Positions 1-64,000 of a stretch of 64,000 nucleotides of DNA are shown here, in pieces. Numbering within the stretch: position 1 is the stretch's first letter; each line of letters opens with the position of its first letter. Made by a program: the position numbers and the translations under genes. The stretch lies in NCBI GenBank assembly GCA_009995045.1, contig JAACQG010000009.1, forward strand, positions 26,037-90,036, read 5' to 3'. Origin of the DNA: Alphaproteobacteria bacterium (lineage in GTDB: Bacteria; Pseudomonadota; Alphaproteobacteria; Micavibrionales; Micavibrionaceae). Below the pieces are notes generated by a model. That model did not search any database and had not been told where the DNA came from. It saw only the letters and a list, made by a program, of their open reading frames with translations.

Positions 1-801
1 CGCGTCCTCCTCAGCGGCTTTGTCGCCGATTATACGGGGCAGCTCCGCGCCGCAGAATCACAGTATATCGCATTGACCGGAACCCCGCCTTTGGCCGATA
101 TGAGCGTGCCAAGTCTTGATGTCAGTGGCGTTCCCGTCACGCTGGAAGATGCGCTTGCATCCGCGCGACTTGACCACCCCGCGATCCGCGCAAGGCAGGC
201 CGATGCGAAAGCTGCTGATTTCGATATCGACGCCGAAAAAGCGCTGCTATACCCCGATGTGATCGGTGAATTGTCATACCTCAAAAGCGACAAGAAAGAA
301 GAAATTGGCGGAGAATTGGAAGATCGCCGCGCCGTGCTTCGCCTCAATTGGGATATGGAGACCGGCGGCGGACAATACGCCCGTATCAAACAGCGCAAAT
401 ATCAACACGCAGAAATGATCGCGCGTGAAAAGGAAATGACCAACCAAATCGAACGCGATATCCGCATCGCCTATGCGGATCGCCAAGCCGCGCAAAAACG
501 CCTCGCCAATCAGCGCGAGCGTGTTGAGTTAAATCAGAAGCTATTTGATACATATGAAGCGCAATTCGAGGGCGGGCGTGTTGATCTGCTTCAATTGATG
601 CAAGCCGATAACCAGCTTTTGAATACACAAATCGAAAACATTATTTATCAATATCGCTTCCTCGCCGCGCGATATGGCGTGGTCGCAAGCATTGGTAAGC
701 TGCAAGAAGCGCTCTTTCAAACTGCCGCTTTGGAAGCCATGCCAACAAAATCCGCAGTCATAACAGATACACATGTGAGCGCGGATGAGCCGCAAGAATA
801 A
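1..801 (+). CDS. TolC-family outer membrane factor of a type I secretion system (5' end cut off)
   Basis: The reading frame is open from base 1, so the gene begins outside the window; about 266 C-terminal residues are present. The sequence has the long amphipathic, Gln/Ala/Arg-rich helices of the TolC tunnel, and the internal segment YIALTGTPP is typical of the TolC repeat junction in secretion-type members. TolC-family proteins form the trimeric outer membrane duct of type I exporters. The gene overlaps the next one (ABC exporter) by 17 bases, and an HlyD adaptor follows, so the three exporter parts form one translationally coupled operon. The secreted substrate is not in the window. The family assignment is firm; LapE-like identity is only suggested by context. 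Confidence 0.85.
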   Translation, partial: RVLLSGFVADYTGQLRAAESQYIALTGTPPLADMSVPSLDVSGVPVTLEDALASARLDHPAIRARQADAKAADFDIDAEKALLYPDVIGELSYLKSDKKEEIGGELEDRRAVLRLNWDMETGGGQYARIKQRKYQHAEMIAREKEMTNQIERDIRIAYADRQAAQKRLANQRERVELNQKLFDTYEAQFEGGRVDLLQLMQADNQLLNTQIENIIYQYRFLAARYGVVASIGKLQEALFQTAALEAMPTKSAVITDTHVSADEPQE

Positions 802-2953
802 AGATAACCAGCAAGACGCGGTGGATGCGTCAATCACCGCCACGACAAGCGACCCACTCTTGCAATCTTTGGTGTTTTTAACCGCATATTTTGGCCGCGC
901 CAAATCCGCACAAGCGCTAACCGCTGGCTTGGCCTATGACGAGAACAGCATGCGTCCCAATTTATTCTGCGAAGCGGCAGAACGATTGGGGTTAAAAACG
1001 CGCATCGTCAAAAAGGCAAAATTAATCAGCATCCCTCAATCCGTCCTGCCAAGCGTCCTCGTTTTAAATGATGAACAAGCCTGCGTGCTGTTATCGGTAA
1101 AGGGGCAGCAAGCCAAAATCTACCTGCCCGAAACCGACAGCGAGAAATTGGTTGAGCTGAATGCATTGCAAAATGATTACAATGGCTTCGCAATCTATAT
1201 TCACCCGCGATCCGAATTCACCAACCCCGAGAGCGCATCGCTTGAAGATACTGATAATCATTGGTTTTGGGGCATTGTTAAGCAAAACCGCAAAATTTAC
1301 GGCCTCGTTCTGCTCGGCGCGATTTTTATCAACTTGTTCGGCCTGACCAGTCCGCTTTTCATCATGAATGTCTATGATCGCGTGATCCCCAATAACGCAA
1401 TCGAAACGGGCTGGGCGCTGGGGCTGGGGGCGTTGGCGATCTTTGTGTTTGATTTTATCATGCGCACATTACGCGGCTATCTGATTGATTTTTCAGGACG
1501 CAAATTGGATGTCATCGCAGCGCGCCGCATCTATGATCAGGTGCTCAATATGCGCCTGTCCGAGCGTCCGAAGTCAAGTGGCTCATTCGCCAATATGCTA
1601 CATGATTTCAGTGCGGTACGTGAGTTTTTTACATCCGCAACCATCACAGGTTTGGTGGATTTACCGTTCACGATTTTCTTCCTGTTTATTATCTATCAAC
1701 TCGGCGGGTCTATTGCGTTTATCTTACTCGCGCTGATCGCGATCGTCCTTGTGGCAGGGTTTGTCTTACAATTTCCGCTCAAATCCTTGGTGCGCAAGGC
1801 AACCCAAAGCGCTGAAGCCAAGCATGGCTTGCTCGTTGAAACAATTCATGGCCTTGAGACGGTGAAAGCCATCGGCGCAGATGGCCGCTTTCGAAGCCGT
1901 TACGGCGGCTATGTAGGTGAGAGCGCAGCGTTGGGGCAGGGCTCGCGCTTTGTATCAAGCCTTGGCGTGAATATCGCAACCTTTATTCAGCAAATCGCAT
2001 CCATCGTTATTGTTTTGGCGGGCATGTATATGGTGCAGGCGGGCGAGCTTAGTGTGGGTGGATTGATCGCCTGTGTCATCTTGAGTGGGCGCGCAATCTC
2101 GCCGATTGGTCAAATCGCAAGCCTGATGACCAAATACCACCAAGCCGACGGCGCGCTTAAAACCCTCGATAAGATCATGGCCAAAGACGTGGAGCGCCCG
2201 CCCCATCAACAATTCCTCAACCGTCCTACAATCAGCGGCAAAATCGCTTTCGACAAGGTGAGCTTTTCTTACCCATCGGTGCAGCGCGACGTCATTATCG
2301 ATATCAATTTCACCATCAATCCGGGCGAGAAAGTCGCCATTATCGGACGCATCGGATCGGGCAAAAGCACAATCGCCCGCCTGATGCTTGGCCTGTATCA
2401 ACCACAAGCCGGATCGTTATTGGCCGATGACACCGATTACCGCCAAATCGACCCCGCCGATCTGCGCCGTAACATTGCTTATATCGCACAGGATGTCGTG
2501 TTGTTCACCGGATCTGTGCGAGATAATATCTCCGCAAGCATGCCTCATGCGAGCGAAGACGCCATCCTCACCGCCGCAAAAAGCGCAGGTGTGCATGATT
2601 TCATCGCCAAGCACCCGATGGGATATGACGCGCCCGTGGGCGAGCATGGATCAAACCTGTCAGGTGGACAGCGCCAAGCCATCGCATTGGCGCGCGCCAT
2701 GCTCACACAGCCAAAAGTGTTGGTATGTGATGAGCCGACAAACGCAATGGATATGCAAGCCGAGGCGGCGTTTAAATCCTATGTGGCAAAAGAAATTAAC
2801 GACAGAACCTTTATTCTTATCACGCATAAGCACAGCATGCTGGACATGGTTGACCGCCTGATCTTGATGGATAACGGCAAGCTTATTATGGATGGCGCGC
2901 GTGACAAAGTGATCGCCGCGTTGCAGGCGGGTAAGATTGAGGTGCCGCAATGA
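785..2953 (+). CDS. Type I secretion ABC transporter, permease-ATPase fusion with degenerate C39 domain
   Basis: The 722-residue protein has the full type I exporter layout. An N-terminal C39 peptidase-like domain (about residues 20-140) lacks the catalytic cysteine and so should bind, not cleave, its substrate. A six-helix membrane domain follows (about 165-440), then an ATPase domain (about 480-715) with Walker A GRIGSGKST near residue 525, signature LSGGQRQ near 625, Walker B VLVCDEPT near 645 and an H-loop in ITHKHS. The architecture matches the LssB/LapB-type exporters for RTX adhesins and toxins. It overlaps the TolC gene upstream by 17 bases and the HlyD gene downstream by an ATGA junction. 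A giant repeat protein exported without leader cleavage is the expected cargo (inference). Confidence 0.93.
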   Translation: MSRKNKDNQQDAVDASITATTSDPLLQSLVFLTAYFGRAKSAQALTAGLAYDENSMRPNLFCEAAERLGLKTRIVKKAKLISIPQSVLPSVLVLNDEQACVLLSVKGQQAKIYLPETDSEKLVELNALQNDYNGFAIYIHPRSEFTNPESASLEDTDNHWFWGIVKQNRKIYGLVLLGAIFINLFGLTSPLFIMNVYDRVIPNNAIETGWALGLGALAIFVFDFIMRTLRGYLIDFSGRKLDVIAARRIYDQVLNMRLSERPKSSGSFANMLHDFSAVREFFTSATITGLVDLPFTIFFLFIIYQLGGSIAFILLALIAIVLVAGFVLQFPLKSLVRKATQSAEAKHGLLVETIHGLETVKAIGADGRFRSRYGGYVGESAALGQGSRFVSSLGVNIATFIQQIASIVIVLAGMYMVQAGELSVGGLIACVILSGRAISPIGQIASLMTKYHQADGALKTLDKIMAKDVERPPHQQFLNRPTISGKIAFDKVSFSYPSVQRDVIIDINFTINPGEKVAIIGRIGSGKSTIARLMLGLYQPQAGSLLADDTDYRQIDPADLRRNIAYIAQDVVLFTGSVRDNISASMPHASEDAILTAAKSAGVHDFIAKHPMGYDAPVGEHGSNLSGGQRQAIALARAMLTQPKVLVCDEPTNAMDMQAEAAFKSYVAKEINDRTFILITHKHSMLDMVDRLILMDNGKLIMDGARDKVIAALQAGKIEVPQ

Positions 2954-4278
2954 GTATCTTTAACCCCAAAGCCAAAGACACGGATTTCATGAGCGAGCTA
3001 GAGGCGGCGCACCATATGCGTCCGAACAAAGCTGCGATTTTGTTGTTTATAAGCATTATCGCGCTTGTGACCTGTTTGTTCTTCTGGTCGGCGGTGGCAA
3101 AGGTCGAAGAGATCACCCGCGCCCAAGGCAGCGTTGTCCCCTCGCAAGACGTCCAAGTCGTGCAAAGCCTAGAGGGCGGCGTGTTAGAAGCGCTTTTGGT
3201 GCGCGAAGGCCAGCAGGTTAAAAAAGGCGATATCTTGATGCGCATCAGCGACGTGCAATTTGCCTCCCAGGAACGCGGAACAGAGGCAAGGTCACTTAGT
3301 CTGCGTGCTAAAAAAGCACGGTTAGAGGCCGAAGCGCGTGGGCTTGATTTTAAACTGCCGCAGGAGGTTTTGGACAAAACACCGCAAATCGCGGCGAATG
3401 AAAAATCGCTCTATGAATCGCGCCAAAATGAATTGAATAATACTTACGCCATTTTAGACGACCGCATTAGCAAAGCCTCCGCCGAATTGGCAGAAACCAA
3501 CGCGCAGATTACACGCTTTTCCAATTCCAAATCCTTGCTCGGTAAGGAGCTTGAAATCACAAAAGAGATGGTCAGAAAACGTGCCGTCCCGAAAATCGAA
3601 GAAATTCGTTTAACGCGTGAAATCAGTGATTTAACGGGGCAGATTAACGCAAATGTGCAGCGTCGCCGTGCCCTCCAGGCGGAAGTGGATGTGACAAAGA
3701 AAGAACGCGCATCCCAGCTTGATAAATTCCAATCACAAGCGCTGGGTGAGTTAAACCAGATCGAAACCGAAATATCCGGATTGAAAGAAAATCTGGCCTC
3801 CATCGGTGATCGCGTTGACCGCGCAGAGCTTCGCGCACCCGTTGATGGAACCGTCAACCGCATCGCGATTAAAACCATTGGCGGTGTTATCGAACCTGCC
3901 GCGCGCCTTGTCGAAATTATCCCGCTGGATGATGAGCTTAAAATCATCGCCAAGGTTAAGCCCAATGAAATTGCATTTATCCGCCCTGGCCAACCTGCCA
4001 AAGTCAAAATCACCGCATATGATCCGCAAAAATACGGCGCGCTGAAAGGCGAGTTGGTGCGCATCGGCGCAGGCAGCGTGACCGACAGCCAAGGCACCGC
4101 GTTCTTTGAAATCGAAGTGCGCACCGTAAAAAATCATATGGGCGATGCCGATAACCCGCTGCCTATTACCGCGGGCATGGTTGCGGATGTTGAAATCATC
4201 ACCGGCAAACGCACGATTTTAGAATATATGATGAAGCCGATCCTGCGCGGTAAAAACCGTGTCTTTACAGAGCGATAG
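2950..4278 (+). CDS. HlyD-family membrane fusion protein of the type I exporter
   Basis: The 442-residue protein has a short cytoplasmic start, one membrane helix at about residues 28-48, a lipoyl/barrel-sandwich half, a long coiled-coil hairpin (about 110-280) and a second beta-barrel half ending in the HlyD-type region. Such adaptors link the inner membrane ABC exporter to the TolC duct in the periplasm. The start codon overlaps the exporter stop in an ATGA junction, so the two are translated together. The cyclase gene begins 9 bases after this stop. Nothing is missing relative to the family's usual length. Confidence 0.92.
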   Translation: MSIFNPKAKDTDFMSELEAAHHMRPNKAAILLFISIIALVTCLFFWSAVAKVEEITRAQGSVVPSQDVQVVQSLEGGVLEALLVREGQQVKKGDILMRISDVQFASQERGTEARSLSLRAKKARLEAEARGLDFKLPQEVLDKTPQIAANEKSLYESRQNELNNTYAILDDRISKASAELAETNAQITRFSNSKSLLGKELEITKEMVRKRAVPKIEEIRLTREISDLTGQINANVQRRRALQAEVDVTKKERASQLDKFQSQALGELNQIETEISGLKENLASIGDRVDRAELRAPVDGTVNRIAIKTIGGVIEPAARLVEIIPLDDELKIIAKVKPNEIAFIRPGQPAKVKITAYDPQKYGALKGELVRIGAGSVTDSQGTAFFEIEVRTVKNHMGDADNPLPITAGMVADVEIITGKRTILEYMMKPILRGKNRVFTER

Positions 4279-4287
4279 GCGGCATAG

Positions 4288-6507
4288 ATGCAGCATTTTT
4301 TTATCCATCCTATAACACGTTTTTTCTTCATGCTGATGGTTTTAGGCGCTCTGATCTATACCGCATTAGGCTCAACAGGGTTCAAAGAGCGCATCAGCAA
4401 TGTGGTGTTTGAACAATATATGAAAGCCAAACCACGCGAGGCATCAGGGCAATTGATTTTCGTAGACATTGACGACGTATCCCTGACTAAAATCGGGCAA
4501 TGGCCATGGCCGCGAGACAAAATCACGCAGATGATCACCAACATCAACAAAGCGGGCGCCGCCGTCATTATCTTTGATGGCGTATTGGCCGAACCCGATC
4601 GCACCTCACCGGAAAATGTGGCGCGCCTGCTCGATGATAACCATCCAGCGAAACAAGCGCTTATGGGGATGCCACAAAACGATAACGCCTTGGCCGAAGC
4701 CATTGAAGATACCGGTAAATTTGTCGCAGGGTTTACGCGTGGATCAAACCAGCAGCCACCCATCCTTAAAAAACGTATCTTGGTCAAAAAAGATGTTCAG
4801 CAATTCATCACGGCGAACAAAGATTTTGACGCTGGATATTTCGAAACATCGGCACAATTTCTGCCCGTTTTGCAAAATGCGTCGGCTGGCAATGGAAGCT
4901 TTATGGCATCCGCAGAATCGGATTCTGTTATTCGCAGGACAGGGTTAATCTTTCATAACGGCAATCAAATCTTTCCATCTCTCGTCCTTGAAGGATTGCG
5001 CCTATATGAGCGTGACGGTAAAGAAGTCATCAAAATCAGCGCCAGCGACAACTATTCCAATATCAAAATCGCCGAGCCGTTAACTGCACATATCGGGCGT
5101 TATGAAATCCCGATGAGCGCGGACGGCAAAATGTGGGTTTATTTCAGACATTTCAGCGACGATGAAAACCTCCCCGCCCATGCATTCATCGGCAACGAAA
5201 TCTTGCCTGATCTAAGCGGCAAGATCGTATTCATCGCATCCAGCGCAGAAGGGCTCATGGATTTGCGGGCAACACCGCTCGGTATGCAGCCAGGTGTTCG
5301 TATTCATATGAACGCTCTAGAACAAATCTTACAGCATAAATACTTGATCCGACCATTAACGGCGAATGACTTGGAGCTTGGCGCGGCAATGGCAATATCC
5401 GTGATCATCATTTTGCTGTCATTCTTTTTCAATCCGTTATGGTTATCGGGTATCGTCGTCCTCGCCTCTGGAGGCGGATTTTGGCTGTCATGGCATTTAT
5501 TCGTAACACGCGGCGCATTATTTGATCCCGTTACACCGACCATCATTGTCGCATTGGTTTTTATCGTCGCTTCAATTCTGAGCTATCTAAAATCAGAATA
5601 TGAGCGCCGCCAAGTACGTGATGCATTCGGCCTATATATATCACCCGATTTCATGGAGGAGCTTGCCGCTGACCCTGATAAATTGCGCCTCGGCGGTGAA
5701 ATTCGTGAACTCAGCGTCCTGTTCAGCGATATCCGCAGCTTCACCTCTATCTCCGAGGGCTTATCGCCCGAAGAGCTGATCCAGCTCATGAATGATTTCC
5801 TAACCCCCATGTCCGATCTTGTGATGCAAAATCGCGGGACGATTGATAAATATATGGGCGATGCAATGATGGCCTTTTGGAACGCCCCGCTTGACGATGC
5901 ACGTCACGCTCGCAATGCCTGTAACGCCGCACTTGGTATGCAGGCCGCGCTTGATCCGATCAATGAGACCGTCGCCAAACGCGCGCAAGAAAGAGGCAAA
6001 GCCCCCATCCTTCTAAAAGCGGGAATCGGCATTAATACTGGCCCCTGCGCGGTGGGGAATATGGGGTCAAAGCAACGCTTCGCTTACTCGGCATTGGGGG
6101 ACGCGGTTAACCTTGCCTCACGCCTAGAGGGGCAGACCAAAAATTATGGCGTGAATATCCTGATCGGTGAAAACACATATAATGCAGTGACCGATTTTGC
6201 ATGTCTTGAAATGGACCTTATTCAGGTGAAGGGCAAACAAGAAGCGGTGCGTATCTTTGCGCTAATCGGGGATGAATCGATCAACGCGGATACTGCATTT
6301 ATGGCGCTTAAATCAGAACATGATGCGATGATCAATGCCTACCAATCTGGTGACTTTAAAGCCGCAAAGGCGCATGCAAAAACTTGCGCGAAGATACAGT
6401 GTTTCGACCTTGATATGGTCTATGATGTGTATACCAAGCGATGCGATGCGATGATCAAAAACCCACCCAAAGATTGGGATGGCGTTTATGTGGCGACATC
6501 AAAATAA
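4288..6507 (+). CDS. CHASE2-domain adenylate cyclase (class III)
   Basis: The 739-residue protein has an N-terminal membrane helix, a large periplasmic CHASE2 sensor domain (about 40-350), a cluster of membrane helices (about 365-435) and a cytoplasmic class III cyclase domain (about 470-650). Both metal-binding aspartates are visible (D481 in LFSDIRSF and D525 in YMGDAMM), as are transition-state residues N608 and R612. The adenine-selecting positions (K521, S601) point to cAMP rather than cGMP. It closes the type I secretion operon, as CHASE2 cyclases often do, and may sense an envelope signal linked to secretion. Its stop lies one base from the stop of the opposite-strand cNMP-EAL gene, leaving no room for a terminator between them. 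Confidence 0.9.
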   Translation: MQHFFIHPITRFFFMLMVLGALIYTALGSTGFKERISNVVFEQYMKAKPREASGQLIFVDIDDVSLTKIGQWPWPRDKITQMITNINKAGAAVIIFDGVLAEPDRTSPENVARLLDDNHPAKQALMGMPQNDNALAEAIEDTGKFVAGFTRGSNQQPPILKKRILVKKDVQQFITANKDFDAGYFETSAQFLPVLQNASAGNGSFMASAESDSVIRRTGLIFHNGNQIFPSLVLEGLRLYERDGKEVIKISASDNYSNIKIAEPLTAHIGRYEIPMSADGKMWVYFRHFSDDENLPAHAFIGNEILPDLSGKIVFIASSAEGLMDLRATPLGMQPGVRIHMNALEQILQHKYLIRPLTANDLELGAAMAISVIIILLSFFFNPLWLSGIVVLASGGGFWLSWHLFVTRGALFDPVTPTIIVALVFIVASILSYLKSEYERRQVRDAFGLYISPDFMEELAADPDKLRLGGEIRELSVLFSDIRSFTSISEGLSPEELIQLMNDFLTPMSDLVMQNRGTIDKYMGDAMMAFWNAPLDDARHARNACNAALGMQAALDPINETVAKRAQERGKAPILLKAGIGINTGPCAVGNMGSKQRFAYSALGDAVNLASRLEGQTKNYGVNILIGENTYNAVTDFACLEMDLIQVKGKQEAVRIFALIGDESINADTAFMALKSEHDAMINAYQSGDFKAAKAHAKTCAKIQCFDLDMVYDVYTKRCDAMIKNPPKDWDGVYVATSK

Positions 6508-6508
6508 T

Positions 6509-7723
6509 TTAAATTTCAAATGGTGCTTGCGCGCGTATGAATGTGATGACATCGCCTTCTGGCATAGGTCTCGCGAAGTGATAGCCTTGCGCAATTTCAC
6601 ATCCCATATCTTTGAGCTGGTGCGCTTGCTCGGCGGTTTCAACACCTTCTGCAATGGTCTTCATGCCCATATTGTGGCTAAGCTGCAGCATTGATTTCAC
6701 GAGTGCCATCGCACCGTCATCATTCATCATATCATTGATAAAAGACCGATCAATTTTTAAGGTGTTGATCGGAAAGGATTGTAGATAGCTGAGCGAGGAA
6801 TACCCAGTACCGAAATCATCAATCGAGATCCCCATGCCCGCCGCGCGGCACATATCAAGGGTCTCTTTGGCTTGCTCGGGTTGGCCCATCAACAGGCGTT
6901 CCGTAATTTCAAGGTGAAGGTTCTGAGGTTTTACGTCAGTAACGCTGAGTGTTTCATACACGCTTTCAATAAAGCCATCCGCGGCGAAATCATGACTGGT
7001 GAAGTTCACGCTCATGAAATAATCATCATGCCCGGTTTGTGCCTCGATATTCTTGAGGGCCATCAGTGATTTTTTCAAAGCCCATCGTGATGCTTCAACA
7101 ATAAAGCCGCTATCTTCAATAATCGGGATAAATTGTGATGGCGGGATAAAACCAGCTTTAGGATCGTTCCAGCGCATCAAAGCCTCAAACCCAACAATAC
7201 GTCCGCTCGTAAAGCTAATCAAAGGTTGATAATGAAGCGATACATCGCCATTCATCAGCGCGAGCTTAAACTCATTTTCAATTTTAATGGACTCAACCAC
7301 TTCCGAGCTTTGCACATATTCCAGCTCTGCCGCTTCCGCGCGTGAACACGAATTTTCATAGCTCATGATGCCCGTGCGCATCAACATGTCGCGATAACGT
7401 GTTAAGATCACCTGTGTTGTCATCTTTAAGACAGGGTCAGCCTTTTCAAGGCGCTTTGAAAAATCCTCTTTGGAAATCTCAAGCAATTGGCATTCTTCAA
7501 TCGCACGGATCGTTGCGGTACGCGGCGCATTATCAATCAGAGCCATTTCACCAATCATCGCACCGCTTCCACGCGTGCCTAGGCTTTGTTCACTGCCATC
7601 GCCATTGGTAAGGATGATCTCAACGCGCCCTGATTCAATGATATACGCGTTCATGCCGATATCACCCTGTTTCATGATGATGTCGCCTGATTTAAACGCC
7701 CGTGCTGCTTGTTTATGATGCAT
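6509..7723 (-). CDS. Cyclic-nucleotide-binding EAL phosphodiesterase (c-di-GMP hydrolase)
   Basis: The 404-residue cytoplasmic protein begins with a CRP-type cyclic nucleotide-binding domain (about 5-115). Its phosphate-binding cassette GEMALIDNAPRTAT keeps the glutamate (E59) and arginine (R68) that hold the cyclic phosphate. An EAL domain follows (about 145-395) with the catalytic set intact: E180-A181-L182, N240, the E in LEITE, D302-D303, K323, E359 and Q379. It should hydrolyse c-di-GMP, probably under control of cAMP. No GGDEF domain is present. It converges with the CHASE2 cyclase, which would make the ligand. Catalytic competence is read from conserved residues; the cAMP control is inferred from domain pairing and gene neighbourhood. 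Confidence 0.9.
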   Translation of the reverse strand: MHHKQAARAFKSGDIIMKQGDIGMNAYIIESGRVEIILTNGDGSEQSLGTRGSGAMIGEMALIDNAPRTATIRAIEECQLLEISKEDFSKRLEKADPVLKMTTQVILTRYRDMLMRTGIMSYENSCSRAEAAELEYVQSSEVVESIKIENEFKLALMNGDVSLHYQPLISFTSGRIVGFEALMRWNDPKAGFIPPSQFIPIIEDSGFIVEASRWALKKSLMALKNIEAQTGHDDYFMSVNFTSHDFAADGFIESVYETLSVTDVKPQNLHLEITERLLMGQPEQAKETLDMCRAAGMGISIDDFGTGYSSLSYLQSFPINTLKIDRSFINDMMNDDGAMALVKSMLQLSHNMGMKTIAEGVETAEQAHQLKDMGCEIAQGYHFARPMPEGDVITFIRAQAPFEI

Positions 7724-7863
7724 AAAACCTATTTGAAAAAAGAAACTTTGAACACACTATATATAAGTCAATTTCGTTAATTTTATCTTATCGAGAATGC
7801 GTTTATTTTGCCATGAAAGCAATGTTTGCGTAAAAAACATGCCTGTGCATATCAAATCACTGC

Positions 7864-7891
7864 TTGACAAGCGCGCGCAATAATAGCTAAT
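7864..7891 (+). promoter_or_regulatory. Probable sigma70-type promoter of rpmJ
   Basis: A perfect -35 TTGACA at 7864-7869 is followed after 16 bases by GCTAAT at 7886-7891, matching four of six -10 bases. It lies about 40 bases before the rpmJ start, a usual leader length for a ribosomal protein gene. Confidence 0.5.
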
Positions 7892-7932
7892 GTCCGCTCG
7901 CGTTAAAAAATTTACAGATTTGGATTAGACCG

Positions 7933-8058
7933 ATGAAAGTTACAAACTCACTGAAGACTCTTAAAAACAGAGACCGCAACAATCGTGTGATTCGTCGCAA
8001 AGGTCGTGTTTATGTGATTAACAAGAAAAACCCTCGTATGAAGGCACGCCAAGGCTAA
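7933..8058 (+). CDS. rpmJ: 50S ribosomal protein L36 (41-residue, zinc-free form)
   Basis: This 41-codon gene encodes a very basic peptide beginning [13 protein letters not shown] and ending [10 protein letters not shown], the pattern of L36. The four zinc ligands (CxxC...CxxxxH) of the 37-residue form are absent, so this is the alternative C-minus form found in many proteobacteria. L36 helps finish 23S rRNA folding in the large subunit. It stands alone between the EAL gene and mreB, with its own promoter and a downstream hairpin. The spacing and full agreement with the family leave little doubt. Confidence 0.93.
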
Positions 8059-8091
8059 GTCTTGCGCGTTTTACGCTTGTGAATCTTTTTT

Positions 8092-8123
8092 AAGCCGATC
8101 CTGTTGAAATCTGGGGTCGGCTT
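8092..8123 (+). terminator. Hairpin terminator after rpmJ
   Basis: A stem of about 10 pairs starts AAGCCGA and closes TCGGCTT around a 12-base loop. The T-run after it is short (TTTC), so it may terminate only partly. Confidence 0.6.
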
Positions 8124-8178
8124 TCATAATTGTAATGCATTATTAATTTGGGTCTGCTAACACTTGTATCTAAATTAA

Positions 8179-9240
<1,062 letters not shown>

Positions 9241-9370
9241 GGTATTCATTTTGCCTATCTTCATTGTTTTTCAATAACTTTTCTCGTAAAATTAAAAGAT
9301 AAAATTGTGTTGCGGCAATGATGTGCTGTAATACTTTATTTTTACAAAACCATAAGCGAATAAATTTTTA

Positions 9371-10267
9371 GTGAAACGCCGTTCTTCATTACGATCAGAT
9401 AAATCTTTTGGCGCACAGGCCATTGCAGGATTCTTGCCTGCAAATGGCGCGTCGAGCTTTTTATTGATCGGTATCGGCTTTTTGATATTCCTCTTTTCCA
9501 TCGTCAGCCCACAAAGCGTAAGCGGCATTCGCATGAGCGTCTCCGATGCGGTCACACCAATCTTCGCATCACTCACCAAGCCGATCGTCCATGTCTCTGA
9601 TATCGTAAGAAATGCATCGGGTTTGGGGGATTTGCAATCAGAAAATATCCGCCTTAAACAGGAAAATATCCGCCTCAAAGAATGGTACCAAACTGCGCTC
9701 TTGCTTCAGGCAGAAAACAAATCTCTGCGTGATCTTTTGAATGTGAAAACAGAGCCACATTACAAAACAATCACCGCGCGCGTCTTTACCGATAATGGCA
9801 ACACCTTCGCCCGTAGTATGCTTGTCTCCGCTGGTAGCGCGGATGGCGTACAAAAAGGGCAGGCGGTTATGTCTGGCGATGGTCTGATTGGCCGCGTTAT
9901 TGAAACCGGGGAGAATTCATCGCGCATTCTTCTGGTGACCGATATCAACTCCCGTGTTCCCGTCCTTGTCGAGGACACGCGCCAGCATGCAATCCTCGCA
10001 GGTGACAACAATCACGAAGCCAGCCTGATTCACATCCCGCCCAACAGCGCGATTAAAAATGGCGCGCGCATCATTACATCCGGTCATGGCGGCGTATTTC
10101 CGCATGGCTTGGCAATTGGCCGTGTGACAAAAACAAAAGATGGGCAATTGCATGTTAAACCATATGTTGATTTCAACCGCATCATCCATGTGCGTATCCT
10201 CGACAGATCCGCTGACCCGAACCTATTGCCAGCCGGCTCCAATAAATCTCTCAATGTTTTGCAGTAA
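9371..10267 (+). CDS. mreC: Rod-shape protein MreC
   Basis: The 298-residue protein has a cytoplasmic basic start, one membrane helix at about residues 33-52, a heptad-rich coiled coil (about 85-125, with repeated ENIRLK units) and a periplasmic double beta-barrel. MreC links MreB, MreD and PBP2 in the elongasome. The start chosen is GTG at 9371; no better ATG lies upstream. The stop is five bases before the mreD start. Confidence 0.93.
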   Translation: MKRRSSLRSDKSFGAQAIAGFLPANGASSFLLIGIGFLIFLFSIVSPQSVSGIRMSVSDAVTPIFASLTKPIVHVSDIVRNASGLGDLQSENIRLKQENIRLKEWYQTALLLQAENKSLRDLLNVKTEPHYKTITARVFTDNGNTFARSMLVSAGSADGVQKGQAVMSGDGLIGRVIETGENSSRILLVTDINSRVPVLVEDTRQHAILAGDNNHEASLIHIPPNSAIKNGARIITSGHGGVFPHGLAIGRVTKTKDGQLHVKPYVDFNRIIHVRILDRSADPNLLPAGSNKSLNVLQ

Positions 10268-10272
10268 AGACA

Positions 10273-10821
10273 ATGCTGCCGTTTTCTTCCATCAGCGAAA
10301 GATTTGAAGATGTCGCCAGATACGCCGCCGTTTACGCGGTAATGCTTGTTTTCTTTATCGCCGACGTGATCGCCATTCCAAATCCATTCGATTGGGTCAT
10401 GTCCATTCCCTTTCTTGTTATCGCAATTTATTACTGGGCGCTATACCGCCCGACCATCATGCCCGCGATCCTTGTCTTCGCGCTCGGTTTTATGGTCGAT
10501 ATCTTAAGCGGCGCGCCCTTTGCCCTGAACGCCATGATCTTCGTGCTGCTGCAATGGGCAGTATCAGATCAGCGCGTGTTCATCGCGGCTCAAGGCTTTG
10601 TCATGGTGTGGTTGATTTTTGGAGTCGTGTATAGCGGCCTGATTATCTTGCAATGGTTTGTAAACGGATTGATCAATTTAAGCTGGATGTCCGTGACACA
10701 AATATTCCCGCAAATCGCAGTGGCGCTCATTATGTTCCCCCTGATTATGATGATTTTGCACTTTATCCATAAAATTCTCCCCAATATGAAGATGTCGTTG
10801 TCATCTCGCGAATTGCATTGA
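10273..10821 (+). CDS. mreD: Rod-shape membrane protein MreD
   Basis: The 182-residue protein is almost wholly hydrophobic, with five to six predicted membrane helices and a short charged tail, as in MreD. It sits between mreC and the PBP2 gene, its fixed place in the operon. Sequence conservation in this family is low, so the call rests mainly on length, topology and position. Confidence 0.88.
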   Translation: MLPFSSISERFEDVARYAAVYAVMLVFFIADVIAIPNPFDWVMSIPFLVIAIYYWALYRPTIMPAILVFALGFMVDILSGAPFALNAMIFVLLQWAVSDQRVFIAAQGFVMVWLIFGVVYSGLIILQWFVNGLINLSWMSVTQIFPQIAVALIMFPLIMMILHFIHKILPNMKMSLSSRELH

Positions 10822-10846
10822 TCCGCCGCCTGACTATAATAGTGAC

Positions 10847-12706
10847 ATGAAACAAAATGCTGATACCGTAAAGGTCTTCTCGCGCCGTGCATTCGTCATC
10901 GGCGGATTACAGGCCAGCCTCCTCGCCGTTCTCGGCGGGCGCTTGGCGTATCTGCAGGTATCCCAAGGGCAGCGCTATAAGATGATGGCGGATAAAAATC
11001 GCATCAGCATTAAGATGATCGCCCCCTCACGCGGTGAAATCGTGGATCGTTTCGGTGTACCGCTTGCGGTGAACAATCAGAACTTTCGCGCGCTCATTGT
11101 CACCGAGCAAGCCAAGGATGTTGAAAAATCCCTACGCGAGCTTCAAAAAATCATTGATCTCAGCGATAAGCAGATTGAAAAAACAATCAAGGAATCCAAG
11201 AAACGCCCTAAATTCACCCCGATCGAAGTCAAAGATGACTTAAGCTGGGAAGATGTGGCGCGGATTGAAGTCAATCTTCCTGACTTGCCCGGCATATCAA
11301 CCGATGTCGGTGAGCGCCGTACATACCCATTCGGCGAATCAACGGCGCATATCGTTGGCTATGTCGGCGCGGTGAACGAAAAGGAAATCGACAAAGATCC
11401 CGTTCTTTCGCTTCCTGGATTTAAGATTGGCAAAACAGGGATCGAAAAAAGCTTCGACAAAGAGCTTCGTGGAACCGCAGGCGCATCGGAGGCCGAAGTC
11501 AATGTGATCGGCCGCGAGGTGCGCGAGTTAAACCGCATCGAAAGCGGGCAGGGCAAACGCATCACGCTTACCATTGATGGTGAGCTACAACGCTTCGCCC
11601 AAGACCGCCTCGCCGAGCAACGCAGCGTATCCGCCGTGGTGATGGATGCACATACAGGCGCAGTATATGCCCTAGCGTCCTATCCCGCGTTCAACCCGAA
11701 TGAGTTTACCAGCGGCCTGTCGGTTGAAACATGGCAGGAGCTTTTGGCCGATGCGGCGCACCCGCTCACCAATAAAGCCATTTCAGGGCAATACCCACCC
11801 GCATCCACATTCAAGATGATCGTATTGATGGCAGGGCTAAAGTCTGGGCACATCAATGCCAATACGACCGTCTATTGTCCCGGTCATTACACATTCGGCA
11901 CAGACAGGTTTCATTGCTGGAAAAAAAGCGGGCATGGATGGGTCAATTATATCACGGCGCTGGCCTATTCTTGCGATACCTTTTTCTATGAACTCTCCAC
12001 CGAAATCGGCATTGAAAATATCGCCGCCATGGCACGTGAAATGGGCCTTGGTGAGCGTTTAGGCTTCGATCTTCCCAATGAAAGCGCGGGGCTGGTTGCT
12101 GACCCTGCGTGGAAGTTTGCCAACCGCGGGCAAAAATGGCAACCCGGCGAAACCATCGTCAGCAGCATCGGCCAAGGTTCAATGCAGGCAACACCGCTGC
12201 AGCTAGCGGTGATGACAGCACGCCTTGTTAATGGCGGTTATGCGGTAAAGCCATGGGTGAGCGGATATGTGGGGGACGTGCCACATCAAAAAGAAGACTG
12301 GCCAAAGCTCGACCTCAATGCCAGCCATTTAGCGATGGTTAAAAAGGGCATGGATACCGTTGTGAACAGCAATAAGGGCACGGCTTACGGATCAAGAATA
12401 CAAGAACCCGGCATGGAAATGGGCGGTAAAACGGGAACCGCACAGGTCAAACGCATCACAAAGGCAGACCGCGTTGCGGGCATTAAAAACGAAGATCTTG
12501 TCTGGCAACATCGTCACCACGCATTATTCGTTGGATATGCCCCCGTAGACAATCCACGCTATGTTGTGTCCGTAGTGGTCGAACATGGAGGCGGGGGATC
12601 AGCCGCCGCCGCGCCAATCGCGAGAGACCTTATGCTTGAGGTTCAAAAACGCGATCCCGCCAATACTTCAATTTTCGCCGGTCAAACAAAAGGCAAACCC
12701 GCATGA
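10847..12706 (+). CDS. mrdA: Penicillin-binding protein 2, elongation transpeptidase
   Basis: The 619-residue protein has an N-terminal membrane anchor (about 13-35), a PBP dimerisation/pedestal region and a transpeptidase domain. The three active-site motifs are present: S320-T-F-K323, S375-C-D377 and K528-T-G-T531. PBP2 cross-links new peptidoglycan along the cell side together with RodA. The stop overlaps the rodA start (ATGA), so the two partners are translated in step. Confidence 0.96.
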   Translation: MKQNADTVKVFSRRAFVIGGLQASLLAVLGGRLAYLQVSQGQRYKMMADKNRISIKMIAPSRGEIVDRFGVPLAVNNQNFRALIVTEQAKDVEKSLRELQKIIDLSDKQIEKTIKESKKRPKFTPIEVKDDLSWEDVARIEVNLPDLPGISTDVGERRTYPFGESTAHIVGYVGAVNEKEIDKDPVLSLPGFKIGKTGIEKSFDKELRGTAGASEAEVNVIGREVRELNRIESGQGKRITLTIDGELQRFAQDRLAEQRSVSAVVMDAHTGAVYALASYPAFNPNEFTSGLSVETWQELLADAAHPLTNKAISGQYPPASTFKMIVLMAGLKSGHINANTTVYCPGHYTFGTDRFHCWKKSGHGWVNYITALAYSCDTFFYELSTEIGIENIAAMAREMGLGERLGFDLPNESAGLVADPAWKFANRGQKWQPGETIVSSIGQGSMQATPLQLAVMTARLVNGGYAVKPWVSGYVGDVPHQKEDWPKLDLNASHLAMVKKGMDTVVNSNKGTAYGSRIQEPGMEMGGKTGTAQVKRITKADRVAGIKNEDLVWQHRHHALFVGYAPVDNPRYVVSVVVEHGGGGSAAAAPIARDLMLEVQKRDPANTSIFAGQTKGKPA

Positions 12707-13836
12707 TATCCTCCGCCAATTCATTCCATAGCGAGATGACCTTTTTTCAAAAGGTGCAGGGGCTGAACTGGGGCTTAATGGTGCTGATTATTGCAACGGC
12801 ATGCGTGGGTTTCGCGTGTCTGTATTCGGCGGCGGGTGGTTCAATGTCGCCTTGGGCGTCGAAACAGCTGATGCGCTTTATCGTTGGTTTTGTGGGTATG
12901 CTTATCATTGCCCTGATTGATATCCGCTGGTGGTACAAACTGAGCTGGCTGTTCTTTTTCGGTGGCATGGCGTTGTTGATCATCGTTGAGGTCATGGGGC
13001 ATGTCGGCATGGGCGCACAGCGCTGGATCAATTTAGGCGTGATCCAGCTACAGCCTTCCGAAATCATGAAAATCGCGGTGGTTATGGCGCTGGCGCGGTA
13101 TTTTCATTCCGCAACCATCGAAGATATGCGCAGGCTTAAATTCCTCATCATTCCTGCAATCGTGATTGCTGCTCCTGTATCGTTGGTGTTGCTGCAACCT
13201 GATCTGGGGACATCATTGATGATTATTATGGCTGGGACATCCATGTTCTTTATGGCGGGCGCATCCATATGGATATTCATCGCAGGTGCGGTGATCGTGT
13301 GCGCCTCTGTTCCAATCGCGTGGCAATTCCTGCATGACTATCAAAAGGCGCGGGTGATGACATTTCTCGACCCCGAAAGCGACCCATTGGGCGCAGGCTA
13401 TCACATCATGCAATCAAAAATCGCGCTCGGCTCCGGTGGGGTGGAGGGCAAAGGATTCCTTCAAGGGACGCAAAGCAATCTCAACTTCCTCCCCGAAAAA
13501 CAAACCGACTTTATCTTCACCCTATGGGCGGAAGAATGGGGGCTGTGGGGTGGTTTAGGGCTATTGGTATTGTTCTGGATGATCTTCCTCTACGGCACAT
13601 GGATAGCGCTACGCGCGCGTCAAAATTACTCTCGTTTCCTTGTGCTGGGTTTGATCGTCAATTTCTCGCTTTATGTGTTTATCAATATCGCGATGGTGAT
13701 GGGGCTAATTCCAGTTGTTGGCGCGCCGCTGCCGCTCATCTCATATGGCGGTACATCCATGCTCGCCGCGCTCGCAAGCTTCGGCCTCATCATGAGCGCA
13801 AGCATACATCGCGACAGCAAAGTGACCCGGGTATAA
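12703..13836 (+). CDS. rodA: Peptidoglycan polymerase RodA (SEDS family)
   Basis: The 377-residue protein has about ten membrane helices and the SEDS signature region. The motif FLPEKQTDF carries the catalytic aspartate (D269), and PLPLISYGGTS appears near the C-terminus. RodA is the glycosyltransferase of the elongasome and acts with PBP2. It is the last gene of the mre operon and converges on the glutaredoxin gene 28 bases away. A 6-pair inverted repeat (13858-13875) overlaps the end of that gene, but there is no clear T-run. Confidence 0.96.
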   Translation: MISSANSFHSEMTFFQKVQGLNWGLMVLIIATACVGFACLYSAAGGSMSPWASKQLMRFIVGFVGMLIIALIDIRWWYKLSWLFFFGGMALLIIVEVMGHVGMGAQRWINLGVIQLQPSEIMKIAVVMALARYFHSATIEDMRRLKFLIIPAIVIAAPVSLVLLQPDLGTSLMIIMAGTSMFFMAGASIWIFIAGAVIVCASVPIAWQFLHDYQKARVMTFLDPESDPLGAGYHIMQSKIALGSGGVEGKGFLQGTQSNLNFLPEKQTDFIFTLWAEEWGLWGGLGLLVLFWMIFLYGTWIALRARQNYSRFLVLGLIVNFSLYVFINIAMVMGLIPVVGAPLPLISYGGTSMLAALASFGLIMSASIHRDSKVTRV

Positions 13837-13864
13837 TTTTAAAAGAAGGAGTGGGGGAGGCGGT

Positions 13865-14194
13865 TTAAGCCGCCTTAATGCCCTTATCTTCAAGCAAAGC
13901 CTGAAGCTCGCCGCTCTCATACATCTCACGAACGATGTCACATCCACCGACGAACTCACCCTTAACGTAAAGTTGTGGGATGGTTGGCCAATCTGAGAAA
14001 TCCTTAATACCTTGGCGGATTTCATTGTCCTCAAGCACGTTGATGTCTTTAAATGTCACACCAAGTTGAGAGAGAACCTGTACCACCAATGAAGAAAAAC
14101 CACATTGTGGGAATGCCGCTTCGCCTTTCATGAAAAGAACCACATCATTGCTATCAATGTCTTTTTGAATACGCTCATGCATTACGTTTTGCAT
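13865..14194 (-). CDS. grxD: Monothiol glutaredoxin, Grx4 type
   Basis: The 109-residue protein has the monothiol active site CGFS in PQCGFSS, a glutathione-binding [16 protein letters not shown] segment and the GGCDI turn. Such proteins carry [2Fe-2S] clusters and work with BolA proteins in iron-sulphur trafficking and iron sensing. A ribosome site AAAGGA precedes the ATG at 14194. It is the third gene of a minus-strand set DUF1476-bolA-grx, and its position just after bolA agrees with a Grx4-BolA complex. Confidence 0.95.
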
Positions 14195-14230
14195 CTTAAA
14201 TTTCCTTTGCTTGTTTGATTATGAGATTAT

Positions 14231-14464
14231 TTATTCTGGCGTCGATGTCTGTATCGCTAGCGCGTGCAGATCGCCGCCCATTTTCCCTTTAAGCGCGGCA
14301 TACACCATTTGATGCTGTTTCACGCGTGAAACGCCCTCGAATGATGCGGATGTAATATACGCCGCGTAATGATCACCATCGCCGCGCAAATCTTCAATCC
14401 GCACGCTCGCATCGGGAATGCCTTCGCGAATAAGGGCTTCAATCTCTTTTGCATCCATGGCCAT
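14231..14464 (-). CDS. BolA-family protein
   Basis: The 77-residue protein has the BolA fold pattern: an N-terminal helix, GDGDHYAAYITS, the RVKQHQMVYAAL helix with the ligand histidine, and a final LHALAIQT strand. BolA proteins share an iron-sulphur cluster with monothiol glutaredoxins. The start follows an AAGGA site by nine bases. It lies 36 bases before the glutaredoxin gene in the direction of transcription, so co-expression is likely. Whether it is the BolA or IbaG branch cannot be settled here. Confidence 0.93.
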   Translation of the reverse strand: MAMDAKEIEALIREGIPDASVRIEDLRGDGDHYAAYITSASFEGVSRVKQHQMVYAALKGKMGGDLHALAIQTSTPE

Positions 14465-14476
14465 AATGGTCGTTCC

Positions 14477-14797
14477 TTAATCCTGCGTAAGTTGTTTGCG
14501 TGCCTCGACAAGGCACTCTGCAATCATCACATCCAAAACATGATCCGAGATCACGATGTTTTTTTGTTCCAAATCTGGCTTCACCTTGCGAAACACATCG
14601 TCAAAGCCAGGCTCTTCAAGGTTTGCAGAGACCACGCTCAAGGCATAGGATAGCGCTTCCTCACCGTCAAGGCCGATTTTTTCGGCAATTTTCAGCCCGA
14701 AAAGCTTGCAACCGCGTGCCTCAACTTTAAAGTCGAGCCCTTCGCCATATGCGTATTTTGACTCCATCGCATTTTCGCGATCATCCATTCCTGCCAT
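14477..14797 (-). CDS. DUF1476 / ATP synthase zeta-subunit-like protein
   Basis: The 106-residue helical protein begins MAGMDDRENAMESKYAYGE, contains EARGCKLFGL and the EEPGFDDVFRK motif, and matches the alphaproteobacteria-specific DUF1476 family. In Paracoccus a member binds F1-ATPase and blocks ATP hydrolysis. Members often sit beside bolA and glutaredoxin genes, as here. Whether this one regulates the ATP synthase or has another role is not visible from sequence. Confidence 0.88.
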   Translation of the reverse strand: MAGMDDRENAMESKYAYGEGLDFKVEARGCKLFGLKIAEKIGLDGEEALSYALSVVSANLEEPGFDDVFRKVKPDLEQKNIVISDHVLDVMIAECLVEARKQLTQD

Positions 14798-14937
14798 CTT
14801 TATTCCTTATATCTCAAAAAGTTAAGCGTCTACCTCTGGTAACACCTTATGGAATCGCATAAAATGCTTTGTATTACCAGCATATTTAAACTAAAACGCA
14901 TAATACCTGATTTCAAGATAGACAAGGATTTATATTC

Positions 14938-15792
14938 ATGGCTCGGCGCAAAAAACTATACGAAGGCAAAGCAAAAATTTTATACGAGGGTACAGAACCC
15001 GGTACTGTGATCCAGTATTTCAAAGATGATGCCACCGCATTCAACGCGGAAAAGCATGATGTGATCGCCGGAAAAGGCGTGCTGAACAACCGTATCTCTG
15101 CGCATTTGATGACAAAGCTTGAACAGCTCGGTATTCCAACGCATTTCATTCGCTCAATCAATATGCGCGAACAGCTTGTACGCTCGGTCGAGATTATCCC
15201 GATCGAATTGGTCGTGCGTAACATCGCGGCGGGAACACTTTGCAAGCGACTCGGCATCAAAGAAGGCACAGTGATGCAGCGCCCCTTGGTTGAATTCTTT
15301 TACAAAAAAGACGAGCTAGGCGACCCATTGATCAGTGAAGAACATATCTTCGCATTTGGCTGGGCGGATCCGTACGAGCTTGAGGAAATGGTGTCTATGG
15401 CGTGGCGCGTCAACGACTTCCTCAGTGGTCTCTTTTCAGGCATCGGTCTTCAACTTGTTGATTTCAAATTGGAATTTGGCCGTATCTACGGTGAAAATGG
15501 TGAGCTTTATATCATTCTCGCCGATGAGCTATCACCCGATAACTGTCGTCTATGGGATTCTAAGACAGGCGAGAAAATGGATAAAGACCGTTTCCGCTTC
15601 GACCTTGGTGACCTCGTAGAAGGATATCAATTCATCGCGGAACGCTTAGGGTTAATCCCCGAAGGCGGCATCGTTAAGGGCGGGAACATCAACGAAAAAC
15701 TCGCTGAAAAGCTTGATCTCATTGAAAATGAGCTGGCGGAAAAGCGTAAGTTGCGTGATTTGAACCCCGGCAATAAAAACCGCAAATCCTAA
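14938..15792 (+). CDS. purC: Phosphoribosylaminoimidazole-succinocarboxamide synthase
   Basis: The 284-residue SAICAR synthetase begins [13 protein letters not shown], the nucleotide-binding start of PurC, followed by FKDDATAFN, the [15 protein letters not shown] signature and [12 protein letters not shown]. It joins aspartate to CAIR in purine synthesis. It is some 30-45 residues longer than the usual enzyme because of a charged tail ([20 protein letters not shown]). It is divergent from the DUF1476-bolA-grx genes across a 140-base AT-rich gap. Confidence 0.96.
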
Positions 15793-15847
15793 ATATTGAT
15801 ACAGTCATTGCGCGGAGCATAACCTTCGCTGCAATGGCTGCAATATT
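15792..15847. repeat. Nested inverted repeat directly after purC
   Basis: AATATTG at 15792-15798 pairs with CAATATT at 15841-15847, and inside it CATTGC (15806-15811) pairs with GCAATG (15831-15836). There is no T-run, so it is not a standard terminator. It lies between purC and the duplicated nadK end. Confidence 0.45.
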
Positions 15848-15859
15848 GTCCTGCCAAAC

Positions 15860-15898
15860 CGCGTAATCGGCGAACTGTTCCTTAAAGATACGATCCCC
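15860..15898 (-). pseudogene. Detached second copy of the nadK 3' end
   Basis: Read on the minus strand, these 39 bases encode GDRIFKEQFADYAV, nearly the same as the last residues of the adjacent NAD kinase (GDRIFKEQFADYAI). The two DNA copies differ at only a few positions and begin 94 bases apart (15860 and 15954). The copy has no start codon of its own and lies downstream of the nadK stop, so it is a leftover of a partial duplication or of an insertion into the gene end. It overlaps no other supported gene. Confidence 0.6.
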
Positions 15899-15947
15899 GC
15901 GAAGCAAACCGTAGGTTTGTTCGTACACAAAAGCTTGGCGGCAGGCG

Positions 15948-16718
15948 TTAAATCGCGTAATCCGCAAATTGTTCCTTAAAGATACGATCCCCTAAAGTGT
16001 TCTCATCATCAAAGAGGAGAGCCTTGGTGACATCCGCTGATTCTTGAATATATACCTCGCGCACATCGCGTACTTCTTTGGAATCGGCGGTCACCGAAAC
16101 GGGGCGTTCGACGGGGTTGATAATCTCAAAGCGTATCTTCTTATCATTGCGCACCAGCGCCCCTGGCCAATGGCGCGGACGAAAAACAGAGATCGGCGTG
16201 ATCGGCATGATATTCGCCGTCAGCGGTAAAATCGGCCCACCCGCAGAAGAGTTATAAGCCGTACTGCCAACGGGCGTAGAGACCAAAACCCCATCGCACA
16301 CCAATTCTTTCAGGCGCAATACATCATTAATATAAATCTTAATCTTCGCGGAATTATGTGTCTCCCGCAAAACGGAAACCTCATTAAACGCAACAAGCTT
16401 GTGCGATTCACCGTGTTTATCAATGGCGGTCATCTCAAGCGGGTGAATGGTAAAGCGTTTGGATTTTTCAATCCGCTCCAGCAATCCCTCACGCTTATAA
16501 GTGTTGAGCAAAAACCCAAGCGTCCCAAGGTTCATCCCGAAAATCGGCGCGGCGAAATCGGCATAATCATGCAGCGCATGCAACATCGTACCATCCCCGC
16601 CAAGCACGCAAATCAAATCGGCTTTCTCTGGCTCAACATGGCCGTATAAACCCTTAAGCTCTGCCAAAGCCTGCTGCGCCCTCGGTTTATGTCTGGCGGC
16701 GTAAAATGAAATATTCAT
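15948..16718 (-). CDS. nadK: NAD kinase
   Basis: The 256-residue protein has the GGDGTML nucleotide-binding motif near residue 40 and the substrate loop CDGVLVSTPVGSTAYNSSAGG. It phosphorylates NAD to NADP in the cytoplasm. It is close to the usual length for the short bacterial form. It lies three bases after the HTH-PyrE stop in the same direction and is probably co-transcribed. Its last 13 codons are duplicated just downstream at 15860-15898. Confidence 0.95.
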   Translation of the reverse strand: MNISFYAARHKPRAQQALAELKGLYGHVEPEKADLICVLGGDGTMLHALHDYADFAAPIFGMNLGTLGFLLNTYKREGLLERIEKSKRFTIHPLEMTAIDKHGESHKLVAFNEVSVLRETHNSAKIKIYINDVLRLKELVCDGVLVSTPVGSTAYNSSAGGPILPLTANIMPITPISVFRPRHWPGALVRNDKKIRFEIINPVERPVSVTADSKEVRDVREVYIQESADVTKALLFDDENTLGDRIFKEQFADYAI

Positions 16719-16721
16719 GAT

Positions 16722-17627
16722 TTACACGCTCCAATTTTCTGGATCATGAAGGAAGCTCTCAACCGAGGCCAAGGTTTCATCATCAAAATAATCATGCGCG
16801 CGCGCGGCTTCCAAAACATCCCACCATGTCGCAATCGCATGTAATTTCACGCCCATTTGCTTCACGTTCTTCTCGCTTTGCTTAAAGATACCGTAATGGA
16901 AAACAACGAAAGTATGATCCACCTTCGCGCCCGCATCACGCAGCGCATCAATAAAGATCTTCTTGCTGCCGCCATCGGTTTGCAAATCTTCAACCAAAAT
17001 CACTTTTGGTTTGCCTTTAGAGGGTAAATGCCCCTCAATCTGCGCCATGCGGCCATATCCCTTTGGCTCTTTACGCACGTATATCATCGGCTTTTCAAGG
17101 CGCTCGGCAATAAACGCGCCATATGGAATACCCGCAGTCTCGCCGCCGGCAACGCTGTCGATATTCTCAAAGCCCACCTCATCGCTCAATATCTGCGCGC
17201 CATAATCCATCAGGCGTTTACGCTCATCCGCAAATGAAATCAGGCGGCGACAATCAATGTAAACCGGGCTTTGGCGGCCAGATTTTAATGTGTACGAGTT
17301 TTTCGCATTGAACAAAACAGATTCGGTTTCAATCAAAATCCTCGCCGCATCAAGCGCCATCTCTTTACGCGACAGCGACGTAAAATTCTGTCGCCCCCCA
17401 TCATCAATCAACGATATAAAATCGCTCATCGTAGAATCGGTCACGGATAATATCTTGGAGATACTCTCCGTCGACGGCCACCGTAGCTTCCCATCAGGGC
17501 TGACGCGCTTGCTTTTGTTAAACGATGTCGGATCAAGCCCCGCTTTAATGGCTAGTCCTGACGGTGAGAAACCTTTACTGGCCGCGAGGCGTTCAATGGC
17601 TGTCCAAATATCTGAGTGAGTCAACAT
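16722..17627 (-). CDS. pyrE: Orotate phosphoribosyltransferase with an N-terminal repressor-type helix-turn-helix domain
   Basis: The 301-residue protein has two parts. Residues 94-300 are a full PyrE: SPVYIDCRRLIS, R185-K186...K189 of the catalytic loop, and the PRPP site VILVEDLQTDGGSK (209-222) in the alphaproteobacterial form. Residues 5-75 look like the DNA-binding start of alphaproteobacterial S24/LexA-like repressors: SGLAIKAGLDPTSFNKSKR followed by WPSTESISKIL. No peptidase domain follows; PyrE does. An internal ATG at codon 90 could give a PyrE-only product but has no well-spaced ribosome site. The gene is divergent from the phage cassette, and a palindrome of the TARGA-N6-TCCYA type touches its start codon. 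The enzyme makes OMP from orotate and PRPP; DNA binding is inferred. Confidence 0.92.
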   Translation of the reverse strand: MLTHSDIWTAIERLAASKGFSPSGLAIKAGLDPTSFNKSKRVSPDGKLRWPSTESISKILSVTDSTMSDFISLIDDGGRQNFTSLSRKEMALDAARILIETESVLFNAKNSYTLKSGRQSPVYIDCRRLISFADERKRLMDYGAQILSDEVGFENIDSVAGGETAGIPYGAFIAERLEKPMIYVRKEPKGYGRMAQIEGHLPSKGKPKVILVEDLQTDGGSKKIFIDALRDAGAKVDHTFVVFHYGIFKQSEKNVKQMGVKLHAIATWWDVLEAARAHDYFDDETLASVESFLHDPENWSV

Positions 17628-17642
17628 AGGAGGATAGTCCCA
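17627..17642. promoter_or_regulatory. Candidate operator A (TAGGA-N6-TCCCA)
   Basis: TAGGAGGATAGTCCCA is an imperfect palindrome touching the pyrE ATG. It shares the half-sites TAGGA and TCCYA, with the same 6-base spacer, with sites at 17663 and 22007. A protein bound here would affect pyrE itself. Confidence 0.4.
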
Positions 17643-17662
17643 TTTTGGCGCGCAAAGGTAAA

Positions 17663-17678
17663 TAAGAATATTTTCCTA
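17663..17678. promoter_or_regulatory. Candidate operator B (TAAGA-N6-TCCTA)
   Basis: TAAGAATATTTTCCTA matches the capsid-promoter palindrome at 22007 in 13 of 16 bases. It ends eight bases before the -35 of the first cassette promoter, in the divergent region between HTH-pyrE and the phage genes. Confidence 0.5.
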
Positions 17679-17686
17679 TTTTTATC

Positions 17687-17715
17687 TTGACTTCGCTCAA
17701 ATTTTATATCATAAA
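17687..17715 (+). promoter_or_regulatory. Promoter of the phage cassette's first operon
   Basis: TTGACT at 17687-17692 and CATAAA at 17710-17715 are separated by 17 bases. The first cassette gene starts at 17777 behind a good ribosome site, leaving a leader of about 55 bases. The LexA-type box overlaps the expected transcription start. Confidence 0.6.
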
Positions 17716-17718
17716 CGA

Positions 17719-17733
17719 GAACATAAAAGGAAC
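17719..17733. promoter_or_regulatory. LexA (SOS) box, GAAC-N7-GAAC
   Basis: GAACATAAAAGGAAC is an exact match to the direct-repeat SOS box GAAC-N7-GAAC (equivalently GTTC-N7-GTTC) known in alphaproteobacteria. It begins four bases after the -10 of the cassette promoter, where bound LexA would block initiation. DNA damage would then switch on the phage genes. The motif is seen directly; regulation is inferred from the known LexA site. Confidence 0.65.
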
Positions 17734-17776
17734 ATCTATATTTAAAAACAGAGAAAAAGAAGAAGGACAAAAGCGC

Positions 17777-18229
17777 ATGAACAGCCAAAACCATTGCTCA
17801 CAAACAAAAACTGCCGCATCGCCATATGCATTAAACGACACAACGCCATTCGAAAGCGCGCAAGAGGCTTGGTTCTGGTTCATGGCGGCGCAGGATGCAA
17901 AAAATGATGGGGCTAAGTTTGTCGCGGGGGCTGGTTTGTATAAACGCCCGTGTGAACCGATTGATATTCTAAAGGTTCTTGATCGCCTCCACCGTAATCG
18001 CCGCCTCGATCGCGATCACCTTCTCGTGCTGCGCCATTATGGTCGCCGCCACATGCCGCCCGATCAATTCCGCGCCAAAGAAAAACGCAGCTTTCATGTG
18101 TGGAGCGAGGCATTGGAGAGGATCGAAAAAGTGCTCATCGCTAAAGGAATCGTGGAGAGAAAATCCACATTCGACTTCCCTGCCTATATCCAAAATGAAG
18201 CCGCTTTATTCGCAGGAGCCGCGCAATAA
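17777..18229 (+). CDS. Phage-cassette protein of unknown function, first gene
   Basis: The ATG at 17777 follows AGAAGGAC, giving 150 residues; a TTG 30 codons upstream lies in the promoter and is not used. The protein has an aromatic EAWFWFMAAQDAK segment, KRPCEPIDILKVLDRL, a basic patch HRNRRLDRDHLLVLRHYGRRHMPP and a helical tail. Proteins with this pattern lead short-tailed prophage clusters in other alphaproteobacteria as far as I recall, but no function is known to me. The basic helical character would fit a nucleic-acid-binding or regulatory role (inference). It overlaps the next gene by one base. Confidence 0.75.
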   Translation: MNSQNHCSQTKTAASPYALNDTTPFESAQEAWFWFMAAQDAKNDGAKFVAGAGLYKRPCEPIDILKVLDRLHRNRRLDRDHLLVLRHYGRRHMPPDQFRAKEKRSFHVWSEALERIEKVLIAKGIVERKSTFDFPAYIQNEAALFAGAAQ

Positions 18230-18663
18230 TGAGCCAAACACCGCACAATAAACCAAAAGCATGGGTCGTGTTCAGCGGCCAGGCCGACATAGCATGGCTT
18301 AAAATCCTCAAATCAGGATACCGCCATTGCTATGTGCTGCTAAGCGACGGCAAGCATTGGATCACCATTGATCCGCTGTCGAATTATATGGATATCACGG
18401 TGCATGACCTGCCGCTTGATTTTAACCTGCCGCTATGTATGCAAAATCGCGGTCACATGATCATGCCCGCCGATATACGCCACATCGATAAACAAGCGCC
18501 ATGGATGCCCTTTAGCTGCGTTGAGGCGGTCAAGCGCGTTCTCGGCATTCATCGCCGACGCATCATTACACCGTGGCAGCTTTATCGGTATTTGTGCAAA
18601 CAGCAAACCGCCAAAACATGTCAACACGCATCATCACAAGGAGATTTCGCATGGGAAGCCTAA
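18229..18663 (+). CDS. Phage-cassette protein, possible permuted papain-like enzyme
   Basis: The 144-residue protein begins at the TAATG junction with the previous gene. A histidine in SGYRHCYVLL is followed by HWITIDPLSNYMDI and, about 80 residues later, a cysteine in PFSCVEAVKRVLGI. This His-then-Cys order is seen in circularly permuted NlpC/P60 (LRAT/YaeF-like) folds. The resemblance is by eye only. The gene precedes the portal region and may encode a virion-associated or lysis-related enzyme, or a structural protein. No signal peptide is visible. Confidence 0.7.
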   Translation: MSQTPHNKPKAWVVFSGQADIAWLKILKSGYRHCYVLLSDGKHWITIDPLSNYMDITVHDLPLDFNLPLCMQNRGHMIMPADIRHIDKQAPWMPFSCVEAVKRVLGIHRRRIITPWQLYRYLCKQQTAKTCQHASSQGDFAWEA

Positions 18664-18911
18664 CATCAGGGCCAAAAGCGCCCACCCCACAGCCACAAGT
18701 GGTCTATCTGCCGCAAACACCAAGCCCGACAACGCCCGTTCAAACACCGACCGCGCCAAGCGCGCAGGAAACATCGGCGGAAATACGAAAGCAAAACCTA
18801 CTCGGTCGTGAACGCAGCCGTTTCGGCACAATCCAAACCAGCTTTCGCGGCTTGCTAGGCCTGTCTGATACAGGCGGCGCGCAATCACGCAAGACATTAT
18901 TAGGAGAATAA
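18651..18911 (+). CDS. Small phage-cassette protein upstream of the portal
   Basis: The ATG at 18651 follows AAGGAG by seven bases and overlaps the end of the previous gene by 13 bases. The 86 residues begin with a Pro/Thr/Gln-rich stretch and end with a basic motif (LLGRERSRFGTIQTSFRGLLGL). A short protein of this type often stands directly before the portal gene in alphaproteobacterial short-tailed prophages. Its role is unknown; a scaffold- or neck-related part is possible. The stop is one base before the portal start. Confidence 0.75.
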   Translation: MGSLTSGPKAPTPQPQVVYLPQTPSPTTPVQTPTAPSAQETSAEIRKQNLLGRERSRFGTIQTSFRGLLGLSDTGGAQSRKTLLGE

Positions 18912-18912
18912 A

Positions 18913-20538
18913 ATGCCAGCATCCCAAAAACAGCCACATGACAATGACGCGCTCAAAGCGCTTCAGCTAAAGATGGCATTCATCCTCAAGCGTTTCGACG
19001 CCGCCCATAAAAAGCGTAAAAATTGGGAAAGCCTATGGGATGAATGCTACGATTACGCCCTGTCACAGCGCGGCGGATTCACATCATCCCCCGTCAGCGG
19101 TGGCAAACGCACCCAAGATATATACGACGCAACCGCCATGGACGCCGCCGACCAACTTGCCTCAAGCATGCTTGGCAATTTAACGCCGACATGGTCGCAA
19201 TGGTTCGGCCTAAAACCCGGCCCTGATTTAACCGATGCCGAGGCCGAGCGCCTCGCACCGATTTTGGAAAAAGCCGCCAAAACAATTCAGGATCATTTCG
19301 ACCGCTCAAATTTCGCCGTGGAAATTCACCAATGTTACCTCGACCTGATTGTCGGCGGCACAGCGAGTATGAATTTCGAAGAATCACAAATCGGCAGTTT
19401 CTCCGCGTTTAAATTCTCCGCCACACCGCTCACGCATATTGTTTTGGAGGAGGGCGATAACGGCTATCTTGATGGTGCGTTTCGCCAGATGAGATTAACG
19501 CTCGACCAAATCACATCGCGCTACCCCAATGCCGCGATCCCTGCGGAGATATTGAAACGCGCCGCGCAAAACCCGCAAGAGACATTCAAGATTTTGGAAT
19601 CGGTTCTGCCTGATGCGCTGATTTATGAATATCACGCGTTGTTGATGGAAGATGAGGACAGCCCCGTCCTCCTTGCGACAGGGAAATTTGCGCAAAGCCC
19701 CGTGATCTCATTTCGCTGGCTCAAATCACCGGGTGAAATTTACGGACGCTCGCCCGTGATGAAAGCATTGCCCGATATCAAAACCGCCAATAAGGTCGTG
19801 GAGCTAGTCCTTAAAAACGCCTCTATCGCGGTCACGGGGATCTGGCAAGCCGATGATGATGGCGTCCTGAACCCCGCCAATATCGAGCTAACCCCTGGCA
19901 GCATCATCCCCAAGGCGATCGGCTCAAAAGGCCTGCAGCCGCTGGACATGCCCGGTCGTTTCGATATCTCTCAGCTTGTCCTCGAAAGCCTACAATCGCG
20001 CATCCGTCACGCATTGCTTGCCGATAAGCTCGCCCCCGTTGCATCACCAAAAATGACCGCGACCGAGGTGATCGAACGCAGCGCGGAAATGTCGCTTTTG
20101 CTTGGTGCAACATATGGTCGCCTGCAATCCGAGCTTTTAACACCGCTCATCAAACGCGCCTTCGCCATCCTCAAACGCCGCGGTGAAGTGCCCGATATCG
20201 ATCTTGATGGACGATTGGTCGTGGTCGATTACCGCTCACCGCTGGCGCGCAGCCAAGGGCAAAAGAACGTGCAAAACACGCTGAGCTGGATTTCGTCCGT
20301 CCTCGCCATGGGGCCTGAAGCCTCCGCCGCAGTAAATCTGCCGCAAGCCGCAAGGTTCTTGGGTGACGCGCTGGGCGTGCCGAGTGATCTGATCCGAAAG
20401 GATATCCCGCAATTGAATTTGGGCGATCTGGTCAAAGCCATTGATCCAACTATTGCCGCCGAGAATGCGCCAACGCCAACGCCAAAACAAACCGCAACAC
20501 CCAAACCAGAAAAAGAGAAAATAGGAGAACCAGTATGA
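18913..20538 (+). CDS. Portal / head-to-tail connector protein (short-tailed phage type)
   Basis: The 541-residue protein starts after GGAG and carries the head-tail connector family features: KKRKNWESLWDECYDYALSQRG, then DATAMDAADQLASSMLGNLTP, the WFGL segment and a C-terminal TATEVIERSAEMS helix. This is the podovirus portal type (T7 gp8-like, Pfam Head-tail_con). The dodecameric portal sits at one capsid vertex and passes DNA. It overlaps the next gene by an ATGA junction. The length is normal and no lesion is seen. Confidence 0.93.
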   Translation: MPASQKQPHDNDALKALQLKMAFILKRFDAAHKKRKNWESLWDECYDYALSQRGGFTSSPVSGGKRTQDIYDATAMDAADQLASSMLGNLTPTWSQWFGLKPGPDLTDAEAERLAPILEKAAKTIQDHFDRSNFAVEIHQCYLDLIVGGTASMNFEESQIGSFSAFKFSATPLTHIVLEEGDNGYLDGAFRQMRLTLDQITSRYPNAAIPAEILKRAAQNPQETFKILESVLPDALIYEYHALLMEDEDSPVLLATGKFAQSPVISFRWLKSPGEIYGRSPVMKALPDIKTANKVVELVLKNASIAVTGIWQADDDGVLNPANIELTPGSIIPKAIGSKGLQPLDMPGRFDISQLVLESLQSRIRHALLADKLAPVASPKMTATEVIERSAEMSLLLGATYGRLQSELLTPLIKRAFAILKRRGEVPDIDLDGRLVVVDYRSPLARSQGQKNVQNTLSWISSVLAMGPEASAAVNLPQAARFLGDALGVPSDLIRKDIPQLNLGDLVKAIDPTIAAENAPTPTPKQTATPKPEKEKIGEPV

Positions 20539-20831
20539 TATTCGACCTCATGAAACCACGATACGAATTGCCGATCACCCCTGCGGAAAAGGGCTTAACC
20601 TACGCTCAGCCGGAACCCGGAAAAATTGAGAGGCGCGACATCGAAAAAACTTTTGCTCGCCTATTCTCAACCGATGACGGCCAAAAAGTCCTCGCCCACC
20701 TACAGGTCATAACCTTTCAACGGGCAATGGGGCCGGGCGTTGCCGATGAGCATTTACGCTATATCGAGGGACAACGCTCCATGGTCGCAACCATCCTGCG
20801 CCTCATCGACCGTGGCAGAAAACCGAGATAG
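20535..20831 (+). CDS. Bbp19-like phage protein
   Basis: The 98-residue protein overlaps the portal stop by four bases. The segment FARLFSTDDGQKVLAHLQVITFQRAMGPG followed by DEHLRYIEGQRSMVATILRLI is the pattern of the Bbp19 family, named after Bordetella phage BPP-1. Members sit just after the portal in short-tailed phages; their exact role is not established. Translational coupling with the portal suggests a part in head assembly. Confidence 0.8.
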   Translation: MIFDLMKPRYELPITPAEKGLTYAQPEPGKIERRDIEKTFARLFSTDDGQKVLAHLQVITFQRAMGPGVADEHLRYIEGQRSMVATILRLIDRGRKPR

Positions 20832-20872
20832 TCAAAACCCAAATTTAATACTCAACCAAAGGAGAAAACCAA

Positions 20873-21484
20873 ATGACAAACTTACTCATCGAAGATGTCG
20901 ACCCATCCATCGTCCCCGACAAATTCAAAAACCCGGAAACAGGGGCAATCCGCCTCGATGCGCTTGTGAATTCATACGGGGAATTGGAAAAGAAAATGTC
21001 GGAAAAACCAACGCATAACGCCCCCGCATCGCATGAGGATTATTGCGTTAATTGCGACCACGGCATGTTCCAACCCGACAATGACATCAACCAACGCCTC
21101 CACGCCAAGGGCATGAGCCAAGAACAGGTGCAGGAAGTCTATGATCTTGCGGCTGAAAAAATGGTGCCAATGGTCAAACAAATCGCGGGCGATTTCAGCG
21201 CCGATCAATGGAAAGAAGTCTCCCGCCAGCTATTGGCATTTGGAAACCGCAACCTTCCCGCTGATGTGCTTGAAAATCTATCAAGCTCCTATGAGGGTGT
21301 GCTTGCGCTGCATAAAATGATGCAATCCGAAGAACCATCAATGAAAAAACAAACCGCCAACCCATCGAAAACAGGCAGCGAAGATTTACAATCCATGATG
21401 CGTGATCCCAAATATTGGCGTGACAAAGATCCCGCCTTTGTTAAAAAGGTGACCGAGGGATTCCAAACGATATACGGTGAATAA
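20873..21484 (+). CDS. Probable scaffold / capsid assembly protein
   Basis: The 203-residue protein follows a strong AAAGGAG site. It is acidic and helical, with a conserved start (VDPSIVPDKFKNPETG) and a C-terminal RDPKYWRDKDPAFVKKVTEGF motif, typical of podovirus capsid assembly proteins lying between portal and capsid genes. No protease domain is present, which agrees with T7-like heads. A CVNCDHG segment near residue 58 is unusual but does not form a full zinc site. A strong terminator follows. Confidence 0.75.
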   Translation: MTNLLIEDVDPSIVPDKFKNPETGAIRLDALVNSYGELEKKMSEKPTHNAPASHEDYCVNCDHGMFQPDNDINQRLHAKGMSQEQVQEVYDLAAEKMVPMVKQIAGDFSADQWKEVSRQLLAFGNRNLPADVLENLSSSYEGVLALHKMMQSEEPSMKKQTANPSKTGSEDLQSMMRDPKYWRDKDPAFVKKVTEGFQTIYGE

Positions 21485-21490
21485 CAAGAT

Positions 21491-21522
21491 AAGCCCCGAT
21501 CACATGATTGGGGCTTTTTTTT
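21491..21522 (+). terminator. Strong terminator closing the portal-scaffold operon
   Basis: AAGCCCC...GGGGCTT forms a stem of at least ten pairs followed by eight T residues. It separates the first phage operon from the opposite-strand PilZ gene. Confidence 0.9.
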
Positions 21523-21523
21523 A

Positions 21524-21913
21524 TTAATGCGCGAGCTGGGATTCTGCGAATTTTGAAGAGACATAATCATCAACGACCAATTGCAAACCTTTGCGCATTG
21601 TGTCGCTTAAAGGATCAAATTCAAATGCAATGCGATCATTGCTCTTGCGAACAACCCGCGCAGTATGCGGCAAATCAATCACATCATTGCTTAGCTTAAA
21701 TTTCATGGTGACATCAACCGTTGTGTTCACACCAAAGCCCCGCGAATCGCCGTTGACAGCAACACCGCCCATTGACCAATTTTCAACAGGATAAATTTGA
21801 CCATCAATAACAACAGCTGAATTATCACAAGAACGTCGCGAAAACCGCCTGCGCGTGGAATATTGCTCATTGGTGTTTTCCGCTTTTAAACCTGAAAAGA
21901 GTGTTTCAAACAT
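21524..21913 (-). CDS. PilZ-domain c-di-GMP-binding protein inserted in the phage cassette
   Basis: The ATG at 21913 follows GGGGAG by about seven bases and gives 129 residues; an upstream in-frame start would add 24 unlikely residues. The PilZ signature is present: the arginine motif RRRFSRR and the turn NWSMGGVAV, where the usual Asp of D/NxSxxG is Asn, which the motif allows. PilZ domains bind c-di-GMP. It stands alone on the minus strand between scaffold and capsid genes and diverges from the capsid promoter, so it is an accessory gene and not a virion part. Its target is unknown. Confidence 0.85.
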   Translation of the reverse strand: MFETLFSGLKAENTNEQYSTRRRFSRRSCDNSAVVIDGQIYPVENWSMGGVAVNGDSRGFGVNTTVDVTMKFKLSNDVIDLPHTARVVRKSNDRIAFEFDPLSDTMRKGLQLVVDDYVSSKFAESQLAH

Positions 21914-21997
21914 ATGTGCTCCCCGTGCATGTCTATTATTGATTAAATGCATTATAAGGATTCGATCATAAAAATGCAAGTTCACACAAAATAACCC

Positions 21998-22026
21998 TTG
22001 ACATTATAGGAATAATATCCTATATT
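21998..22026 (+). promoter_or_regulatory. Strong promoter of the capsid operon
   Basis: TTGACA (21998-22003) and TATATT (22021-22026) are spaced by 17 bases. The leader to the capsid ATG is about 175 bases, unusually long, and contains a large hairpin. Confidence 0.75.
22007..22022. promoter_or_regulatory. Candidate operator C between -35 and -10 of the capsid promoter
   Basis: TAGGAATAATATCCTA is the core of a longer inverted repeat, TATAGGA-N6-TCCTATA (22005-22024). Its position between the promoter elements is that of a classic repressor site. The same palindrome type occurs at 17627 and 17663. Confidence 0.6.
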
Positions 22027-22055
22027 TAAATCATCAACACCACCAATGTATCTTA

Positions 22056-22114
22056 AAACATGCGGTTAACGCGGATTGCACCCCTACGGTGTTTATTCAT
22101 GCGCCCGCATGTTT
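22056..22114 (+). ncRNA. Structured leader hairpin of the capsid mRNA
   Basis: AAACATGCGG (22056-22065) and CCGCATGTTT (22105-22114) form ten perfect pairs. Inside, GCG/CGC (22071-22073 with 22102-22104) and CACC/GGTG (22079-22082 with 22088-22091) extend the fold. A further small hairpin GAGG/CCTC lies at 22155-22168. No terminator T-run follows, so it is probably a cis-acting leader or mRNA-stabilising element. Confidence 0.5.
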
Positions 22115-22209
22115 CTCGCGTATGGCCGTTCTTAAACGATGAATGAAAACCACAGAGGGCCGAGCCTCAACCCCCGAACATAACCCATTAAAAACAAAAG
22201 GATAAATTT

Positions 22210-23043
22210 ATGTCTACATCAATAGATCAGGCCTTCATCAAGCAATTCGAACGCGAAGTGCATGAAGCCTATCAGCGTCAGGGATCAAAACTGAGAAACA
22301 CTGTACGCACCATTTCAAACGTCAATGGCAGCTCGGCAGTCTTCCAAAAAGTCGGCGTGGGAACGGCCTCAACAAAATCCACACACGGTCTCGTCCCTGT
22401 TATGAACCTCGATCATTCCAATATCGAAGTCACACTTCAAGATTATTACGCGGGCGATTGGATTGACCGCCTTGACGAGCTAAAAATCAACATCGACGAA
22501 CGCCAAGTCATCGCCAGCGCAGGTGCAAATGCATTGGGCCGTAAAACCGATGAACTGATCATCGACCAACTTGCCAGTGCGTCGGCGACCACAATTGCGG
22601 ATGGCAATATCGGCCTCACCAAAGATAAAATCCTCAACGCATTCGAAAGCTTTGGCGAAAATGATGTGCCTGATGACGGCCAACGTTTTTGTATCGTCGG
22701 ATGGAAGCAATGGAGCGAGCTACTCTCAATCGATGAATTCGTAAAGGCGGACTACATCGGCAATGACGCCCTGTCATTTGCATCCATCACACAAGCCAAA
22801 ATGTTCCTCGGCACAATATTCATTCCGCATTCCGGCCTTCCGATTGATGGAAATGATATCCGATCATGTTTCTGGTATCACAAAACCGCAGTCGGTCACG
22901 CAAGCGCATCCGATGTGGAAACAGATGTCAGCTGGCACGGCGACCGCGCCGCACATTTTGTGAACAACATGATGAGCCAGGGCGCAGGCCTAATCGACGA
23001 AAACGGAATCATCACAATCAATTGTGACGAAACTCCCGATTAA
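22210..23043 (+). CDS. Major capsid protein (Phage_capsid_2-like)
   Basis: The 277-residue protein follows an AAAAGGA site. It begins with a helical N-arm (IDQAFIKQFEREVHEAYQRQGSKLR) and contains LQDYYAGDWIDRLDELK and HKTAVGHA segments, the pattern of the HK97-fold capsid proteins of alphaproteobacterial short-tailed prophages. It is transcribed from its own strong, apparently repressible promoter, which fits the high copy need of a shell protein. No delta-domain or maturation protease is seen. Confidence 0.88.
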   Translation: MSTSIDQAFIKQFEREVHEAYQRQGSKLRNTVRTISNVNGSSAVFQKVGVGTASTKSTHGLVPVMNLDHSNIEVTLQDYYAGDWIDRLDELKINIDERQVIASAGANALGRKTDELIIDQLASASATTIADGNIGLTKDKILNAFESFGENDVPDDGQRFCIVGWKQWSELLSIDEFVKADYIGNDALSFASITQAKMFLGTIFIPHSGLPIDGNDIRSCFWYHKTAVGHASASDVETDVSWHGDRAAHFVNNMMSQGAGLIDENGIITINCDETPD

Positions 23044-23061
23044 ATCTTAATCCCCTCCCTG

Positions 23062-23135
23062 TGTCATCCTGAAGGGCTTTAGACCTGAAGGATCTCCTAA
23101 ATCAATGAGATCCTTCGCTGCCGCTCAGGATGACA
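23062..23135. repeat. Nested palindromic intergenic repeat (GTCATCCTGA type)
   Basis: TGTCATCCTGA (23062-23072) is inverted at 23125-23135, and GAAGGATCTC (23087-23096) at 23107-23116. The GTCATCCTGA...GAAGGATCT pattern is a widespread REP/MITE-like repeat in bacterial genomes. It sits between the capsid gene and the next small gene and could act as a transcription attenuator. Confidence 0.7.
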
Positions 23136-23163
23136 TTCTTTAAATTTGAAAGGAACACCCATC

Positions 23164-23403
23164 ATGGCTTTTAACCCATCAGATATAAGCGTACTCGCCT
23201 ACGCCAATAACTTCACGCTGTGGCACGTCGCCACAACGGATGCCGACGTAACAACCGAAGGCTATTTCGATACAGCCGCCGAATTGTTGCGCGTCAATGA
23301 CCTCGTGATCGCGAATGTCGATACCGATGGAACCCCCGCCACGACGTTCTATGTCGTCACCGGCAATAGCGGCGGCAATGTGACAATCGCAGCTTACGCA
23401 TAA
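23164..23403 (+). CDS. Small beta-rich phage protein after the capsid, possible decoration protein
   Basis: The ATG at 23164 follows AAAGGA; a TTG 18 bases upstream lies before that site. The 79 residues contain no long helix and end YVVTGNSGGNVTIAAYA, a beta-rich pattern. Small proteins encoded directly after the capsid gene are often head decoration proteins or spikes, but no family was recognised. The call rests on position only. Confidence 0.65.
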   Translation: MAFNPSDISVLAYANNFTLWHVATTDADVTTEGYFDTAAELLRVNDLVIANVDTDGTPATTFYVVTGNSGGNVTIAAYA

Positions 23404-23512
23404 GCGCGATATCCTCCAAAGCATAGCATTGCCATTGGCTGGAGCGCGGATCATCCCTTCGATCACCACGCAGCTCGCCAGCCCTATGCCATGGATCCAT
23501 CGTATACGACCC

Positions 23513-23538
23513 TTGGCCGCCGCAAGATCTGCGGCCAA
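23513..23538 (+). other. GC-rich hairpin in the untranslated gap
   Basis: TTGGCCGC (23513-23520) pairs with GCGGCCAA (23531-23538) around ten bases. It has no T-run. It lies in a 140-base stretch (23404-23545) that holds no gene and precedes the terminator. Confidence 0.45.
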
Positions 23539-23545
23539 ATAACGG

Positions 23546-23599
23546 TGCAGCCCTGACCCTTCCTGTCCTCTCACAAAAGGGCAGGGCTGCATTTTTTTT
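23546..23599 (+). terminator. Strong terminator after the capsid operon
   Basis: TGCAGCCCTG pairs with CAGGGCTGCA and, after a one-base bulge, CCCTT pairs with AAGGG: about 15 pairs followed by eight T residues (23592-23599). Confidence 0.9.
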
Positions 23600-23619
23600 A
23601 ATTCATAAGGAGACCCAAT

Positions 23620-24189
23620 ATGGCACTCAACGACGTGGCATTGTGTTCACGCGCGCTCATTCGCATTGGCGCCGCACCCATTACATCATTCAACGGCGGC
23701 ACCGCCGAAAGCGAAATCGCAGGGGCGCTATACGGCTCAACCCGTGACGCGCTGCTCTCTGCCTATCGCTGGAGTTTCGCCAGCGCGCAGCTTGCCCTCT
23801 CACAACGCGCAGCCGACCCCATCGCCGATTACAGCTTCGCTTACCAACTGCCCAATGACTTCCTGCGCGCCGTCTCGGCTGGAACAGGTGCGCGGGGGCG
23901 TGGCCTCAATTACCGCATCGCCCGAGGCGCGCTTAACACCAACGCAAGCGCAGTTGTGCTGACCTATATTTTTCGCCCCGATGAGGCAGAATTCCCGCCT
24001 TATTTTGACCAAGCGCTCATCGCGCGGCTATCGGCGGAATTCACAATCCCCATCACCGAAAGCACAAGCCGCGCCGAAAGCCATTTCCGTATCGCCGAAA
24101 ACGAATACGAACGCGCCCGCCAAATCGACGCCCAACAAGATACTCCCAATAGAATCGAAAACTTTTCTCTCATTGATGTGCGTGATTAG
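23620..24189 (+). CDS. Tail tubular protein A (T7 gp11-like adaptor)
   Basis: The 189-residue protein starts after AAGGAG. The segments LNDVALCSRALIRIGA, RDALLSAYRWSFA and DYSFAYQLPNDFLRAVS are hallmarks of gp11-like tail tube A proteins, which form a ring joining portal to tail nozzle. The length fits the family. It lies directly after a strong terminator, and no clear promoter was seen in the 20 bases between, so some read-through is needed unless a promoter lies inside upstream sequence. Confidence 0.88.
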   Translation: MALNDVALCSRALIRIGAAPITSFNGGTAESEIAGALYGSTRDALLSAYRWSFASAQLALSQRAADPIADYSFAYQLPNDFLRAVSAGTGARGRGLNYRIARGALNTNASAVVLTYIFRPDEAEFPPYFDQALIARLSAEFTIPITESTSRAESHFRIAENEYERARQIDAQQDTPNRIENFSLIDVRD

Positions 24190-24220
24190 GGATTCAATAA
24201 TAGCTATATATGCATTTATA

Positions 24221-24249
24221 TTGACTTTTTGATTGTGTGTGTTTACATA
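24221..24249 (+). promoter_or_regulatory. Promoter of accessory gene 24257, likely leaderless
   Basis: TTGACT (24221-24226) is followed after 17 bases by TACATA (24244-24249), a weak -10. Transcription would begin at about 24256, at the ATG itself. No ribosome site precedes the ATG. Confidence 0.45.
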
Positions 24250-24256
24250 TTTTTAA

Positions 24257-24754
24257 ATGAGCGCAGAACGCAGCAATCCCGAACTTGATTTATCATCTGT
24301 ATTCCGTCATCCGGAAATGGAAAATCTTGTGTATGCATTGCTGAGTGACCCGAGCCATTTCTTTGACGTTTTATCAGAAACTGACTTATCTGTATTTGAT
24401 GATGGAAACCCAGAAATGCAGAACAGAGTTTTATCTGCGGGGTTCAAAAAAGCTGCAAATCCGGGGGTCGTTGACATTGTAACCTTACTGCGTGCACATC
24501 CTAGAGAAACGATAAGTCTTTTCTTATGGGCGAAAGAACTATCCGAAGGTGTGCCTGATTTAGAAGCCAGCATTAAACCAGATGATCCAATCATGGAGTT
24601 TTTCGCCAAAGTTGGTTTCTTGAACGAACGGGCGACTGGCCCTGCTAACTCGGTCTTTGAAATCTTGGGGCTTGAAATCCCTGAGCGTATGGGACGAATG
24701 AGAACACCAAGGCGTCAACAATTGCTTGATATTCAAGGGCCTTCACGCTCATAA
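24257..24754 (+). CDS. Accessory (moron-like) protein of unknown function between tail genes
   Basis: The 165-residue protein matches no family I recognise. It is acidic and mostly helical, with no signal peptide or membrane helix. It is AT-richer than the tail genes around it and has its own apparent promoter and a dedicated terminator, the layout of a moron: a phage-carried gene expressed apart from the lytic genes. No ribosome site is visible and the promoter spacing suggests leaderless translation. Host-benefit or phage-exclusion roles are possible, but nothing in the sequence shows one. Confidence 0.7.
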   Translation: MSAERSNPELDLSSVFRHPEMENLVYALLSDPSHFFDVLSETDLSVFDDGNPEMQNRVLSAGFKKAANPGVVDIVTLLRAHPRETISLFLWAKELSEGVPDLEASIKPDDPIMEFFAKVGFLNERATGPANSVFEILGLEIPERMGRMRTPRRQQLLDIQGPSRS

Positions 24755-24787
24755 AACGCGCTGCAAAGATAATGTAATCCCCGAAAG

Positions 24788-24811
24788 CCCCGCCATCAAG
24801 CGGGGTTTTTT
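24788..24811 (+). terminator. Terminator of accessory gene 24257
   Basis: CCCCGC and GCGGGG flank a 6-base loop and are followed by six T residues. Confidence 0.9.
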
Positions 24812-24845
24812 CATGCCCACATTTCAGTCTTAAAAAGGAATAACA

Positions 24846-26744
24846 ATGACCCGAATTCGTGAAACAAAAACCACATTCACCGCTGGCGAGGTTTCGCGTG
24901 AGCTCCTTGGTCGCGGTGATCTTCGTGCCTATGAAAACGGTGCGCTTGCCCTGCGCAATGTGTTCATCAACCCGACGGGCGGCGTCACCCGTCGTGCCGG
25001 TCTTGGCTATATTGACACCGCACCCGGCGACGGCAAGCTAATCGCGTTTGAATTCAATAGCGAGCAAACATCGCTCCTTGTCATCACTGATGAACAAATT
25101 GATATCTATACAGGCGGCGTGAAAGAGGCGAGCATTTCGGCCCCGTGGACAGCGGCGCAAATCGACCAGCTCGCATGGACGCAAAGCGCCGATACGCTGT
25201 TGCTCACCCACCCCGATGTGTCGCCGAAAAAGCTGGTGCGCAGTGCCAATGCTTCATGGAGCCTCAACGATTGGGTGTTCTTCATCAAAGATAACATCAA
25301 AAGCCAGCCCTATTACAAATTTGCCGCCAGCAATGTCACCCTCACACCCAGCGCAACCAGTGGAAGCATCACCCTCACCGCGTCTGAGGGTGTTTTTACG
25401 CTCGCGCATGAAGGAACACGCTTGCGCGTTGCGGGCAAGGAAGTCGAAGTCACCGATTACGACTCTCCAACCGTTATAAGGGTAAGTGTGCTGGAAGAAT
25501 TACCAAACACCGACCCGACAATTGATTGGTTCGAACAAGCCTTTAGCGCCGCCCGCGGATATCCAGTGACCGTGGCATTCCACCAAGATCGCCTTGTCAT
25601 CGGTGGCTCGCGTGATTTGCCCAACCGCCTCTGGTTTTCAAAATCTGGAGATTTGTTCAATTTTGACCTGGGCGAGGGATTGGACGATGAAAGCATCGAG
25701 TTTTCAATCCTCTCCGATCAGGTCAATGCAATACGCGGCATATTTTCCGGTCGCCATCTACAGGTTTTTACATCGGGCGCGGAATGGCAAGTCACGGGAG
25801 ATCCGCTCACGCCGTCATCGGTGCAAATTCGCCGCCAAACCCGCATCGGATCGCGCATCGACAGATACGTGCCGCCAACAAATGTAGACGGCGCAACGTT
25901 ATTCATCGCGCGCAACAAACAAGAGGTGCAGGAATTCCTTTATACCGATCTGGAGCAAGCCTATAAATCTAGCGACCTCGCGCTCTTGTCAAAAAGCGTG
26001 ATCATCGACCCTATAGATATGGATTACGATTCAAAACGCAGGCTTTTATTCCTCGTGCGCAGCGACGGAAAATTTGCCGCCCTGACTGTGTTTCGCGCGG
26101 AAAGCGTGGCAGCATGGACACTGCATAATACGCTGGGGCAGGTTAAATCGGTTGCGGTTGTCGGCGATGATGTCTTCATGCTGGTTGAGCGCGGCGGCGC
26201 GTTCCTCGTTGAGCAGCTAGACGACGCCCTCAACCTCGACAGTGCATTAACGGGCGAGATTGCCTCCCCCGCAACCCAATGGTCAGGATTAGATCATCTG
26301 AACGGCGAGAGCGTTTCAATTGTGGCCGATGGTGAGGTTAAGCAAAACCAAATCGTCACCAGCGGCCAAATCACATTGGACGAGCCCGCCAAGGCAATCC
26401 AAATCGGTTTGCCATACACCCATATCATCGAACCCCTCCCGCCAAGCGAGCTGGGCGCGGCAGGGGGGGGGCGGCGTATTCGTCTGGTCGAGGGGCTGTT
26501 TCGCCTGCAAGATACACAAAGCTTGCGGCTGGATGTCGGGCGCGGGCTGCATGATATTGCCCTGCGTCAGCTTGGCGAAGACCCCATCCTCGACAGCGCC
26601 CCACCCAGCGTCAGCGGCGATATCCGTGTGCGCGCATTGGGCTGGCAACCTGACGGTACGCGAGCCTTGTGGCGCATCGAACAAGACGTACCACTAGCCT
26701 TCACCCTGCTATCGGTCACCACCGAGATTAAGGTGAATGATTAA
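24846..26744 (+). CDS. Tail tubular protein B (T7 gp12-like nozzle)
   Basis: The 632-residue protein starts after AAAAAGGA. Its start (KTTFTAGEVSRELLGRGDLRAYENGALALRNVFINPTGGVTRR) is the conserved signature of gp12-like nozzle proteins, followed by FEFNSEQTSLLVIT and a beta-propeller-like body with HQDRLVIGGSRDLPNRLWFSKSGD. It forms the tail nozzle below the gp11 ring. The length is normal and no frameshift is seen. Confidence 0.9.
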   Translation: MTRIRETKTTFTAGEVSRELLGRGDLRAYENGALALRNVFINPTGGVTRRAGLGYIDTAPGDGKLIAFEFNSEQTSLLVITDEQIDIYTGGVKEASISAPWTAAQIDQLAWTQSADTLLLTHPDVSPKKLVRSANASWSLNDWVFFIKDNIKSQPYYKFAASNVTLTPSATSGSITLTASEGVFTLAHEGTRLRVAGKEVEVTDYDSPTVIRVSVLEELPNTDPTIDWFEQAFSAARGYPVTVAFHQDRLVIGGSRDLPNRLWFSKSGDLFNFDLGEGLDDESIEFSILSDQVNAIRGIFSGRHLQVFTSGAEWQVTGDPLTPSSVQIRRQTRIGSRIDRYVPPTNVDGATLFIARNKQEVQEFLYTDLEQAYKSSDLALLSKSVIIDPIDMDYDSKRRLLFLVRSDGKFAALTVFRAESVAAWTLHNTLGQVKSVAVVGDDVFMLVERGGAFLVEQLDDALNLDSALTGEIASPATQWSGLDHLNGESVSIVADGEVKQNQIVTSGQITLDEPAKAIQIGLPYTHIIEPLPPSELGAAGGGRRIRLVEGLFRLQDTQSLRLDVGRGLHDIALRQLGEDPILDSAPPSVSGDIRVRALGWQPDGTRALWRIEQDVPLAFTLLSVTTEIKVND

Positions 26745-26750
26745 TGATAC

Positions 26751-26780
26751 TTGCTTTATAGTCTCAATTGTGATTACATT
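26751..26780 (+). promoter_or_regulatory. Possible promoter of accessory gene 26801
   Basis: TTGCTT (26751-26756) and TACATT (26775-26780) are 18 bases apart. The TTACAT core of the -10 region is shared with the 24257 promoter. Confidence 0.4.
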
Positions 26781-26800
26781 ATGAAAAATATAGGTGAGAA

Positions 26801-27163
26801 ATGGCTATAAGCATAAAATTTGACGAGCAATCAGTTCTGCCGGAATTGGCGCGACAATTAGTTGATACATTGAAGAAAAACCCAGCAGCAGTTGTGTTGG
26901 GCATAGAAGATGATGGATCGAGAGCAGATATAGTCTTTGGTTTGGATGGCACTCCTTCAACAGAAGAGCGATTTATATATACGGACGTAGATGTATTGGT
27001 TGGGGCAAAGGCGCATTGTGCAAGTAAAGAGCCCGAGTTTACGCCCCAGTTACAAGGTTACATTGAGAGAGTATCCGCACTTGTGAATAGTCCTGCGGGG
27101 CCGATAAGAAGCCCAGGATCTTTAGCGCGTCAAGCACCAGAGCCATCAACGTCATTAGATTAA
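26801..27163 (+). CDS. Second accessory (moron-like) protein of unknown function
   Basis: The 120-residue protein follows TAGGTGAG and is AT-rich compared with the tail genes. It has a helical start (ELARQLVDTLKKNPAAVVLGIEDD), beta strands and a disordered Pro/Ser-rich tail. No family was recognised. Like the 24257 gene it has an apparent own promoter and a strong terminator, and it interrupts the tail gene order. It could be a regulator, an anti-phage factor or a defence inhibitor; the sequence does not say which. Confidence 0.7.
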   Translation: MAISIKFDEQSVLPELARQLVDTLKKNPAAVVLGIEDDGSRADIVFGLDGTPSTEERFIYTDVDVLVGAKAHCASKEPEFTPQLQGYIERVSALVNSPAGPIRSPGSLARQAPEPSTSLD

Positions 27164-27186
27164 ACAAAATTACTAAGCATTAACCA

Positions 27187-27215
27187 AAAGCAGCCTTTTT
27201 AGGCTGCTTTTTTTT
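27187..27215 (+). terminator. Terminator of accessory gene 26801
   Basis: AAAGCAGCCT and AGGCTGCTTT form ten pairs around TTTT and are followed by five more T residues. Confidence 0.92.
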
Positions 27216-27237
27216 ATTCCAAAAAAGGAGAAAACAC

Positions 27238-27738
27238 ATGGGAGCAATCACCCCAATTGCAAGCGGCCTAACAACGCTTGTCGGTGCGCTTGGCACTGCA
27301 AACCAACTCGCGGGGACAATCCAAACTCTGAGCGGTAATAGCCCGCAGCGCCAAGAACAAGATTTAGCGCTCAAGCAATTGCAGGAGCGTCAAACACTGA
27401 GCGCCGCCCAGCTCGCGCAGGACAACGCGCTAGAGCGCGAGCGCATCGCCTTGCAAGGGGCGCAAGATGAGGACGATCGCCGCGCCGCTCTACGCCGCGC
27501 TGTCGCCCGTCAACGCGCCAGCTTCGGCGCGAGCGGTATCAGCCAAGATAGCGGCGGCTCATCACAGGCGGTCTTGCTTGGTCTGTTCGATGAAACAGAA
27601 ACCGACCTCGCACAGCGCGAGCAGCTCGACACACTGCGAAACCGCGCCCTTGATTTAGACAGCGCCCAAAACAAAAGCCTTAACCTGCTTCAGGCAACCC
27701 AGCTCAAACAACGCCAAGACCTCAACCGCTTATTCTAG
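27238..27738 (+). CDS. Small internal virion / ejection-type protein
   Basis: The 166-residue protein starts after AAAGGAG. It has a hydrophobic Gly/Ala-rich start (about 5-30), then a long Gln/Arg/Ala-rich coiled coil (about 38-105) and a second helix at the end. It lies between tail tube B and the tail spike, the place of the T7 internal virion proteins, and resembles gp14-type proteins in size and composition. The large partners gp15 and gp16 are absent. The role is inferred from position. Confidence 0.7.
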   Translation: MGAITPIASGLTTLVGALGTANQLAGTIQTLSGNSPQRQEQDLALKQLQERQTLSAAQLAQDNALERERIALQGAQDEDDRRAALRRAVARQRASFGASGISQDSGGSSQAVLLGLFDETETDLAQREQLDTLRNRALDLDSAQNKSLNLLQATQLKQRQDLNRLF

Positions 27739-27748
27739 GAAATTCATC

Positions 27749-29770
27749 ATGCCCGAACACGTTAAAGTGCCGGACATAACGCCAATCACGCGTTATGTCG
27801 CTAATGGCACGCAAACTGATTTCTCATACCCATTCCCGATTTTCGCCTCCGAAGACCTCGCTGTCTATATTGATGGCGCACGCCAGGCAAGCGGCTATAC
27901 GATCAATGGCGCAGGACAAAGCATGGGCGGAAGCGTTACATTTGATACCGCGCCCGCTATGGATTCCGTCCTCACATTTGCCCGTGAGCTAGCCATCGAG
28001 CGTATAACCGACTTCCTTGAAGGCGGGGATTTCAGCGCGCAATCCATCAATAACGAACTTGACTATATGGTCGCCGCCCTCCAACAGGTCAGCCTTGAAA
28101 ATACGGCAATGCTCCGCTATAGCGACAATGAAGCCCCCGCGAAAACCGAGCTACCCGCGCGCAACCTCCGCGCCAATAAAGGCCTCGGCTTTGACGGCAA
28201 TGGCAACCCGATCGCGCTAGATTTAAGCGGCGCGGCTGCGTCCCCCGATTTCACCGCAAGCGGGACAGGCGCATCAACACGCACCGTCACCGATAAGCTG
28301 GGCGACGCGGTATCAGTTAAAGATTTCGGCGCAAAAGGGGACGGCCTGACCAATGACACCATCGCCATTCAAAATGCCCTGGCCGCAAATGACAGCGTAT
28401 TCTTGCCCGCGGGTGAGTATCTTATCAGTGGCACAATCACGATCACGGCGCGAAAAGCGTTAATCGGCGCAGGGCAGAAATCGGTGCTGAAATGCAATGG
28501 TCAAAATTTCAACGCCGTTGAGATCACCGAGGATCATGCCGCCCTCCATAATTTGCGCATCATCGGCGGTGATATCGGCATTAAGCTGTTTGGCAAAACC
28601 CGCCCATGCGTACAAACCGCCATCAGTGATATAACGATTGTCGGCCCCAATATCGGCGTACAATTAGATGGCTATAACAACACCAATTTCCCCTGCTATT
28701 GGAACACGTTAAGCCGCGTCCTTGTGGAGCAGTTTAAGCTGCACGGTTTCCACCTCACGCGCAGCGGGGCGGGGGACACGCCAAACGCCAATAAATTCCA
28801 CGCATGCCGCGCATATTCCCTCGGCGAGCCATCAACGGGGCATGGCTTTTACATCGAAGAAGGGCGCTTTAACAACTCCCTCATCGACTGCGAAGCCAAT
28901 GTCAACGGCACCGCACAAGGGTGTTTCACGATTGGCGCGGGCTGCGATAAAACCTTGCTCATTAATCCCTATGCGGAGAGTTTTAACAGCGTCCCCAATA
29001 TCAAGCTTGAGGCAGGATCAATCGAAACCTCGATCTTTAATCTGCTTTCGGTCAGTGACGGCGCGGCCATTTGGGATTTGTCCGGCGGGGAATATACCGC
29101 CTATAACGCGGGCTTTCCTTATAAGAACCGCATGCAGCGCACAACCTGTACGGACATGACCGCCACCCTACAAAGATATGACACTGAATTTATAGATACG
29201 CAAGGTATCGTATCGCTCGATACATCCCATTCTGTGCATCTTGTGTCCAGCTTCGGCGGGGCGCTAACCGTTAATCTTCCCAATGCGGCGGATGCGGTTG
29301 GGGCAATGATGGTCATCAAGAAAACCGACAGCTCAAGCAACGTCATCACCATCAAAGAAACTGGGGGCGCTGGCCCCGATGGGCGTGATTATTTCCTCGG
29401 CGCGGAAAATGATTTCATGATGGCGCAATCCAATGGCGCGGAGTGGTTTGTCTTATCCTCAAACCGTGCGCCCGGCAATACGCGCTTTTTCGACGGCAGC
29501 GGAACCTATGACATCGACATGGCGGTCGATAGCTATTTGCTCTCGTCATTCGGCGGCGCAATGACCGCCCGCCTGCCGCCCGCGAATTCATCACAGGCAA
29601 TCGGACGCACCATCACGATCAAGAAAACCGACCCCTCATCCAATACCATCACGGTCACGGAGCAGGGCGCAACCGGCCCCGATGGATACGCACAGCCATT
29701 AAACAGCCAATATAATGCCATCACAGTCGTATCAAATGGCGGCCAATGGTACATCATCAACCGCTTCTAG
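27749..29770 (+). CDS. Tail fibre/spike with T7-like N-terminus and beta-helix domain
   Basis: The 673-residue protein has a virion-binding start like T7 fibre proteins (ITRYVANGTQTDFSYPFPIF, then SINNELDYMVAALQQ; about 1-130). A pectate-lyase-3-type beta-helix follows, beginning VKDFGAKGDGLTNDT near residue 190. The C-terminus holds two repeats of about 80 residues, each running from a SSFGGA(L/M)T core through IKKTD(S/P)SSN to an (E/Q)WFV or QWYI strand. The beta-helix suggests binding or cutting of a surface polysaccharide. Which residues are catalytic is not clear. Confidence 0.88.
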   Translation: MPEHVKVPDITPITRYVANGTQTDFSYPFPIFASEDLAVYIDGARQASGYTINGAGQSMGGSVTFDTAPAMDSVLTFARELAIERITDFLEGGDFSAQSINNELDYMVAALQQVSLENTAMLRYSDNEAPAKTELPARNLRANKGLGFDGNGNPIALDLSGAAASPDFTASGTGASTRTVTDKLGDAVSVKDFGAKGDGLTNDTIAIQNALAANDSVFLPAGEYLISGTITITARKALIGAGQKSVLKCNGQNFNAVEITEDHAALHNLRIIGGDIGIKLFGKTRPCVQTAISDITIVGPNIGVQLDGYNNTNFPCYWNTLSRVLVEQFKLHGFHLTRSGAGDTPNANKFHACRAYSLGEPSTGHGFYIEEGRFNNSLIDCEANVNGTAQGCFTIGAGCDKTLLINPYAESFNSVPNIKLEAGSIETSIFNLLSVSDGAAIWDLSGGEYTAYNAGFPYKNRMQRTTCTDMTATLQRYDTEFIDTQGIVSLDTSHSVHLVSSFGGALTVNLPNAADAVGAMMVIKKTDSSSNVITIKETGGAGPDGRDYFLGAENDFMMAQSNGAEWFVLSSNRAPGNTRFFDGSGTYDIDMAVDSYLLSSFGGAMTARLPPANSSQAIGRTITIKKTDPSSNTITVTEQGATGPDGYAQPLNSQYNAITVVSNGGQWYIINRF

Positions 29771-29781
29771 AAAGGCCACAT

Positions 29782-30084
29782 ATGCTCAAAATTGAACAGG
29801 GAATGCGGCGCGATATCGCCGTATTTCTGCCCAATGCCATGAAAACCACAATCCAATCTTATATCAGCTTTTCCGAAGAGCAAGCCACAAACCCAGAAGG
29901 TGACGTGTCGCCCAAATCATTCAAAGAACATCACGATGCCTGCAAAGTCTGCATCGCCCATATCGAGCTTCTCATCAAGCTCGCGCAATGGGCGGATATT
30001 CCGCCGCCTGAATTTGAGGGCGAGTTGGAAAACGCCATTTTACGATCAGTCATCGAAAACGCAAACGCCGAATTAGGACGCTAA
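29782..30084 (+). CDS. Small protein directly before the large terminase, candidate small terminase
   Basis: The ATG at 29782 follows AAAGG; it encodes 100 residues. The protein is mainly helical with a central EHHDACKVCIAHIELLIKLAQWA segment. In T7-like and related phages the small terminase or its neighbour lies directly before the large subunit, and here the gap is three bases. No DNA-binding motif is clear, so the small-terminase role is only positional. Confidence 0.65.
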   Translation: MLKIEQGMRRDIAVFLPNAMKTTIQSYISFSEEQATNPEGDVSPKSFKEHHDACKVCIAHIELLIKLAQWADIPPPEFEGELENAILRSVIENANAELGR

Positions 30085-30087
30085 GCC

Positions 30088-31614
30088 ATGGAAGAAATCG
30101 TTGATATGCCAACGTGTTATAATCCACAAAGCACGAAACACGATATAACAGATGCGGATTTAGCATTGTTTTTGGTGGCGTGGAATCAGGCAATGAAAAT
30201 GCGTACGCCGCAAATCCACCTGAAAATAGCAAGGTGGCTGGAATGGAATTGGAGCTGCGGCAACACGCGCTTACTGCTGATGGCGTTTCGAAGTGCGGGT
30301 AAAAGCACGATTGTCGGCCTGTTTGCCGCGTGGCTTTTATATCGCCAGCCAAATTTGCGAATCCTCGTGCTGGCGGCGGATCTGACCTTGGCGAAAAAGA
30401 TGGTGCAAAATGTCAAACGAATCATCGAACGCCACCCCCATACAAAAAAGCTCAAGCCCAATAAGGCCGAGCAATGGGCATCTGACCGTTTCACCATCAA
30501 GCGTATGTTTGAGGCGCGCGATCCATCTATGCTGGCAAAGGGCATTACCGCCAACATCACCGGATCACGCGCCGATATCATTATCTGTGATGATGTTGAG
30601 GTTCCCAACACATGCGACAGCGCCGAAAAGCGCCTCGCCCTGCGTGAGCGATTGGCGGAAATGCAATATGTCCTCGTCCCCGATGGCACGCAGCTTTATG
30701 TGGGCACGCCACATCATTACAACACAATCTACGCCGAAGAGCCGCACGAGGAATTGGGCGAGGATCACGCGTTTCTAAGCGATTTCAAGCGCCTCTCACT
30801 GCCCATAATGGACAAAGATGGCAATAGCATTTGGCCGGAGCGTTACACGAAATACGATATCAAGCGCATGAAACGCGCCAGCGGCCCGAATAAATTCGCC
30901 AGCCAAATGATGCTAGAGCCACGCAACCTCATTGAGGGGCGGCTCAACGCGGCGCGGCTGAAGGTGTATGATGATGAGCTCGATTATACCAAGGAAATAC
31001 AGACCCTTTTCCTCGGGCAAACAAAGCTCGCCGCCTCCAGCACATTCTGGGACCCCGCATTCGGCAGCGAAAAAGGCGATCACAGCGTTGTGGCGGTCAT
31101 TTTCACCGATGCTGATGGGCATCATTACCTGCATCACATCGCCTATATCAAAATCAATGACGCCGATAAGCAGGACGAAGCCACACAGCAATGCAAAGCC
31201 ATCGCCCAAATCGCCAAGACGCATTATCTGCCCTCAATCACGGTGGAGACAAACGGCATCGGGAAATTCTTACCCAAATTACTGCGCAATGAATTATCCG
31301 CCGCTCACGCGCCATGCACGGTGCGCGAGTGCCATCAAAGCCAAAACAAGGATATGCGTATCATCGAAGCCTTCGATGCCATCCTCGCTAGCGAGCGCTT
31401 ATCCGTCCACCGATCTGTATTGAAAACACCGTTTATGGGCGAGATGCAGGAATGGCGACCTGGCGCGAATAGGGGGCATGATGATGGCTTGGATGCCGTC
31501 GCAGGGGCGCTCGCCCAAATCCCTGACCATTTGCCACGCATATACGGCAAAGGCGCACATAGCTGGATGCGTGGACAAAAACCCCACAAAGCCAGCACCG
31601 ATTTTAAAATCTAG
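30088..31614 (+). CDS. Terminase large subunit (DNA packaging motor)
   Basis: The 508-residue protein has an ATPase domain with Walker A R68-S-A-G-K-S-T74 and Walker B DIIICDDVE (about 163-171). A nuclease domain follows, with acidic residues in FWDPAFGSEKGDHS, TVETNGIG and GHDDGLDAVAGAL. It cuts and pumps DNA into the head. Both domains look complete, so the packaging motor is probably functional. It is the podovirus type. The packaging mode (unit-length or headful) cannot be read from the sequence alone. Confidence 0.93.
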   Translation: MEEIVDMPTCYNPQSTKHDITDADLALFLVAWNQAMKMRTPQIHLKIARWLEWNWSCGNTRLLLMAFRSAGKSTIVGLFAAWLLYRQPNLRILVLAADLTLAKKMVQNVKRIIERHPHTKKLKPNKAEQWASDRFTIKRMFEARDPSMLAKGITANITGSRADIIICDDVEVPNTCDSAEKRLALRERLAEMQYVLVPDGTQLYVGTPHHYNTIYAEEPHEELGEDHAFLSDFKRLSLPIMDKDGNSIWPERYTKYDIKRMKRASGPNKFASQMMLEPRNLIEGRLNAARLKVYDDELDYTKEIQTLFLGQTKLAASSTFWDPAFGSEKGDHSVVAVIFTDADGHHYLHHIAYIKINDADKQDEATQQCKAIAQIAKTHYLPSITVETNGIGKFLPKLLRNELSAAHAPCTVRECHQSQNKDMRIIEAFDAILASERLSVHRSVLKTPFMGEMQEWRPGANRGHDDGLDAVAGALAQIPDHLPRIYGKGAHSWMRGQKPHKASTDFKI

Positions 31615-31624
31615 GAGACAGCCC

Positions 31625-31921
31625 ATGGAATATTACGAAATGCTCGCCGGTATCACCATAAGCCTGTTCGCTGCAATCTTGGGCGCGATCTGGCGCAAAG
31701 CCGACCGCGCAGAAAAAATGGCGGAAAGTAACAAGGTGATCCTCACCTATCTCAGCCGCAATCTGGATAAAACCAGCAACCTCAATGAACGCCTCAGCTC
31801 ATTAGAGGCATCATTCGGCGCAGAGATCAAAAACCTCTCAATCTCAATCAAACGCATGGAAAGCGCCCTCATCAGGATGGATCAAATCGCATCATGCCAT
31901 CCCGCAAGCCGCCCGTCCTGA
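31625..31921 (+). CDS. N-anchored coiled-coil protein, possible inner-membrane spanin or lysis accessory
   Basis: The ATG at 31625 follows GGAGACAG. The 98 residues begin with one membrane helix (YEMLAGITISLFAAILGAIW) and continue as a charged coiled coil. This topology is that of i-spanins or holin accessory proteins, and the gene lies next to the endolysin and holin. No outer-membrane spanin lipoprotein was found embedded or adjacent, so the spanin call stays open. Confidence 0.65.
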   Translation: MEYYEMLAGITISLFAAILGAIWRKADRAEKMAESNKVILTYLSRNLDKTSNLNERLSSLEASFGAEIKNLSISIKRMESALIRMDQIASCHPASRPS

Positions 31922-31970
31922 GGCCTGTCCCCTTGGGCAATCATGAAATTAAAATAAAAGGAATTCACAG

Positions 31971-32462
31971 ATGAAAAAACCAACTTTGACCGCTATCGGC
32001 GGATCGGATGTGCCACCGCGCAGCGACGCCGAGGCGTTCTATCGCAACCTTGAAAACGACGTTCTTGCCCGCACATTATGGGGCGAGGCAAGGGGCGAGG
32101 GCACAATCGGCCCTGAGGCGGTTGCAAATGTCATTCAAAATCGCGTGAAAACCGCCCAAGACAATGGCGGTAAATATTGGTGGGGTGGCAACATCATTCA
32201 GGTCTGCCAAAAACCCTATCAATTTTCTTGCTGGAACCGCTCCGACCCATCATTCAAAAAACTACAAGCCGTTGGCGAGGATGACCTCTATTTCGCAACC
32301 TGCCTGCGCATTGCCCGCCGCGCGGTGCTGGGGCAGTTAAACGACCACACGGGCGGCGCCACCCATTACCACGCCGATTATGTCGCGCCATATTGGGCCA
32401 AGGGTGAAACCCCGACCGTCACCATCGGGCGCCACATTTTCTACGATTTGAAAGGGCTATAA
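31971..32462 (+). CDS. SleB-family cell wall hydrolase (endolysin)
   Basis: The 163-residue protein carries the Hydrolase_2/SleB domain: ARTLWGEARGEG with the catalytic glutamate at residue 39, then AVANVIQNRV, SCWNRSDP and THYHADYVAPYWA near the end. The family cleaves peptidoglycan. No signal peptide is present, so release through the nearby holin is expected. It lies between the membrane-anchored coiled-coil gene and DUF4262. The same enzyme type serves as the endolysin in many alphaproteobacterial prophages. Confidence 0.9.
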   Translation: MKKPTLTAIGGSDVPPRSDAEAFYRNLENDVLARTLWGEARGEGTIGPEAVANVIQNRVKTAQDNGGKYWWGGNIIQVCQKPYQFSCWNRSDPSFKKLQAVGEDDLYFATCLRIARRAVLGQLNDHTGGATHYHADYVAPYWAKGETPTVTIGRHIFYDLKGL

Positions 32463-32500
32463 TTAACCCGGAATTAGGAAAAATCGTTTAAGCTCAACCA

Positions 32501-32941
32501 ATGAACAGCTACGAACAAAACGTGATAAAAAACATTGAGAAATTCGGCTGTAGCGTGACGCACGTTATGGCCGATGAGGATGGCCCTGGATTCACTTATT
32601 CTATCGGTATTCAGCAGCAAACCGCTAAACCCGAAGTCATCGTCGTTGGTCTACCGCCTAAGCTGATGCATTTTATGGTCAATGAATATAACAAGCGCGT
32701 AAAAGCAGGCGAAGAATTTACAGAAAATGAACTTTACGACGGCTTCATAGAAGATTTTCAAGTCACGTTCAAAGCAATCGACCCCAAACATTACGACGAT
32801 TATATGGGATCATGCCAATGGCTCTATAATGGTGATGATTTTCAGGTGTTTCAAATCGTTTGGCCAAGCACGTCAGGAAAATGGCCGTGGGACAAAGATG
32901 CCTCAGAGCAGTATCTCAATAGTATGACAATTTTATATTAA
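32501..32941 (+). CDS. DUF4262-family protein inserted in the lysis module
   Basis: The 146-residue protein has the DUF4262 pattern: HVMADEDGPGFTYSIGIQ, PEVIVVGLPPKLMHFMVNEY and DYMGSCQWLYNGDDFQVFQIVWPS. The family is found in scattered bacteria and phages with no settled function. It is AT-richer than the endolysin and has no obvious partner, so it looks like a third moron-type insertion, splitting endolysin from holin. Confidence 0.82.
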   Translation: MNSYEQNVIKNIEKFGCSVTHVMADEDGPGFTYSIGIQQQTAKPEVIVVGLPPKLMHFMVNEYNKRVKAGEEFTENELYDGFIEDFQVTFKAIDPKHYDDYMGSCQWLYNGDDFQVFQIVWPSTSGKWPWDKDASEQYLNSMTILY

Positions 32942-32952
32942 CGATATTCGAT

Positions 32953-33498
32953 ATGACGGATATCAAAAAAAGGATATCCAAAATGATCGAATCAATCCTC
33001 GCAAAAATCGGCTTACCGCTTTTAATTACCTTTATTTCAGAATCGCTTAGGGGCATTAATTCACCTGTCACCCGCACCGCCGCCGACGCGCTGGAGCGTG
33101 TCGATGATGCATTAAAGGCCGGAGCCATCACGCCCGAGCAAATGGCGGAGGCAAACAGGCATTTGGAGAATTTGGCGCAGCTAAAATCTGAGGAATTCAA
33201 GGTAACCCTTTCTGAAATAAACCAAACCATGCGCGCAGAAGTCGCATCACAAGATAAATATGTTCGCCGTATGCGCCCGACATTCGGGTATCTCATGGCG
33301 TTAACATGGGCGGCGCAAATGTTTGGAATTGCTTACGTAATTATTTTTGATACTGATCGTGCCGGTGCAGTTATGGCGGCCATGGGCTCGCTATCGGCCA
33401 TTTGGGGCATCGGCTTATCCGTTTTGGGCATCTACGTCTATCGCCGCAGCGATGATAAAAAGCTCCCCACGCCCGAAGTTATCTTTTGGAATAAATAA
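32953..33498 (+). CDS. 3TM holin of the gene-transfer-agent type
   Basis: The 181-residue protein has an amphipathic start, a helical middle (about 40-100, including TAADALERVDDALKAGAITPEQMAEA) and hydrophobic segments at about 112-132 and 140-162 next to the motif YVRRMRPTFGYLMA. This matches the GTA_holin_3TM family, which releases particles from alphaproteobacterial gene transfer agents and related prophages. It closes the cassette; nhaA begins 127 bases later. Confidence 0.82.
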   Translation: MTDIKKRISKMIESILAKIGLPLLITFISESLRGINSPVTRTAADALERVDDALKAGAITPEQMAEANRHLENLAQLKSEEFKVTLSEINQTMRAEVASQDKYVRRMRPTFGYLMALTWAAQMFGIAYVIIFDTDRAGAVMAAMGSLSAIWGIGLSVLGIYVYRRSDDKKLPTPEVIFWNK

Positions 33499-33560
33499 AG
33501 CCGCAATGATTATAAAAGCGCGCTAAGCCTATGATGATATTTTTGGGATAAATAAATCCG
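33484..33560. repeat. Imperfect direct repeat at the right edge of the cassette
   Basis: TTTTGGAATAAATAAAGCCG (33484-33503) overlaps the holin stop and recurs with 18 of 20 bases matching at 33541-33560. No third copy was found at the left edge, so it is not an obvious attachment-site pair. It may be an insertion scar. Confidence 0.5.
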
Positions 33561-33625
33561 AAAAGGCTTTCTTCTGTGAGAAAAACCGTTATATTTTACC
33601 CTGTTAAAATGAAACGGAACATAAG

Positions 33626-34915
33626 ATGTCAGATGCAGATAACCCATACGCAGCCCCCATCGAAACAGGCGCAAAGCGCATTTTCAAAGCAGCGAACGTC
33701 TTTTTACGCATGGAAGCTTCAGGCGGTATTTTATTGGGTTTGGCAGCAATACTTGCGCTGGTGATCGCAAACAGCCCGCTTTATCATTATTATGATCACA
33801 TCTTGCATGAAATTTATTTCCGCATCGGCTTTGACGAGATCGGCGGTAGCTTTGATTTCGAAATCAAAAAATCACTGCTCCACTGGATCAATGATGGTTT
33901 CATGGCGATCTTCTTCTTCCTTGTTGGGCTAGAGCTAAAACGTGAGGTTAAATCCGGTGAGCTTTCGACACGCTCGCGCGCATTGCTACCTGCGATCGCC
34001 GCTTTGGGTGGAATGATCGTACCTGCGTTGATCTATTACTACATCAACTTAGATACACCGGAAAACCTTTCTGGTTGGGCGATTCCCGCTGCAACGGATA
34101 TCGCATTCGCGCTGGGTGTGCTTGGCCTCCTTGGCAGCCGCGCACCTGTGCGTCTCAAAATATTGCTGACCGCCATCGCGGTGATTGACGATTTGGGCGC
34201 AATCTTGATTATCGCTTTCTTCTATACCTCTAATCTACAGCTTGAGCCGCTGGCTTTCGGTGCTGTCGCTTTGGTGGGGTTGTTGATCCTTAATCTCCGT
34301 AATGTTGTTGGCACCGCGCCATATATCATATTGGGCATTATCCTATGGGTTGCTGTTCTTCAATCGGGCATTCATGCAACGCTTGCGGGGGTTGTAACGG
34401 CGTTGTTTATTCCTGTGGTCTCGAAAAAAGATCCATCCATTACGCCGTGTAAAACGCTTGAGCATGCGCTGCATCCATGGGTGTCATTCATCATCCTCCC
34501 CATATTCGCCTTCGCCAATGCGGGCATTCCGTTTAAAGGAATGGGCTTCCACTCTATTTTCGAACCAACAACGCTCGGTATTATCCTTGGTCTTGTTGTC
34601 GGTAAACAGGTGGGTATTTTCTCAATGCTTTGGCTTGCGATCAAAACAGGGCTGTCCCCAATGCCTGGCGGTGTGAAGTGGACACATCTGTATGCGGTGT
34701 CTGCGCTCTGTGGTATCGGCTTTACCATGTCGCTCTTTATCGGCGGGCTAGCCTTTGATGATGTGCATCATCAGGCATCAATCCGCCTTGGTATACTTGT
34801 CGCATCGGTGATATCCGCGGTGATTGGTTACACCATCTTGCGCCTATTGCCATGTCCTGATCAGGAAAAAGAAAAAAGCAAAAATGCAGGCGTATCAAGC
34901 CCAGGCGTATTGTAA
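33626..34915 (+). CDS. nhaA: Na+/H+ antiporter NhaA
   Basis: The 429-residue protein has about twelve membrane helices. The essential paired aspartates appear in AVIDDLGAILI, a further one in AATDIAFALGV, and FFFLVGLELKRE is also typical of NhaA. It exchanges external protons for internal sodium at alkaline pH. The start at 33626 gives a short cytoplasmic head and a normal overall length. It stands between the phage cassette and icd and is probably a single-gene unit. Confidence 0.96.
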   Translation: MSDADNPYAAPIETGAKRIFKAANVFLRMEASGGILLGLAAILALVIANSPLYHYYDHILHEIYFRIGFDEIGGSFDFEIKKSLLHWINDGFMAIFFFLVGLELKREVKSGELSTRSRALLPAIAALGGMIVPALIYYYINLDTPENLSGWAIPAATDIAFALGVLGLLGSRAPVRLKILLTAIAVIDDLGAILIIAFFYTSNLQLEPLAFGAVALVGLLILNLRNVVGTAPYIILGIILWVAVLQSGIHATLAGVVTALFIPVVSKKDPSITPCKTLEHALHPWVSFIILPIFAFANAGIPFKGMGFHSIFEPTTLGIILGLVVGKQVGIFSMLWLAIKTGLSPMPGGVKWTHLYAVSALCGIGFTMSLFIGGLAFDDVHHQASIRLGILVASVISAVIGYTILRLLPCPDQEKEKSKNAGVSSPGVL

Positions 34916-34958
34916 ACGTGCTGCGCTGTATTTAAGCGCTGGATTTAAATCATGATTC

Positions 34959-35003
34959 TGGTATCCTTGACCAACTGTCGTTCGACACTTCAAAAGGATA
35001 CCA
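34959..35003 (+). promoter_or_regulatory. Leader hairpin able to hide the icd ribosome binding site
   Basis: TGGTATCCTT (34959-34968) and AAGGATACCA (34994-35003) form ten perfect pairs around a 25-base loop that itself contains GTCG/CGAC. The right arm includes the AAGGA ribosome site, five to ten bases before the icd ATG. Folding would block translation. Confidence 0.55.
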
Positions 35004-35007
35004 ATCA

Positions 35008-36462
35008 ATGACTCAAGGCACTAAAGCGACCCCAATCACAGTTGCAAAAGGCGACGGCATCGGCCCCGCCATCATGGACTCTACCCTCGAAATTCTTGAC
35101 GCCGCTGGCGCTGCCCTCGATATCGAGGAAATTGAAATCGGCGAAGCTGTTTACAAATCTGGTATCAAAAACGGAATTGCCCCCGAAGCATGGGAAAGCC
35201 TTGAACGCACCCGCGTCTTCCTGAAAGCGCCCATCACAACCCCGCAAGGCGGCGGCTTTAAATCCCTCAACGTAACCGTGCGCAAATCCCTTGGCCTTTT
35301 CGCCAATGTTCGCCCATGTGTTGCCTATCACCCATTCGTCAAAACAAACCATCCTGATATGGATTTGGTCATCATCCGTGAAAACGAAGAAGACCTATAC
35401 GGCGGTATCGAATATCGTCAATCCCAAGACGTGATGGCCTCCCTCAAAATCATCTCCCGCCCGGGTACAGAGCGCATCATGCGCTACGCATTTGAATATG
35501 CCCGCGCCAATGGCCGTAAAAAAGTCACATGCATGTCAAAAGACAACATCATGAAAATCTCTGATGGTCTCTTCCACCGTGTTTTCGACGAAATCGGCGA
35601 GTTTTATCCCGACATTGAAAAAGATCACATGATCATCGATATCGGCACCGCAAAGGTAGCCAACCACCCAGAGATGTTCGACGTAATCGTCACAACCAAC
35701 CTCTACGGTGATATCATCTCCGATGTTGCTGCCGAGGTAACGGGATCGGTCGGTTTAGGCGGATCATCCAATATCGGCGAAAATTTCGGCATGTTCGAAG
35801 CGATCCACGGCTCTGCCCCTGATATCGCGGGCAAGGGTATCGCAAACCCATCTGGCCTCGTGCTCGGCTCTGTCATGATGCTCACCCATATCGGACAAGG
35901 CGATGTTGCATCAAAAATCCACAACGCGTGGTTAAGAACCCTTGAAGACGGAATCCATACGGGCGAAATCTTCCGCGAAGGCATCTCCAAGGAAAAAGTC
36001 GGCACCGAAGGCATGACAAAAGCCATCATCGAACGCCTCGGTCAGGTTCCTGAAAAATTCCCGGTAAAGAAATATCCAAACATCGCTGGCGGCTTAACGC
36101 TTCCGCCTGTACGCGAATCGAAATGGGAGGCCAAGGTGCGCGTTGGCGTCGATATCGGCATCAACTGGGACAAAACCACCGATGACCTTGTGGCGGCGAT
36201 CTTGCCATGCGTGACCGACAATCTCGGCCTACAGATGATCTCGAACCGCGGAACCAAGGTTTGGCCAGACGGGAATGCGGCGACATTCTGCTCCGATAAC
36301 TGGCGCTTGCGTTTCGTGACAAGCAATGATGACCACATCAAAACATCACAAGTGGTCGCGCTCATGAACCGTATGAATGAGGCGGGACTTAACTTCACAA
36401 AATCCGTGATGCTAAACACATATGATGGCGTTCCCGGTTATACTGTCGCGCAAGGTGAATAA
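35008..36462 (+). CDS. icd: NADP-dependent isocitrate dehydrogenase (alphaproteobacterial long form)
   Basis: The 484-residue protein belongs to the isocitrate/isopropylmalate dehydrogenase fold: VAKGDGIGPAIMD at the start, a substrate loop with LNVTVRKSLGLFANVRPC, VIIRENEEDLYGGIE, and the metal- and cofactor-binding TTNLYGDIISDVAAE and EAIHGSAPDIAGKGIANP. The extra C-terminal domain of about 140 residues is typical of the Rickettsia-like alpha form. It makes 2-oxoglutarate and NADPH in the TCA cycle. A hairpin covers its ribosome site and a strong terminator follows. Confidence 0.95.
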   Translation: MTQGTKATPITVAKGDGIGPAIMDSTLEILDAAGAALDIEEIEIGEAVYKSGIKNGIAPEAWESLERTRVFLKAPITTPQGGGFKSLNVTVRKSLGLFANVRPCVAYHPFVKTNHPDMDLVIIRENEEDLYGGIEYRQSQDVMASLKIISRPGTERIMRYAFEYARANGRKKVTCMSKDNIMKISDGLFHRVFDEIGEFYPDIEKDHMIIDIGTAKVANHPEMFDVIVTTNLYGDIISDVAAEVTGSVGLGGSSNIGENFGMFEAIHGSAPDIAGKGIANPSGLVLGSVMMLTHIGQGDVASKIHNAWLRTLEDGIHTGEIFREGISKEKVGTEGMTKAIIERLGQVPEKFPVKKYPNIAGGLTLPPVRESKWEAKVRVGVDIGINWDKTTDDLVAAILPCVTDNLGLQMISNRGTKVWPDGNAATFCSDNWRLRFVTSNDDHIKTSQVVALMNRMNEAGLNFTKSVMLNTYDGVPGYTVAQGE

Positions 36463-36495
36463 GGCTATAACGTGATAGTGACATTTAAAAACAAC

Positions 36496-36524
36496 AAATG
36501 CGGCTCACATAAGCCGCATTTTTT
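36496..36524 (+). terminator. Terminator after icd
   Basis: AAATGCGGCT pairs with AGCCGCATTT around CACATA and is followed by further T residues. Confidence 0.9.
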
Positions 36525-36540
36525 ATGCTACGATAAATCT

Positions 36541-37452
36541 ATGACGTTATTTAATAAGCCCCCTAAAAAGATACGAAAACCTGCAATGTGTAAAACACAC
36601 AATTGCTTTTTAATGCTTGCAGTGGTCTTGGCGATTAATATTTTGGGTAATATTTCAGGCGCAAACGCACAATACGAACAAAGCGATAGCGAGCGTCAAA
36701 AGAAAATCATCATTGATCGTATCCATAAATATCATGAAATGCGTGCAACAAGTCCGCAGGGGCGGGAGCCTCTTGTCTATGTTAATGGTCGTCCATTGGG
36801 TAATAACCCACAATTGCGCGCGCAAATTGACATTGAGAGAACATATGGCAAAGAGATATCCAAATTAATCGGATATGATATAGATACCGAACCAACAATC
36901 CCGCAAATTCAATTCTATAAAGCAGAAGAGGCGCATACCCTTGGGCAGCGTGTAGACAAATTGCTTCATGGGGTAACGGTGATTTTGCCGCCGCAATACG
37001 ATATGTATGGCTATGAAATCCGTCGCTATATGTCCTCTATCGCCGGAGAAGAGGTGCTTTCCGATCCGCATCGCCTCGCAAAAGAAGTCGCAAATAGCCA
37101 GCGCGCTGAAATCATTCTTGAGCATTGGGATAAAATCATCAGGGCGGAGATAAAAGAAATCGAAACCATTTTGGAAACAGATGAAACAGTTGACCCAACA
37201 ATGCGAAACAATTTCAAATTCAAAAGCGGCAAGGCAAAAGCCTTCTTGATAGAGGCTGACAGCTGGATATCTAACAATAAGAAAATGCTGGAAATGCTTT
37301 TTGATGCCAGAAATAAATACGAATACATTGAGCCGCGTATCAATTTCGCGAGCGAAGAAGACGCTAAGAAGTTCTTAAACCTCTTTCGTGCGCGTCAGAA
37401 GTCGCTGGAAATCATGCATGAATATCCGCCATTTCGCGCCATGATCTATTAA
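36541..37452 (+). CDS. Exported protein of unknown function
   Basis: The ATG at 36541 gives 303 residues; a GTG further upstream would place the start before the icd terminator. A hydrophobic export signal (about 20-40, LMLAVVLAINILG) ends near ANAQ, a likely cleavage site. An internal ATG at 36586 would give a more usual signal length. The mature part is charged and helical with no recognised domain. It begins just after the icd terminator and converges on folD. The role is unknown; a periplasmic location is expected. Confidence 0.7.
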   Translation: MTLFNKPPKKIRKPAMCKTHNCFLMLAVVLAINILGNISGANAQYEQSDSERQKKIIIDRIHKYHEMRATSPQGREPLVYVNGRPLGNNPQLRAQIDIERTYGKEISKLIGYDIDTEPTIPQIQFYKAEEAHTLGQRVDKLLHGVTVILPPQYDMYGYEIRRYMSSIAGEEVLSDPHRLAKEVANSQRAEIILEHWDKIIRAEIKEIETILETDETVDPTMRNNFKFKSGKAKAFLIEADSWISNNKKMLEMLFDARNKYEYIEPRINFASEEDAKKFLNLFRARQKSLEIMHEYPPFRAMIY

Positions 37453-37464
37453 AGGAAATGCGCT

Positions 37465-38331
37465 TTATGATGATGCTTTTGCGGCTTTAATGGTGTTTTG
37501 CAAAAGGCACGCAATTGTCATTGGCCCAACGCCGCCAGGCACGGGCGTAATCGCAGACGCCGCATTGAGCGCGCCATCATAATCAACATCCCCGCATAAT
37601 TTACCATCTTCACCGCGATTAATACCGACATCAATCACAACTGCGCCAGGTTTGATCCAGCTTTCCTTGACCATTTTTGCACGGCCAACCGCCGCCACAA
37701 TAATATCCGCGTTGCGACAAACGCTCTCTAAATCCTTCGTGCGAGAATGCGCCATCGTCACCGTGCAATTCGCCGCAAGTAACAATTGCGCCATCGGTTT
37801 TCCAAACAACAAGGATCGCCCAATCACAACCGCGTTAAGACCGGATAAATCATCACGCACGCTGCGAATAAGCATCATTGACCCTTGCGGTGTGCAGGGC
37901 ACTAGGCCGCTTTTATCGCCCGCAATCAATTTCCCCTGATTGATAAATGATAATCCGTCAACATCCTTGGCCGGGTCAATCATCTGCACCAACGCATCGC
38001 TATCCAAATGACCGGGAACGGGCAGTTGTAGCAATATGCCATGTACGTTTTTATTGTCGTTAAACGCTTGAATTTCCGCCGCGATCTCGGCTTGAGTCGC
38101 TTTTTCGGGCATGCGTGCTTCGTAACTCTTTATGCCAACTTTTTCACACGCCTTAATCTTATTGCGCACATAAACATGGCTAGCGGGGTCATCGCCAACA
38201 AGGATAACCGCCAAACCTGGCTTCGTATCCATGTCGGCAACCTGCGCTGCCAAATCCTCGCGAAGCTGAGCCGCGATGGCTTTACCGTCAATAATTGTAG
38301 TTGAGTCTATATTATCCAAAGCTGCTTCCAT
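37465..38331 (-). CDS. folD: Methylenetetrahydrofolate dehydrogenase / cyclohydrolase FolD
   Basis: The 288-residue protein shows both FolD signatures: [17 protein letters not shown] with the catalytic Tyr and Lys, and [15 protein letters not shown] near the end. The NADP site lies in [12 protein letters not shown]. It interconverts 5,10-methylene-, methenyl- and 10-formyl-tetrahydrofolate, feeding purine synthesis. It follows a yggT gene in the same direction with a 15-base gap. Confidence 0.96.
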
Positions 38332-38346
38332 TTCATTTACCCTTTA

Positions 38347-38640
38347 TTACCAATACCCATAGCCGCCCATGCCGCTGACGATTGCGCCGCGTAAAAGCGA
38401 CAATCCTAAAATCACCACAATCGGCGTAATATCAATGCCGCCAATATTGGGAATAACCTTTTGTAGCGGTTTAAATACAGGATCTGTTGCGCGTTTCAAC
38501 AATGAAATCAAATTTTGCGCTTTTGAATTGCTGACGTTAATAACATCAAAAATAACAAGCCAACTAATCAAAACCTGTATCAGAATAATCCAGATATATA
38601 TCGTAATGGCCAAGCTAATCAGTCCAATGATCGGTCCCAT
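38347..38640 (-). CDS. YggT-family membrane protein
   Basis: The 97-residue protein has two membrane helices and the YggT pattern (IWIILIQVLISWLV, then a RATDPVFKPLQKVIPNIGGIDITPIVVILGL segment). The family is implicated in osmotic tolerance and divisome/envelope organisation, but its biochemistry is not settled. It lies just upstream of folD and is probably co-transcribed with it. Confidence 0.88.
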   Translation of the reverse strand: MGPIIGLISLAITIYIWIILIQVLISWLVIFDVINVSNSKAQNLISLLKRATDPVFKPLQKVIPNIGGIDITPIVVILGLSLLRGAIVSGMGGYGYW

Positions 38641-38818
38641 AAAGTCTCTCGCTAGCGTTGATTGTTAATACTTATAATGCGGATTTAGCATATACACCAG
38701 AAAATTGGAAGAGCGTTGGCGCGTTGCGTTGTAATTTTAGACAATATTACAACGTTAATATTTCATTCAATTCTATTTGCTATTATAGTGGTGCAGTAAA
38801 AAGGGACGCATATTTCAT

Positions 38819-39529
38819 ATGATTGGTATACTTGAACCTATAGCGGCCCTTGGCCTCCTCACTTTGGCATCTTCAAATCCATCAACCATCTGCAAAATGC
38901 CGGGCCCTGCGCAAATCCGCGTCATGCCTAAAACAGCGCCCGTAAAATATGACCTCACTCAAACCCGAGAGCAGCTTCAGGCATATACTATCGACACGGT
39001 AAGCCCATATGGTTTTGACACAAACAGCCATACGGATGGATTTATGCGCGGCAGAATTGGTATGCGCCCAATTGTTAAACTTAATTATGAATACGTATAT
39101 AATAACAAAGCGGTTTGCATATGGTACGAAAACGTAGAGCTACGCATTGAAATTGATCCAGAAATCGTCATTGCAAAAGAAGTTGCAGAGGATCCTTGCC
39201 AGTTCAAGGCGGTAAAAGAGCATGAACTAAAACATGTTATGGTTGATCGCAAAATCGTTAATAAATACGCAAAGACAATGGGCAAAAAGGTGCATGATGG
39301 TTTGAAATCCAGAGGGTTTTTGGTCGGTCCAGTCCCCGCCAAGGATGCTCAAAATGTTATCAATCGGATGCAACAAACGGTCGGCCAGCTGGTCGAGCTT
39401 GAATACAAGAAAATGAACATTGAACGCGCCGAGCTTCAGCAGGGCGTGGACTCACTGGAAGAGTATCAGCGCGTTAGCGCCATATGCGAAGGTGAAATCA
39501 GCGCATCACGAGGCCGCAATAGGCGTTAA
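38819..39529 (+). CDS. Putative zinc metalloprotease-like protein (HExxH)
   Basis: The 236-residue protein starts with a hydrophobic stretch (IGILEPIAALGLLTLAS). It contains H135-E-L-K-H139, an HExxH zinc motif, inside KAVKEHELKHVMVDRKIVNKYAK. This layout (strand-rich N-half, then the helix with HExxH) resembles DUF922-type secreted proteases. Cysteines at about 24, 99 and 125 would suit a periplasmic protein. A third zinc ligand is not obvious. The C-terminal 70 residues are helical. Enzyme activity is inferred from the motif only. Confidence 0.7.
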   Translation: MIGILEPIAALGLLTLASSNPSTICKMPGPAQIRVMPKTAPVKYDLTQTREQLQAYTIDTVSPYGFDTNSHTDGFMRGRIGMRPIVKLNYEYVYNNKAVCIWYENVELRIEIDPEIVIAKEVAEDPCQFKAVKEHELKHVMVDRKIVNKYAKTMGKKVHDGLKSRGFLVGPVPAKDAQNVINRMQQTVGQLVELEYKKMNIERAELQQGVDSLEEYQRVSAICEGEISASRGRNRR

Positions 39530-40692
39530 ACCTGATCTAATGCCTGAGATAAATCATCAATCAGATCATCAATATGCTCAATCCCAATGGATAGGCGCAA
39601 AAGCTGATCCGTAACCCCCGCTTTCGCGCGTGCCTCTGCGCCCATTGATACATGTGTCATGGACGCGGGGTGGTTAATCAGACTCTCTGTCCCGCCAAGG
39701 CTTTGTGCAAGGCAAAACAGATCAAGCACCTCAACCAGTTTCGCGGTATCCGCCGCACTTCCCGAAAGCTCAAAACTAATCATCGCGCCGAACCCATCTT
39801 GCTGACGCGCCGCAATCTTATGTCCCGGATGTGTTTTAAGGCCTGGGTAATAAACCTTTCCAACCTTATCGTGACCATCCAAGAACGCGGCAATTTGCTC
39901 CGCATTTTCCTGCGCACGGTGCACACGAAGTTCTAAGGTGCGAAGCCCGCGCAATGTTTGATAACTGTCAAACGGCGCACCAATCGTGCCAAGTGAGTTA
40001 TTCCAAAGCTTTAGCTCGTCTAAGACTTTTTGATCCTTGGCAATCACCGACCCGCCAACAACATCGCTATGTCCGTTTAAAAACTTCGTATTCGAGTGCC
40101 AAACAATATCCGCCCCTAATTTAAGCGGTTGCTGAAGCATGGGGGATAGGAACGTATTATCAACAACCACCAATGCGCCATGTTTGTGCGCGCGTTTCGA
40201 AATCGCTTCGATATCAGCAATGCGCATAACTGGGTTGGATGGTGTTTCCATCAAAACCATTGCGGGCGCTTCGCTAAACGCCTCATCCAGCTTGCTTTCA
40301 TCATATTGGTCAATGAATTGAAGGCGGAAATGCTTTTTCTCCGCAAGCGCCCGAACCAACCAAAACGAACGCCCATAACAATCAAACGGCGCAAGCACCA
40401 AATCGTCTGGCTCAAGCAAATGCAGGATCAGTGTAAGCGCCGCCATGCCCGATGATGTCACACAAGCACCAACACCTTCTTCCAGCTCATTCAAGGCATC
40501 CGCCAAAATATCGCGCGTCGGGTTGCTGGTGCGGGAATATTCGTAAGGCTGGCGCTTATCAATGCCTTCTATCTTATAAGTAGATGACAAATAAAGGGGC
40601 GGCATCACCGCTTTATAACTTGTGTCTTGTCCAACGCCTGCCTGAACGGCTGCGGTGCGACGACGACGTGTATGTTTGTTTTCATTGCTCAT
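39526..40692 (-). CDS. metB: Cystathionine gamma-synthase / Cys-Met metabolism PLP enzyme
   Basis: The ATG at 40692 gives 388 residues, the length of E. coli MetB; a start 12 codons upstream has no support. The PLP lysine is K203 in HSNTKFLNGHSDVVGG. Other family marks are YSRTSNPTRD, SSGMAAL and TLELRVHRAQENA. It joins O-succinyl- or O-acetyl-homoserine to cysteine in methionine synthesis. Related lyases share the fold, so a gamma-lyase cannot be excluded. It overlaps the end of the HELKH gene by four bases on the other strand. Confidence 0.9.
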   Translation of the reverse strand: MSNENKHTRRRRTAAVQAGVGQDTSYKAVMPPLYLSSTYKIEGIDKRQPYEYSRTSNPTRDILADALNELEEGVGACVTSSGMAALTLILHLLEPDDLVLAPFDCYGRSFWLVRALAEKKHFRLQFIDQYDESKLDEAFSEAPAMVLMETPSNPVMRIADIEAISKRAHKHGALVVVDNTFLSPMLQQPLKLGADIVWHSNTKFLNGHSDVVGGSVIAKDQKVLDELKLWNNSLGTIGAPFDSYQTLRGLRTLELRVHRAQENAEQIAAFLDGHDKVGKVYYPGLKTHPGHKIAARQQDGFGAMISFELSGSAADTAKLVEVLDLFCLAQSLGGTESLINHPASMTHVSMGAEARAKAGVTDQLLRLSIGIEHIDDLIDDLSQALDQV

Positions 40693-40920
40693 ATAAAGCT
40701 TATAACAGCACAGCAGCCATACTTTCAACGCCCATCTGCATTAACACTGCGTTTAGATTTTTACGGTAATATTATAATAATAATGCTCTAGTGATAATTT
40801 ATTAAAGCCAATTAATAATTTATTAATGTTTTCTCTATATCATGCAAATTAATCACTCATAAAAGTGAAATTAATAATAAACGAGAAAATATTGAGTAAA
40901 TACATAGAGGGTGCGAAAAG

Positions 40921-42357
40921 ATGGCAAAATTTTATATTCCACAAGAGGTTAATGACCAAGACCGAACTATTTTAGAGGCGTCAGATATCGGCGCAATTAA
41001 CGCTCGGCTTGGACAGATAAGAGACAGTCTTTTCAATCAAACAATAGATTTAACCGATGAGGGTACGGTTTCATTCATAATGGCAACGCATAATTTTACG
41101 CTTGCAAACCCGTCTAGTGGCGTCAGCTCTGTAGCCATGAATCCATTATTCGTAGCTCTTCAAACAAGTGCAGAAGGAAATAACCTTCTGGGCAAATATG
41201 CACAGGAATCTCAAGCATTTGATAATGCACAGGGCGTAGAAGCCTTAATAGAGGAGGTCAAGACGGCAGATCTTAGCGATAATGATACCGTCATTGATTT
41301 ATACAGAAAAGCCATCGACCCCAGCAATGAGGCCGTAAAGCCGCTAATCCAGGAACGCTTTGCAGAAGCTGGCATTGCTATTCATGATGAGCGGTATTTT
41401 ACAGGCGCCAATTCTGGTTTTGATAGTAATATCAATGTATTGCGTATAGACAATTATGATTTTGATATGCGCCCCACCAGTAACCCAGATGGGTTTGTAT
41501 GGATGGATGACTATGCCATCCATGACCTTCACAGAGCGAAGCTTGATCCTTTCAACGCCGGAGTTGCAGATCAAATAGAAGATCTGTTTAAGAAAGAAGG
41601 CGTCGAAATAACGGATAACCGTACCAATCAAGGCCCCAATGAAGGAAGAGATGGTAGAATTGAATTGCAACGAGTAGAGCCTGTTGAGCCAGCGCCAGAA
41701 GTAACTCAAGCACCTACAGAGCCTCGCTTCCCCGATGGGGCTTATCCACCGGGTGGGCTTGATGGTACAGGCGAAGAATTGCCTCCTACTGAACAGGCAG
41801 CAGAGGCTACACTATCGCCAGAAGAGCAGCTCATGGAGCAGCCAGTCGTCCCAGCAGAAACACAGACAGCGGAAGAACCGGCAACAGGCGGGCCAGCAAC
41901 AGATGATAATGGTCCGACAGTAAGCACGGCAGGGCCTACGACTGGCGAGTTTAATGACGCAAATTGCGCCGATGACGTGCACAGCACCTACACTGTAGAA
42001 AAAGGCAATGTTCTATCCGATTTCGCACCACGCATGTTGCATGATCAAAATAACGACGCATACATGCAAATGTTCGAAGGAATGGATAAGCAGGAGCGTA
42101 TAAAGTTCTCATCTGCAATTGTAGCAAAATTCAACGGCCTTGAAAGCATTCACGAGATCGGTATTGGTACAGTAATACAAATCCCGACACTTGAAGAAGC
42201 CCAAAACATCTTGAAGCAAAATGACGCAGAACTCCAAGGGCGTTTGAGAGAATATGGTATTCATGAAAATCCGGGCGCAGAGTTTTCTAAGGCTGGCCCT
42301 GCTGATAACGTGAATTGCGCGCCAACTGGCGTCGATAGCATGAGAATATCGAGCTAA
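40921..42357 (+). CDS. Large protein with acidic Pro/Thr/Glu-rich linker and LysM-like C-terminus, function unknown
   Basis: The 478-residue protein has three parts. An N-terminal helical region (about 1-135) is followed by a middle with two related segments (IDPSNEAVKPLIQERFAEAGI and LDPFNAGVADQIEDLFKKEGV), each followed by a short (H/T)DERY or TDNR unit. A Pro/Glu/Thr linker (about 255-345) leads to a region near 355-425 that reads like a LysM fold: YTVEKGNVLSDFA ... KFNGLESIHEIGIGTVIQIP. LysM domains bind peptidoglycan. No signal peptide is visible. It is AT-rich and stands alone. Confidence 0.7.
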   Translation: MAKFYIPQEVNDQDRTILEASDIGAINARLGQIRDSLFNQTIDLTDEGTVSFIMATHNFTLANPSSGVSSVAMNPLFVALQTSAEGNNLLGKYAQESQAFDNAQGVEALIEEVKTADLSDNDTVIDLYRKAIDPSNEAVKPLIQERFAEAGIAIHDERYFTGANSGFDSNINVLRIDNYDFDMRPTSNPDGFVWMDDYAIHDLHRAKLDPFNAGVADQIEDLFKKEGVEITDNRTNQGPNEGRDGRIELQRVEPVEPAPEVTQAPTEPRFPDGAYPPGGLDGTGEELPPTEQAAEATLSPEEQLMEQPVVPAETQTAEEPATGGPATDDNGPTVSTAGPTTGEFNDANCADDVHSTYTVEKGNVLSDFAPRMLHDQNNDAYMQMFEGMDKQERIKFSSAIVAKFNGLESIHEIGIGTVIQIPTLEEAQNILKQNDAELQGRLREYGIHENPGAEFSKAGPADNVNCAPTGVDSMRISS

Positions 42358-42384
42358 GTAAAATTACGATTAAGCCAACAATAA

Positions 42385-42417
42385 AAACCGTTACCCGGGA
42401 AAGGTAACGGTTTAATT
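42385..42417. terminator. Hairpin terminator after the LysM-like gene
   Basis: AAACCGTTACC pairs with GGTAACGGTTT around seven bases, with T/A-rich flanks on both sides. It serves the plus-strand gene. Confidence 0.8.
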
Positions 42418-42608
42418 ATAGGTGTGAGCATTTTTAGGAAATAGAGACAATCGGCGTTAAACAATAAATCCCTATATATTATTATGGTAATATAAAAATA
42501 TGGCGCAATTAAGGCGTTTTCAGTGGTTTTCCTCAATTATTTTACTTTTTTCATAAAACTTTGAATTCGTTGGTATTTTTACCATTTTTAAACCCTTTCG
42601 AGTCATGA

Positions 42609-42652
42609 TATCCTACTCTAGATTTTTAAATCATATACCAAGGATTAGGATA
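42609..42652 (+). promoter_or_regulatory. Possible leader hairpin over the acnA ribosome site
   Basis: TATCCTA (42609-42615) can pair with TAGGATA (42646-42652), which contains the AGGA site four to nine bases before the acnA ATG. The surrounding sequence is AT-rich, so seven pairs are weak support. A small palindrome TGGTA-TTTT-TACCA lies further upstream. Confidence 0.3.
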
Positions 42653-42656
42653 AAAC

Positions 42657-45401
42657 ATGACACGCACCGGACAGGACACCTTAGGCACACGCAAAAAACT
42701 TACCGTTGACGGTAAGGAATACGATTATTACTCGTTAAAAACCGCCGCAGAAAAGATCGGCGATGTAACCACACTGCCTTACACATTGAAGGTTCTTTTA
42801 GAAAACCTCCTGCGGTTTGAAGATGGTCGCTCCGTGACAATCGAAGATATTCACGCCATTTCAGATTGGCAGAAAAATAAAAAATCATCACAAGAAATCG
42901 CCTATCGCCCCGCCCGCGTCCTCATGCAGGATTTTACTGGCGTTCCTGCGGTTGTCGACCTCGCCGCAATGCGCGAAGCAATGAAATCTTTGGGCGGTGA
43001 TCCACAAAAAATCAATCCAATGGTGCCTGTTGACCTCGTCATTGACCATTCCGTGATGGTTGACGAATTCGGCACACCACAAGCATTCCAGCATAACGTA
43101 GAGCGCGAATTTGAACGCAATGGCGAACGCTATGAATTCCTCAAATGGGGGCAGGGCGCGTTTAAAAACTTCCGCGTTGTGCCACCGGGTACAGGGATTT
43201 GCCATCAGGTAAACCTCGAATATCTGGCCCAAACCGTTTGGGAATCCGAAGGCGTGATTTACCCTGACACACTCGTCGGTACAGACAGCCACACAACAAT
43301 GGTCAACGGACTATCCGTTCTCGGTTGGGGCGTTGGCGGGATTGAAGCCGAAGCGGCCATGCTCGGTCAACCAATCTCGATGTTGATCCCTGAAGTTGTC
43401 GGCTTCAAGATCACCGGAAAAATGAAAGAAGGCACAACCGCAACTGACCTCGTGTTGCGCGTTGTCGAAATGCTTCGTGAGCTTGGCGTTGTCGGTAAAT
43501 TCGTTGAATTTTACGGCAGTGGCCTCGACCACCTAACCTTGGCTGATCAGGCGACAATCGCAAACATGGCTCCCGAATACGGCGCAACATGTGGTTTCTT
43601 CCCAATCGACCAAGAAACCCTCAATTACCTGCGCTTCACCGGACGCGATGAACACCGCGTTAAAATCGTCGAAGCTTACGCCAAGGAACAAGGCATGTGG
43701 CGTGATAGCAACACGCCTGATCCTGAGTTCACAAAAACGCTCCATCTCGACCTAGAAGATGTCGTGCCATCAATTTCCGGCCCGAAACGCCCGCAAGACC
43801 GTATCGCATTGACCGATTCAGTCAGAGCGTTCAAAACACATCTTGCCAACACATTGGGCATCGATTCCATCGGAAGCGAAGGCGCGATGGCGGCGGAGGG
43901 CGGACCTGTTGACGCTGTCCCCGAAGATCAAGGCATGCGCAAATCTGTCGCGGTTGAAGGCGAGGATTTTGAAATCGAACAAGGGCATGTTGTGATCGCC
44001 GCGATCACATCCTGTACCAACACCTCAAACCCTGCTGTTATGCTCGCCGCTGGCCTCGTTGCGCGTAAAGCACGTGCAAAAGGGTTAATGGTCAAGCCTT
44101 GGGTGAAAACCTCCCTCGCACCAGGATCACAAGTGGTGACGGATTACCTCGATAAAGCGGGGCTAACCGAAGACCTCGACGCACTTGGCTTCGATACCGT
44201 CGGCTATGGCTGTACAACATGTATCGGTAACTCTGGCCCATTGCCGCCCGCAATTTCAAAAGCGGTCAATGATGGCGATTTGAACGTGACATCCGTCCTG
44301 TCGGGCAACCGTAACTTCGAAGGGCGTATCTCTCCTGATATCAAATCCAACTATCTCGCGTCACCGCCGCTTGTTGTTGCATACGCAATCGCAGGCTCCA
44401 TGAAGGTCGACCTCTACAAGGATCCATTGGGACAAGATAAAGATGGCAATGATGTTTTCATGAAAGATATCTGGCCAACCAATAAGGAAGTGCAGGAATT
44501 TATCCAATCCTCCCTCACACCGGAAATGTTCTCAAGCCGTTACGCGGATGTCTTTAAAGGCACACCAGAATGGCAAGCAATCGGCACCGCCGCTGCAAGC
44601 GAGACATATGCATGGTCTGATGATTCAACCTACATCCAAAACCCGCCATTCTTCGAAGGAATGACAGGCGATGCAGGCGGCACAGATGATATCAAAGGAG
44701 CGCGCCCGCTTGCCATCCTTGGTGATTCTGTCACAACCGACCATATCTCCCCCGCTGGCGCGTTCCGTTCGACGCATCCTGCTGGTGAATATCTTGTCGA
44801 TCATGGTGTTGATCCAAAAGATTTCAACTCTTATGGATCACGCCGCGGCAATGACCGTGTCATGACGCGCGGAACATTTGCCAATATTCGTATCAAGAAC
44901 GAAATGGTACCGGGAACCGAAGGCGGCTACACCAAGCACATGCCCTCAGGCGAGGAAATGAGCATCTATGACGCCGCAATCAAATACCGTGAAGAAAATA
45001 CCGAGCTTGTCGTCATCGGCGGCGCGGAATACGGAACTGGCTCTTCACGTGACTGGGCTGCAAAGGGGACGCGTTTGCTCGGCGTTAAGGCGGTCATCAC
45101 CGAAAGCTTTGAGCGTATCCATCGCTCCAACCTCATCGGTATGGGCGTGCTGCCGCTTCAGTTTAAAGACGGCGATGATCGTAACACGCTCAAGCTTAAA
45201 GGGGCGGAGACATTTGACATCACGGGCATTAGCGGCGGTCTAAAACCATCGCAAGATGTGTCCATGACAATCCATTACGAAGATGGCTCCAGCAAGGATG
45301 TAACGCTCCTTTGTCGCCTCGATACATTGGATGAAGTCGAATACTTCCAAAACGGTGGCATTCTGCACTACGTCCTAAGAAACATGGCGCAGGCGGCTTA
45401 A
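42657..45401 (+). CDS. acnA: Aconitate hydratase AcnA
   Basis: The 914-residue protein is a full aconitase A/IRP-type enzyme. The three cluster cysteines are C453 (SCTNTSNP), C519 and C522 ([13 protein letters not shown]). [12 protein letters not shown] and the swivel-domain segment [16 protein letters not shown] are present. It converts citrate to isocitrate in the TCA cycle. It stands alone between a terminator on each side, about 6 kb from icd. Without its cluster the IRP-type protein can bind RNA; whether this one does so is unknown. Confidence 0.97.
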
Positions 45402-45432
45402 GTTTAGCCAGTCTATACCCGAATAATACGCG

Positions 45433-45473
45433 ATGCCGCGCCGAAGATAAAAACTTCGGGCGGCATTGTTTTT
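45433..45473 (+). terminator. Terminator after acnA
   Basis: ATGCCGC-G-CCGAAG pairs with CTTCGG-GCGGCAT (13 pairs, one bulge) and is followed by TGTTTTT. Confidence 0.88.
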
Positions 45474-45513
45474 GTGTCTTTGATTTTATTTGACTAGCCG
45501 AGAGGATGAGTGC

Positions 45514-46509
45514 CTATGAATCGCCTTGCGGAGCCTCAGCGCTTTCAGGCGGCGGATCATCCGCGCCAAATGGCTTTGGCTTTTTCTTGGGGGTTTCTAT
45601 GGTGCGCGCCGCCAGTTCTTCTGCTTCGCTCATGATGAGTGAAAACTGTGGTTTTTCAGGGCGATAGCGCACATTATATGTACTGTCTAAATTCGTAATC
45701 TCCGCATCCAAACGCGCAAGACGCCTCTGTGCTTCTTTCGTCTTTAGGTCATCGTGAGATGAGCGTTCAATCATGCCGACACGAGTTTTGAACATGTTGA
45801 TGCCAGCCATATAGGCAAGCTGCACACCTTCCAAAAATGCGGCAGCGACAGACAGGCATTGTGGAATATTAATTGGCTGCGATGCTTTTTGGGGTGTCGA
45901 TGGCAGAGGGGTCACCTTACAATTAAAAGTCGTCGTTCCATCAACGCCGCGCAAAATAACACCGCATCGCGCGACCCCTTTTTCAAAGGTGAGAACGAGC
46001 GCAACATTGGCGGAATATTCAATTTTGACAATTTTACCCGATTGCTTGAATGCGTTTTCCGCCATAGGGATAGCGTAGTCATAGTCATTGGTGTTCTCGT
46101 AATCGCATTTTTCGATCAAATCCAAAAACACATGATGCTCACCGCTTGAAAATATAACTTTCCCACGATGATAAACCGCCACCCAGAGGTCATCATTAAA
46201 TGTGCGCTCATAGCCAGTTATAATCGGATCCCACGCCGCGTGCCAATCATAGGGTTCGCCGCGCGTTAAAAGCGACCCGCCGGTATTAAAGCTTTGAAGC
46301 ATACGCCCTGCTAAGCGCACGCAAACATGCATATTTTGCGCTCTGATAACGAAAACCTCTGCATCTTCTTGCGACGGTTTTTTAAGGGTGATAACCATGC
46401 GGTTACTCAGCGCGGTAACAGAGCCGTTGTCCTTGCGTGTCTTATTCGGGTCGTGAATGATAAATTTCTCACGGAGCAGTGAGGTTTGAAAATCTGTAAT
46501 AGCAAACAT
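45514..46509 (-). CDS. Protein of unknown function
   Basis: The ATG at 46509 follows TAGGT and gives 331 residues; a TTG six codons earlier is less likely. The N-terminal two thirds are strand-rich with alternating hydrophobic residues. A central Ala/Leu-rich helix (about 225-250) follows, then a charged coiled-coil section, and the tail is Pro/Glu-rich and disordered. No signal peptide or known motif was seen. The next minus-strand gene upstream (46562) is also unknown and may share its operon. Confidence 0.7.
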   Translation of the reverse strand: MFAITDFQTSLLREKFIIHDPNKTRKDNGSVTALSNRMVITLKKPSQEDAEVFVIRAQNMHVCVRLAGRMLQSFNTGGSLLTRGEPYDWHAAWDPIITGYERTFNDDLWVAVYHRGKVIFSSGEHHVFLDLIEKCDYENTNDYDYAIPMAENAFKQSGKIVKIEYSANVALVLTFEKGVARCGVILRGVDGTTTFNCKVTPLPSTPQKASQPINIPQCLSVAAAFLEGVQLAYMAGINMFKTRVGMIERSSHDDLKTKEAQRRLARLDAEITNLDSTYNVRYRPEKPQFSLIMSEAEELAARTIETPKKKPKPFGADDPPPESAEAPQGDS

Positions 46510-46561
46510 AAAACCTACAGGCAGCAACGGTTAATACATATATGATTATATCCTAAAAACG

Positions 46562-46843
46562 TTATGCTGACATCTTAAATTCTAGCGGCTCGTGCATATA
46601 AGGCGTAAGTGCTGTTAATTCATCGCGGATCATGGAGATTTGAAGCTTTAAATGTTCTTCAATGCGTGTAGCCCCCTGAAAGCTCATATTGAGCGTAGCT
46701 CTTTCTGACTGGGCATTGAAAGCCTGTGATGCGTTGGAAAAAATGCCGGGCTGTGCGCTTAAGCGTCTAAGCCTATGCATAAGCCCTAGCATATCCCCCT
46801 CAAGTTTTTTTATACGTGCCTTAGCGACATCTCTTGTAAACAT
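46562..46843 (-). CDS. Small helical protein of unknown function
   Basis: The 93-residue protein follows GAGGGGTT and is almost wholly helical, with a basic start (TRDVAKARIKKLEGDMLGLMHRLRRL) and a second amphipathic helix. It looks like a small coiled-coil partner protein. It lies 52 bases upstream of the 45514-46509 gene in the same direction, between that gene and cheZ. No family was recognised. Confidence 0.65.
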   Translation of the reverse strand: MFTRDVAKARIKKLEGDMLGLMHRLRRLSAQPGIFSNASQAFNAQSERATLNMSFQGATRIEEHLKLQISMIRDELTALTPYMHEPLEFKMSA

Positions 46844-46988
46844 AATAACCCCTCTTGAAGGTTATTATGCTCGGCGCAAGTAAATATCTTTTTAATTATA
46901 GTTAAAATTCGAAGTAATAGTTTTTAATTACTTCAATACAATTTGTATAAAATTTTATCTATATCGGGGGCGGCGCTAATTAGGGTAA

Positions 46989-47600
46989 TTAATCATCGAA
47001 TAAGGCGTCAATATCGTCTTGCGTAGCGGGGGTTGTGATTGCAACAGGCGAGGATTGCAGCGTCTGATGCTCAACATCAACACCAATACCATCAAGCGCG
47101 GTGCCAAGACGATCCTCAATGCTCTTTAAATTCTCTAAGGCCTTGCGCACGCGTTGTCCTGTAATGTCTTGGAATGAGCACGCCATATAAATTTCTTCAA
47201 TATCTTTATTAATGGCCTCGATCGCTGCGGGCTCAGCGGTCTTGGCAAGCGCATCATTGACCTGTGTGCTAATGCGGTCGGCGGCATCCATAATGGTGTT
47301 TGCTGCTTGCTCGGTTGCTTGTACAACCGCGTCTAATTCAACACCCGTATTGGCGGGGGTGTTTCCATCCCCTGAAAAGGAAACAGCCTTTATAATTTCC
47401 ATGATTTCACTAAAACGGCCGCTCATGTCTTCTTCGGCCATGTCCATTTGCTGTGACGTCGCATTGATCTCCATCGAGATTTCATCAAAGCGGCGCGCGA
47501 CAAAAGTTTCAATAGCTTTGAGCTGCGCAGAGACACTGTCAACGGCATCAAAAATATCATCCGGAGACCCTTGCGTATTCGCATTTTGTGTATCGGCCAT
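46989..47600 (-). CDS. cheZ: CheZ-type chemotaxis phosphatase
   Basis: The 203-residue protein is a long helical hairpin with the catalytic motif FQDITGQRV (D145 and Q149 by analogy with E. coli D143 and Q147). It ends in the acidic helix DDIDALFDD, which suits CheY binding. CheZ removes the phosphate from CheY. The N-terminal 80 residues have loose heptads. It stands apart from any other chemotaxis gene in the window. The motif makes the family call good; the partner CheY is not visible here. Confidence 0.85.
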   Translation of the reverse strand: MADTQNANTQGSPDDIFDAVDSVSAQLKAIETFVARRFDEISMEINATSQQMDMAEEDMSGRFSEIMEIIKAVSFSGDGNTPANTGVELDAVVQATEQAANTIMDAADRISTQVNDALAKTAEPAAIEAINKDIEEIYMACSFQDITGQRVRKALENLKSIEDRLGTALDGIGVDVEHQTLQSSPVAITTPATQDDIDALFDD

Positions 47601-47710
47601 AATCTAAAAAATCCTAAGCTATTTGGTAAATGATCAAAGCACTTATAATAGCAGAAAATCCTTTAAAAAACCCTCAATAAATTTGGCCAAGTCGTGTTGG
47701 TATTCAAATA

Positions 47711-47950
47711 TTAATCGTAATGCATGCTGTTAGTGTAGCCGCCAGTAGGGGGCACAGAGCCCATTACGATTTTATTCACTTTACCGTTCGGGCTAATACG
47801 ACGAATTTGCATACTATTGTCACCAGAAAAAGCCAGAGTTAGGCCGTTATTTTTCGCAACTTCCTGCAATTCTAAAACACTTGCAAGCCATGCAGATTGC
47901 AGCTCGATTAATGGATCAGATTTAACAAATTTTCCTGTAAGATCGTTCAT
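47711..47950 (-). CDS. Small protein of unknown function
   Basis: The 79-residue protein follows a GGAG site. It has an N-terminal helix (PLIELQSAWLASVLELQEVAKNNG) and a strand-rich second half (LAFSGDNSMQIRRIS). No motif, signal or membrane helix was recognised. It lies alone between cheZ and the divergent 48102 gene, with gaps of about 110-150 bases on each side. Confidence 0.6.
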   Translation of the reverse strand: MNDLTGKFVKSDPLIELQSAWLASVLELQEVAKNNGLTLAFSGDNSMQIRRISPNGKVNKIVMGSVPPTGGYTNSMHYD

Positions 47951-48101
47951 GAAATACTCCCTATAATGTACTTAAGTTTATTAATTTTGAGAATTATATA
48001 TAGATTAAAATCTATAAATGCAAATGTTGCATGATAAGTCTGCGCAAAATATACGGGGAAAAAAGACACGATGCCGCGCATCCGCTTTACAAACAGGTGA
48101 A

Positions 48102-48449
48102 ATGCCCATACAAAAAACTATGCCAAAGGAAGATCGCCTAATTATTTTCAGCAACGAAGAGGTCTATAAAGCCCTCTATGCCTTGTCTGCGCAAAAACAA
48201 TTGAAAAAACCACCTGCTGGTGTGATCACAAAAATTGAAGAAGTGAAGGGCGATCGAAATACCATCTGCCTCCATCTTAGTAACCCCCAAGAATCATTCG
48301 ACTCTGATAAAAAACTAGATTACACGAGGGATTTCTTGGCGGCTGCGCTTATGCTGTTTTGCCGTGGATTGGGGATTCCCTTGCCAAAAAGCGCGCGTAA
48401 ATCCGTGATGCTGCGTAACGGCGAAGTCATGCTACGCGTTCAGATTTAA
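48102..48449 (+). CDS. Small protein of unknown function
   Basis: The ATG at 48102 follows AGGTGA and gives 115 residues; an ATG at 48018 would add a basic stretch unlike the rest. The protein alternates strands and helices (DRLIIFSNEEVYKALYALSAQ; a C-terminal LMLFCRGLGIPLPKSARKSVML). No family was recognised. It converges on the DUF3137 gene with a 16-base gap and no terminator between. Confidence 0.6.
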   Translation: MPIQKTMPKEDRLIIFSNEEVYKALYALSAQKQLKKPPAGVITKIEEVKGDRNTICLHLSNPQESFDSDKKLDYTRDFLAAALMLFCRGLGIPLPKSARKSVMLRNGEVMLRVQI

Positions 48450-48465
48450 GCGTTTAGGTGTCAAT

Positions 48466-49503
48466 TTATTCATCATTTGAGGTATCAGGGCTATCGCTAG
48501 CGTCTTGCTCGGGCGAATTCTCTGCAATCGCTTTTTCTTTAAAGATATCAAAGACATCAATGATCTCTAATATCTGATCAATTTCTTTTCGGCATTGTTG
48601 AGCGTGTTGGCGCGTCTTTACGGGAATATGAATATCCGATGCCTCGAACATATCATGCGCATATGGAATCATCATAAACACATATTTTTTGCGAAACAAA
48701 ACTGCGGTAATGGGTGCGTTCTTGAACACGACCGATGCCTCTGACAATTCTTTTAAAAATGTCTCCCCTAGAATAGAGGCCGCAGATTCAGGGGCGCTTG
48801 AATAAGCTTTAAATGCAGCGCAATCATCGGGAAGTTTTTCAAATTGAACAGGCGATAGGTTTTTCCAACGCTTGCTTGCATAGGCTTGTGTCATGTGATG
48901 GTCGGAGGAGATAATCGTATGTGAATCAAACAGATCACTGGAGGCTTCCAACAAAACAAAAATTCCATCAAAAAGCGGCGCAACTTCTTTTTTGCTTTGA
49001 TATAGGCGCGCTTCTGAAAATATCACCTTCACGCCTTTATACTTGCCCATAAAACAATCTTCGGCGCGATATGTTTCAAATTTTGGCAAAACACCTGTTT
49101 TTTCCAATATCCCTCTTCCAATGCCGCGTGAGGGAAAAAATCGTAAACCGCCAAGCAATCTCGCAAGTTTGGGCATGAATTGAAGCTTATATTGCATCTT
49201 ATATGCCGTGAGCGGCTTTTCCGACCACATATGCACCATGTAGGAAAACACAATCGCGAGCATGACGCACATCATGCCAATATCAGCGCGTCCTTCAAAT
49301 AAAAGAAAATATCCAAACCCAATAGAGCCAATAAGAACAAAGAAAATAAAAGATGCCGTTGCAACGCCTGATCGCGCGCGATGTTGCCGCATAAGGCTCA
49401 TCCGCAATTCCTCGGCAAATGCGATGAGCTTATCAATCTCCGCATCAAACCGTGCGTCATTCATGCGCTCAACCGGATCAAATATTGTTTGCTTTTCTTT
49501 CAT
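48466..49503 (-). CDS. DUF3137-family membrane protein
   Basis: The 345-residue protein has two adjacent membrane helices (about 45-90) after a cytoplasmic head. A large soluble domain follows with EDCFMGKYKGVKVIFSEARL and GIFVLLEAS, the DUF3137 pattern. The family is widespread and uncharacterised. The C-terminal 30 residues are acidic and Ser/Asp/Glu-rich. It is divergent from the PDZ protein gene. Confidence 0.8.
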   Translation of the reverse strand: MKEKQTIFDPVERMNDARFDAEIDKLIAFAEELRMSLMRQHRARSGVATASFIFFVLIGSIGFGYFLLFEGRADIGMMCVMLAIVFSYMVHMWSEKPLTAYKMQYKLQFMPKLARLLGGLRFFPSRGIGRGILEKTGVLPKFETYRAEDCFMGKYKGVKVIFSEARLYQSKKEVAPLFDGIFVLLEASSDLFDSHTIISSDHHMTQAYASKRWKNLSPVQFEKLPDDCAAFKAYSSAPESAASILGETFLKELSEASVVFKNAPITAVLFRKKYVFMMIPYAHDMFEASDIHIPVKTRQHAQQCRKEIDQILEIIDVFDIFKEKAIAENSPEQDASDSPDTSNDE

Positions 49504-49592
49504 CTTATTATTAGATCAGCCATCCCCGTTTCATGCAAGCCGAAGGTGAATTATACCTTGCTTTATTAAACGACCATGGCAATGCTTGTACC

Positions 49593-50261
49593 ATGAAAAA
49601 AGCAGCCTTAAAATTACCGATCATCGCCCTCGTACTCATGCTCAGCCAGACACCTTTTGGCGCGGCACATGCGCAGGATAGAGAGTATAAAAAACGCGAA
49701 TCCGCAGTCGAAAAAAACATGACATTCGCACGTCGCTTGAAAAATATTGCTGCGCCAATCCGCATTAAATTTGCAAAAGCTTGCGGCAATATGGTTGCCC
49801 CGTTTATTGGTGCGGAATTCGCAACAACCGATAGCGTGGGTGAAAACTATCAGCTTGTCATGCAAAATCTCTATGGCACGACATTATATCCGACCATCAC
49901 AATGATCGGAAAACACAGCCCCGCGGCAGAAAATTTACAGATCGGTGACGTTATCACGCATGTTAACGCTATTGCCTTAACCAAAGGTCAGGACAGCCTG
50001 ATAGAAATCAAAGACTACATCAGAAAGTCTAAAAACGTCCCCCTGATGCTATCGGTTCAGCGCGGTGATACGACACAAGACATCACGGTCAAACCCGTCA
50101 CTGCCTGCAGCAAACCTGTGCGCCTTGTAAGTAAAAATGATGCAGATATTTTCGTGGATGATACAAAGATCGGCGTGACAAAAGGGATATTGGAATCATC
50201 AGCAACCAATGAAGATATCTCCAAAAAAATCGAAGAAGCATTATTCAATAGCCTGAATTAA
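49593..50261 (+). CDS. Exported PDZ-domain protein
   Basis: The ATG at 49593 gives a clear signal peptide (KKAALKLPIIALVLMLSQ, cleaved near AHAQ); an earlier in-frame start at 49533 would hide it. The mature protein of about 195 residues contains a PDZ-like fold near 115-170 (IGKHSPAAENLQIGDVITHVNAIALT ... LMLSVQRG). PDZ domains bind protein C-termini, often in periplasmic quality control. No protease domain is attached. The gene converges on DUF455. Confidence 0.75.
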   Translation: MKKAALKLPIIALVLMLSQTPFGAAHAQDREYKKRESAVEKNMTFARRLKNIAAPIRIKFAKACGNMVAPFIGAEFATTDSVGENYQLVMQNLYGTTLYPTITMIGKHSPAAENLQIGDVITHVNAIALTKGQDSLIEIKDYIRKSKNVPLMLSVQRGDTTQDITVKPVTACSKPVRLVSKNDADIFVDDTKIGVTKGILESSATNEDISKKIEEALFNSLN

Positions 50262-50270
50262 GGAATAAAA

Positions 50271-51098
50271 CTAAGCCGCTTCTCCGCCGTCATAAACATC
50301 AGATAGCGGCTCATACCAATCGCGGATCATGCCTGCATCTTCGCGGCTAGGATGGTTAAAGGGTGCTTTCAGCTTTCCATCAAAATATGTCCGCACCAGA
50401 TCCTGCCAATACGCTTCCACATCATGTCCATGATGCGCGCACCACGCCTCAAACCAAACCGTTCCGGCGCGAACATGTGTGATTTCATCATCATGAATAA
50501 TCCGTAGCATATCTGCGGTTTCTGTATCGCCCTGGCTCTCCATGAGCTCAATCATATTGGGCGTAACATCCAACCCGCGCGCCTCCATAACCATCGGGAC
50601 AATCGCCAGCCGCGCAGCAAAATCATGCGCCGTCTTCGCCGAGGATTCCCAAAGCCCGTCATGCGCGGGAAGATCTCCATAAAAAGAATCCAGATCATTG
50701 AGCCGCTGCTCTAACATCAAATGATGTTTTGCCTCATCATCGGCAACCTTAATCCAATCATCATAAAATGCATTCGGCAAAGCAAAGCCGCCCAAATCAA
50801 AATCCCGCGCAATCACATCCCACGCCAAATCAATCGCATTCAGCTCGATATGCGCAAGCGCATGCAACAAAGCAATTTTCGCCCGTGGGCTTCCTGCTTT
50901 TCGCCGCTTGGGCATATCATAAGGATGACGAAGTTCGGGTTTTTCAGGGCGGGCAGGGCGCGAAGGGAGGATAGCAGAGCCAATCTCTGTAATGTCACCG
51001 CCGCGCCATGCAATCGCATAACGACGCGTCTTTTCTGCTTTTTCACGCGCACAAGGCGTGCCTAAAACATCAATAGCCGCGTCGCATAAACTGCTCAT
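50271..51098 (-). CDS. DUF455 ferritin-like protein
   Basis: The 275-residue protein carries ferritin-type helices with metal ligands: HALAHIELNAIDLAWD, ADDEAKHHLML and HDDEITHVRAGTVWF. Each holds the paired Glu and His expected of a di-iron carboxylate site. DUF455 proteins resemble tRNA hydroxylase MiaE; the substrate is unknown. Its start codon overlaps the stop of the SIMPL gene by one base (TAATG), so the two are coupled. Confidence 0.85.
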   Translation of the reverse strand: MSSLCDAAIDVLGTPCAREKAEKTRRYAIAWRGGDITEIGSAILPSRPARPEKPELRHPYDMPKRRKAGSPRAKIALLHALAHIELNAIDLAWDVIARDFDLGGFALPNAFYDDWIKVADDEAKHHLMLEQRLNDLDSFYGDLPAHDGLWESSAKTAHDFAARLAIVPMVMEARGLDVTPNMIELMESQGDTETADMLRIIHDDEITHVRAGTVWFEAWCAHHGHDVEAYWQDLVRTYFDGKLKAPFNHPSREDAGMIRDWYEPLSDVYDGGEAA

Positions 51099-51829
51099 TA
51101 CCGCAACAATGCTTTTGCGCTAACATTCATGGTGATCGTTGTCTCACCCGCACTCGCAACAGGCGCTTCCATATCGGATGCCATAGACATCATCTCCATC
51201 TGCGCGCCGCGGAAATTCGCTTTCGGCATTGGAACATAATTACCCTGCGTATCAATTTCCTTAAGCTCGGCCTCAGCCTTACCAAGCGCTTTTGCTGCGC
51301 GCATCGCGCGTGCCTGAAGCTTCTCTAAAGCCGCCTCAAGCATTTCATCTTGAGCCTGCGCCGCGACTTCTGGCGATAGCGTATACTCAAGACCATCCAT
51401 CAAAAATCCCGCACTTTGTATCTTGCCCGCAAGCTCAAGCAATTTATCCGCATCTTTGGATTTTAGCTCAACAGTCTGCGATCCTTTCCAAACCATGTCA
51501 CGCGGACGGTCTGGCTTGCTGCCATTTTTATCATATTGGTTGATGTTATAGCCGCGTGTCACCGTCTTCACATCCGCATAATCCTTCGCCAGATCGAGCG
51601 CCGCTTTCATGCCTTTATTGACGTCGTTTTGCACTTTCTTATTGCTGGCATCTTCAACCTCAATACGCAAAGTCGCGATCAATAAATCCTGATCCACGGC
51701 GCGCGTTTCGGTCGCGTTAATATGCAGCAAGCTATCACCTGCTGCCAATTCAAAAACCGGATCTTTATATTGGGCATGTGCCGAAAAAGGGAATATTAAA
51801 AGCAGAGCAAAAATCATTAAAACGCGCAT
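51098..51829 (-). CDS. SIMPL/DUF541-domain exported protein
   Basis: The ATG at 51829 follows AGGAGATG and begins a signal peptide (RVLMIFALLLIFPFSAHA), giving 243 residues; the start 14 codons upstream would bury it. The mature part has the DUF541 layout: ISVTR-like early strand, VKTVTRGYNINQ and GLEYTLSPEVAAQAQDEMLEAALEKLQARA. The family is periplasmic; members have been linked to oxidative stress protection and to kinase signalling. It is coupled to the DUF455 gene. Confidence 0.85.
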   Translation of the reverse strand: MRVLMIFALLLIFPFSAHAQYKDPVFELAAGDSLLHINATETRAVDQDLLIATLRIEVEDASNKKVQNDVNKGMKAALDLAKDYADVKTVTRGYNINQYDKNGSKPDRPRDMVWKGSQTVELKSKDADKLLELAGKIQSAGFLMDGLEYTLSPEVAAQAQDEMLEAALEKLQARAMRAAKALGKAEAELKEIDTQGNYVPMPKANFRGAQMEMMSMASDMEAPVASAGETTITMNVSAKALLR

Positions 51830-51951
51830 CGCGACATCTCCTGTAAAATTGAATAAAATCACCATAACCACTCACGGCCATGAACACAATTTCAAAAAAA
51901 TGCCCTACCAATAAAGGCAGGGCAGATTTTAATATTTAATCGGCAAATCTA

Positions 51952-52458
51952 TTATGCCGCTAATTTTTCGTAGGCTGCGGTCACATTTATGAAACCTTCT
52001 GCAATTTCGCTCATACGTTTATCGGACGCATATTCTTCATCCAATGTTGATCCTGCCAAGCTCTCAAGCTCTGGCTTGTTCAACGCTTTTGCGAGGGCGC
52101 GAATGCTGCCATATGTTGCAATTTCCTGATGTTGAATGCGCTGTAATGCGATCAATAATGCTGCGTCACGTACCGGGCCTTCTTCACATCCTTTGTAAAG
52201 AATATTGCCTTGTTCAATCAGGGCATCTGTAATGGGTGATTCCACATCCTTACGTTTTGCATCCAATTGGCGGAACGCATTATCCAAACGCTCAAGCTGA
52301 GATTTGGTTTCGGAAACGTGGTTGTGAATGATGGTGCGAACATCTGCGTGATTTGCGGCATCTGCCATCTCTTGCAATGTCTCTGACATCGCTTCTTCAA
52401 TTTTATAAGCATCGCACATCAATGTGTGTAGTACATTTTCTAATTCAGTGGTTTTCAT
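51952..52458 (-). CDS. DUF892 (YciF-like) ferritin-like protein
   Basis: The 168-residue protein follows AAAGGAG and is a four-helix bundle with the DUF892 pattern. Likely metal ligands are seen in DAYKIEEAM, HNHVSETKSQLERL and QHQEIATYGSIRALA. YciF-like proteins are stress-induced and bind iron in ferritin-like fashion. It is the second ferritin-like gene within 2 kb, in the same direction as DUF455 but with its own ribosome site and a 122-base gap. Confidence 0.88.
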   Translation of the reverse strand: MKTTELENVLHTLMCDAYKIEEAMSETLQEMADAANHADVRTIIHNHVSETKSQLERLDNAFRQLDAKRKDVESPITDALIEQGNILYKGCEEGPVRDAALLIALQRIQHQEIATYGSIRALAKALNKPELESLAGSTLDEEYASDKRMSEIAEGFINVTAAYEKLAA

Positions 52459-52557
52459 GGTTCCAAACTCCTTTTGTTGGGTTCGTGTGTTCCAACGGAT
52501 GAAAATGGAAATAGTTCCGGTTGTCTTTAATATGTTCGTAAAGAGGGGCGCGGAAAG

Positions 52558-53118
52558 TTATTCATGTGAAGGTGGAAAGCCAACGCGCGCTGCTGAAACA
52601 AGCCCGGACGGTAGCAATTTACTGGCATCCCTATCTATGGGCAATCCCACCCATTCTTCAAGTTCATCGCGAATAATATGAAATTTAATACCCTCAGGTA
52701 TATACCCTAAAACAGTCCCCAATTTCCGCAATGTCCTATGGGCTTGCTCGTCATTGGCGGGCGGTTGAAAGCCAATGCCGCGAAGATCAAACCCAACCTG
52801 AACACTAAAGCCACTTTCACGTATAAATACCTCGGCGAGTGTATGGCGCGCTTCATCAAAGACAGCGCTTAAGCACAATATGTGTTCCTTTTTGATTCCA
52901 TCTGATGCAAGAATGGCCCGTTCCCGAAAACCAGAGCGATTTTCGGCGAGTATCCGAACGCTATCGATACCGCGTATCTTATTCCACGCCGATGTAAGGT
53001 GACTGGGCGACACACGACGTTTCATGATATGCGCAAACGCATCGCGCGAAAAAGTAAACAGTTCTAAATCGCCATCACGATGCATATGCAATATCCCCTC
53101 TTGGAATACATAGAACAT
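52558..53118 (-). CDS. Protein of unknown function
   Basis: The 186-residue protein has no export signal. It shows mixed strands and helices with short motifs FQEGILHMHRDGDLELFTFSRDAF and GYIPEGIKFHIIRDELEEW. No family was recognised. It lies 100 bases upstream of the DUF892 gene in the same direction and could be co-transcribed. The start is not backed by a strong ribosome site. Confidence 0.6.
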   Translation of the reverse strand: MFYVFQEGILHMHRDGDLELFTFSRDAFAHIMKRRVSPSHLTSAWNKIRGIDSVRILAENRSGFRERAILASDGIKKEHILCLSAVFDEARHTLAEVFIRESGFSVQVGFDLRGIGFQPPANDEQAHRTLRKLGTVLGYIPEGIKFHIIRDELEEWVGLPIDRDASKLLPSGLVSAARVGFPPSHE

Positions 53119-53228
53119 AACCGTATCTTATGTCAATAAAATGAGGGCTGCGCTTAATTTAAAAGGATTTCTCAAATCCGTCCGTAACAGGATGCGAGGG
53201 GCAATCTTAACCAAAGCAAGAGATCATT

Positions 53229-53699
53229 ATGAAACATAAAACACTATTACTAGCCGCCATGGCCGCACTCCCCATGCTCGCCTTATCACCGACACAAGCC
53301 GAGGCAAGACTAGATCAACGGTGCAAAACCTATACTAAAACCATCAAAGAAAATGGCCGCAAAAAATACGCATCGGGCAGGGCGTGTCAGCGTGATAACG
53401 GCCTCTGGGAAATTGTTAACATTAACGCCGGATATTTAACCCGTACCCAAATGGCCGAACATATATATGACAGCCTTTACCGCCAAGGATATAGCGTTCT
53501 TATCAATGACTATTACGTCCCCGCTCCCCGCGGCACATATGCATGGCACAACGCCTACGCCAGATACACGCCACACCCAACCTACCGCGCTGGCTATAAT
53601 AACGGCTGGAATGGTACAAGATATAAGAAGCATCAAAATAAACACAATGATCATCGCAATCATCACGACCATGAAAAAGACAGAAGAGGGCACAGGTAA
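53229..53699 (+). CDS. Small exported protein with His/Lys-rich tail
   Basis: The 156-residue protein begins with a signal peptide (KTLLLAAMAALPMLALS, cleavage near AEA). Three cysteines follow, then a Tyr-rich middle and a tail of about 25 residues very rich in His, Asp, Lys and Asn. The middle resembles small surface-antigen-like proteins (GRACQRDNGLWEIVN). The His-rich tail could bind metal ions (inference). It converges on the next gene. Confidence 0.7.
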   Translation: MKHKTLLLAAMAALPMLALSPTQAEARLDQRCKTYTKTIKENGRKKYASGRACQRDNGLWEIVNINAGYLTRTQMAEHIYDSLYRQGYSVLINDYYVPAPRGTYAWHNAYARYTPHPTYRAGYNNGWNGTRYKKHQNKHNDHRNHHDHEKDRRGHR

Positions 53700-53752
53700 C
53701 GTGTCGCTTGTATGTAAGTGGCAGGGGTGGGCTTAGGTGATGTCTCCCAACA

Positions 53753-54631
53753 TCACTCCCCCTTGCCTTCACGCCCGAGGCAGATGCGCTCGATCTCGTC
53801 CGTAAAAAAGCCGAAATCCTCTGCGCCCAAATAAGCCTGCTCACCGCCTGCTGTCTTTGCCTGAACAAGATTTTCAACGCATATCTCTGCTTCACTGCTA
53901 TATGTGCTCGGTTGAGAGCGATCTTGGGGAAAGAACATGCCGCGAAACTCTTCGGCGCTGTATTCTGCCTGCGCGTAGCAACATGATGCACAATACGGCA
54001 GGGATTTCGCCGCGTCGCTATCCAAAATATCGCGCTGCGGATCGCCAGTATAGGTCATCATATCCGCCATCGTTGTCTCAACGCGATAATATAAATCACC
54101 ATCATCAACCCACGCATCCGCATAACCGCCCATGCACCGATCCCCCGAGCTTAACGTGGCAATCAGCCGAAAAGTCATCGTCTGATCATCGGGGTTAATG
54201 GTCGGATGAACCAGCATGATCGTGCTAAAAATCCCCGATCCCCCGCCATTTTCGATCAACACCATGGCGAGGTAATTGCCGCCCTCATACTCAACCTGCC
54301 CGATCGCGCGATACCCGATAAAACCGTGATAGGAAAATGTCTCGCCCGCGTCTTCGTCATATATGGCCGATCTGTAGCCGCTGCTGACAAAGCGTGCCTC
54401 ATCAAGAACGCTCTCGCCAATCCCCGAAATCTCTGGGCCCACACAATGGGCGGTCGGATAAACGGGCGCATCTTCGGTGCCGATATTGCTCAGGAAACAC
54501 AGCGGATCAACCGCCATGCCGTTATGATCGTATAGCTGAGGTTTGTGTAAATCCTCCGCGATGGCAGCCAAACACGGCACAAGCAAAACAGCGATCAACA
54601 ATAGCGCAGGTATATATCTCATAGCGGGCAT
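53753..54631 (-). CDS. Exported protein of unknown function, cysteine-rich
   Basis: The protein of 292 residues (an ATG three codons on is an equal choice) has a signal peptide (RYIPALLLIAVLLVPCLAAIAE). The mature part is strand-rich with several cysteines, including CASCC near residue 215, suggesting disulphides or a metal site. No domain was recognised. It lies between a divergent His-rich exported gene and the homocysteine methyltransferase gene, 32 bases after the latter's stop. Confidence 0.7.
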   Translation of the reverse strand: MPAMRYIPALLLIAVLLVPCLAAIAEDLHKPQLYDHNGMAVDPLCFLSNIGTEDAPVYPTAHCVGPEISGIGESVLDEARFVSSGYRSAIYDEDAGETFSYHGFIGYRAIGQVEYEGGNYLAMVLIENGGGSGIFSTIMLVHPTINPDDQTMTFRLIATLSSGDRCMGGYADAWVDDGDLYYRVETTMADMMTYTGDPQRDILDSDAAKSLPYCASCCYAQAEYSAEEFRGMFFPQDRSQPSTYSSEAEICVENLVQAKTAGGEQAYLGAEDFGFFTDEIERICLGREGKGE

Positions 54632-54663
54632 AATATCACGGAATTTACGAATAGCACTATCCT

Positions 54664-55566
54664 CTAATCATCCCCCGCATCAATCGCCGCAATATGCGCA
54701 GGTGAAACCCCGCAACATCCGCCAACAATATCCGCGCCCGCATCCACCCATCGTTTGGCAAATGTCGCATATTCCTCTGGAGTGACATCATCGGTGCGCA
54801 GCGGAGTAATGCCCACATTCGCGCCGATGGATGGCCGCCGGAACAAATTCGGATACGCCCCAATCATCAGCGTGCGATCCGCCCCCAATAGCGCGCCAGT
54901 ATGCGCAATCATATTTTCCGCTGTCTCCATGGGGCAACAATTATACAAAATCGCCTCCGCAGGGGTCTCATCACGGGTAAAGGCAACGACATCACCAATC
55001 GTCTCCCCCGTTTCCCCTTCACCCTGATGCAGGGCGCGCCAATCATCGCGCGTCGGGCAATACGCAATCCATAGCGGTAAATCCGATCCATTCCGCACAA
55101 GCGCATCACAAACCGCCCGTGCCTCCGCGCGTGAACACAATGTCTCCGCCAGCCAGAAATCAACATACGGCGCTTGTTCCTCAATAAACGCATCAAGCAT
55201 CGCGGGCGCGAGCGCAGGGTCAAACAAATCAGGGCGATAAGACCCAAAGAGCGGCGGCAAGCTCCCCGCAATTTTTACATCTTTATTGCGCGCGTCTACG
55301 GCCTCACGCGCCAACACTGCCGAGCGTTTAATCCATTCCCGCCCATGCGCATCAAATCGCTCCTGCCCGATATGAAAGGGAAGCACCGCATAACAATTGG
55401 TGGTAATCACTTGCGCACCCGCATCAATGAAGTTGCCATGCGCGCGCGCGACAAGGTCAGGCGTTTCAATCAAAGACAGCGCCGACCATTCAGGTTGTCG
55501 AAACGGCGCGCCCATCCGCTCAAGCTCACGCCCCATGCCACCGTCGAGTATAATTGGTTTGTCCAT
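54664..55566 (-). CDS. Homocysteine S-methyltransferase family protein
   Basis: The ATG at 55566 follows AAGGA and gives 300 residues; a TTG two codons earlier is less likely. The family start MDKPIILDGGMGRELERMG is followed by VITTNCYAV and the zinc-binding cysteines: one in LYNCCPMETAE and the pair in IVGGCCGVSPAHI. Such enzymes pass a methyl group from S-methylmethionine or SAM to homocysteine, giving methionine. The presence of metB elsewhere in the window agrees with methionine metabolism but does not prove the substrate. Confidence 0.9.
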   Translation of the reverse strand: MDKPIILDGGMGRELERMGAPFRQPEWSALSLIETPDLVARAHGNFIDAGAQVITTNCYAVLPFHIGQERFDAHGREWIKRSAVLAREAVDARNKDVKIAGSLPPLFGSYRPDLFDPALAPAMLDAFIEEQAPYVDFWLAETLCSRAEARAVCDALVRNGSDLPLWIAYCPTRDDWRALHQGEGETGETIGDVVAFTRDETPAEAILYNCCPMETAENMIAHTGALLGADRTLMIGAYPNLFRRPSIGANVGITPLRTDDVTPEEYATFAKRWVDAGADIVGGCCGVSPAHIAAIDAGDD

Positions 55567-55621
55567 GCGCAATATCCTTCTTCAAAAACCCGCAAACAAG
55601 GCGATCAAAAAGCATGAGTTT

Positions 55622-55891
55622 TTAAGATATGTCAATCCAAGAGACCTGGGAATCGTTGCTGCGCCGCGTGACATAGCGCCGCAACCCCTCACCGATCGAG
55701 CCAATGAGCATCAACGCAGAGCCAATCACAAAGAGCCACGTCCCATCATATTGCCAAGTATCGGAGAAAAACATAAAGCTGCCCACCAAAAACAAAAAAT
55801 TCCCCAAAATCCCAAGGCATATATGCACCCACTCATAATCTTTAAAAAACAGGGTGAGGAGGGAATGGAGCGCATCAAGTACATGTTTCAT
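55622..55891 (-). CDS. YrhK-like small membrane protein
   Basis: The 89-residue protein has two membrane helices: WVHICLGILGNFLFLVGSFMFF and WLFVIGSALMLIGSIGEGL. The spacing and the GSALMLIGSIG motif fit the YrhK family, of unknown function. Its start lies inside the last codons of a possible 44-residue membrane peptide, which suggests translational coupling. Confidence 0.8.
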   Translation of the reverse strand: MKHVLDALHSLLTLFFKDYEWVHICLGILGNFLFLVGSFMFFSDTWQYDGTWLFVIGSALMLIGSIGEGLRRYVTRRSNDSQVSWIDIS

Positions 55892-56009
55892 AACGAAGAA
55901 TTACCACACCCAAACACATGAATAAACCCATCAAACCCAACTGCATCGGCGGCAGCATGCCTGTTGCGGGGATGTCAGATTGTTCGGATGTTTGCGGTTC
56001 GTCGATCAT
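55875..56009 (-). CDS. Possible 44-residue membrane peptide upstream of yrhK-like gene
   Basis: A minus-strand frame from ATG at 56009 (or 56018, in frame) to TGA at 55875-55877 encodes MIDEPQTSEQSDIPATGMLP, then a hydrophobic stretch LGLMGLFMCLGVVIL and a short polar end. It overlaps the YrhK start by 17 bases. No strong ribosome site is visible. The acidic head plus a single membrane helix is typical of real small membrane proteins, but the frame is short enough to occur by chance. Confidence 0.4.
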   Translation of the reverse strand: MIDEPQTSEQSDIPATGMLPPMQLGLMGLFMCLGVVILRYETCT

Positions 56010-56020
56010 AAAAGCCATCG

Positions 56021-56046
56021 TGTCATTGCGAGCAAAGCGAAGCAAT
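56021..56046. repeat. REP-like intergenic repeat (GTCATTGCGAGC type)
   Basis: GTCATTGCGAGCAAAGCGA followed by AGCAAT belongs to the GTCATTGCGAGC...GAAGCAAT repeat common in intergenic DNA of many bacteria. One copy was seen; it is distinct from the GTCATCCTGA repeat at 23062. Confidence 0.55.
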
Positions 56047-56104
56047 TCGCTTAGTCATAACCGCCCTATAGAATTTCCTAAGATATGCTAGTGAAATAAT
56101 AATA

Positions 56105-56659
56105 TTATTGATTTTTGTAAGTATCGCTGTCGAAACAGTAGCTTTGATTATAAAAAGATTTGTAGTCTATTACTAGGTGGAAATTATCCAAAAAATTTGA
56201 AAGATGTTGCTGTTCTTCTTCCTTGGAAACGGGTAGTTCCAGTCTTAAGAGGCGTGTTTGTACTCCAGCCGGAATTACACCACCAGAAGTGTACGAATAA
56301 ACATTTATCCCTGACTTAGAAAAATGTTTTTGGCAGAGGGAGATTACATCTTCATTTGTTTTACTAATGTTATTCTTTGCAAGTAACTCATTTTTGTAAT
56401 AGGTGCAGAAATTTACAATCTCCGCAGGACCTAAGCCTTGATTGCCAAGGTAGTATTCATGGACAATCCAATCATTTCCTTCTTTATCTTTGTATGAATA
56501 GGTATGAGTTGAGGTGCCTAAAAAAGGACGTACTGATAATTTGTTATGTCTGACAACTGAACGAATATGTATTGCTGTAAGCAAAATTGCAGAAATTGCC
56601 GCTATGCCTTCCCAATACAAAGACGTAAAAGACCATATTGAATTTAGTATTTCACTCAC
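56105..56659 (-). CDS. Membrane-anchored protein of unknown function, AT-rich
   Basis: The 184-residue protein starts at GTG and has one membrane helix near the N-terminus (WEGIAAISAILLTAIHI). A soluble, strand-rich domain follows, with segments HEYYLGNQGLGPAEIVNF and GVIPAGVQTRLLRLELP that suggest an immunoglobulin-like fold. It is clearly AT-richer than lepA, directly upstream, and looks like a recent arrival. The lepA stop lies at its start. No family was recognised. Confidence 0.65.
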   Translation of the reverse strand: MSEILNSIWSFTSLYWEGIAAISAILLTAIHIRSVVRHNKLSVRPFLGTSTHTYSYKDKEGNDWIVHEYYLGNQGLGPAEIVNFCTYYKNELLAKNNISKTNEDVISLCQKHFSKSGINVYSYTSGGVIPAGVQTRLLRLELPVSKEEEQQHLSNFLDNFHLVIDYKSFYNQSYCFDSDTYKNQ

Positions 56660-58479
56660 TACTCATCCCCCATCTTCAACGCCGCAATAAACGCGCTCTG
56701 GGGTATCTCCACATTTCCGTATTGGCGCATCTTCGCCTTTCCCTTTTTCTGCTTATCGAGCAGCTTTTTCTTACGGCTGATATCGCCGCCGTAACATTTC
56801 GCGGTCACGTCTTTGCGCATCGCCGATACATTTTCGCGGGCGATAATCTTTCCGCCGATCGCCGCCTGAATGGCGATCTTGAACATTTGACGTGGAATAA
56901 GCTCCTTAAGGCGCTCACACATTTGGCGTCCGCGTCCCTCCGCGCTGTCACGGTGGCAAATCATCGCAAGCGCATCGACCGGCTCTTCATTCACCCGTAT
57001 CTCTAACTTCACAAGCGCATTCTCGCCATACCCGTCCAGCTCGTAATCAAAACTCGCATAACCCTTGGAGAGGGATTTCAAACGGTCATAAAAATCAAAC
57101 ACAACCTCGTTCAGCGGAAGACGATACACAAGCATCGCGCGCCCACCCGCATAGGTCAAATCAACCTGAATGCCGCGGCGTTCCTGACACAGCTGAAGCA
57201 AACCGCCAAGGAATTCATCAGGCACCAAAATCGTCGCCTTGATCCATGGCTCCTCAATGCTTTCAATGCGCTGCACTTCGGGCATATCAACGGGGTTATA
57301 AAGCTCGATCTGCTCACCATTAGTCAGGTTAAGCTTATACACCACGCTCGGCGCAGTCGGGATCAGGTCGAGATCAAAATCCCGCTCAAGCCGCTCTTGG
57401 ATAATCTCCATATGAAGCAAACCCAAAAACCCGCAGCGGAAACCTAGGCCAAGCGCCTGTGAGCTTTCCGGTTCATAATGCAGCGACGCGTCATTGAGCT
57501 TAATCTTGCCCAAACTCTCGCGCAGTTTCTCAAACTCCCCCGCATCCGCAGGGTAAAACGAACAAAACACCATGGGGATAGACGGCTTAAAGCCTGGCAA
57601 GCGCGAATCACACGGCTTTTTCTCATCGGTGATCGTGTCACCCACATTCGTCTCGCTAATATCCTTGATCGACGCGGTAATAAAGCCCATCTCACCCGGG
57701 CCAAGACACGACAGCTCAACCTTTTTCGGGGTGAACATACCCACGCGGTCAATCTCGCGTGTTGCACCATTGGACATGAATTTGATCCGCTGTCCTTTGC
57801 GCAAATATCCATCCATCACCCGCACAAGCACAACAACACCAAGGTAAATATCATACCAAGAATCAACCAACAAAGCCTTGGTCGGCTTGTCCGCATCGCC
57901 TTCATGTGGCGGGGGCAGGGTGGTCACAATCGCCTCAAGCAACTCATGAATGCCTTCGCCTGTCTTCGCGGAGGTATGGATTGCCTGTGAGCAATCAAGG
58001 CCGATAACATCCTCAACCTCTTGCTTCACGCGCTCTGGATCGGCGGCGGGCAGGTCAATCTTATTAATAACGGGAACAATCTCATGATCATTATCAAGCG
58101 CCTGATACACATTCGCCAATGTCTGCGCCTCCACCCCTTGGGATGCATCCACGACCAAAATCGACCCTTCACATGAGGCAAGCGAGCGGGAGACTTCATA
58201 CGCAAAATCCACATGACCCGGCGTGTCCATAAGGTTCATCTGATACGCAATGCCATCCTCGGCGGTGTATTCAAGGCGAACCGTCTGCGCCTTAATCGTT
58301 ATGCCGCGCTCGCGCTCGATATCGGTGTTATCAAGCACTTGCTCGCTCATCTCACGCTCTTCAAGGCCGCCACAGGTCTGAATCAAGCGATCAGCCAAGG
58401 TCGATTTCCCGTGGTCAATATGCGCAATAATTGCAAAATTTCGGATATGTTCTAATGGTTTGGATTTTAATTCGCTCAT
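56659..58479 (-). CDS. lepA: Elongation factor 4 (LepA)
   Basis: The 606-residue GTPase has G1 AHIDHGKST near residue 18, G2/G3 [10 protein letters not shown] and DTPGHVDF, and G4 [10 protein letters not shown]. The LepA-specific C-terminal domain is also present, with [19 protein letters not shown] and [25 protein letters not shown]. It acts on the ribosome during translation stress and in 30S assembly. The length is normal. The 58480-58687 gap after its start side holds two hairpins and no supported gene. Confidence 0.98.
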
Positions 58480-58601
58480 GGTATTCTATGTAGCTGTGAA
58501 ACTCAGCGAATGCAAAAGAAATTAAGCCGTGATGGGCGTTTAAGGCTTAATAATGAATAAGCGCCACGCCGCACATAATCACACCGCACCCCACATACAC
58601 A

Positions 58602-58625
58602 AAGAGCGCAGATATCCGCGCTCTT
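58602..58625. repeat. Hairpin between lepA and the 60-residue gene
   Basis: AAGAGCGC (58602-58609) pairs with GCGCTCTT (58618-58625) around eight bases. It lacks a T-run on either strand; it may end transcription of the minus-strand gene at 58688 weakly. Confidence 0.45.
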
Positions 58626-58640
58626 GAAATTTATTATTTA

Positions 58641-58666
58641 GTGATAGTAGCTATAGCTACTATCAC
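58641..58666. repeat. Perfect 26-base palindrome
   Basis: GTGATAGTAGCTA is followed immediately by its exact reverse complement, with no loop. It lies 22 bases beyond the stop of the 58688-58870 gene and before the hairpin at 58602. It could form a cruciform or a terminator stem, or bind a dimeric protein. Confidence 0.75.
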
Positions 58667-58687
58667 ATTCACTGTCGTGGTCATTAA

Positions 58688-58870
58688 CTAACCAAGATTC
58701 ATTCCATAATCATTGTTTATTTCTGGCGCCGACCCGAGGTCTGCTGACATTTCTGCACCCAAGCCAGAAATAGATGTCTGATTTGTAACGTTGCCTTGAT
58801 CGTCAAAGCTATAACGTTGTGCTGTTGAATAAGTATCGGCTCCGCCGAATTCTGCTCTTAAATGGGACAT
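58688..58870 (-). CDS. Small protein of unknown function
   Basis: The 60-residue protein follows a good AAGGAG site. It is polar, Gly/Ser/Asn-rich and probably disordered or strand-forming (DTYSTAQRYSFDDQGNVTNQTSISGLGAEMSADLG). No signal or membrane helix was seen. It is one of four consecutive minus-strand genes of unknown function at this end of the window. The good ribosome site is the main support. Confidence 0.6.
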   Translation of the reverse strand: MSHLRAEFGGADTYSTAQRYSFDDQGNVTNQTSISGLGAEMSADLGSAPEINNDYGMNLG

Positions 58871-59003
58871 ATATACACACTCCTTAAATTAACACGCTCT
58901 AAACAAAACTGAATTTTTTGGTAATTCTTTGTTTCTGTTAGTCTTAATTATGCAGGATAGGTATTAACAAAACCTTAATTTTATGAATTATTAACCAATT
59001 ATA

Positions 59004-59372
59004 TTAGTTTCTGTGAATAATAAGCGGAACGTACGTTCCATCTGACGCTTCGCCAGTTTCATGATCAATTAAAACCATTAAAATTTGGTGACTGTTTTGC
59101 ATATATTTTGCCATGGTTGGCGTTGCATAAAAGGCCGCGTCGCGGATTTCACCGTCATCAAGTACAAATGTTAATTTATTGGTGTCTAGGTCAAATTCAA
59201 ACCATGAGATAGGGCCTTTAAAAGCGCGATTGTGAAAGAGTACAACTTTGCCTTTTTCGTTCACTGCAACTTCAATATCGAGGTGATTATTTTCATCGAC
59301 GCCAAGAACAAAGCCGCTTAAGTCTTTAATCGGCTTCATTTCTGTGTTTGCATCTGAAATATTATCACTCAT
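59004..59372 (-). CDS. Protein of unknown function, paralogue of the 59445 gene
   Basis: The 122-residue protein is strand-rich, with WFEFDLDTNKLTFVLDDGEIRD and a C-terminal DGTYVPLIIH. The next gene upstream has the same order of features (a FxFHxKE-like strand, YLEYDPAEKT, KDNTRMD and DGTVVPLIHK), so the two are probably old tandem duplicates. No known family was recognised and no export signal is present. A small beta-barrel domain is likely (inference). Confidence 0.65.
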   Translation of the reverse strand: MSDNISDANTEMKPIKDLSGFVLGVDENNHLDIEVAVNEKGKVVLFHNRAFKGPISWFEFDLDTNKLTFVLDDGEIRDAAFYATPTMAKYMQNSHQILMVLIDHETGEASDGTYVPLIIHRN

Positions 59373-59444
59373 AAATCACTTATACCACTTTTCGAATAAA
59401 CCCGTCACCCCCTTAAAACAAAAGGGAAAATGCTATCCGCTAAT

Positions 59445-59843
59445 TTAATTAATGCTCGGCGCGGGCTTTCCTTTGTGAATAAGCGGCACGACAGTGCCGT
59501 CAATCGGATTGCGGTCCTTTGTGCGCACAATCGAAACTTCCTTCGCCTTGGTGAAATATGGGCGAACCAGCCACTGAATCTGCACGCCCAAATCCATGCG
59601 CGTATTATCTTTCATTACGACATCAACGGTTTTCTCAGCCGGATCATACTCCAAATACGCAATCGGATCATAATCCACCTCTTTGCCATGAAAGATAAAA
59701 GTCTCCAACGTGACCTTGTTACAATAGATATCCATCTCGTCCGATTTGAACAGCGCAGGCTTATTATGGCCTTTCCCAGGCTTAAAAGCATCCTTCATGG
59801 AGGATGTTGAGCTAGTGCGCTTATCTGGGTCTTGATCACTCAT
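59445..59843 (-). CDS. Protein of unknown function, paralogue of the 59004 gene
   Basis: The ATG at 59843 follows GGTGGG and gives 132 residues; a GTG four codons earlier is an alternative. A polar, Ser/Lys-rich head of about 40 residues precedes a strand-rich domain with YLEYDPAEKTVDVVMKDNT and IDGTVVPLIHKGK. It shares its pattern with the 59004 gene downstream. It lies between that gene and the terminator of the giant gene. Confidence 0.65.
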   Translation of the reverse strand: MSDQDPDKRTSSTSSMKDAFKPGKGHNKPALFKSDEMDIYCNKVTLETFIFHGKEVDYDPIAYLEYDPAEKTVDVVMKDNTRMDLGVQIQWLVRPYFTKAKEVSIVRTKDRNPIDGTVVPLIHKGKPAPSIN

Positions 59844-59878
59844 ATTAAATCCCACCGCGAAAACGGGGGCCGTTAGAA

Positions 59879-59914
59879 CAAAAAAAGAGACGTGGAAAAC
59901 GAATTCCCACGTCT
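59879..59914 (-). terminator. Terminator of the giant minus-strand gene
   Basis: On the minus strand AGACGTGG and CCACGTCT form eight or more pairs and are followed by CTTTTTTT. It ends transcription of the 59968-64000 gene 54 bases after its stop. Confidence 0.88.
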
Positions 59915-59967
59915 AGATCATAGCATTTGTAAACTTTTAGGGGAAGCCTTTGATTTAGCACTTCAAA

Positions 59968-62900
59968 TCACTGCGGGTTTACCGCTTCCAACGTTCTGAT
60001 TTTTGTATCGTCGATAATGCCAGGCAATTCATTGTCCAAAGTATAAGGCTTATCATTCAATCTTAATTCAAATCCTTGCGAAGGCCCGCCATTATTCTGA
60101 ATGGATGTAACGTTTGCGGTTACACCTTCTTTTAAGCTGGCATTTTTGTCATAGAAAATGCCAGGCGTAAAGTTAAAGGCGCTCGCAACATCTTGCTTGC
60201 TTAAGATATCATTGGAAGCCCATGTTTCACTACCATCGGCATTCACCAATTGCGCAGCAAAATACTCATCTCCGTCGGTGTTGAAAAGGTTAAGCGTATC
60301 CATTTCGCTATCCCCATCAAAATCACCTTCGATGGTAATGATTTGTGGTATGTCGCCATCATGTGTCTGGTTTTGAAGTCTGAAGCCTTTGCCGGCAACA
60401 TAATCGCCATCACCTTGTCCATTGCCTGATGTGTCTGTTTTCCCGTCACCGCCGTCACCGGATTTAAAGATATCCAAACCACCACCGTTAAGCGCCTTCC
60501 AACCAAGGAAGAATGACGCAAAGATCACAAGCGTGCGGATGCCGCGTGAGTTTAACCACCCAAATCCGGGAAGCTTGCTGAGCGCCCATGGCGCAAATAA
60601 TGCACCGCCAAAAGCCATCATGCCGTTTAATGTTTGATTACCATCGCGCGTTGCCTGAAGATTACCAACCGCATTCGCCGCGCTATCCCAAACTTGCTTA
60701 ACTGTACCCGAAATGGTGCGACCTGTCGCAGTATCAACGAAGAACCCTTGTCCATCGCCATCATGATCCGTAAGCGTGTTAAACCCACTCCACGCCGCCT
60801 CGCCAGTCTCGGCTAAAGTTTGAGGAACACGTGCATCCGTGCCTTCAAAAAGATTACCTACACCATCAAGCAGGCCACCTTTGCCCTTGGCTGCTTCTGC
60901 CGCTGCCTTGGCTCTTTCCGCTGCATCCGCCGCGTTAACAACACCGTCTTTTACTCCGTTTATTTCAGTGTCCAATGCTGCAATAAGGTCATTCTCAAGC
61001 ATGGCCTGAAGGTCTGCATCGCTATATACGATGAATTGACCATTTTCAGCATTGCGATCATCCGCTAGTTTTTCCGCAAGCGAATCTAAAGTTGCCGCGG
61101 CAGAGGCTACAGTAACGCCATGTTCCCCAACAAATTTCTCACTCGACAATTTTCCAATGCCGTCAACAAGTTTCTGTCTAATGCTATTGTAACGTCCCTC
61201 AATTTGCATGAGCGTCGCGTAGTCAGCAACGGGGTTTAAGCTGTTGGCTTCTGCGAAGTAACCAAGACGATCAAATTTCGCATCTGTCTCTGCAAGCGTA
61301 ACATTATTCGCCTTAAGCGCTTCAACAAGAAAGTAATCATACGCCGCTTGCTTAGACGCGTCTTGTGGAGATATCGTCGGAGTAGCAGCAAGCAACTTCG
61401 CCGCCCGCGTGCGAACATCATTAATCATGCCCTCATGCGTAAGCGTACCCCAACTAGAAGCATCAACATCAACCCCAAACGGCGCAGCCCCAAGCACACC
61501 CTCAACAGCTTTGCTTTCTGTAATATTCTTAATCGCAGAAAGATATGCTTCTGAATCCACATCTTCAGGAACAGGAATAACATCCTCGGAAAGGTATGCT
61601 CTAACAGGATAAGAAATTGCATTCGCTGCTGCTACTATTGGAAGTCCATTTACACCAAAGCCATAAACTAAGCCGCTGGTTACACCAAGGTTTAATGCGT
61701 GAGAACCATAATGTGCCAAATTAGATTTAAAATATACTCCCTTTCCGCCAAAGGCAGTTGATGGAACACTTCGAACAGCCGAAGGAATTAAATCAAGTGT
61801 AGCCAAACGGTATCCACTTAGTCCTCTTCTTAAAACCCAATCGGCTTTCCCGCGAAGGCTTCCTGTAGGTTTGGCTTTTCCGTCTTCATCAAAGCCTTTA
61901 TAAATATATTTATAACTACCTGGCGTATTGTACCCACCTGTCTCGTTAGAAAAGGTAGCCTTATAATCAAGAACTTTCCCCTCAACAAAATGCCTCCATG
62001 CGCGAATAATTTTATTTGAGGGGCGTCCTAATCCTGACGGGCCTCTATATTCTGTCCAGTCCGCGGTTTTTCCAGGGCCTGTTTTATAAGAGTCTCGCAT
62101 TTTCGGAAGCATTAATTCTGCTTGTGTTCTTCTGCGGTTTAATCTGGCCGAGTAAATATTTCCATCTCTATGGTAGAAAAAATTATCTATACCAAAGCCC
62201 AAAAAGCTACCTTTAAAAGTAGAGTTTTGTGTGTTTTTTTGCCACACGTTTTCTGACTCATGTTTTAATCTTGCTATAAATCCAGAAGCGTGCGGATCAG
62301 TAATTGTTACTTTGCCATTTTCAATTGTCCCAAGCCCTGCTTCAGCAAACATCTTTTCTAATGCAGGTAATACTTTTTGTTGCATCAGTGGTAGAGGGTC
62401 TGAGTGCGTAAAAGTTGAAGGAGTGGATTCACTAGCTTCGGCTAGTCCAATTTCTAAAGGTTCAAAAACCTTTACATTTTGAGAGTAAGCCTCGAAAAAT
62501 CTATTCGCAACTGCCGTACCATATTCTGGATCTGCAGGATTAAGCTTAGATACATCGCGAAAAATTCTAAGGATTTGTTTGTTGCTTGAGTTTTCAGGGT
62601 TTTCTATAGCGCGCCCATTATTAAACTTGCGCTCTGCTAGCCCCATAAAAGCGCTTTCGCCATGCGTGATGTCTATTTGTAAATATTGGCGCATGTAGGT
62701 AGATGCTTCTCCACCACTCAACTGTGACGCATACAAATAATCTGACCACTTCATATCGTTAAAGTTGGTGGAAACATTTTTAATACGATCTAGAGAGCCT
62801 GAAACAAATTTTTGAGCATCACTAAGGCTATCCATACCCTTAATTTGATTGTCCCGCAAAAATTTAATTCGTTCAATATAAGTCTTAACGCCTTTGGCTT

Positions 62901-64000
62901 GAACATCAGTTAAGCCAGTTAAATGTTGCCTGCCATTCCTCAAATAAGTTCCTGAAGGCGCGGATTGAACAGTGCTTAATGCATTTTCAAGATCGGCGAT
63001 TTCTTTATTTAGTGATGATATGCTATCTGCTTTTATGGCTGCAAAAGTTGTATCATCAGCTTTTGTGAGCTGATCAAGTGTTTTTTTCCATGATGCGCCA
63101 AGATTATGGGTAAAATCTACAACGCTCTGAGAGTTTCTTGAAGGTCGAATTAAGCGCCTAAAACTTGGTATTGCATCGACTATGCGATTATGAATTTTAG
63201 GAAGTAAGCCAACTGGTTTAGTTGTATCTAACGCTGGGGAAACCTCTGGCTCTGGTGCCTCCGCATCCGCCGCATCTACTTCACCTTCTGACGGCTTAGC
63301 AGCGGCATCAGCATCAAGATCTCCGCCTTCCACAGCATCTGCAACAGCATCACGATCCGCAGCTGGCTTGGGCGGGGCAGGGTTACGAGGTGCGTTCAGG
63401 CTGTCTTCTAAGCTCTTGATGCTGCTTGTAAGAATCCCAAATGTTTCAAGCGCTTGCGTATCCGCAGCTTTGATTGTGGTGTTATCAACCAATCCTTTGA
63501 TTTCATTAATATCATTCTTTAAGGTGATGCGCTCTGATCGCGAGAGTGATCCAATATCTGCGTTGATACCTTCCAAAATCTCAGTAAGGTTAGCCCATTC
63601 TTCAGGTTGAATTTTAGAGGGGCGAAAACCCGTTCTGTGAGATGTAAGCGAAGCATGCAAATCTGCCATCAGGCCTTTTCCACCCGATGTAATATCAATA
63701 GAGCCTAAACTTGCGCCAGAGGGCGATGTAGCATCTGATGCCGCGCCGCTTGTGGCTTGCATGGTCGTTTGCTGACGTTGCTGCGCTGTTTGTGCGGCTG
63801 CGCGCTGAGGATCAAATCCCGGTCTTGCTTGAGGCTGCTGAACAGGCTGTTGCATCATATTGGACGCTTCTGGAGCGCGAGCGGTTGCATCTGCTAATGA
63901 TGATGGAGCTGCCGCCGGTGTGACTGGCGCGGCTGGCGCTGGCGAAGCCGCTGTAGCGGTTGGGGTAACATTTGGCGTCGCCGCGTTGGCGGGGCTAGTG
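59968..64000 (-). CDS. Giant protein of unknown function with EF-hand-like segments (5' end outside window)
   Basis: At least 1,343 residues are visible; the frame stays open to the window edge beyond the first internal ATG at 63858, so the true start is outside. The head is Pro/Ala/Thr/Gln-rich and disordered. An acidic Ala/Asp/Glu linker lies near 155-205 from the ATG, then a long helical and mixed region. Near the C-terminus are a Gly-rich hydrophobic patch with two possible membrane helices (MMAFGGALFAPWALSKLPGF and LVIFASFFLGWKAL) and calcium-loop-like motifs (DHDGDGQGFF, DGDFDGDSEMDTL). No signal peptide can be judged. It is AT-richer in its middle. The size and calcium loops suggest a surface or secreted factor (inference). 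Confidence 0.75.
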   Translation of the reverse strand, partial: TSPANAATPNVTPTATAASPAPAAPVTPAAAPSSLADATARAPEASNMMQQPVQQPQARPGFDPQRAAAQTAQQRQQTTMQATSGAASDATSPSGASLGSIDITSGGKGLMADLHASLTSHRTGFRPSKIQPEEWANLTEILEGINADIGSLSRSERITLKNDINEIKGLVDNTTIKAADTQALETFGILTSSIKSLEDSLNAPRNPAPPKPAADRDAVADAVEGGDLDADAAAKPSEGEVDAADAEAPEPEVSPALDTTKPVGLLPKIHNRIVDAIPSFRRLIRPSRNSQSVVDFTHNLGASWKKTLDQLTKADDTTFAAIKADSISSLNKEIADLENALSTVQSAPSGTYLRNGRQHLTGLTDVQAKGVKTYIERIKFLRDNQIKGMDSLSDAQKFVSGSLDRIKNVSTNFNDMKWSDYLYASQLSGGEASTYMRQYLQIDITHGESAFMGLAERKFNNGRAIENPENSSNKQILRIFRDVSKLNPADPEYGTAVANRFFEAYSQNVKVFEPLEIGLAEASESTPSTFTHSDPLPLMQQKVLPALEKMFAEAGLGTIENGKVTITDPHASGFIARLKHESENVWQKNTQNSTFKGSFLGFGIDNFFYHRDGNIYSARLNRRRTQAELMLPKMRDSYKTGPGKTADWTEYRGPSGLGRPSNKIIRAWRHFVEGKVLDYKATFSNETGGYNTPGSYKYIYKGFDEDGKAKPTGSLRGKADWVLRRGLSGYRLATLDLIPSAVRSVPSTAFGGKGVYFKSNLAHYGSHALNLGVTSGLVYGFGVNGLPIVAAANAISYPVRAYLSEDVIPVPEDVDSEAYLSAIKNITESKAVEGVLGAAPFGVDVDASSWGTLTHEGMINDVRTRAAKLLAATPTISPQDASKQAAYDYFLVEALKANNVTLAETDAKFDRLGYFAEANSLNPVADYATLMQIEGRYNSIRQKLVDGIGKLSSEKFVGEHGVTVASAAATLDSLAEKLADDRNAENGQFIVYSDADLQAMLENDLIAALDTEINGVKDGVVNAADAAERAKAAAEAAKGKGGLLDGVGNLFEGTDARVPQTLAETGEAAWSGFNTLTDHDGDGQGFFVDTATGRTISGTVKQVWDSAANAVGNLQATRDGNQTLNGMMAFGGALFAPWALSKLPGFGWLNSRGIRTLVIFASFFLGWKALNGGGLDIFKSGDGGDGKTDTSGNGQGDGDYVAGKGFRLQNQTHDGDIPQIITIEGDFDGDSEMDTLNLFNTDGDEYFAAQLVNADGSETWASNDILSKQDVASAFNFTPGIFYDKNASLKEGVTANVTSIQNNGGPSQGFELRLNDKPYTLDNELPGIIDDTKIRTLEAVNPQ

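What the first reader, a model, noticed from the sequence alone, without database searches (positions are those of the whole stretch)
17777..33498. Integrase-free, replication-free podovirus cassette: candidate gene transfer agent
About 15.7 kb holds a full short-tailed particle set (portal, Bbp19-like, scaffold, capsid, tail A, tail B, spike, TerL) plus SleB endolysin and a 3TM holin of the gene-transfer-agent type. Every frame is intact. No integrase, polymerase, primase, recombinase or phage repressor is present, and housekeeping genes (HTH-pyrE/nadK and nhaA/icd) abut both ends within about 150 bases. Known alphaproteobacterial GTAs of RcGTA type are siphovirus-like; a podovirus-type domesticated cluster of this size would be different. 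A defective prophage remains possible.
Basis: partly seen in the sequence, partly recalled or inferred. Interest (0 to 1): 0.87.

Follow-up and report, generated by a model that had tools for sequence, protein, structure and literature searches.

The report
Podovirus-type gene transfer agent candidate
A set of short-tailed phage genes sits in a fixed order beside the same kind of switch gene across many families of alphaproteobacteria, apparently inherited from parent to offspring, and it looks like an undescribed machine for packaging and passing on host DNA.

Summary
Window 17,777-33,498 carries an intact podovirus structural, packaging and lysis cassette; no integrase or replication gene was found in it. 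It is not a local prophage remnant. A portal of this class (53% identity or more) occurs in 38 of 58 relatives, and a portal hit of at least 300 bits in 57 of 387 genomes of a class-wide sample, from 28 families. Gene order is kept in 64 of 70 loci read. The cassette tree follows an unlinked host gene (15 of 19 well-supported LepA splits). TerL catalytic residues are conserved and dN/dS is low. Three portal-less relatives keep cassette pieces in place. The promoter carries an SOS-type box (72 of 102 unique spacers; also upstream of recA in 13 of 21 genomes) and a site like that of the Caulobacter GTA repressor RogA. The first gene, g1, is possibly a Q-type antiterminator. The RcGTA marker GTA_TIM occurs in 0 of the 57. 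Best reading: a new, vertically inherited, podovirus-type gene transfer agent of Alphaproteobacteria. Domestication is well supported; packaging and transfer of host DNA is inferred, not shown.

The parts
16722..17627 (-). HTH-PyrE fusion: repressor-type HTH (residues about 1-75) joined to orotate phosphoribosyltransferase (about 86-300)
   Evidence: NF001729 orotate phosphoribosyltransferase 315 bits, cut-off 245; HTH aligns to a separate protein facing g1 in other species
17666..17677 (+). RogA-like operator match, GAA-N4-TTCCT (relaxed form)
   Evidence: relaxed form in 39 of 102 unique spacers, 0.8 in shuffles
17687..17692 (+). TTGACT, possible -35 element of the g1 promoter (consensus match only)
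   Evidence: box 31-32 bp after TTGAC in 48 of 59 unique spacers that have both
17719..17733 (+). SOS-type box GAAC-N7-GAAC
   Evidence: same box upstream of recA in 13 of 21 genomes
17777..18229 (+). g1: helical protein, possible Q-type antiterminator / late activator
18229..18663 (+). g2: conserved Cys/His protein, possibly cysteine-peptidase-like
18573..18911 (+). g3: small conserved protein upstream of the portal (start codon uncertain)
18913..20538 (+). portal (head-tail connector)
   Evidence: PF12236 2e-143
20535..20831 (+). Bbp19-like protein
   Evidence: PF25181 1.3e-13
20873..21484 (+). scaffold
   Evidence: PF05396 8.7e-8
21524..21985 (-). inserted PilZ-domain ORF on the opposite strand (cargo or host gene)
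   Evidence: PF07238 3.3e-7
22210..23043 (+). major capsid protein
   Evidence: PF19821 3.5e-79
23620..24189 (+). tail protein A
   Evidence: phrog_394 1.3e-41
24257..24754 (+). g10, no family match
24846..26744 (+). tail protein B
   Evidence: phrog_376 4e-138
26801..27163 (+). g12, no family match
27238..27738 (+). T7 gp14-like internal virion protein
   Evidence: PF24072 E 0.002, below its cut-off
27749..29770 (+). tail spike (pectate-lyase-like)
   Evidence: PF12708 2e-17, phrog_1640 3e-27
29746..30084 (+). g15, in the position of a small terminase subunit (guess from position only)
   Evidence: phrog_31793 5e-12, unknown function
30088..31614 (+). large terminase, T7 type
   Evidence: NF033889 1e-130; catalytic motifs conserved
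31478..31921 (+). g17, small protein between terminase and lysin (start uncertain)
31971..32462 (+). SleB-type endolysin
   Evidence: PF07486 6.4e-19
32501..32941 (+). DUF4262 protein between lysin and holin (insert)
   Evidence: PF14081 2e-41
32953..33498 (+). GTA-type 3TM holin
   Evidence: PF11351 8.5e-12

Best explanation
A domesticated podovirus cassette, inherited mostly vertically and kept under selection, that works as a gene transfer agent. A RogA-like HTH(+S24) repressor and an SOS-type box hold the g1 promoter off. DNA damage lifts repression, and g1, a possible Q-type antiterminator, lets polymerase run through the 15-kb operon. Short-tailed heads are assembled, TerL fills them with host DNA, and the SleB lysin and 3TM holin lyse the cell. 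Shown here: gene content, order, congruence with a host gene, purifying selection, catalytic residues, operator-like sites. Inferred: SOS induction, antitermination, packaging of host DNA, delivery. In the window's lineage the repressor's S24 half is replaced by PyrE, so control there may depend on pyrimidine state instead of repressor self-cleavage (speculation).
For: Order HTH | g1 g2 g3 portal Bbp19 scaffold capsid tails gp14 spike g15 TerL lysin holin: collinear in 64 of 70 loci. 38 of 58 relatives have the portal at 53% identity or more; class sample 57 of 387 at 300 bits or more, 28 families. 15 of 19 LepA splits with support 0.9 or more recur in the cassette tree, Mantel r 0.755 against a permutation maximum of 0.62, 46 genomes. 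dN/dS mostly 0.01-0.4 in nine pairs; cassette dS similar to neighbouring genes in the four pairs where that could be compared. TerL Walker and nuclease residues conserved in 47 near-full-length sequences. In-place pieces in G003, G010, G014. SOS-type box in 72 of 102 unique spacers (shuffled 0.5, maximum 3) and upstream of recA in 13 of 21; RogA-like relaxed site in 39 of 102 (RogA's GGAA-N4-TTCC is from PMC9632790). GTA_TIM in 0 of the 57, 40 of 387 overall. g1 and Q.
Confidence: 0.72

Rival explanations
1. Ordinary defective prophage, integrated once or repeatedly and decaying.
For: The structural parts have phage homologues; some genomes carry deleted, split or rearranged versions; some relatives lack it.
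Against: Same order and same facing HTH in many families; congruence with LepA; low dN/dS; conserved TerL active site. The best portal match on a complete phage genome is 35% (a 5-kb unannotated record reaches 53.5%). The ten low-identity control loci (28-35%) lack hits to HTH, g1, lysin and holin.
Confidence: 0.06
2. Domesticated particle with another job: SOS-triggered killing or lysis particle, or delivery to prey by the Micavibrio predators.
For: Many members are Micavibrio by record title; predation is recalled for that genus. A spike with a pectate-lyase-like fold is present.
Against: A terminase with a conserved active site is kept in 47 near-full-length sequences, which an empty killing particle would not need; the cassette also lies in Azospirillum, Skermanella and Telmatospirillum, not known as predators (recalled).
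Confidence: 0.15
3. Phage satellite or cargo-transfer element that packages its own 10-18 kb.
For: Length from HTH to lysis genes is 9.4-17.9 kb in 27 of the 28 loci where both ends were seen (the rearranged G201 left out; longer ones were cut off by the 20-kb stretches).
Against: No integrase or replication gene found; portal matches on plasmids (23 records) are all under 60% identity, best listed 33%; one copy beside conserved neighbours.
Confidence: 0.07

Closest known systems
RcGTA / CcGTA (Rhodogtaviriformidae type and Caulobacter GTA)
   Same: Alphaproteobacterial, chromosomal, vertically inherited phage-derived particle genes; in Caulobacter a LexA-like HTH+S24 repressor (RogA) with a GGAA-N4-TTCC site, and activation involving antitermination (PMC9632790 passages; PMC11150451 passages)
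   Different: Siphovirus-like rather than podovirus-like (recalled and PMC9662315 passages). The marker GTA_TIM is absent from the 57 portal-positive genomes. g1 shows no relation to DUF6456, the domain I take for GafZ. The SOS-type box sits on the cassette promoter itself.
FpGTA of Faecalibacterium (PMC12946183, passages read)
   Same: GTA-like element with genes of short-tailed phages; [quoted passage not shown]
   Different: Other phylum; no sequence comparison was made here.
Pelagibacter phage EXVC031P Hodr and HTVC010P-type pelagiphages
   Same: Hodr is the nearest complete phage: capsid 50.5%, portal 35%; its order portal, Bbp19, scaffold, capsid, tails is the same
   Different: 34-kb phage genome; the 23.7 kb read gave no hit to HTH, g1 or g2.
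Azospirillum 10-kb particles (PMC3899980, section 2.8 read)
   Same: Mitomycin-induced particles with about 10-kb host DNA, called GTA; four named Azospirillum records carry this cassette, with the exact SOS-type box in L090 and L091 but not L101
   Different: Those authors point to siphovirus-like prophages. The cassette was not looked for in A. lipoferum 4B or B510; siphovirus-like morphology of the particles is recalled from the 2008 paper, which I did not read.

Membership tests
Gene transfer agent (six criteria of PMC9662315, section 3 read) | Caudoviricete-derived proteins that form particles | tested here: met
   By protein similarity, which the criterion allows; no particles seen
Gene transfer agent (six criteria of PMC9662315, section 3 read) | Encapsidates mostly random host DNA | not testable with these tools
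   needs particles
Gene transfer agent (six criteria of PMC9662315, section 3 read) | Fully endogenised in host genomes | tested here: met
   Chromosomal locus; portal and g1 far apart or on different contigs in 0.9-Mb genomes G114 and G293
Gene transfer agent (six criteria of PMC9662315, section 3 read) | Own genome cannot be fully packaged | not testable with these tools
   head capacity unknown
Gene transfer agent (six criteria of PMC9662315, section 3 read) | Vertical inheritance and co-diversification with host | tested here: met
   15 of 19 LepA splits, Mantel r 0.755; one marker gene, four conflicts
Gene transfer agent (six criteria of PMC9662315, section 3 read) | DNA delivered to other cells | not testable with these tools
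   needs transfer assay
RcGTA type | GTA_TIM (PF13547) tail protein in the genome (marker chosen from memory) | tested here: not met
   absent in G000 and in the 57 portal-positive genomes; 40 of 387 have it
RogA-type repressor | N-terminal HTH plus C-terminal S24 domain, about 213 aa | tested here: inconclusive
   Relatives: most separate HTH proteins are 200-219 aa; S24 confirmed by Pfam on one, L101. Window: S24 replaced by PyrE. No direct comparison with CCNA_00080
RogA-type repressor | GGAA-N4-TTCC operator | tested here: inconclusive
   exact form in 7 of 121 spacers, relaxed form in 49 of 121, with a peak at spacer 4
Q-type antiterminator (g1) | Q fold and late-regulator gene position | tested here: inconclusive
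Integrative prophage | Linked integrase and att sites | tested here: not met
   none on contig C24; no flanking repeat

The most novel reading that the evidence does not exclude
An ancient second class of alphaproteobacterial gene transfer agent, built from a podovirus, spread over at least 28 families, filling the place of RcGTA where that is missing, induced by SOS and a RogA-type switch, and in the Micavibrio lineage rewired so that the repressor's DNA-binding half rides on the cell's only detected PyrE and reads pyrimidine or PRPP state.
Probability: 0.35. Interest if true: 0.95.

Novelty: new variant of a known kind. Interest (0 to 1): 0.87.

Why it matters
If right, DNA-transferring particles evolved from a second, unrelated phage type in Alphaproteobacteria and are kept in lineages without RcGTA, including genomes of 1.1-1.5 Mb. 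It names a testable gene cluster in named strains of Azospirillum, Skermanella and Telmatospirillum; for Azospirillum, particles with about 10-kb host DNA of unsettled genetic origin are on record. Pieces of the same cassette already sit in a virus catalogue as viral contigs.

Tried and rejected
g1 as GafZ/GafA: my lead from memory. Dropped: g1 is found in 47 of 387 class genomes, 42 of them among the 57 with a portal hit of 300 bits or more, and hhalign against DUF6456 gives probability 0.5%. That DUF6456 is the GafZ domain is my inference: among 14 controls it rings only in Caulobacter, it is over the cut-off in 7 of 7 GTA_TIM genomes tested and in 0 of 7 cassette genomes tested (G253 weak, E 8e-5).

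A regulator of GafY type: PF08299 gives one match in the window's genome, in a 488-aa frame taken to be DnaA.

First LepA tree was wrong: for some genomes the script picked a wrong reading frame (r 0.23). Repaired; only one search is used.

g1 has no PDB match by sequence, none significant in Foldseek and none in the phage collection.

Literature: the ten searches listed no paper that I could recognise as describing a podovirus-type GTA in Alphaproteobacteria. The library holds open-licence PMC papers only, no preprints; only listings and the passages named were seen. Passages of PMC13236601 and PMC9296519 were not relevant.

Not done: comparison with the real RogA sequence; host tree on many genes; cassette search in A. 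lipoferum 4B and B510; integrase distances beyond the listed matches, whose list was cut.

Full report
Observation. The window lies in a 1.89-Mb genome (93.75% complete; contig C24), where the cassette gives one match. The reading frames are intact. Families: portal, Bbp19, scaffold, capsid, tails A and B, weak gp14, spike, T7-type TerL, SleB lysin, GTA-type holin. No tRNA in the window, no att-like repeat. Relatives are Micavibrio and other alphaproteobacteria by record title.

Spread. In 58 relatives (the window's own genome included) 42 have a portal hit: 38 at 53% identity or more, 4 at 34% or less. In the window's family 31 of 37 have it. In a class sample of 387 genomes 110 have any portal hit and 57 (28 families) have one of at least 300 bits (39% identity or more). 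Identities fall in two main groups, about 50-60% and 25-34%, with some between (the list in 107 was copied by hand). Of the 57, I fetched the locus of 44 including the window. A genome-collection scan gave 488 loci, the best 80 kept; they include Azospirillum, Skermanella and Telmatospirillum.

Synteny. Loci L022-L101 and 80 fetched loci L129-L208 were annotated with profiles. Ten low-identity loci (28-35%) served as controls and were left out of the count; of the other 70, 64 keep the order. Loci with few genes count as collinear, so this is lenient: in two loci of family f74 (G427, G124; 38-42% portals) little but the portal was found. The six deviants are G201, G169, G168, G293, G114 and G427. 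HTH was found in 56 of 70, g1 in 52, TerL in 44, lysin in 31, holin in 24 (20-kb stretches cut some off). The controls gave no hit to HTH, g1, lysin or holin, but one (G273) has g2 and the order portal to tail B. Compact versions of 9.4-9.8 kb occur in five f82 genomes of 1.1-1.5 Mb (G132, G226, G304, G369, G429). The largest variable gap is between scaffold and capsid (median 712 bp, up to 9.8 kb). A nadK-type ORF lies within 4 kb upstream in 77 of the loci examined, named and unnamed copies of one genome both counted; it is not seen in all Micavibrio relatives. Elsewhere other neighbours occur: lysyl-tRNA synthetase upstream (L083, L098) and dihydroorotate dehydrogenase downstream (L158).

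Vertical inheritance. LepA was found in 69 of 70 genomes and fetched for 60. With the window, 46 genomes had LepA and at least three of five cassette proteins and were no control. Trees share 15 of 19 LepA splits with support 0.9 or more; Mantel r 0.755, maximum of 2000 permutations 0.62. The other four LepA splits conflict with strong cassette splits: two involve the long branches G147, G126 and G224, one is a 19-genome split, one the pair G025/G029. Nine close pairs give dN/dS mostly 0.01-0.4, up to 0.55 for g3 (several dS values are saturated). In the four pairs with neighbours, cassette dS is in the range of nadK, pyrE and purC. In 47 near-full-length TerL (46 unique; truncated ones were left out beforehand) the Walker and nuclease residues are conserved in all, with two gapped at the last motif (the motif names are recalled). 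Portal-less G003 keeps the scaffold next to HTH-PyrE, G010 a TerL piece, G014 HTH-g1-g2. G043 and G015 keep the portal but lack the middle. Four f5 genomes show pyrE with no cassette hit within 1.5 kb.

Mobility. All 37 cassette genomes searched have integrases somewhere. In the listed matches (the list was cut) none is on the window's contig; the nearest I saw to a cassette are about 21 kb (G080) and at least 32 kb (G105) away. Portal matches on plasmids (23 records) are all under 60% identity.

Regulator. The window's 'pyrE' carries an N-terminal HTH. In other species the HTH is mostly a separate protein of 200-219 aa, S24 by Pfam in the one tested, facing g1. L031 and L074 have an HTH of 80-83 aa beside a separate pyrE. 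The fused PyrE is the only PyrE match in the window's genome and passes the equivalog cut-off. The spacer between HTH and g1 (g2 where g1 was not found) holds GAAC-N7-GAAC or GTTC-N7-GTTC in 72 of 102 unique spacers (letter shuffles: mean 0.5, maximum 3; other spacers at most 4), 31-32 bp after TTGAC in 48 of 59 (121 spacers before duplicates were removed). The same box lies upstream of recA in 13 of 21 genomes, with other spacings in 2 (recA was not found in the incomplete window genome at E 1e-60). That this is the alphaproteobacterial LexA box is recalled. A second site, AGGAA-N4-TTC or GAA-N4-TTCCT, is in 39 of 102 (shuffled 0.8, maximum 5). Caulobacter RogA, a LexA-like GTA repressor, has GGAA-N4-TTCC repeats in its target promoter (PMC9632790, passages).

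Relation to RcGTA. GTA_TIM occurs in 40 of 387 genomes and in none of the 57; hypergeometric P 0.0012, not corrected for phylogeny. Two GTA_TIM genomes, G199 and G319, have low-identity portal hits (29% and 24%). G115 has GTA_TIM and a marginal g1 hit (E 6e-4, in a 966-aa frame) but no portal hit.

Known work. GTA criteria: PMC9662315 (section 3 read). [quoted passage not shown] In Azospirillum, mitomycin-induced particles with about 10-kb DNA are called GTA without a settled gene cluster (PMC3899980, section 2.8 read). This cassette is an untested candidate for them.

Verdict. Domestication and mainly vertical inheritance: strong. GTA function: best inference, 0.72. Induction by SOS and antitermination by g1: inferred. 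Rewiring by HTH-PyrE: speculative.

Noticed in passing
window 21524-21985 (-): PilZ-domain ORF on the opposite strand between scaffold and capsid, the gap where relatives carry inserts of up to 9.8 kb.
   Followed up: partly
window 32501-32941 (+): DUF4262 gene between lysin and holin; a profile started from it found only the window's copy among the loci annotated.
   Followed up: partly
L269-L348: IMG/VR lists many pieces of this cassette as viral contigs (L269 encodes a g1 identical to the window's), so some catalogue entries are likely host cassettes.
   Followed up: partly
L335, L338, L348: Contigs of 38-41 kb, one of them lambda-like by annotation, carry g1 relatives and no other cassette gene in the 20 kb held: possible source of g1.
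   Followed up: partly
G114, G214, G419, G293: Genomes of 0.9 Mb have portal and g1 about 90 kb apart (G114) or on different contigs, as if the cassette were split.
   Followed up: partly
phage record MT838907.1: 5-kb human faecal 'Bacteriophage sp.' record is 53.5% (portal) and 58.9% (capsid) identical, probably a fragment of such a cassette.
   Followed up: no
window 59968-63858 (-): 1296-aa ORF, not examined.
   Followed up: no
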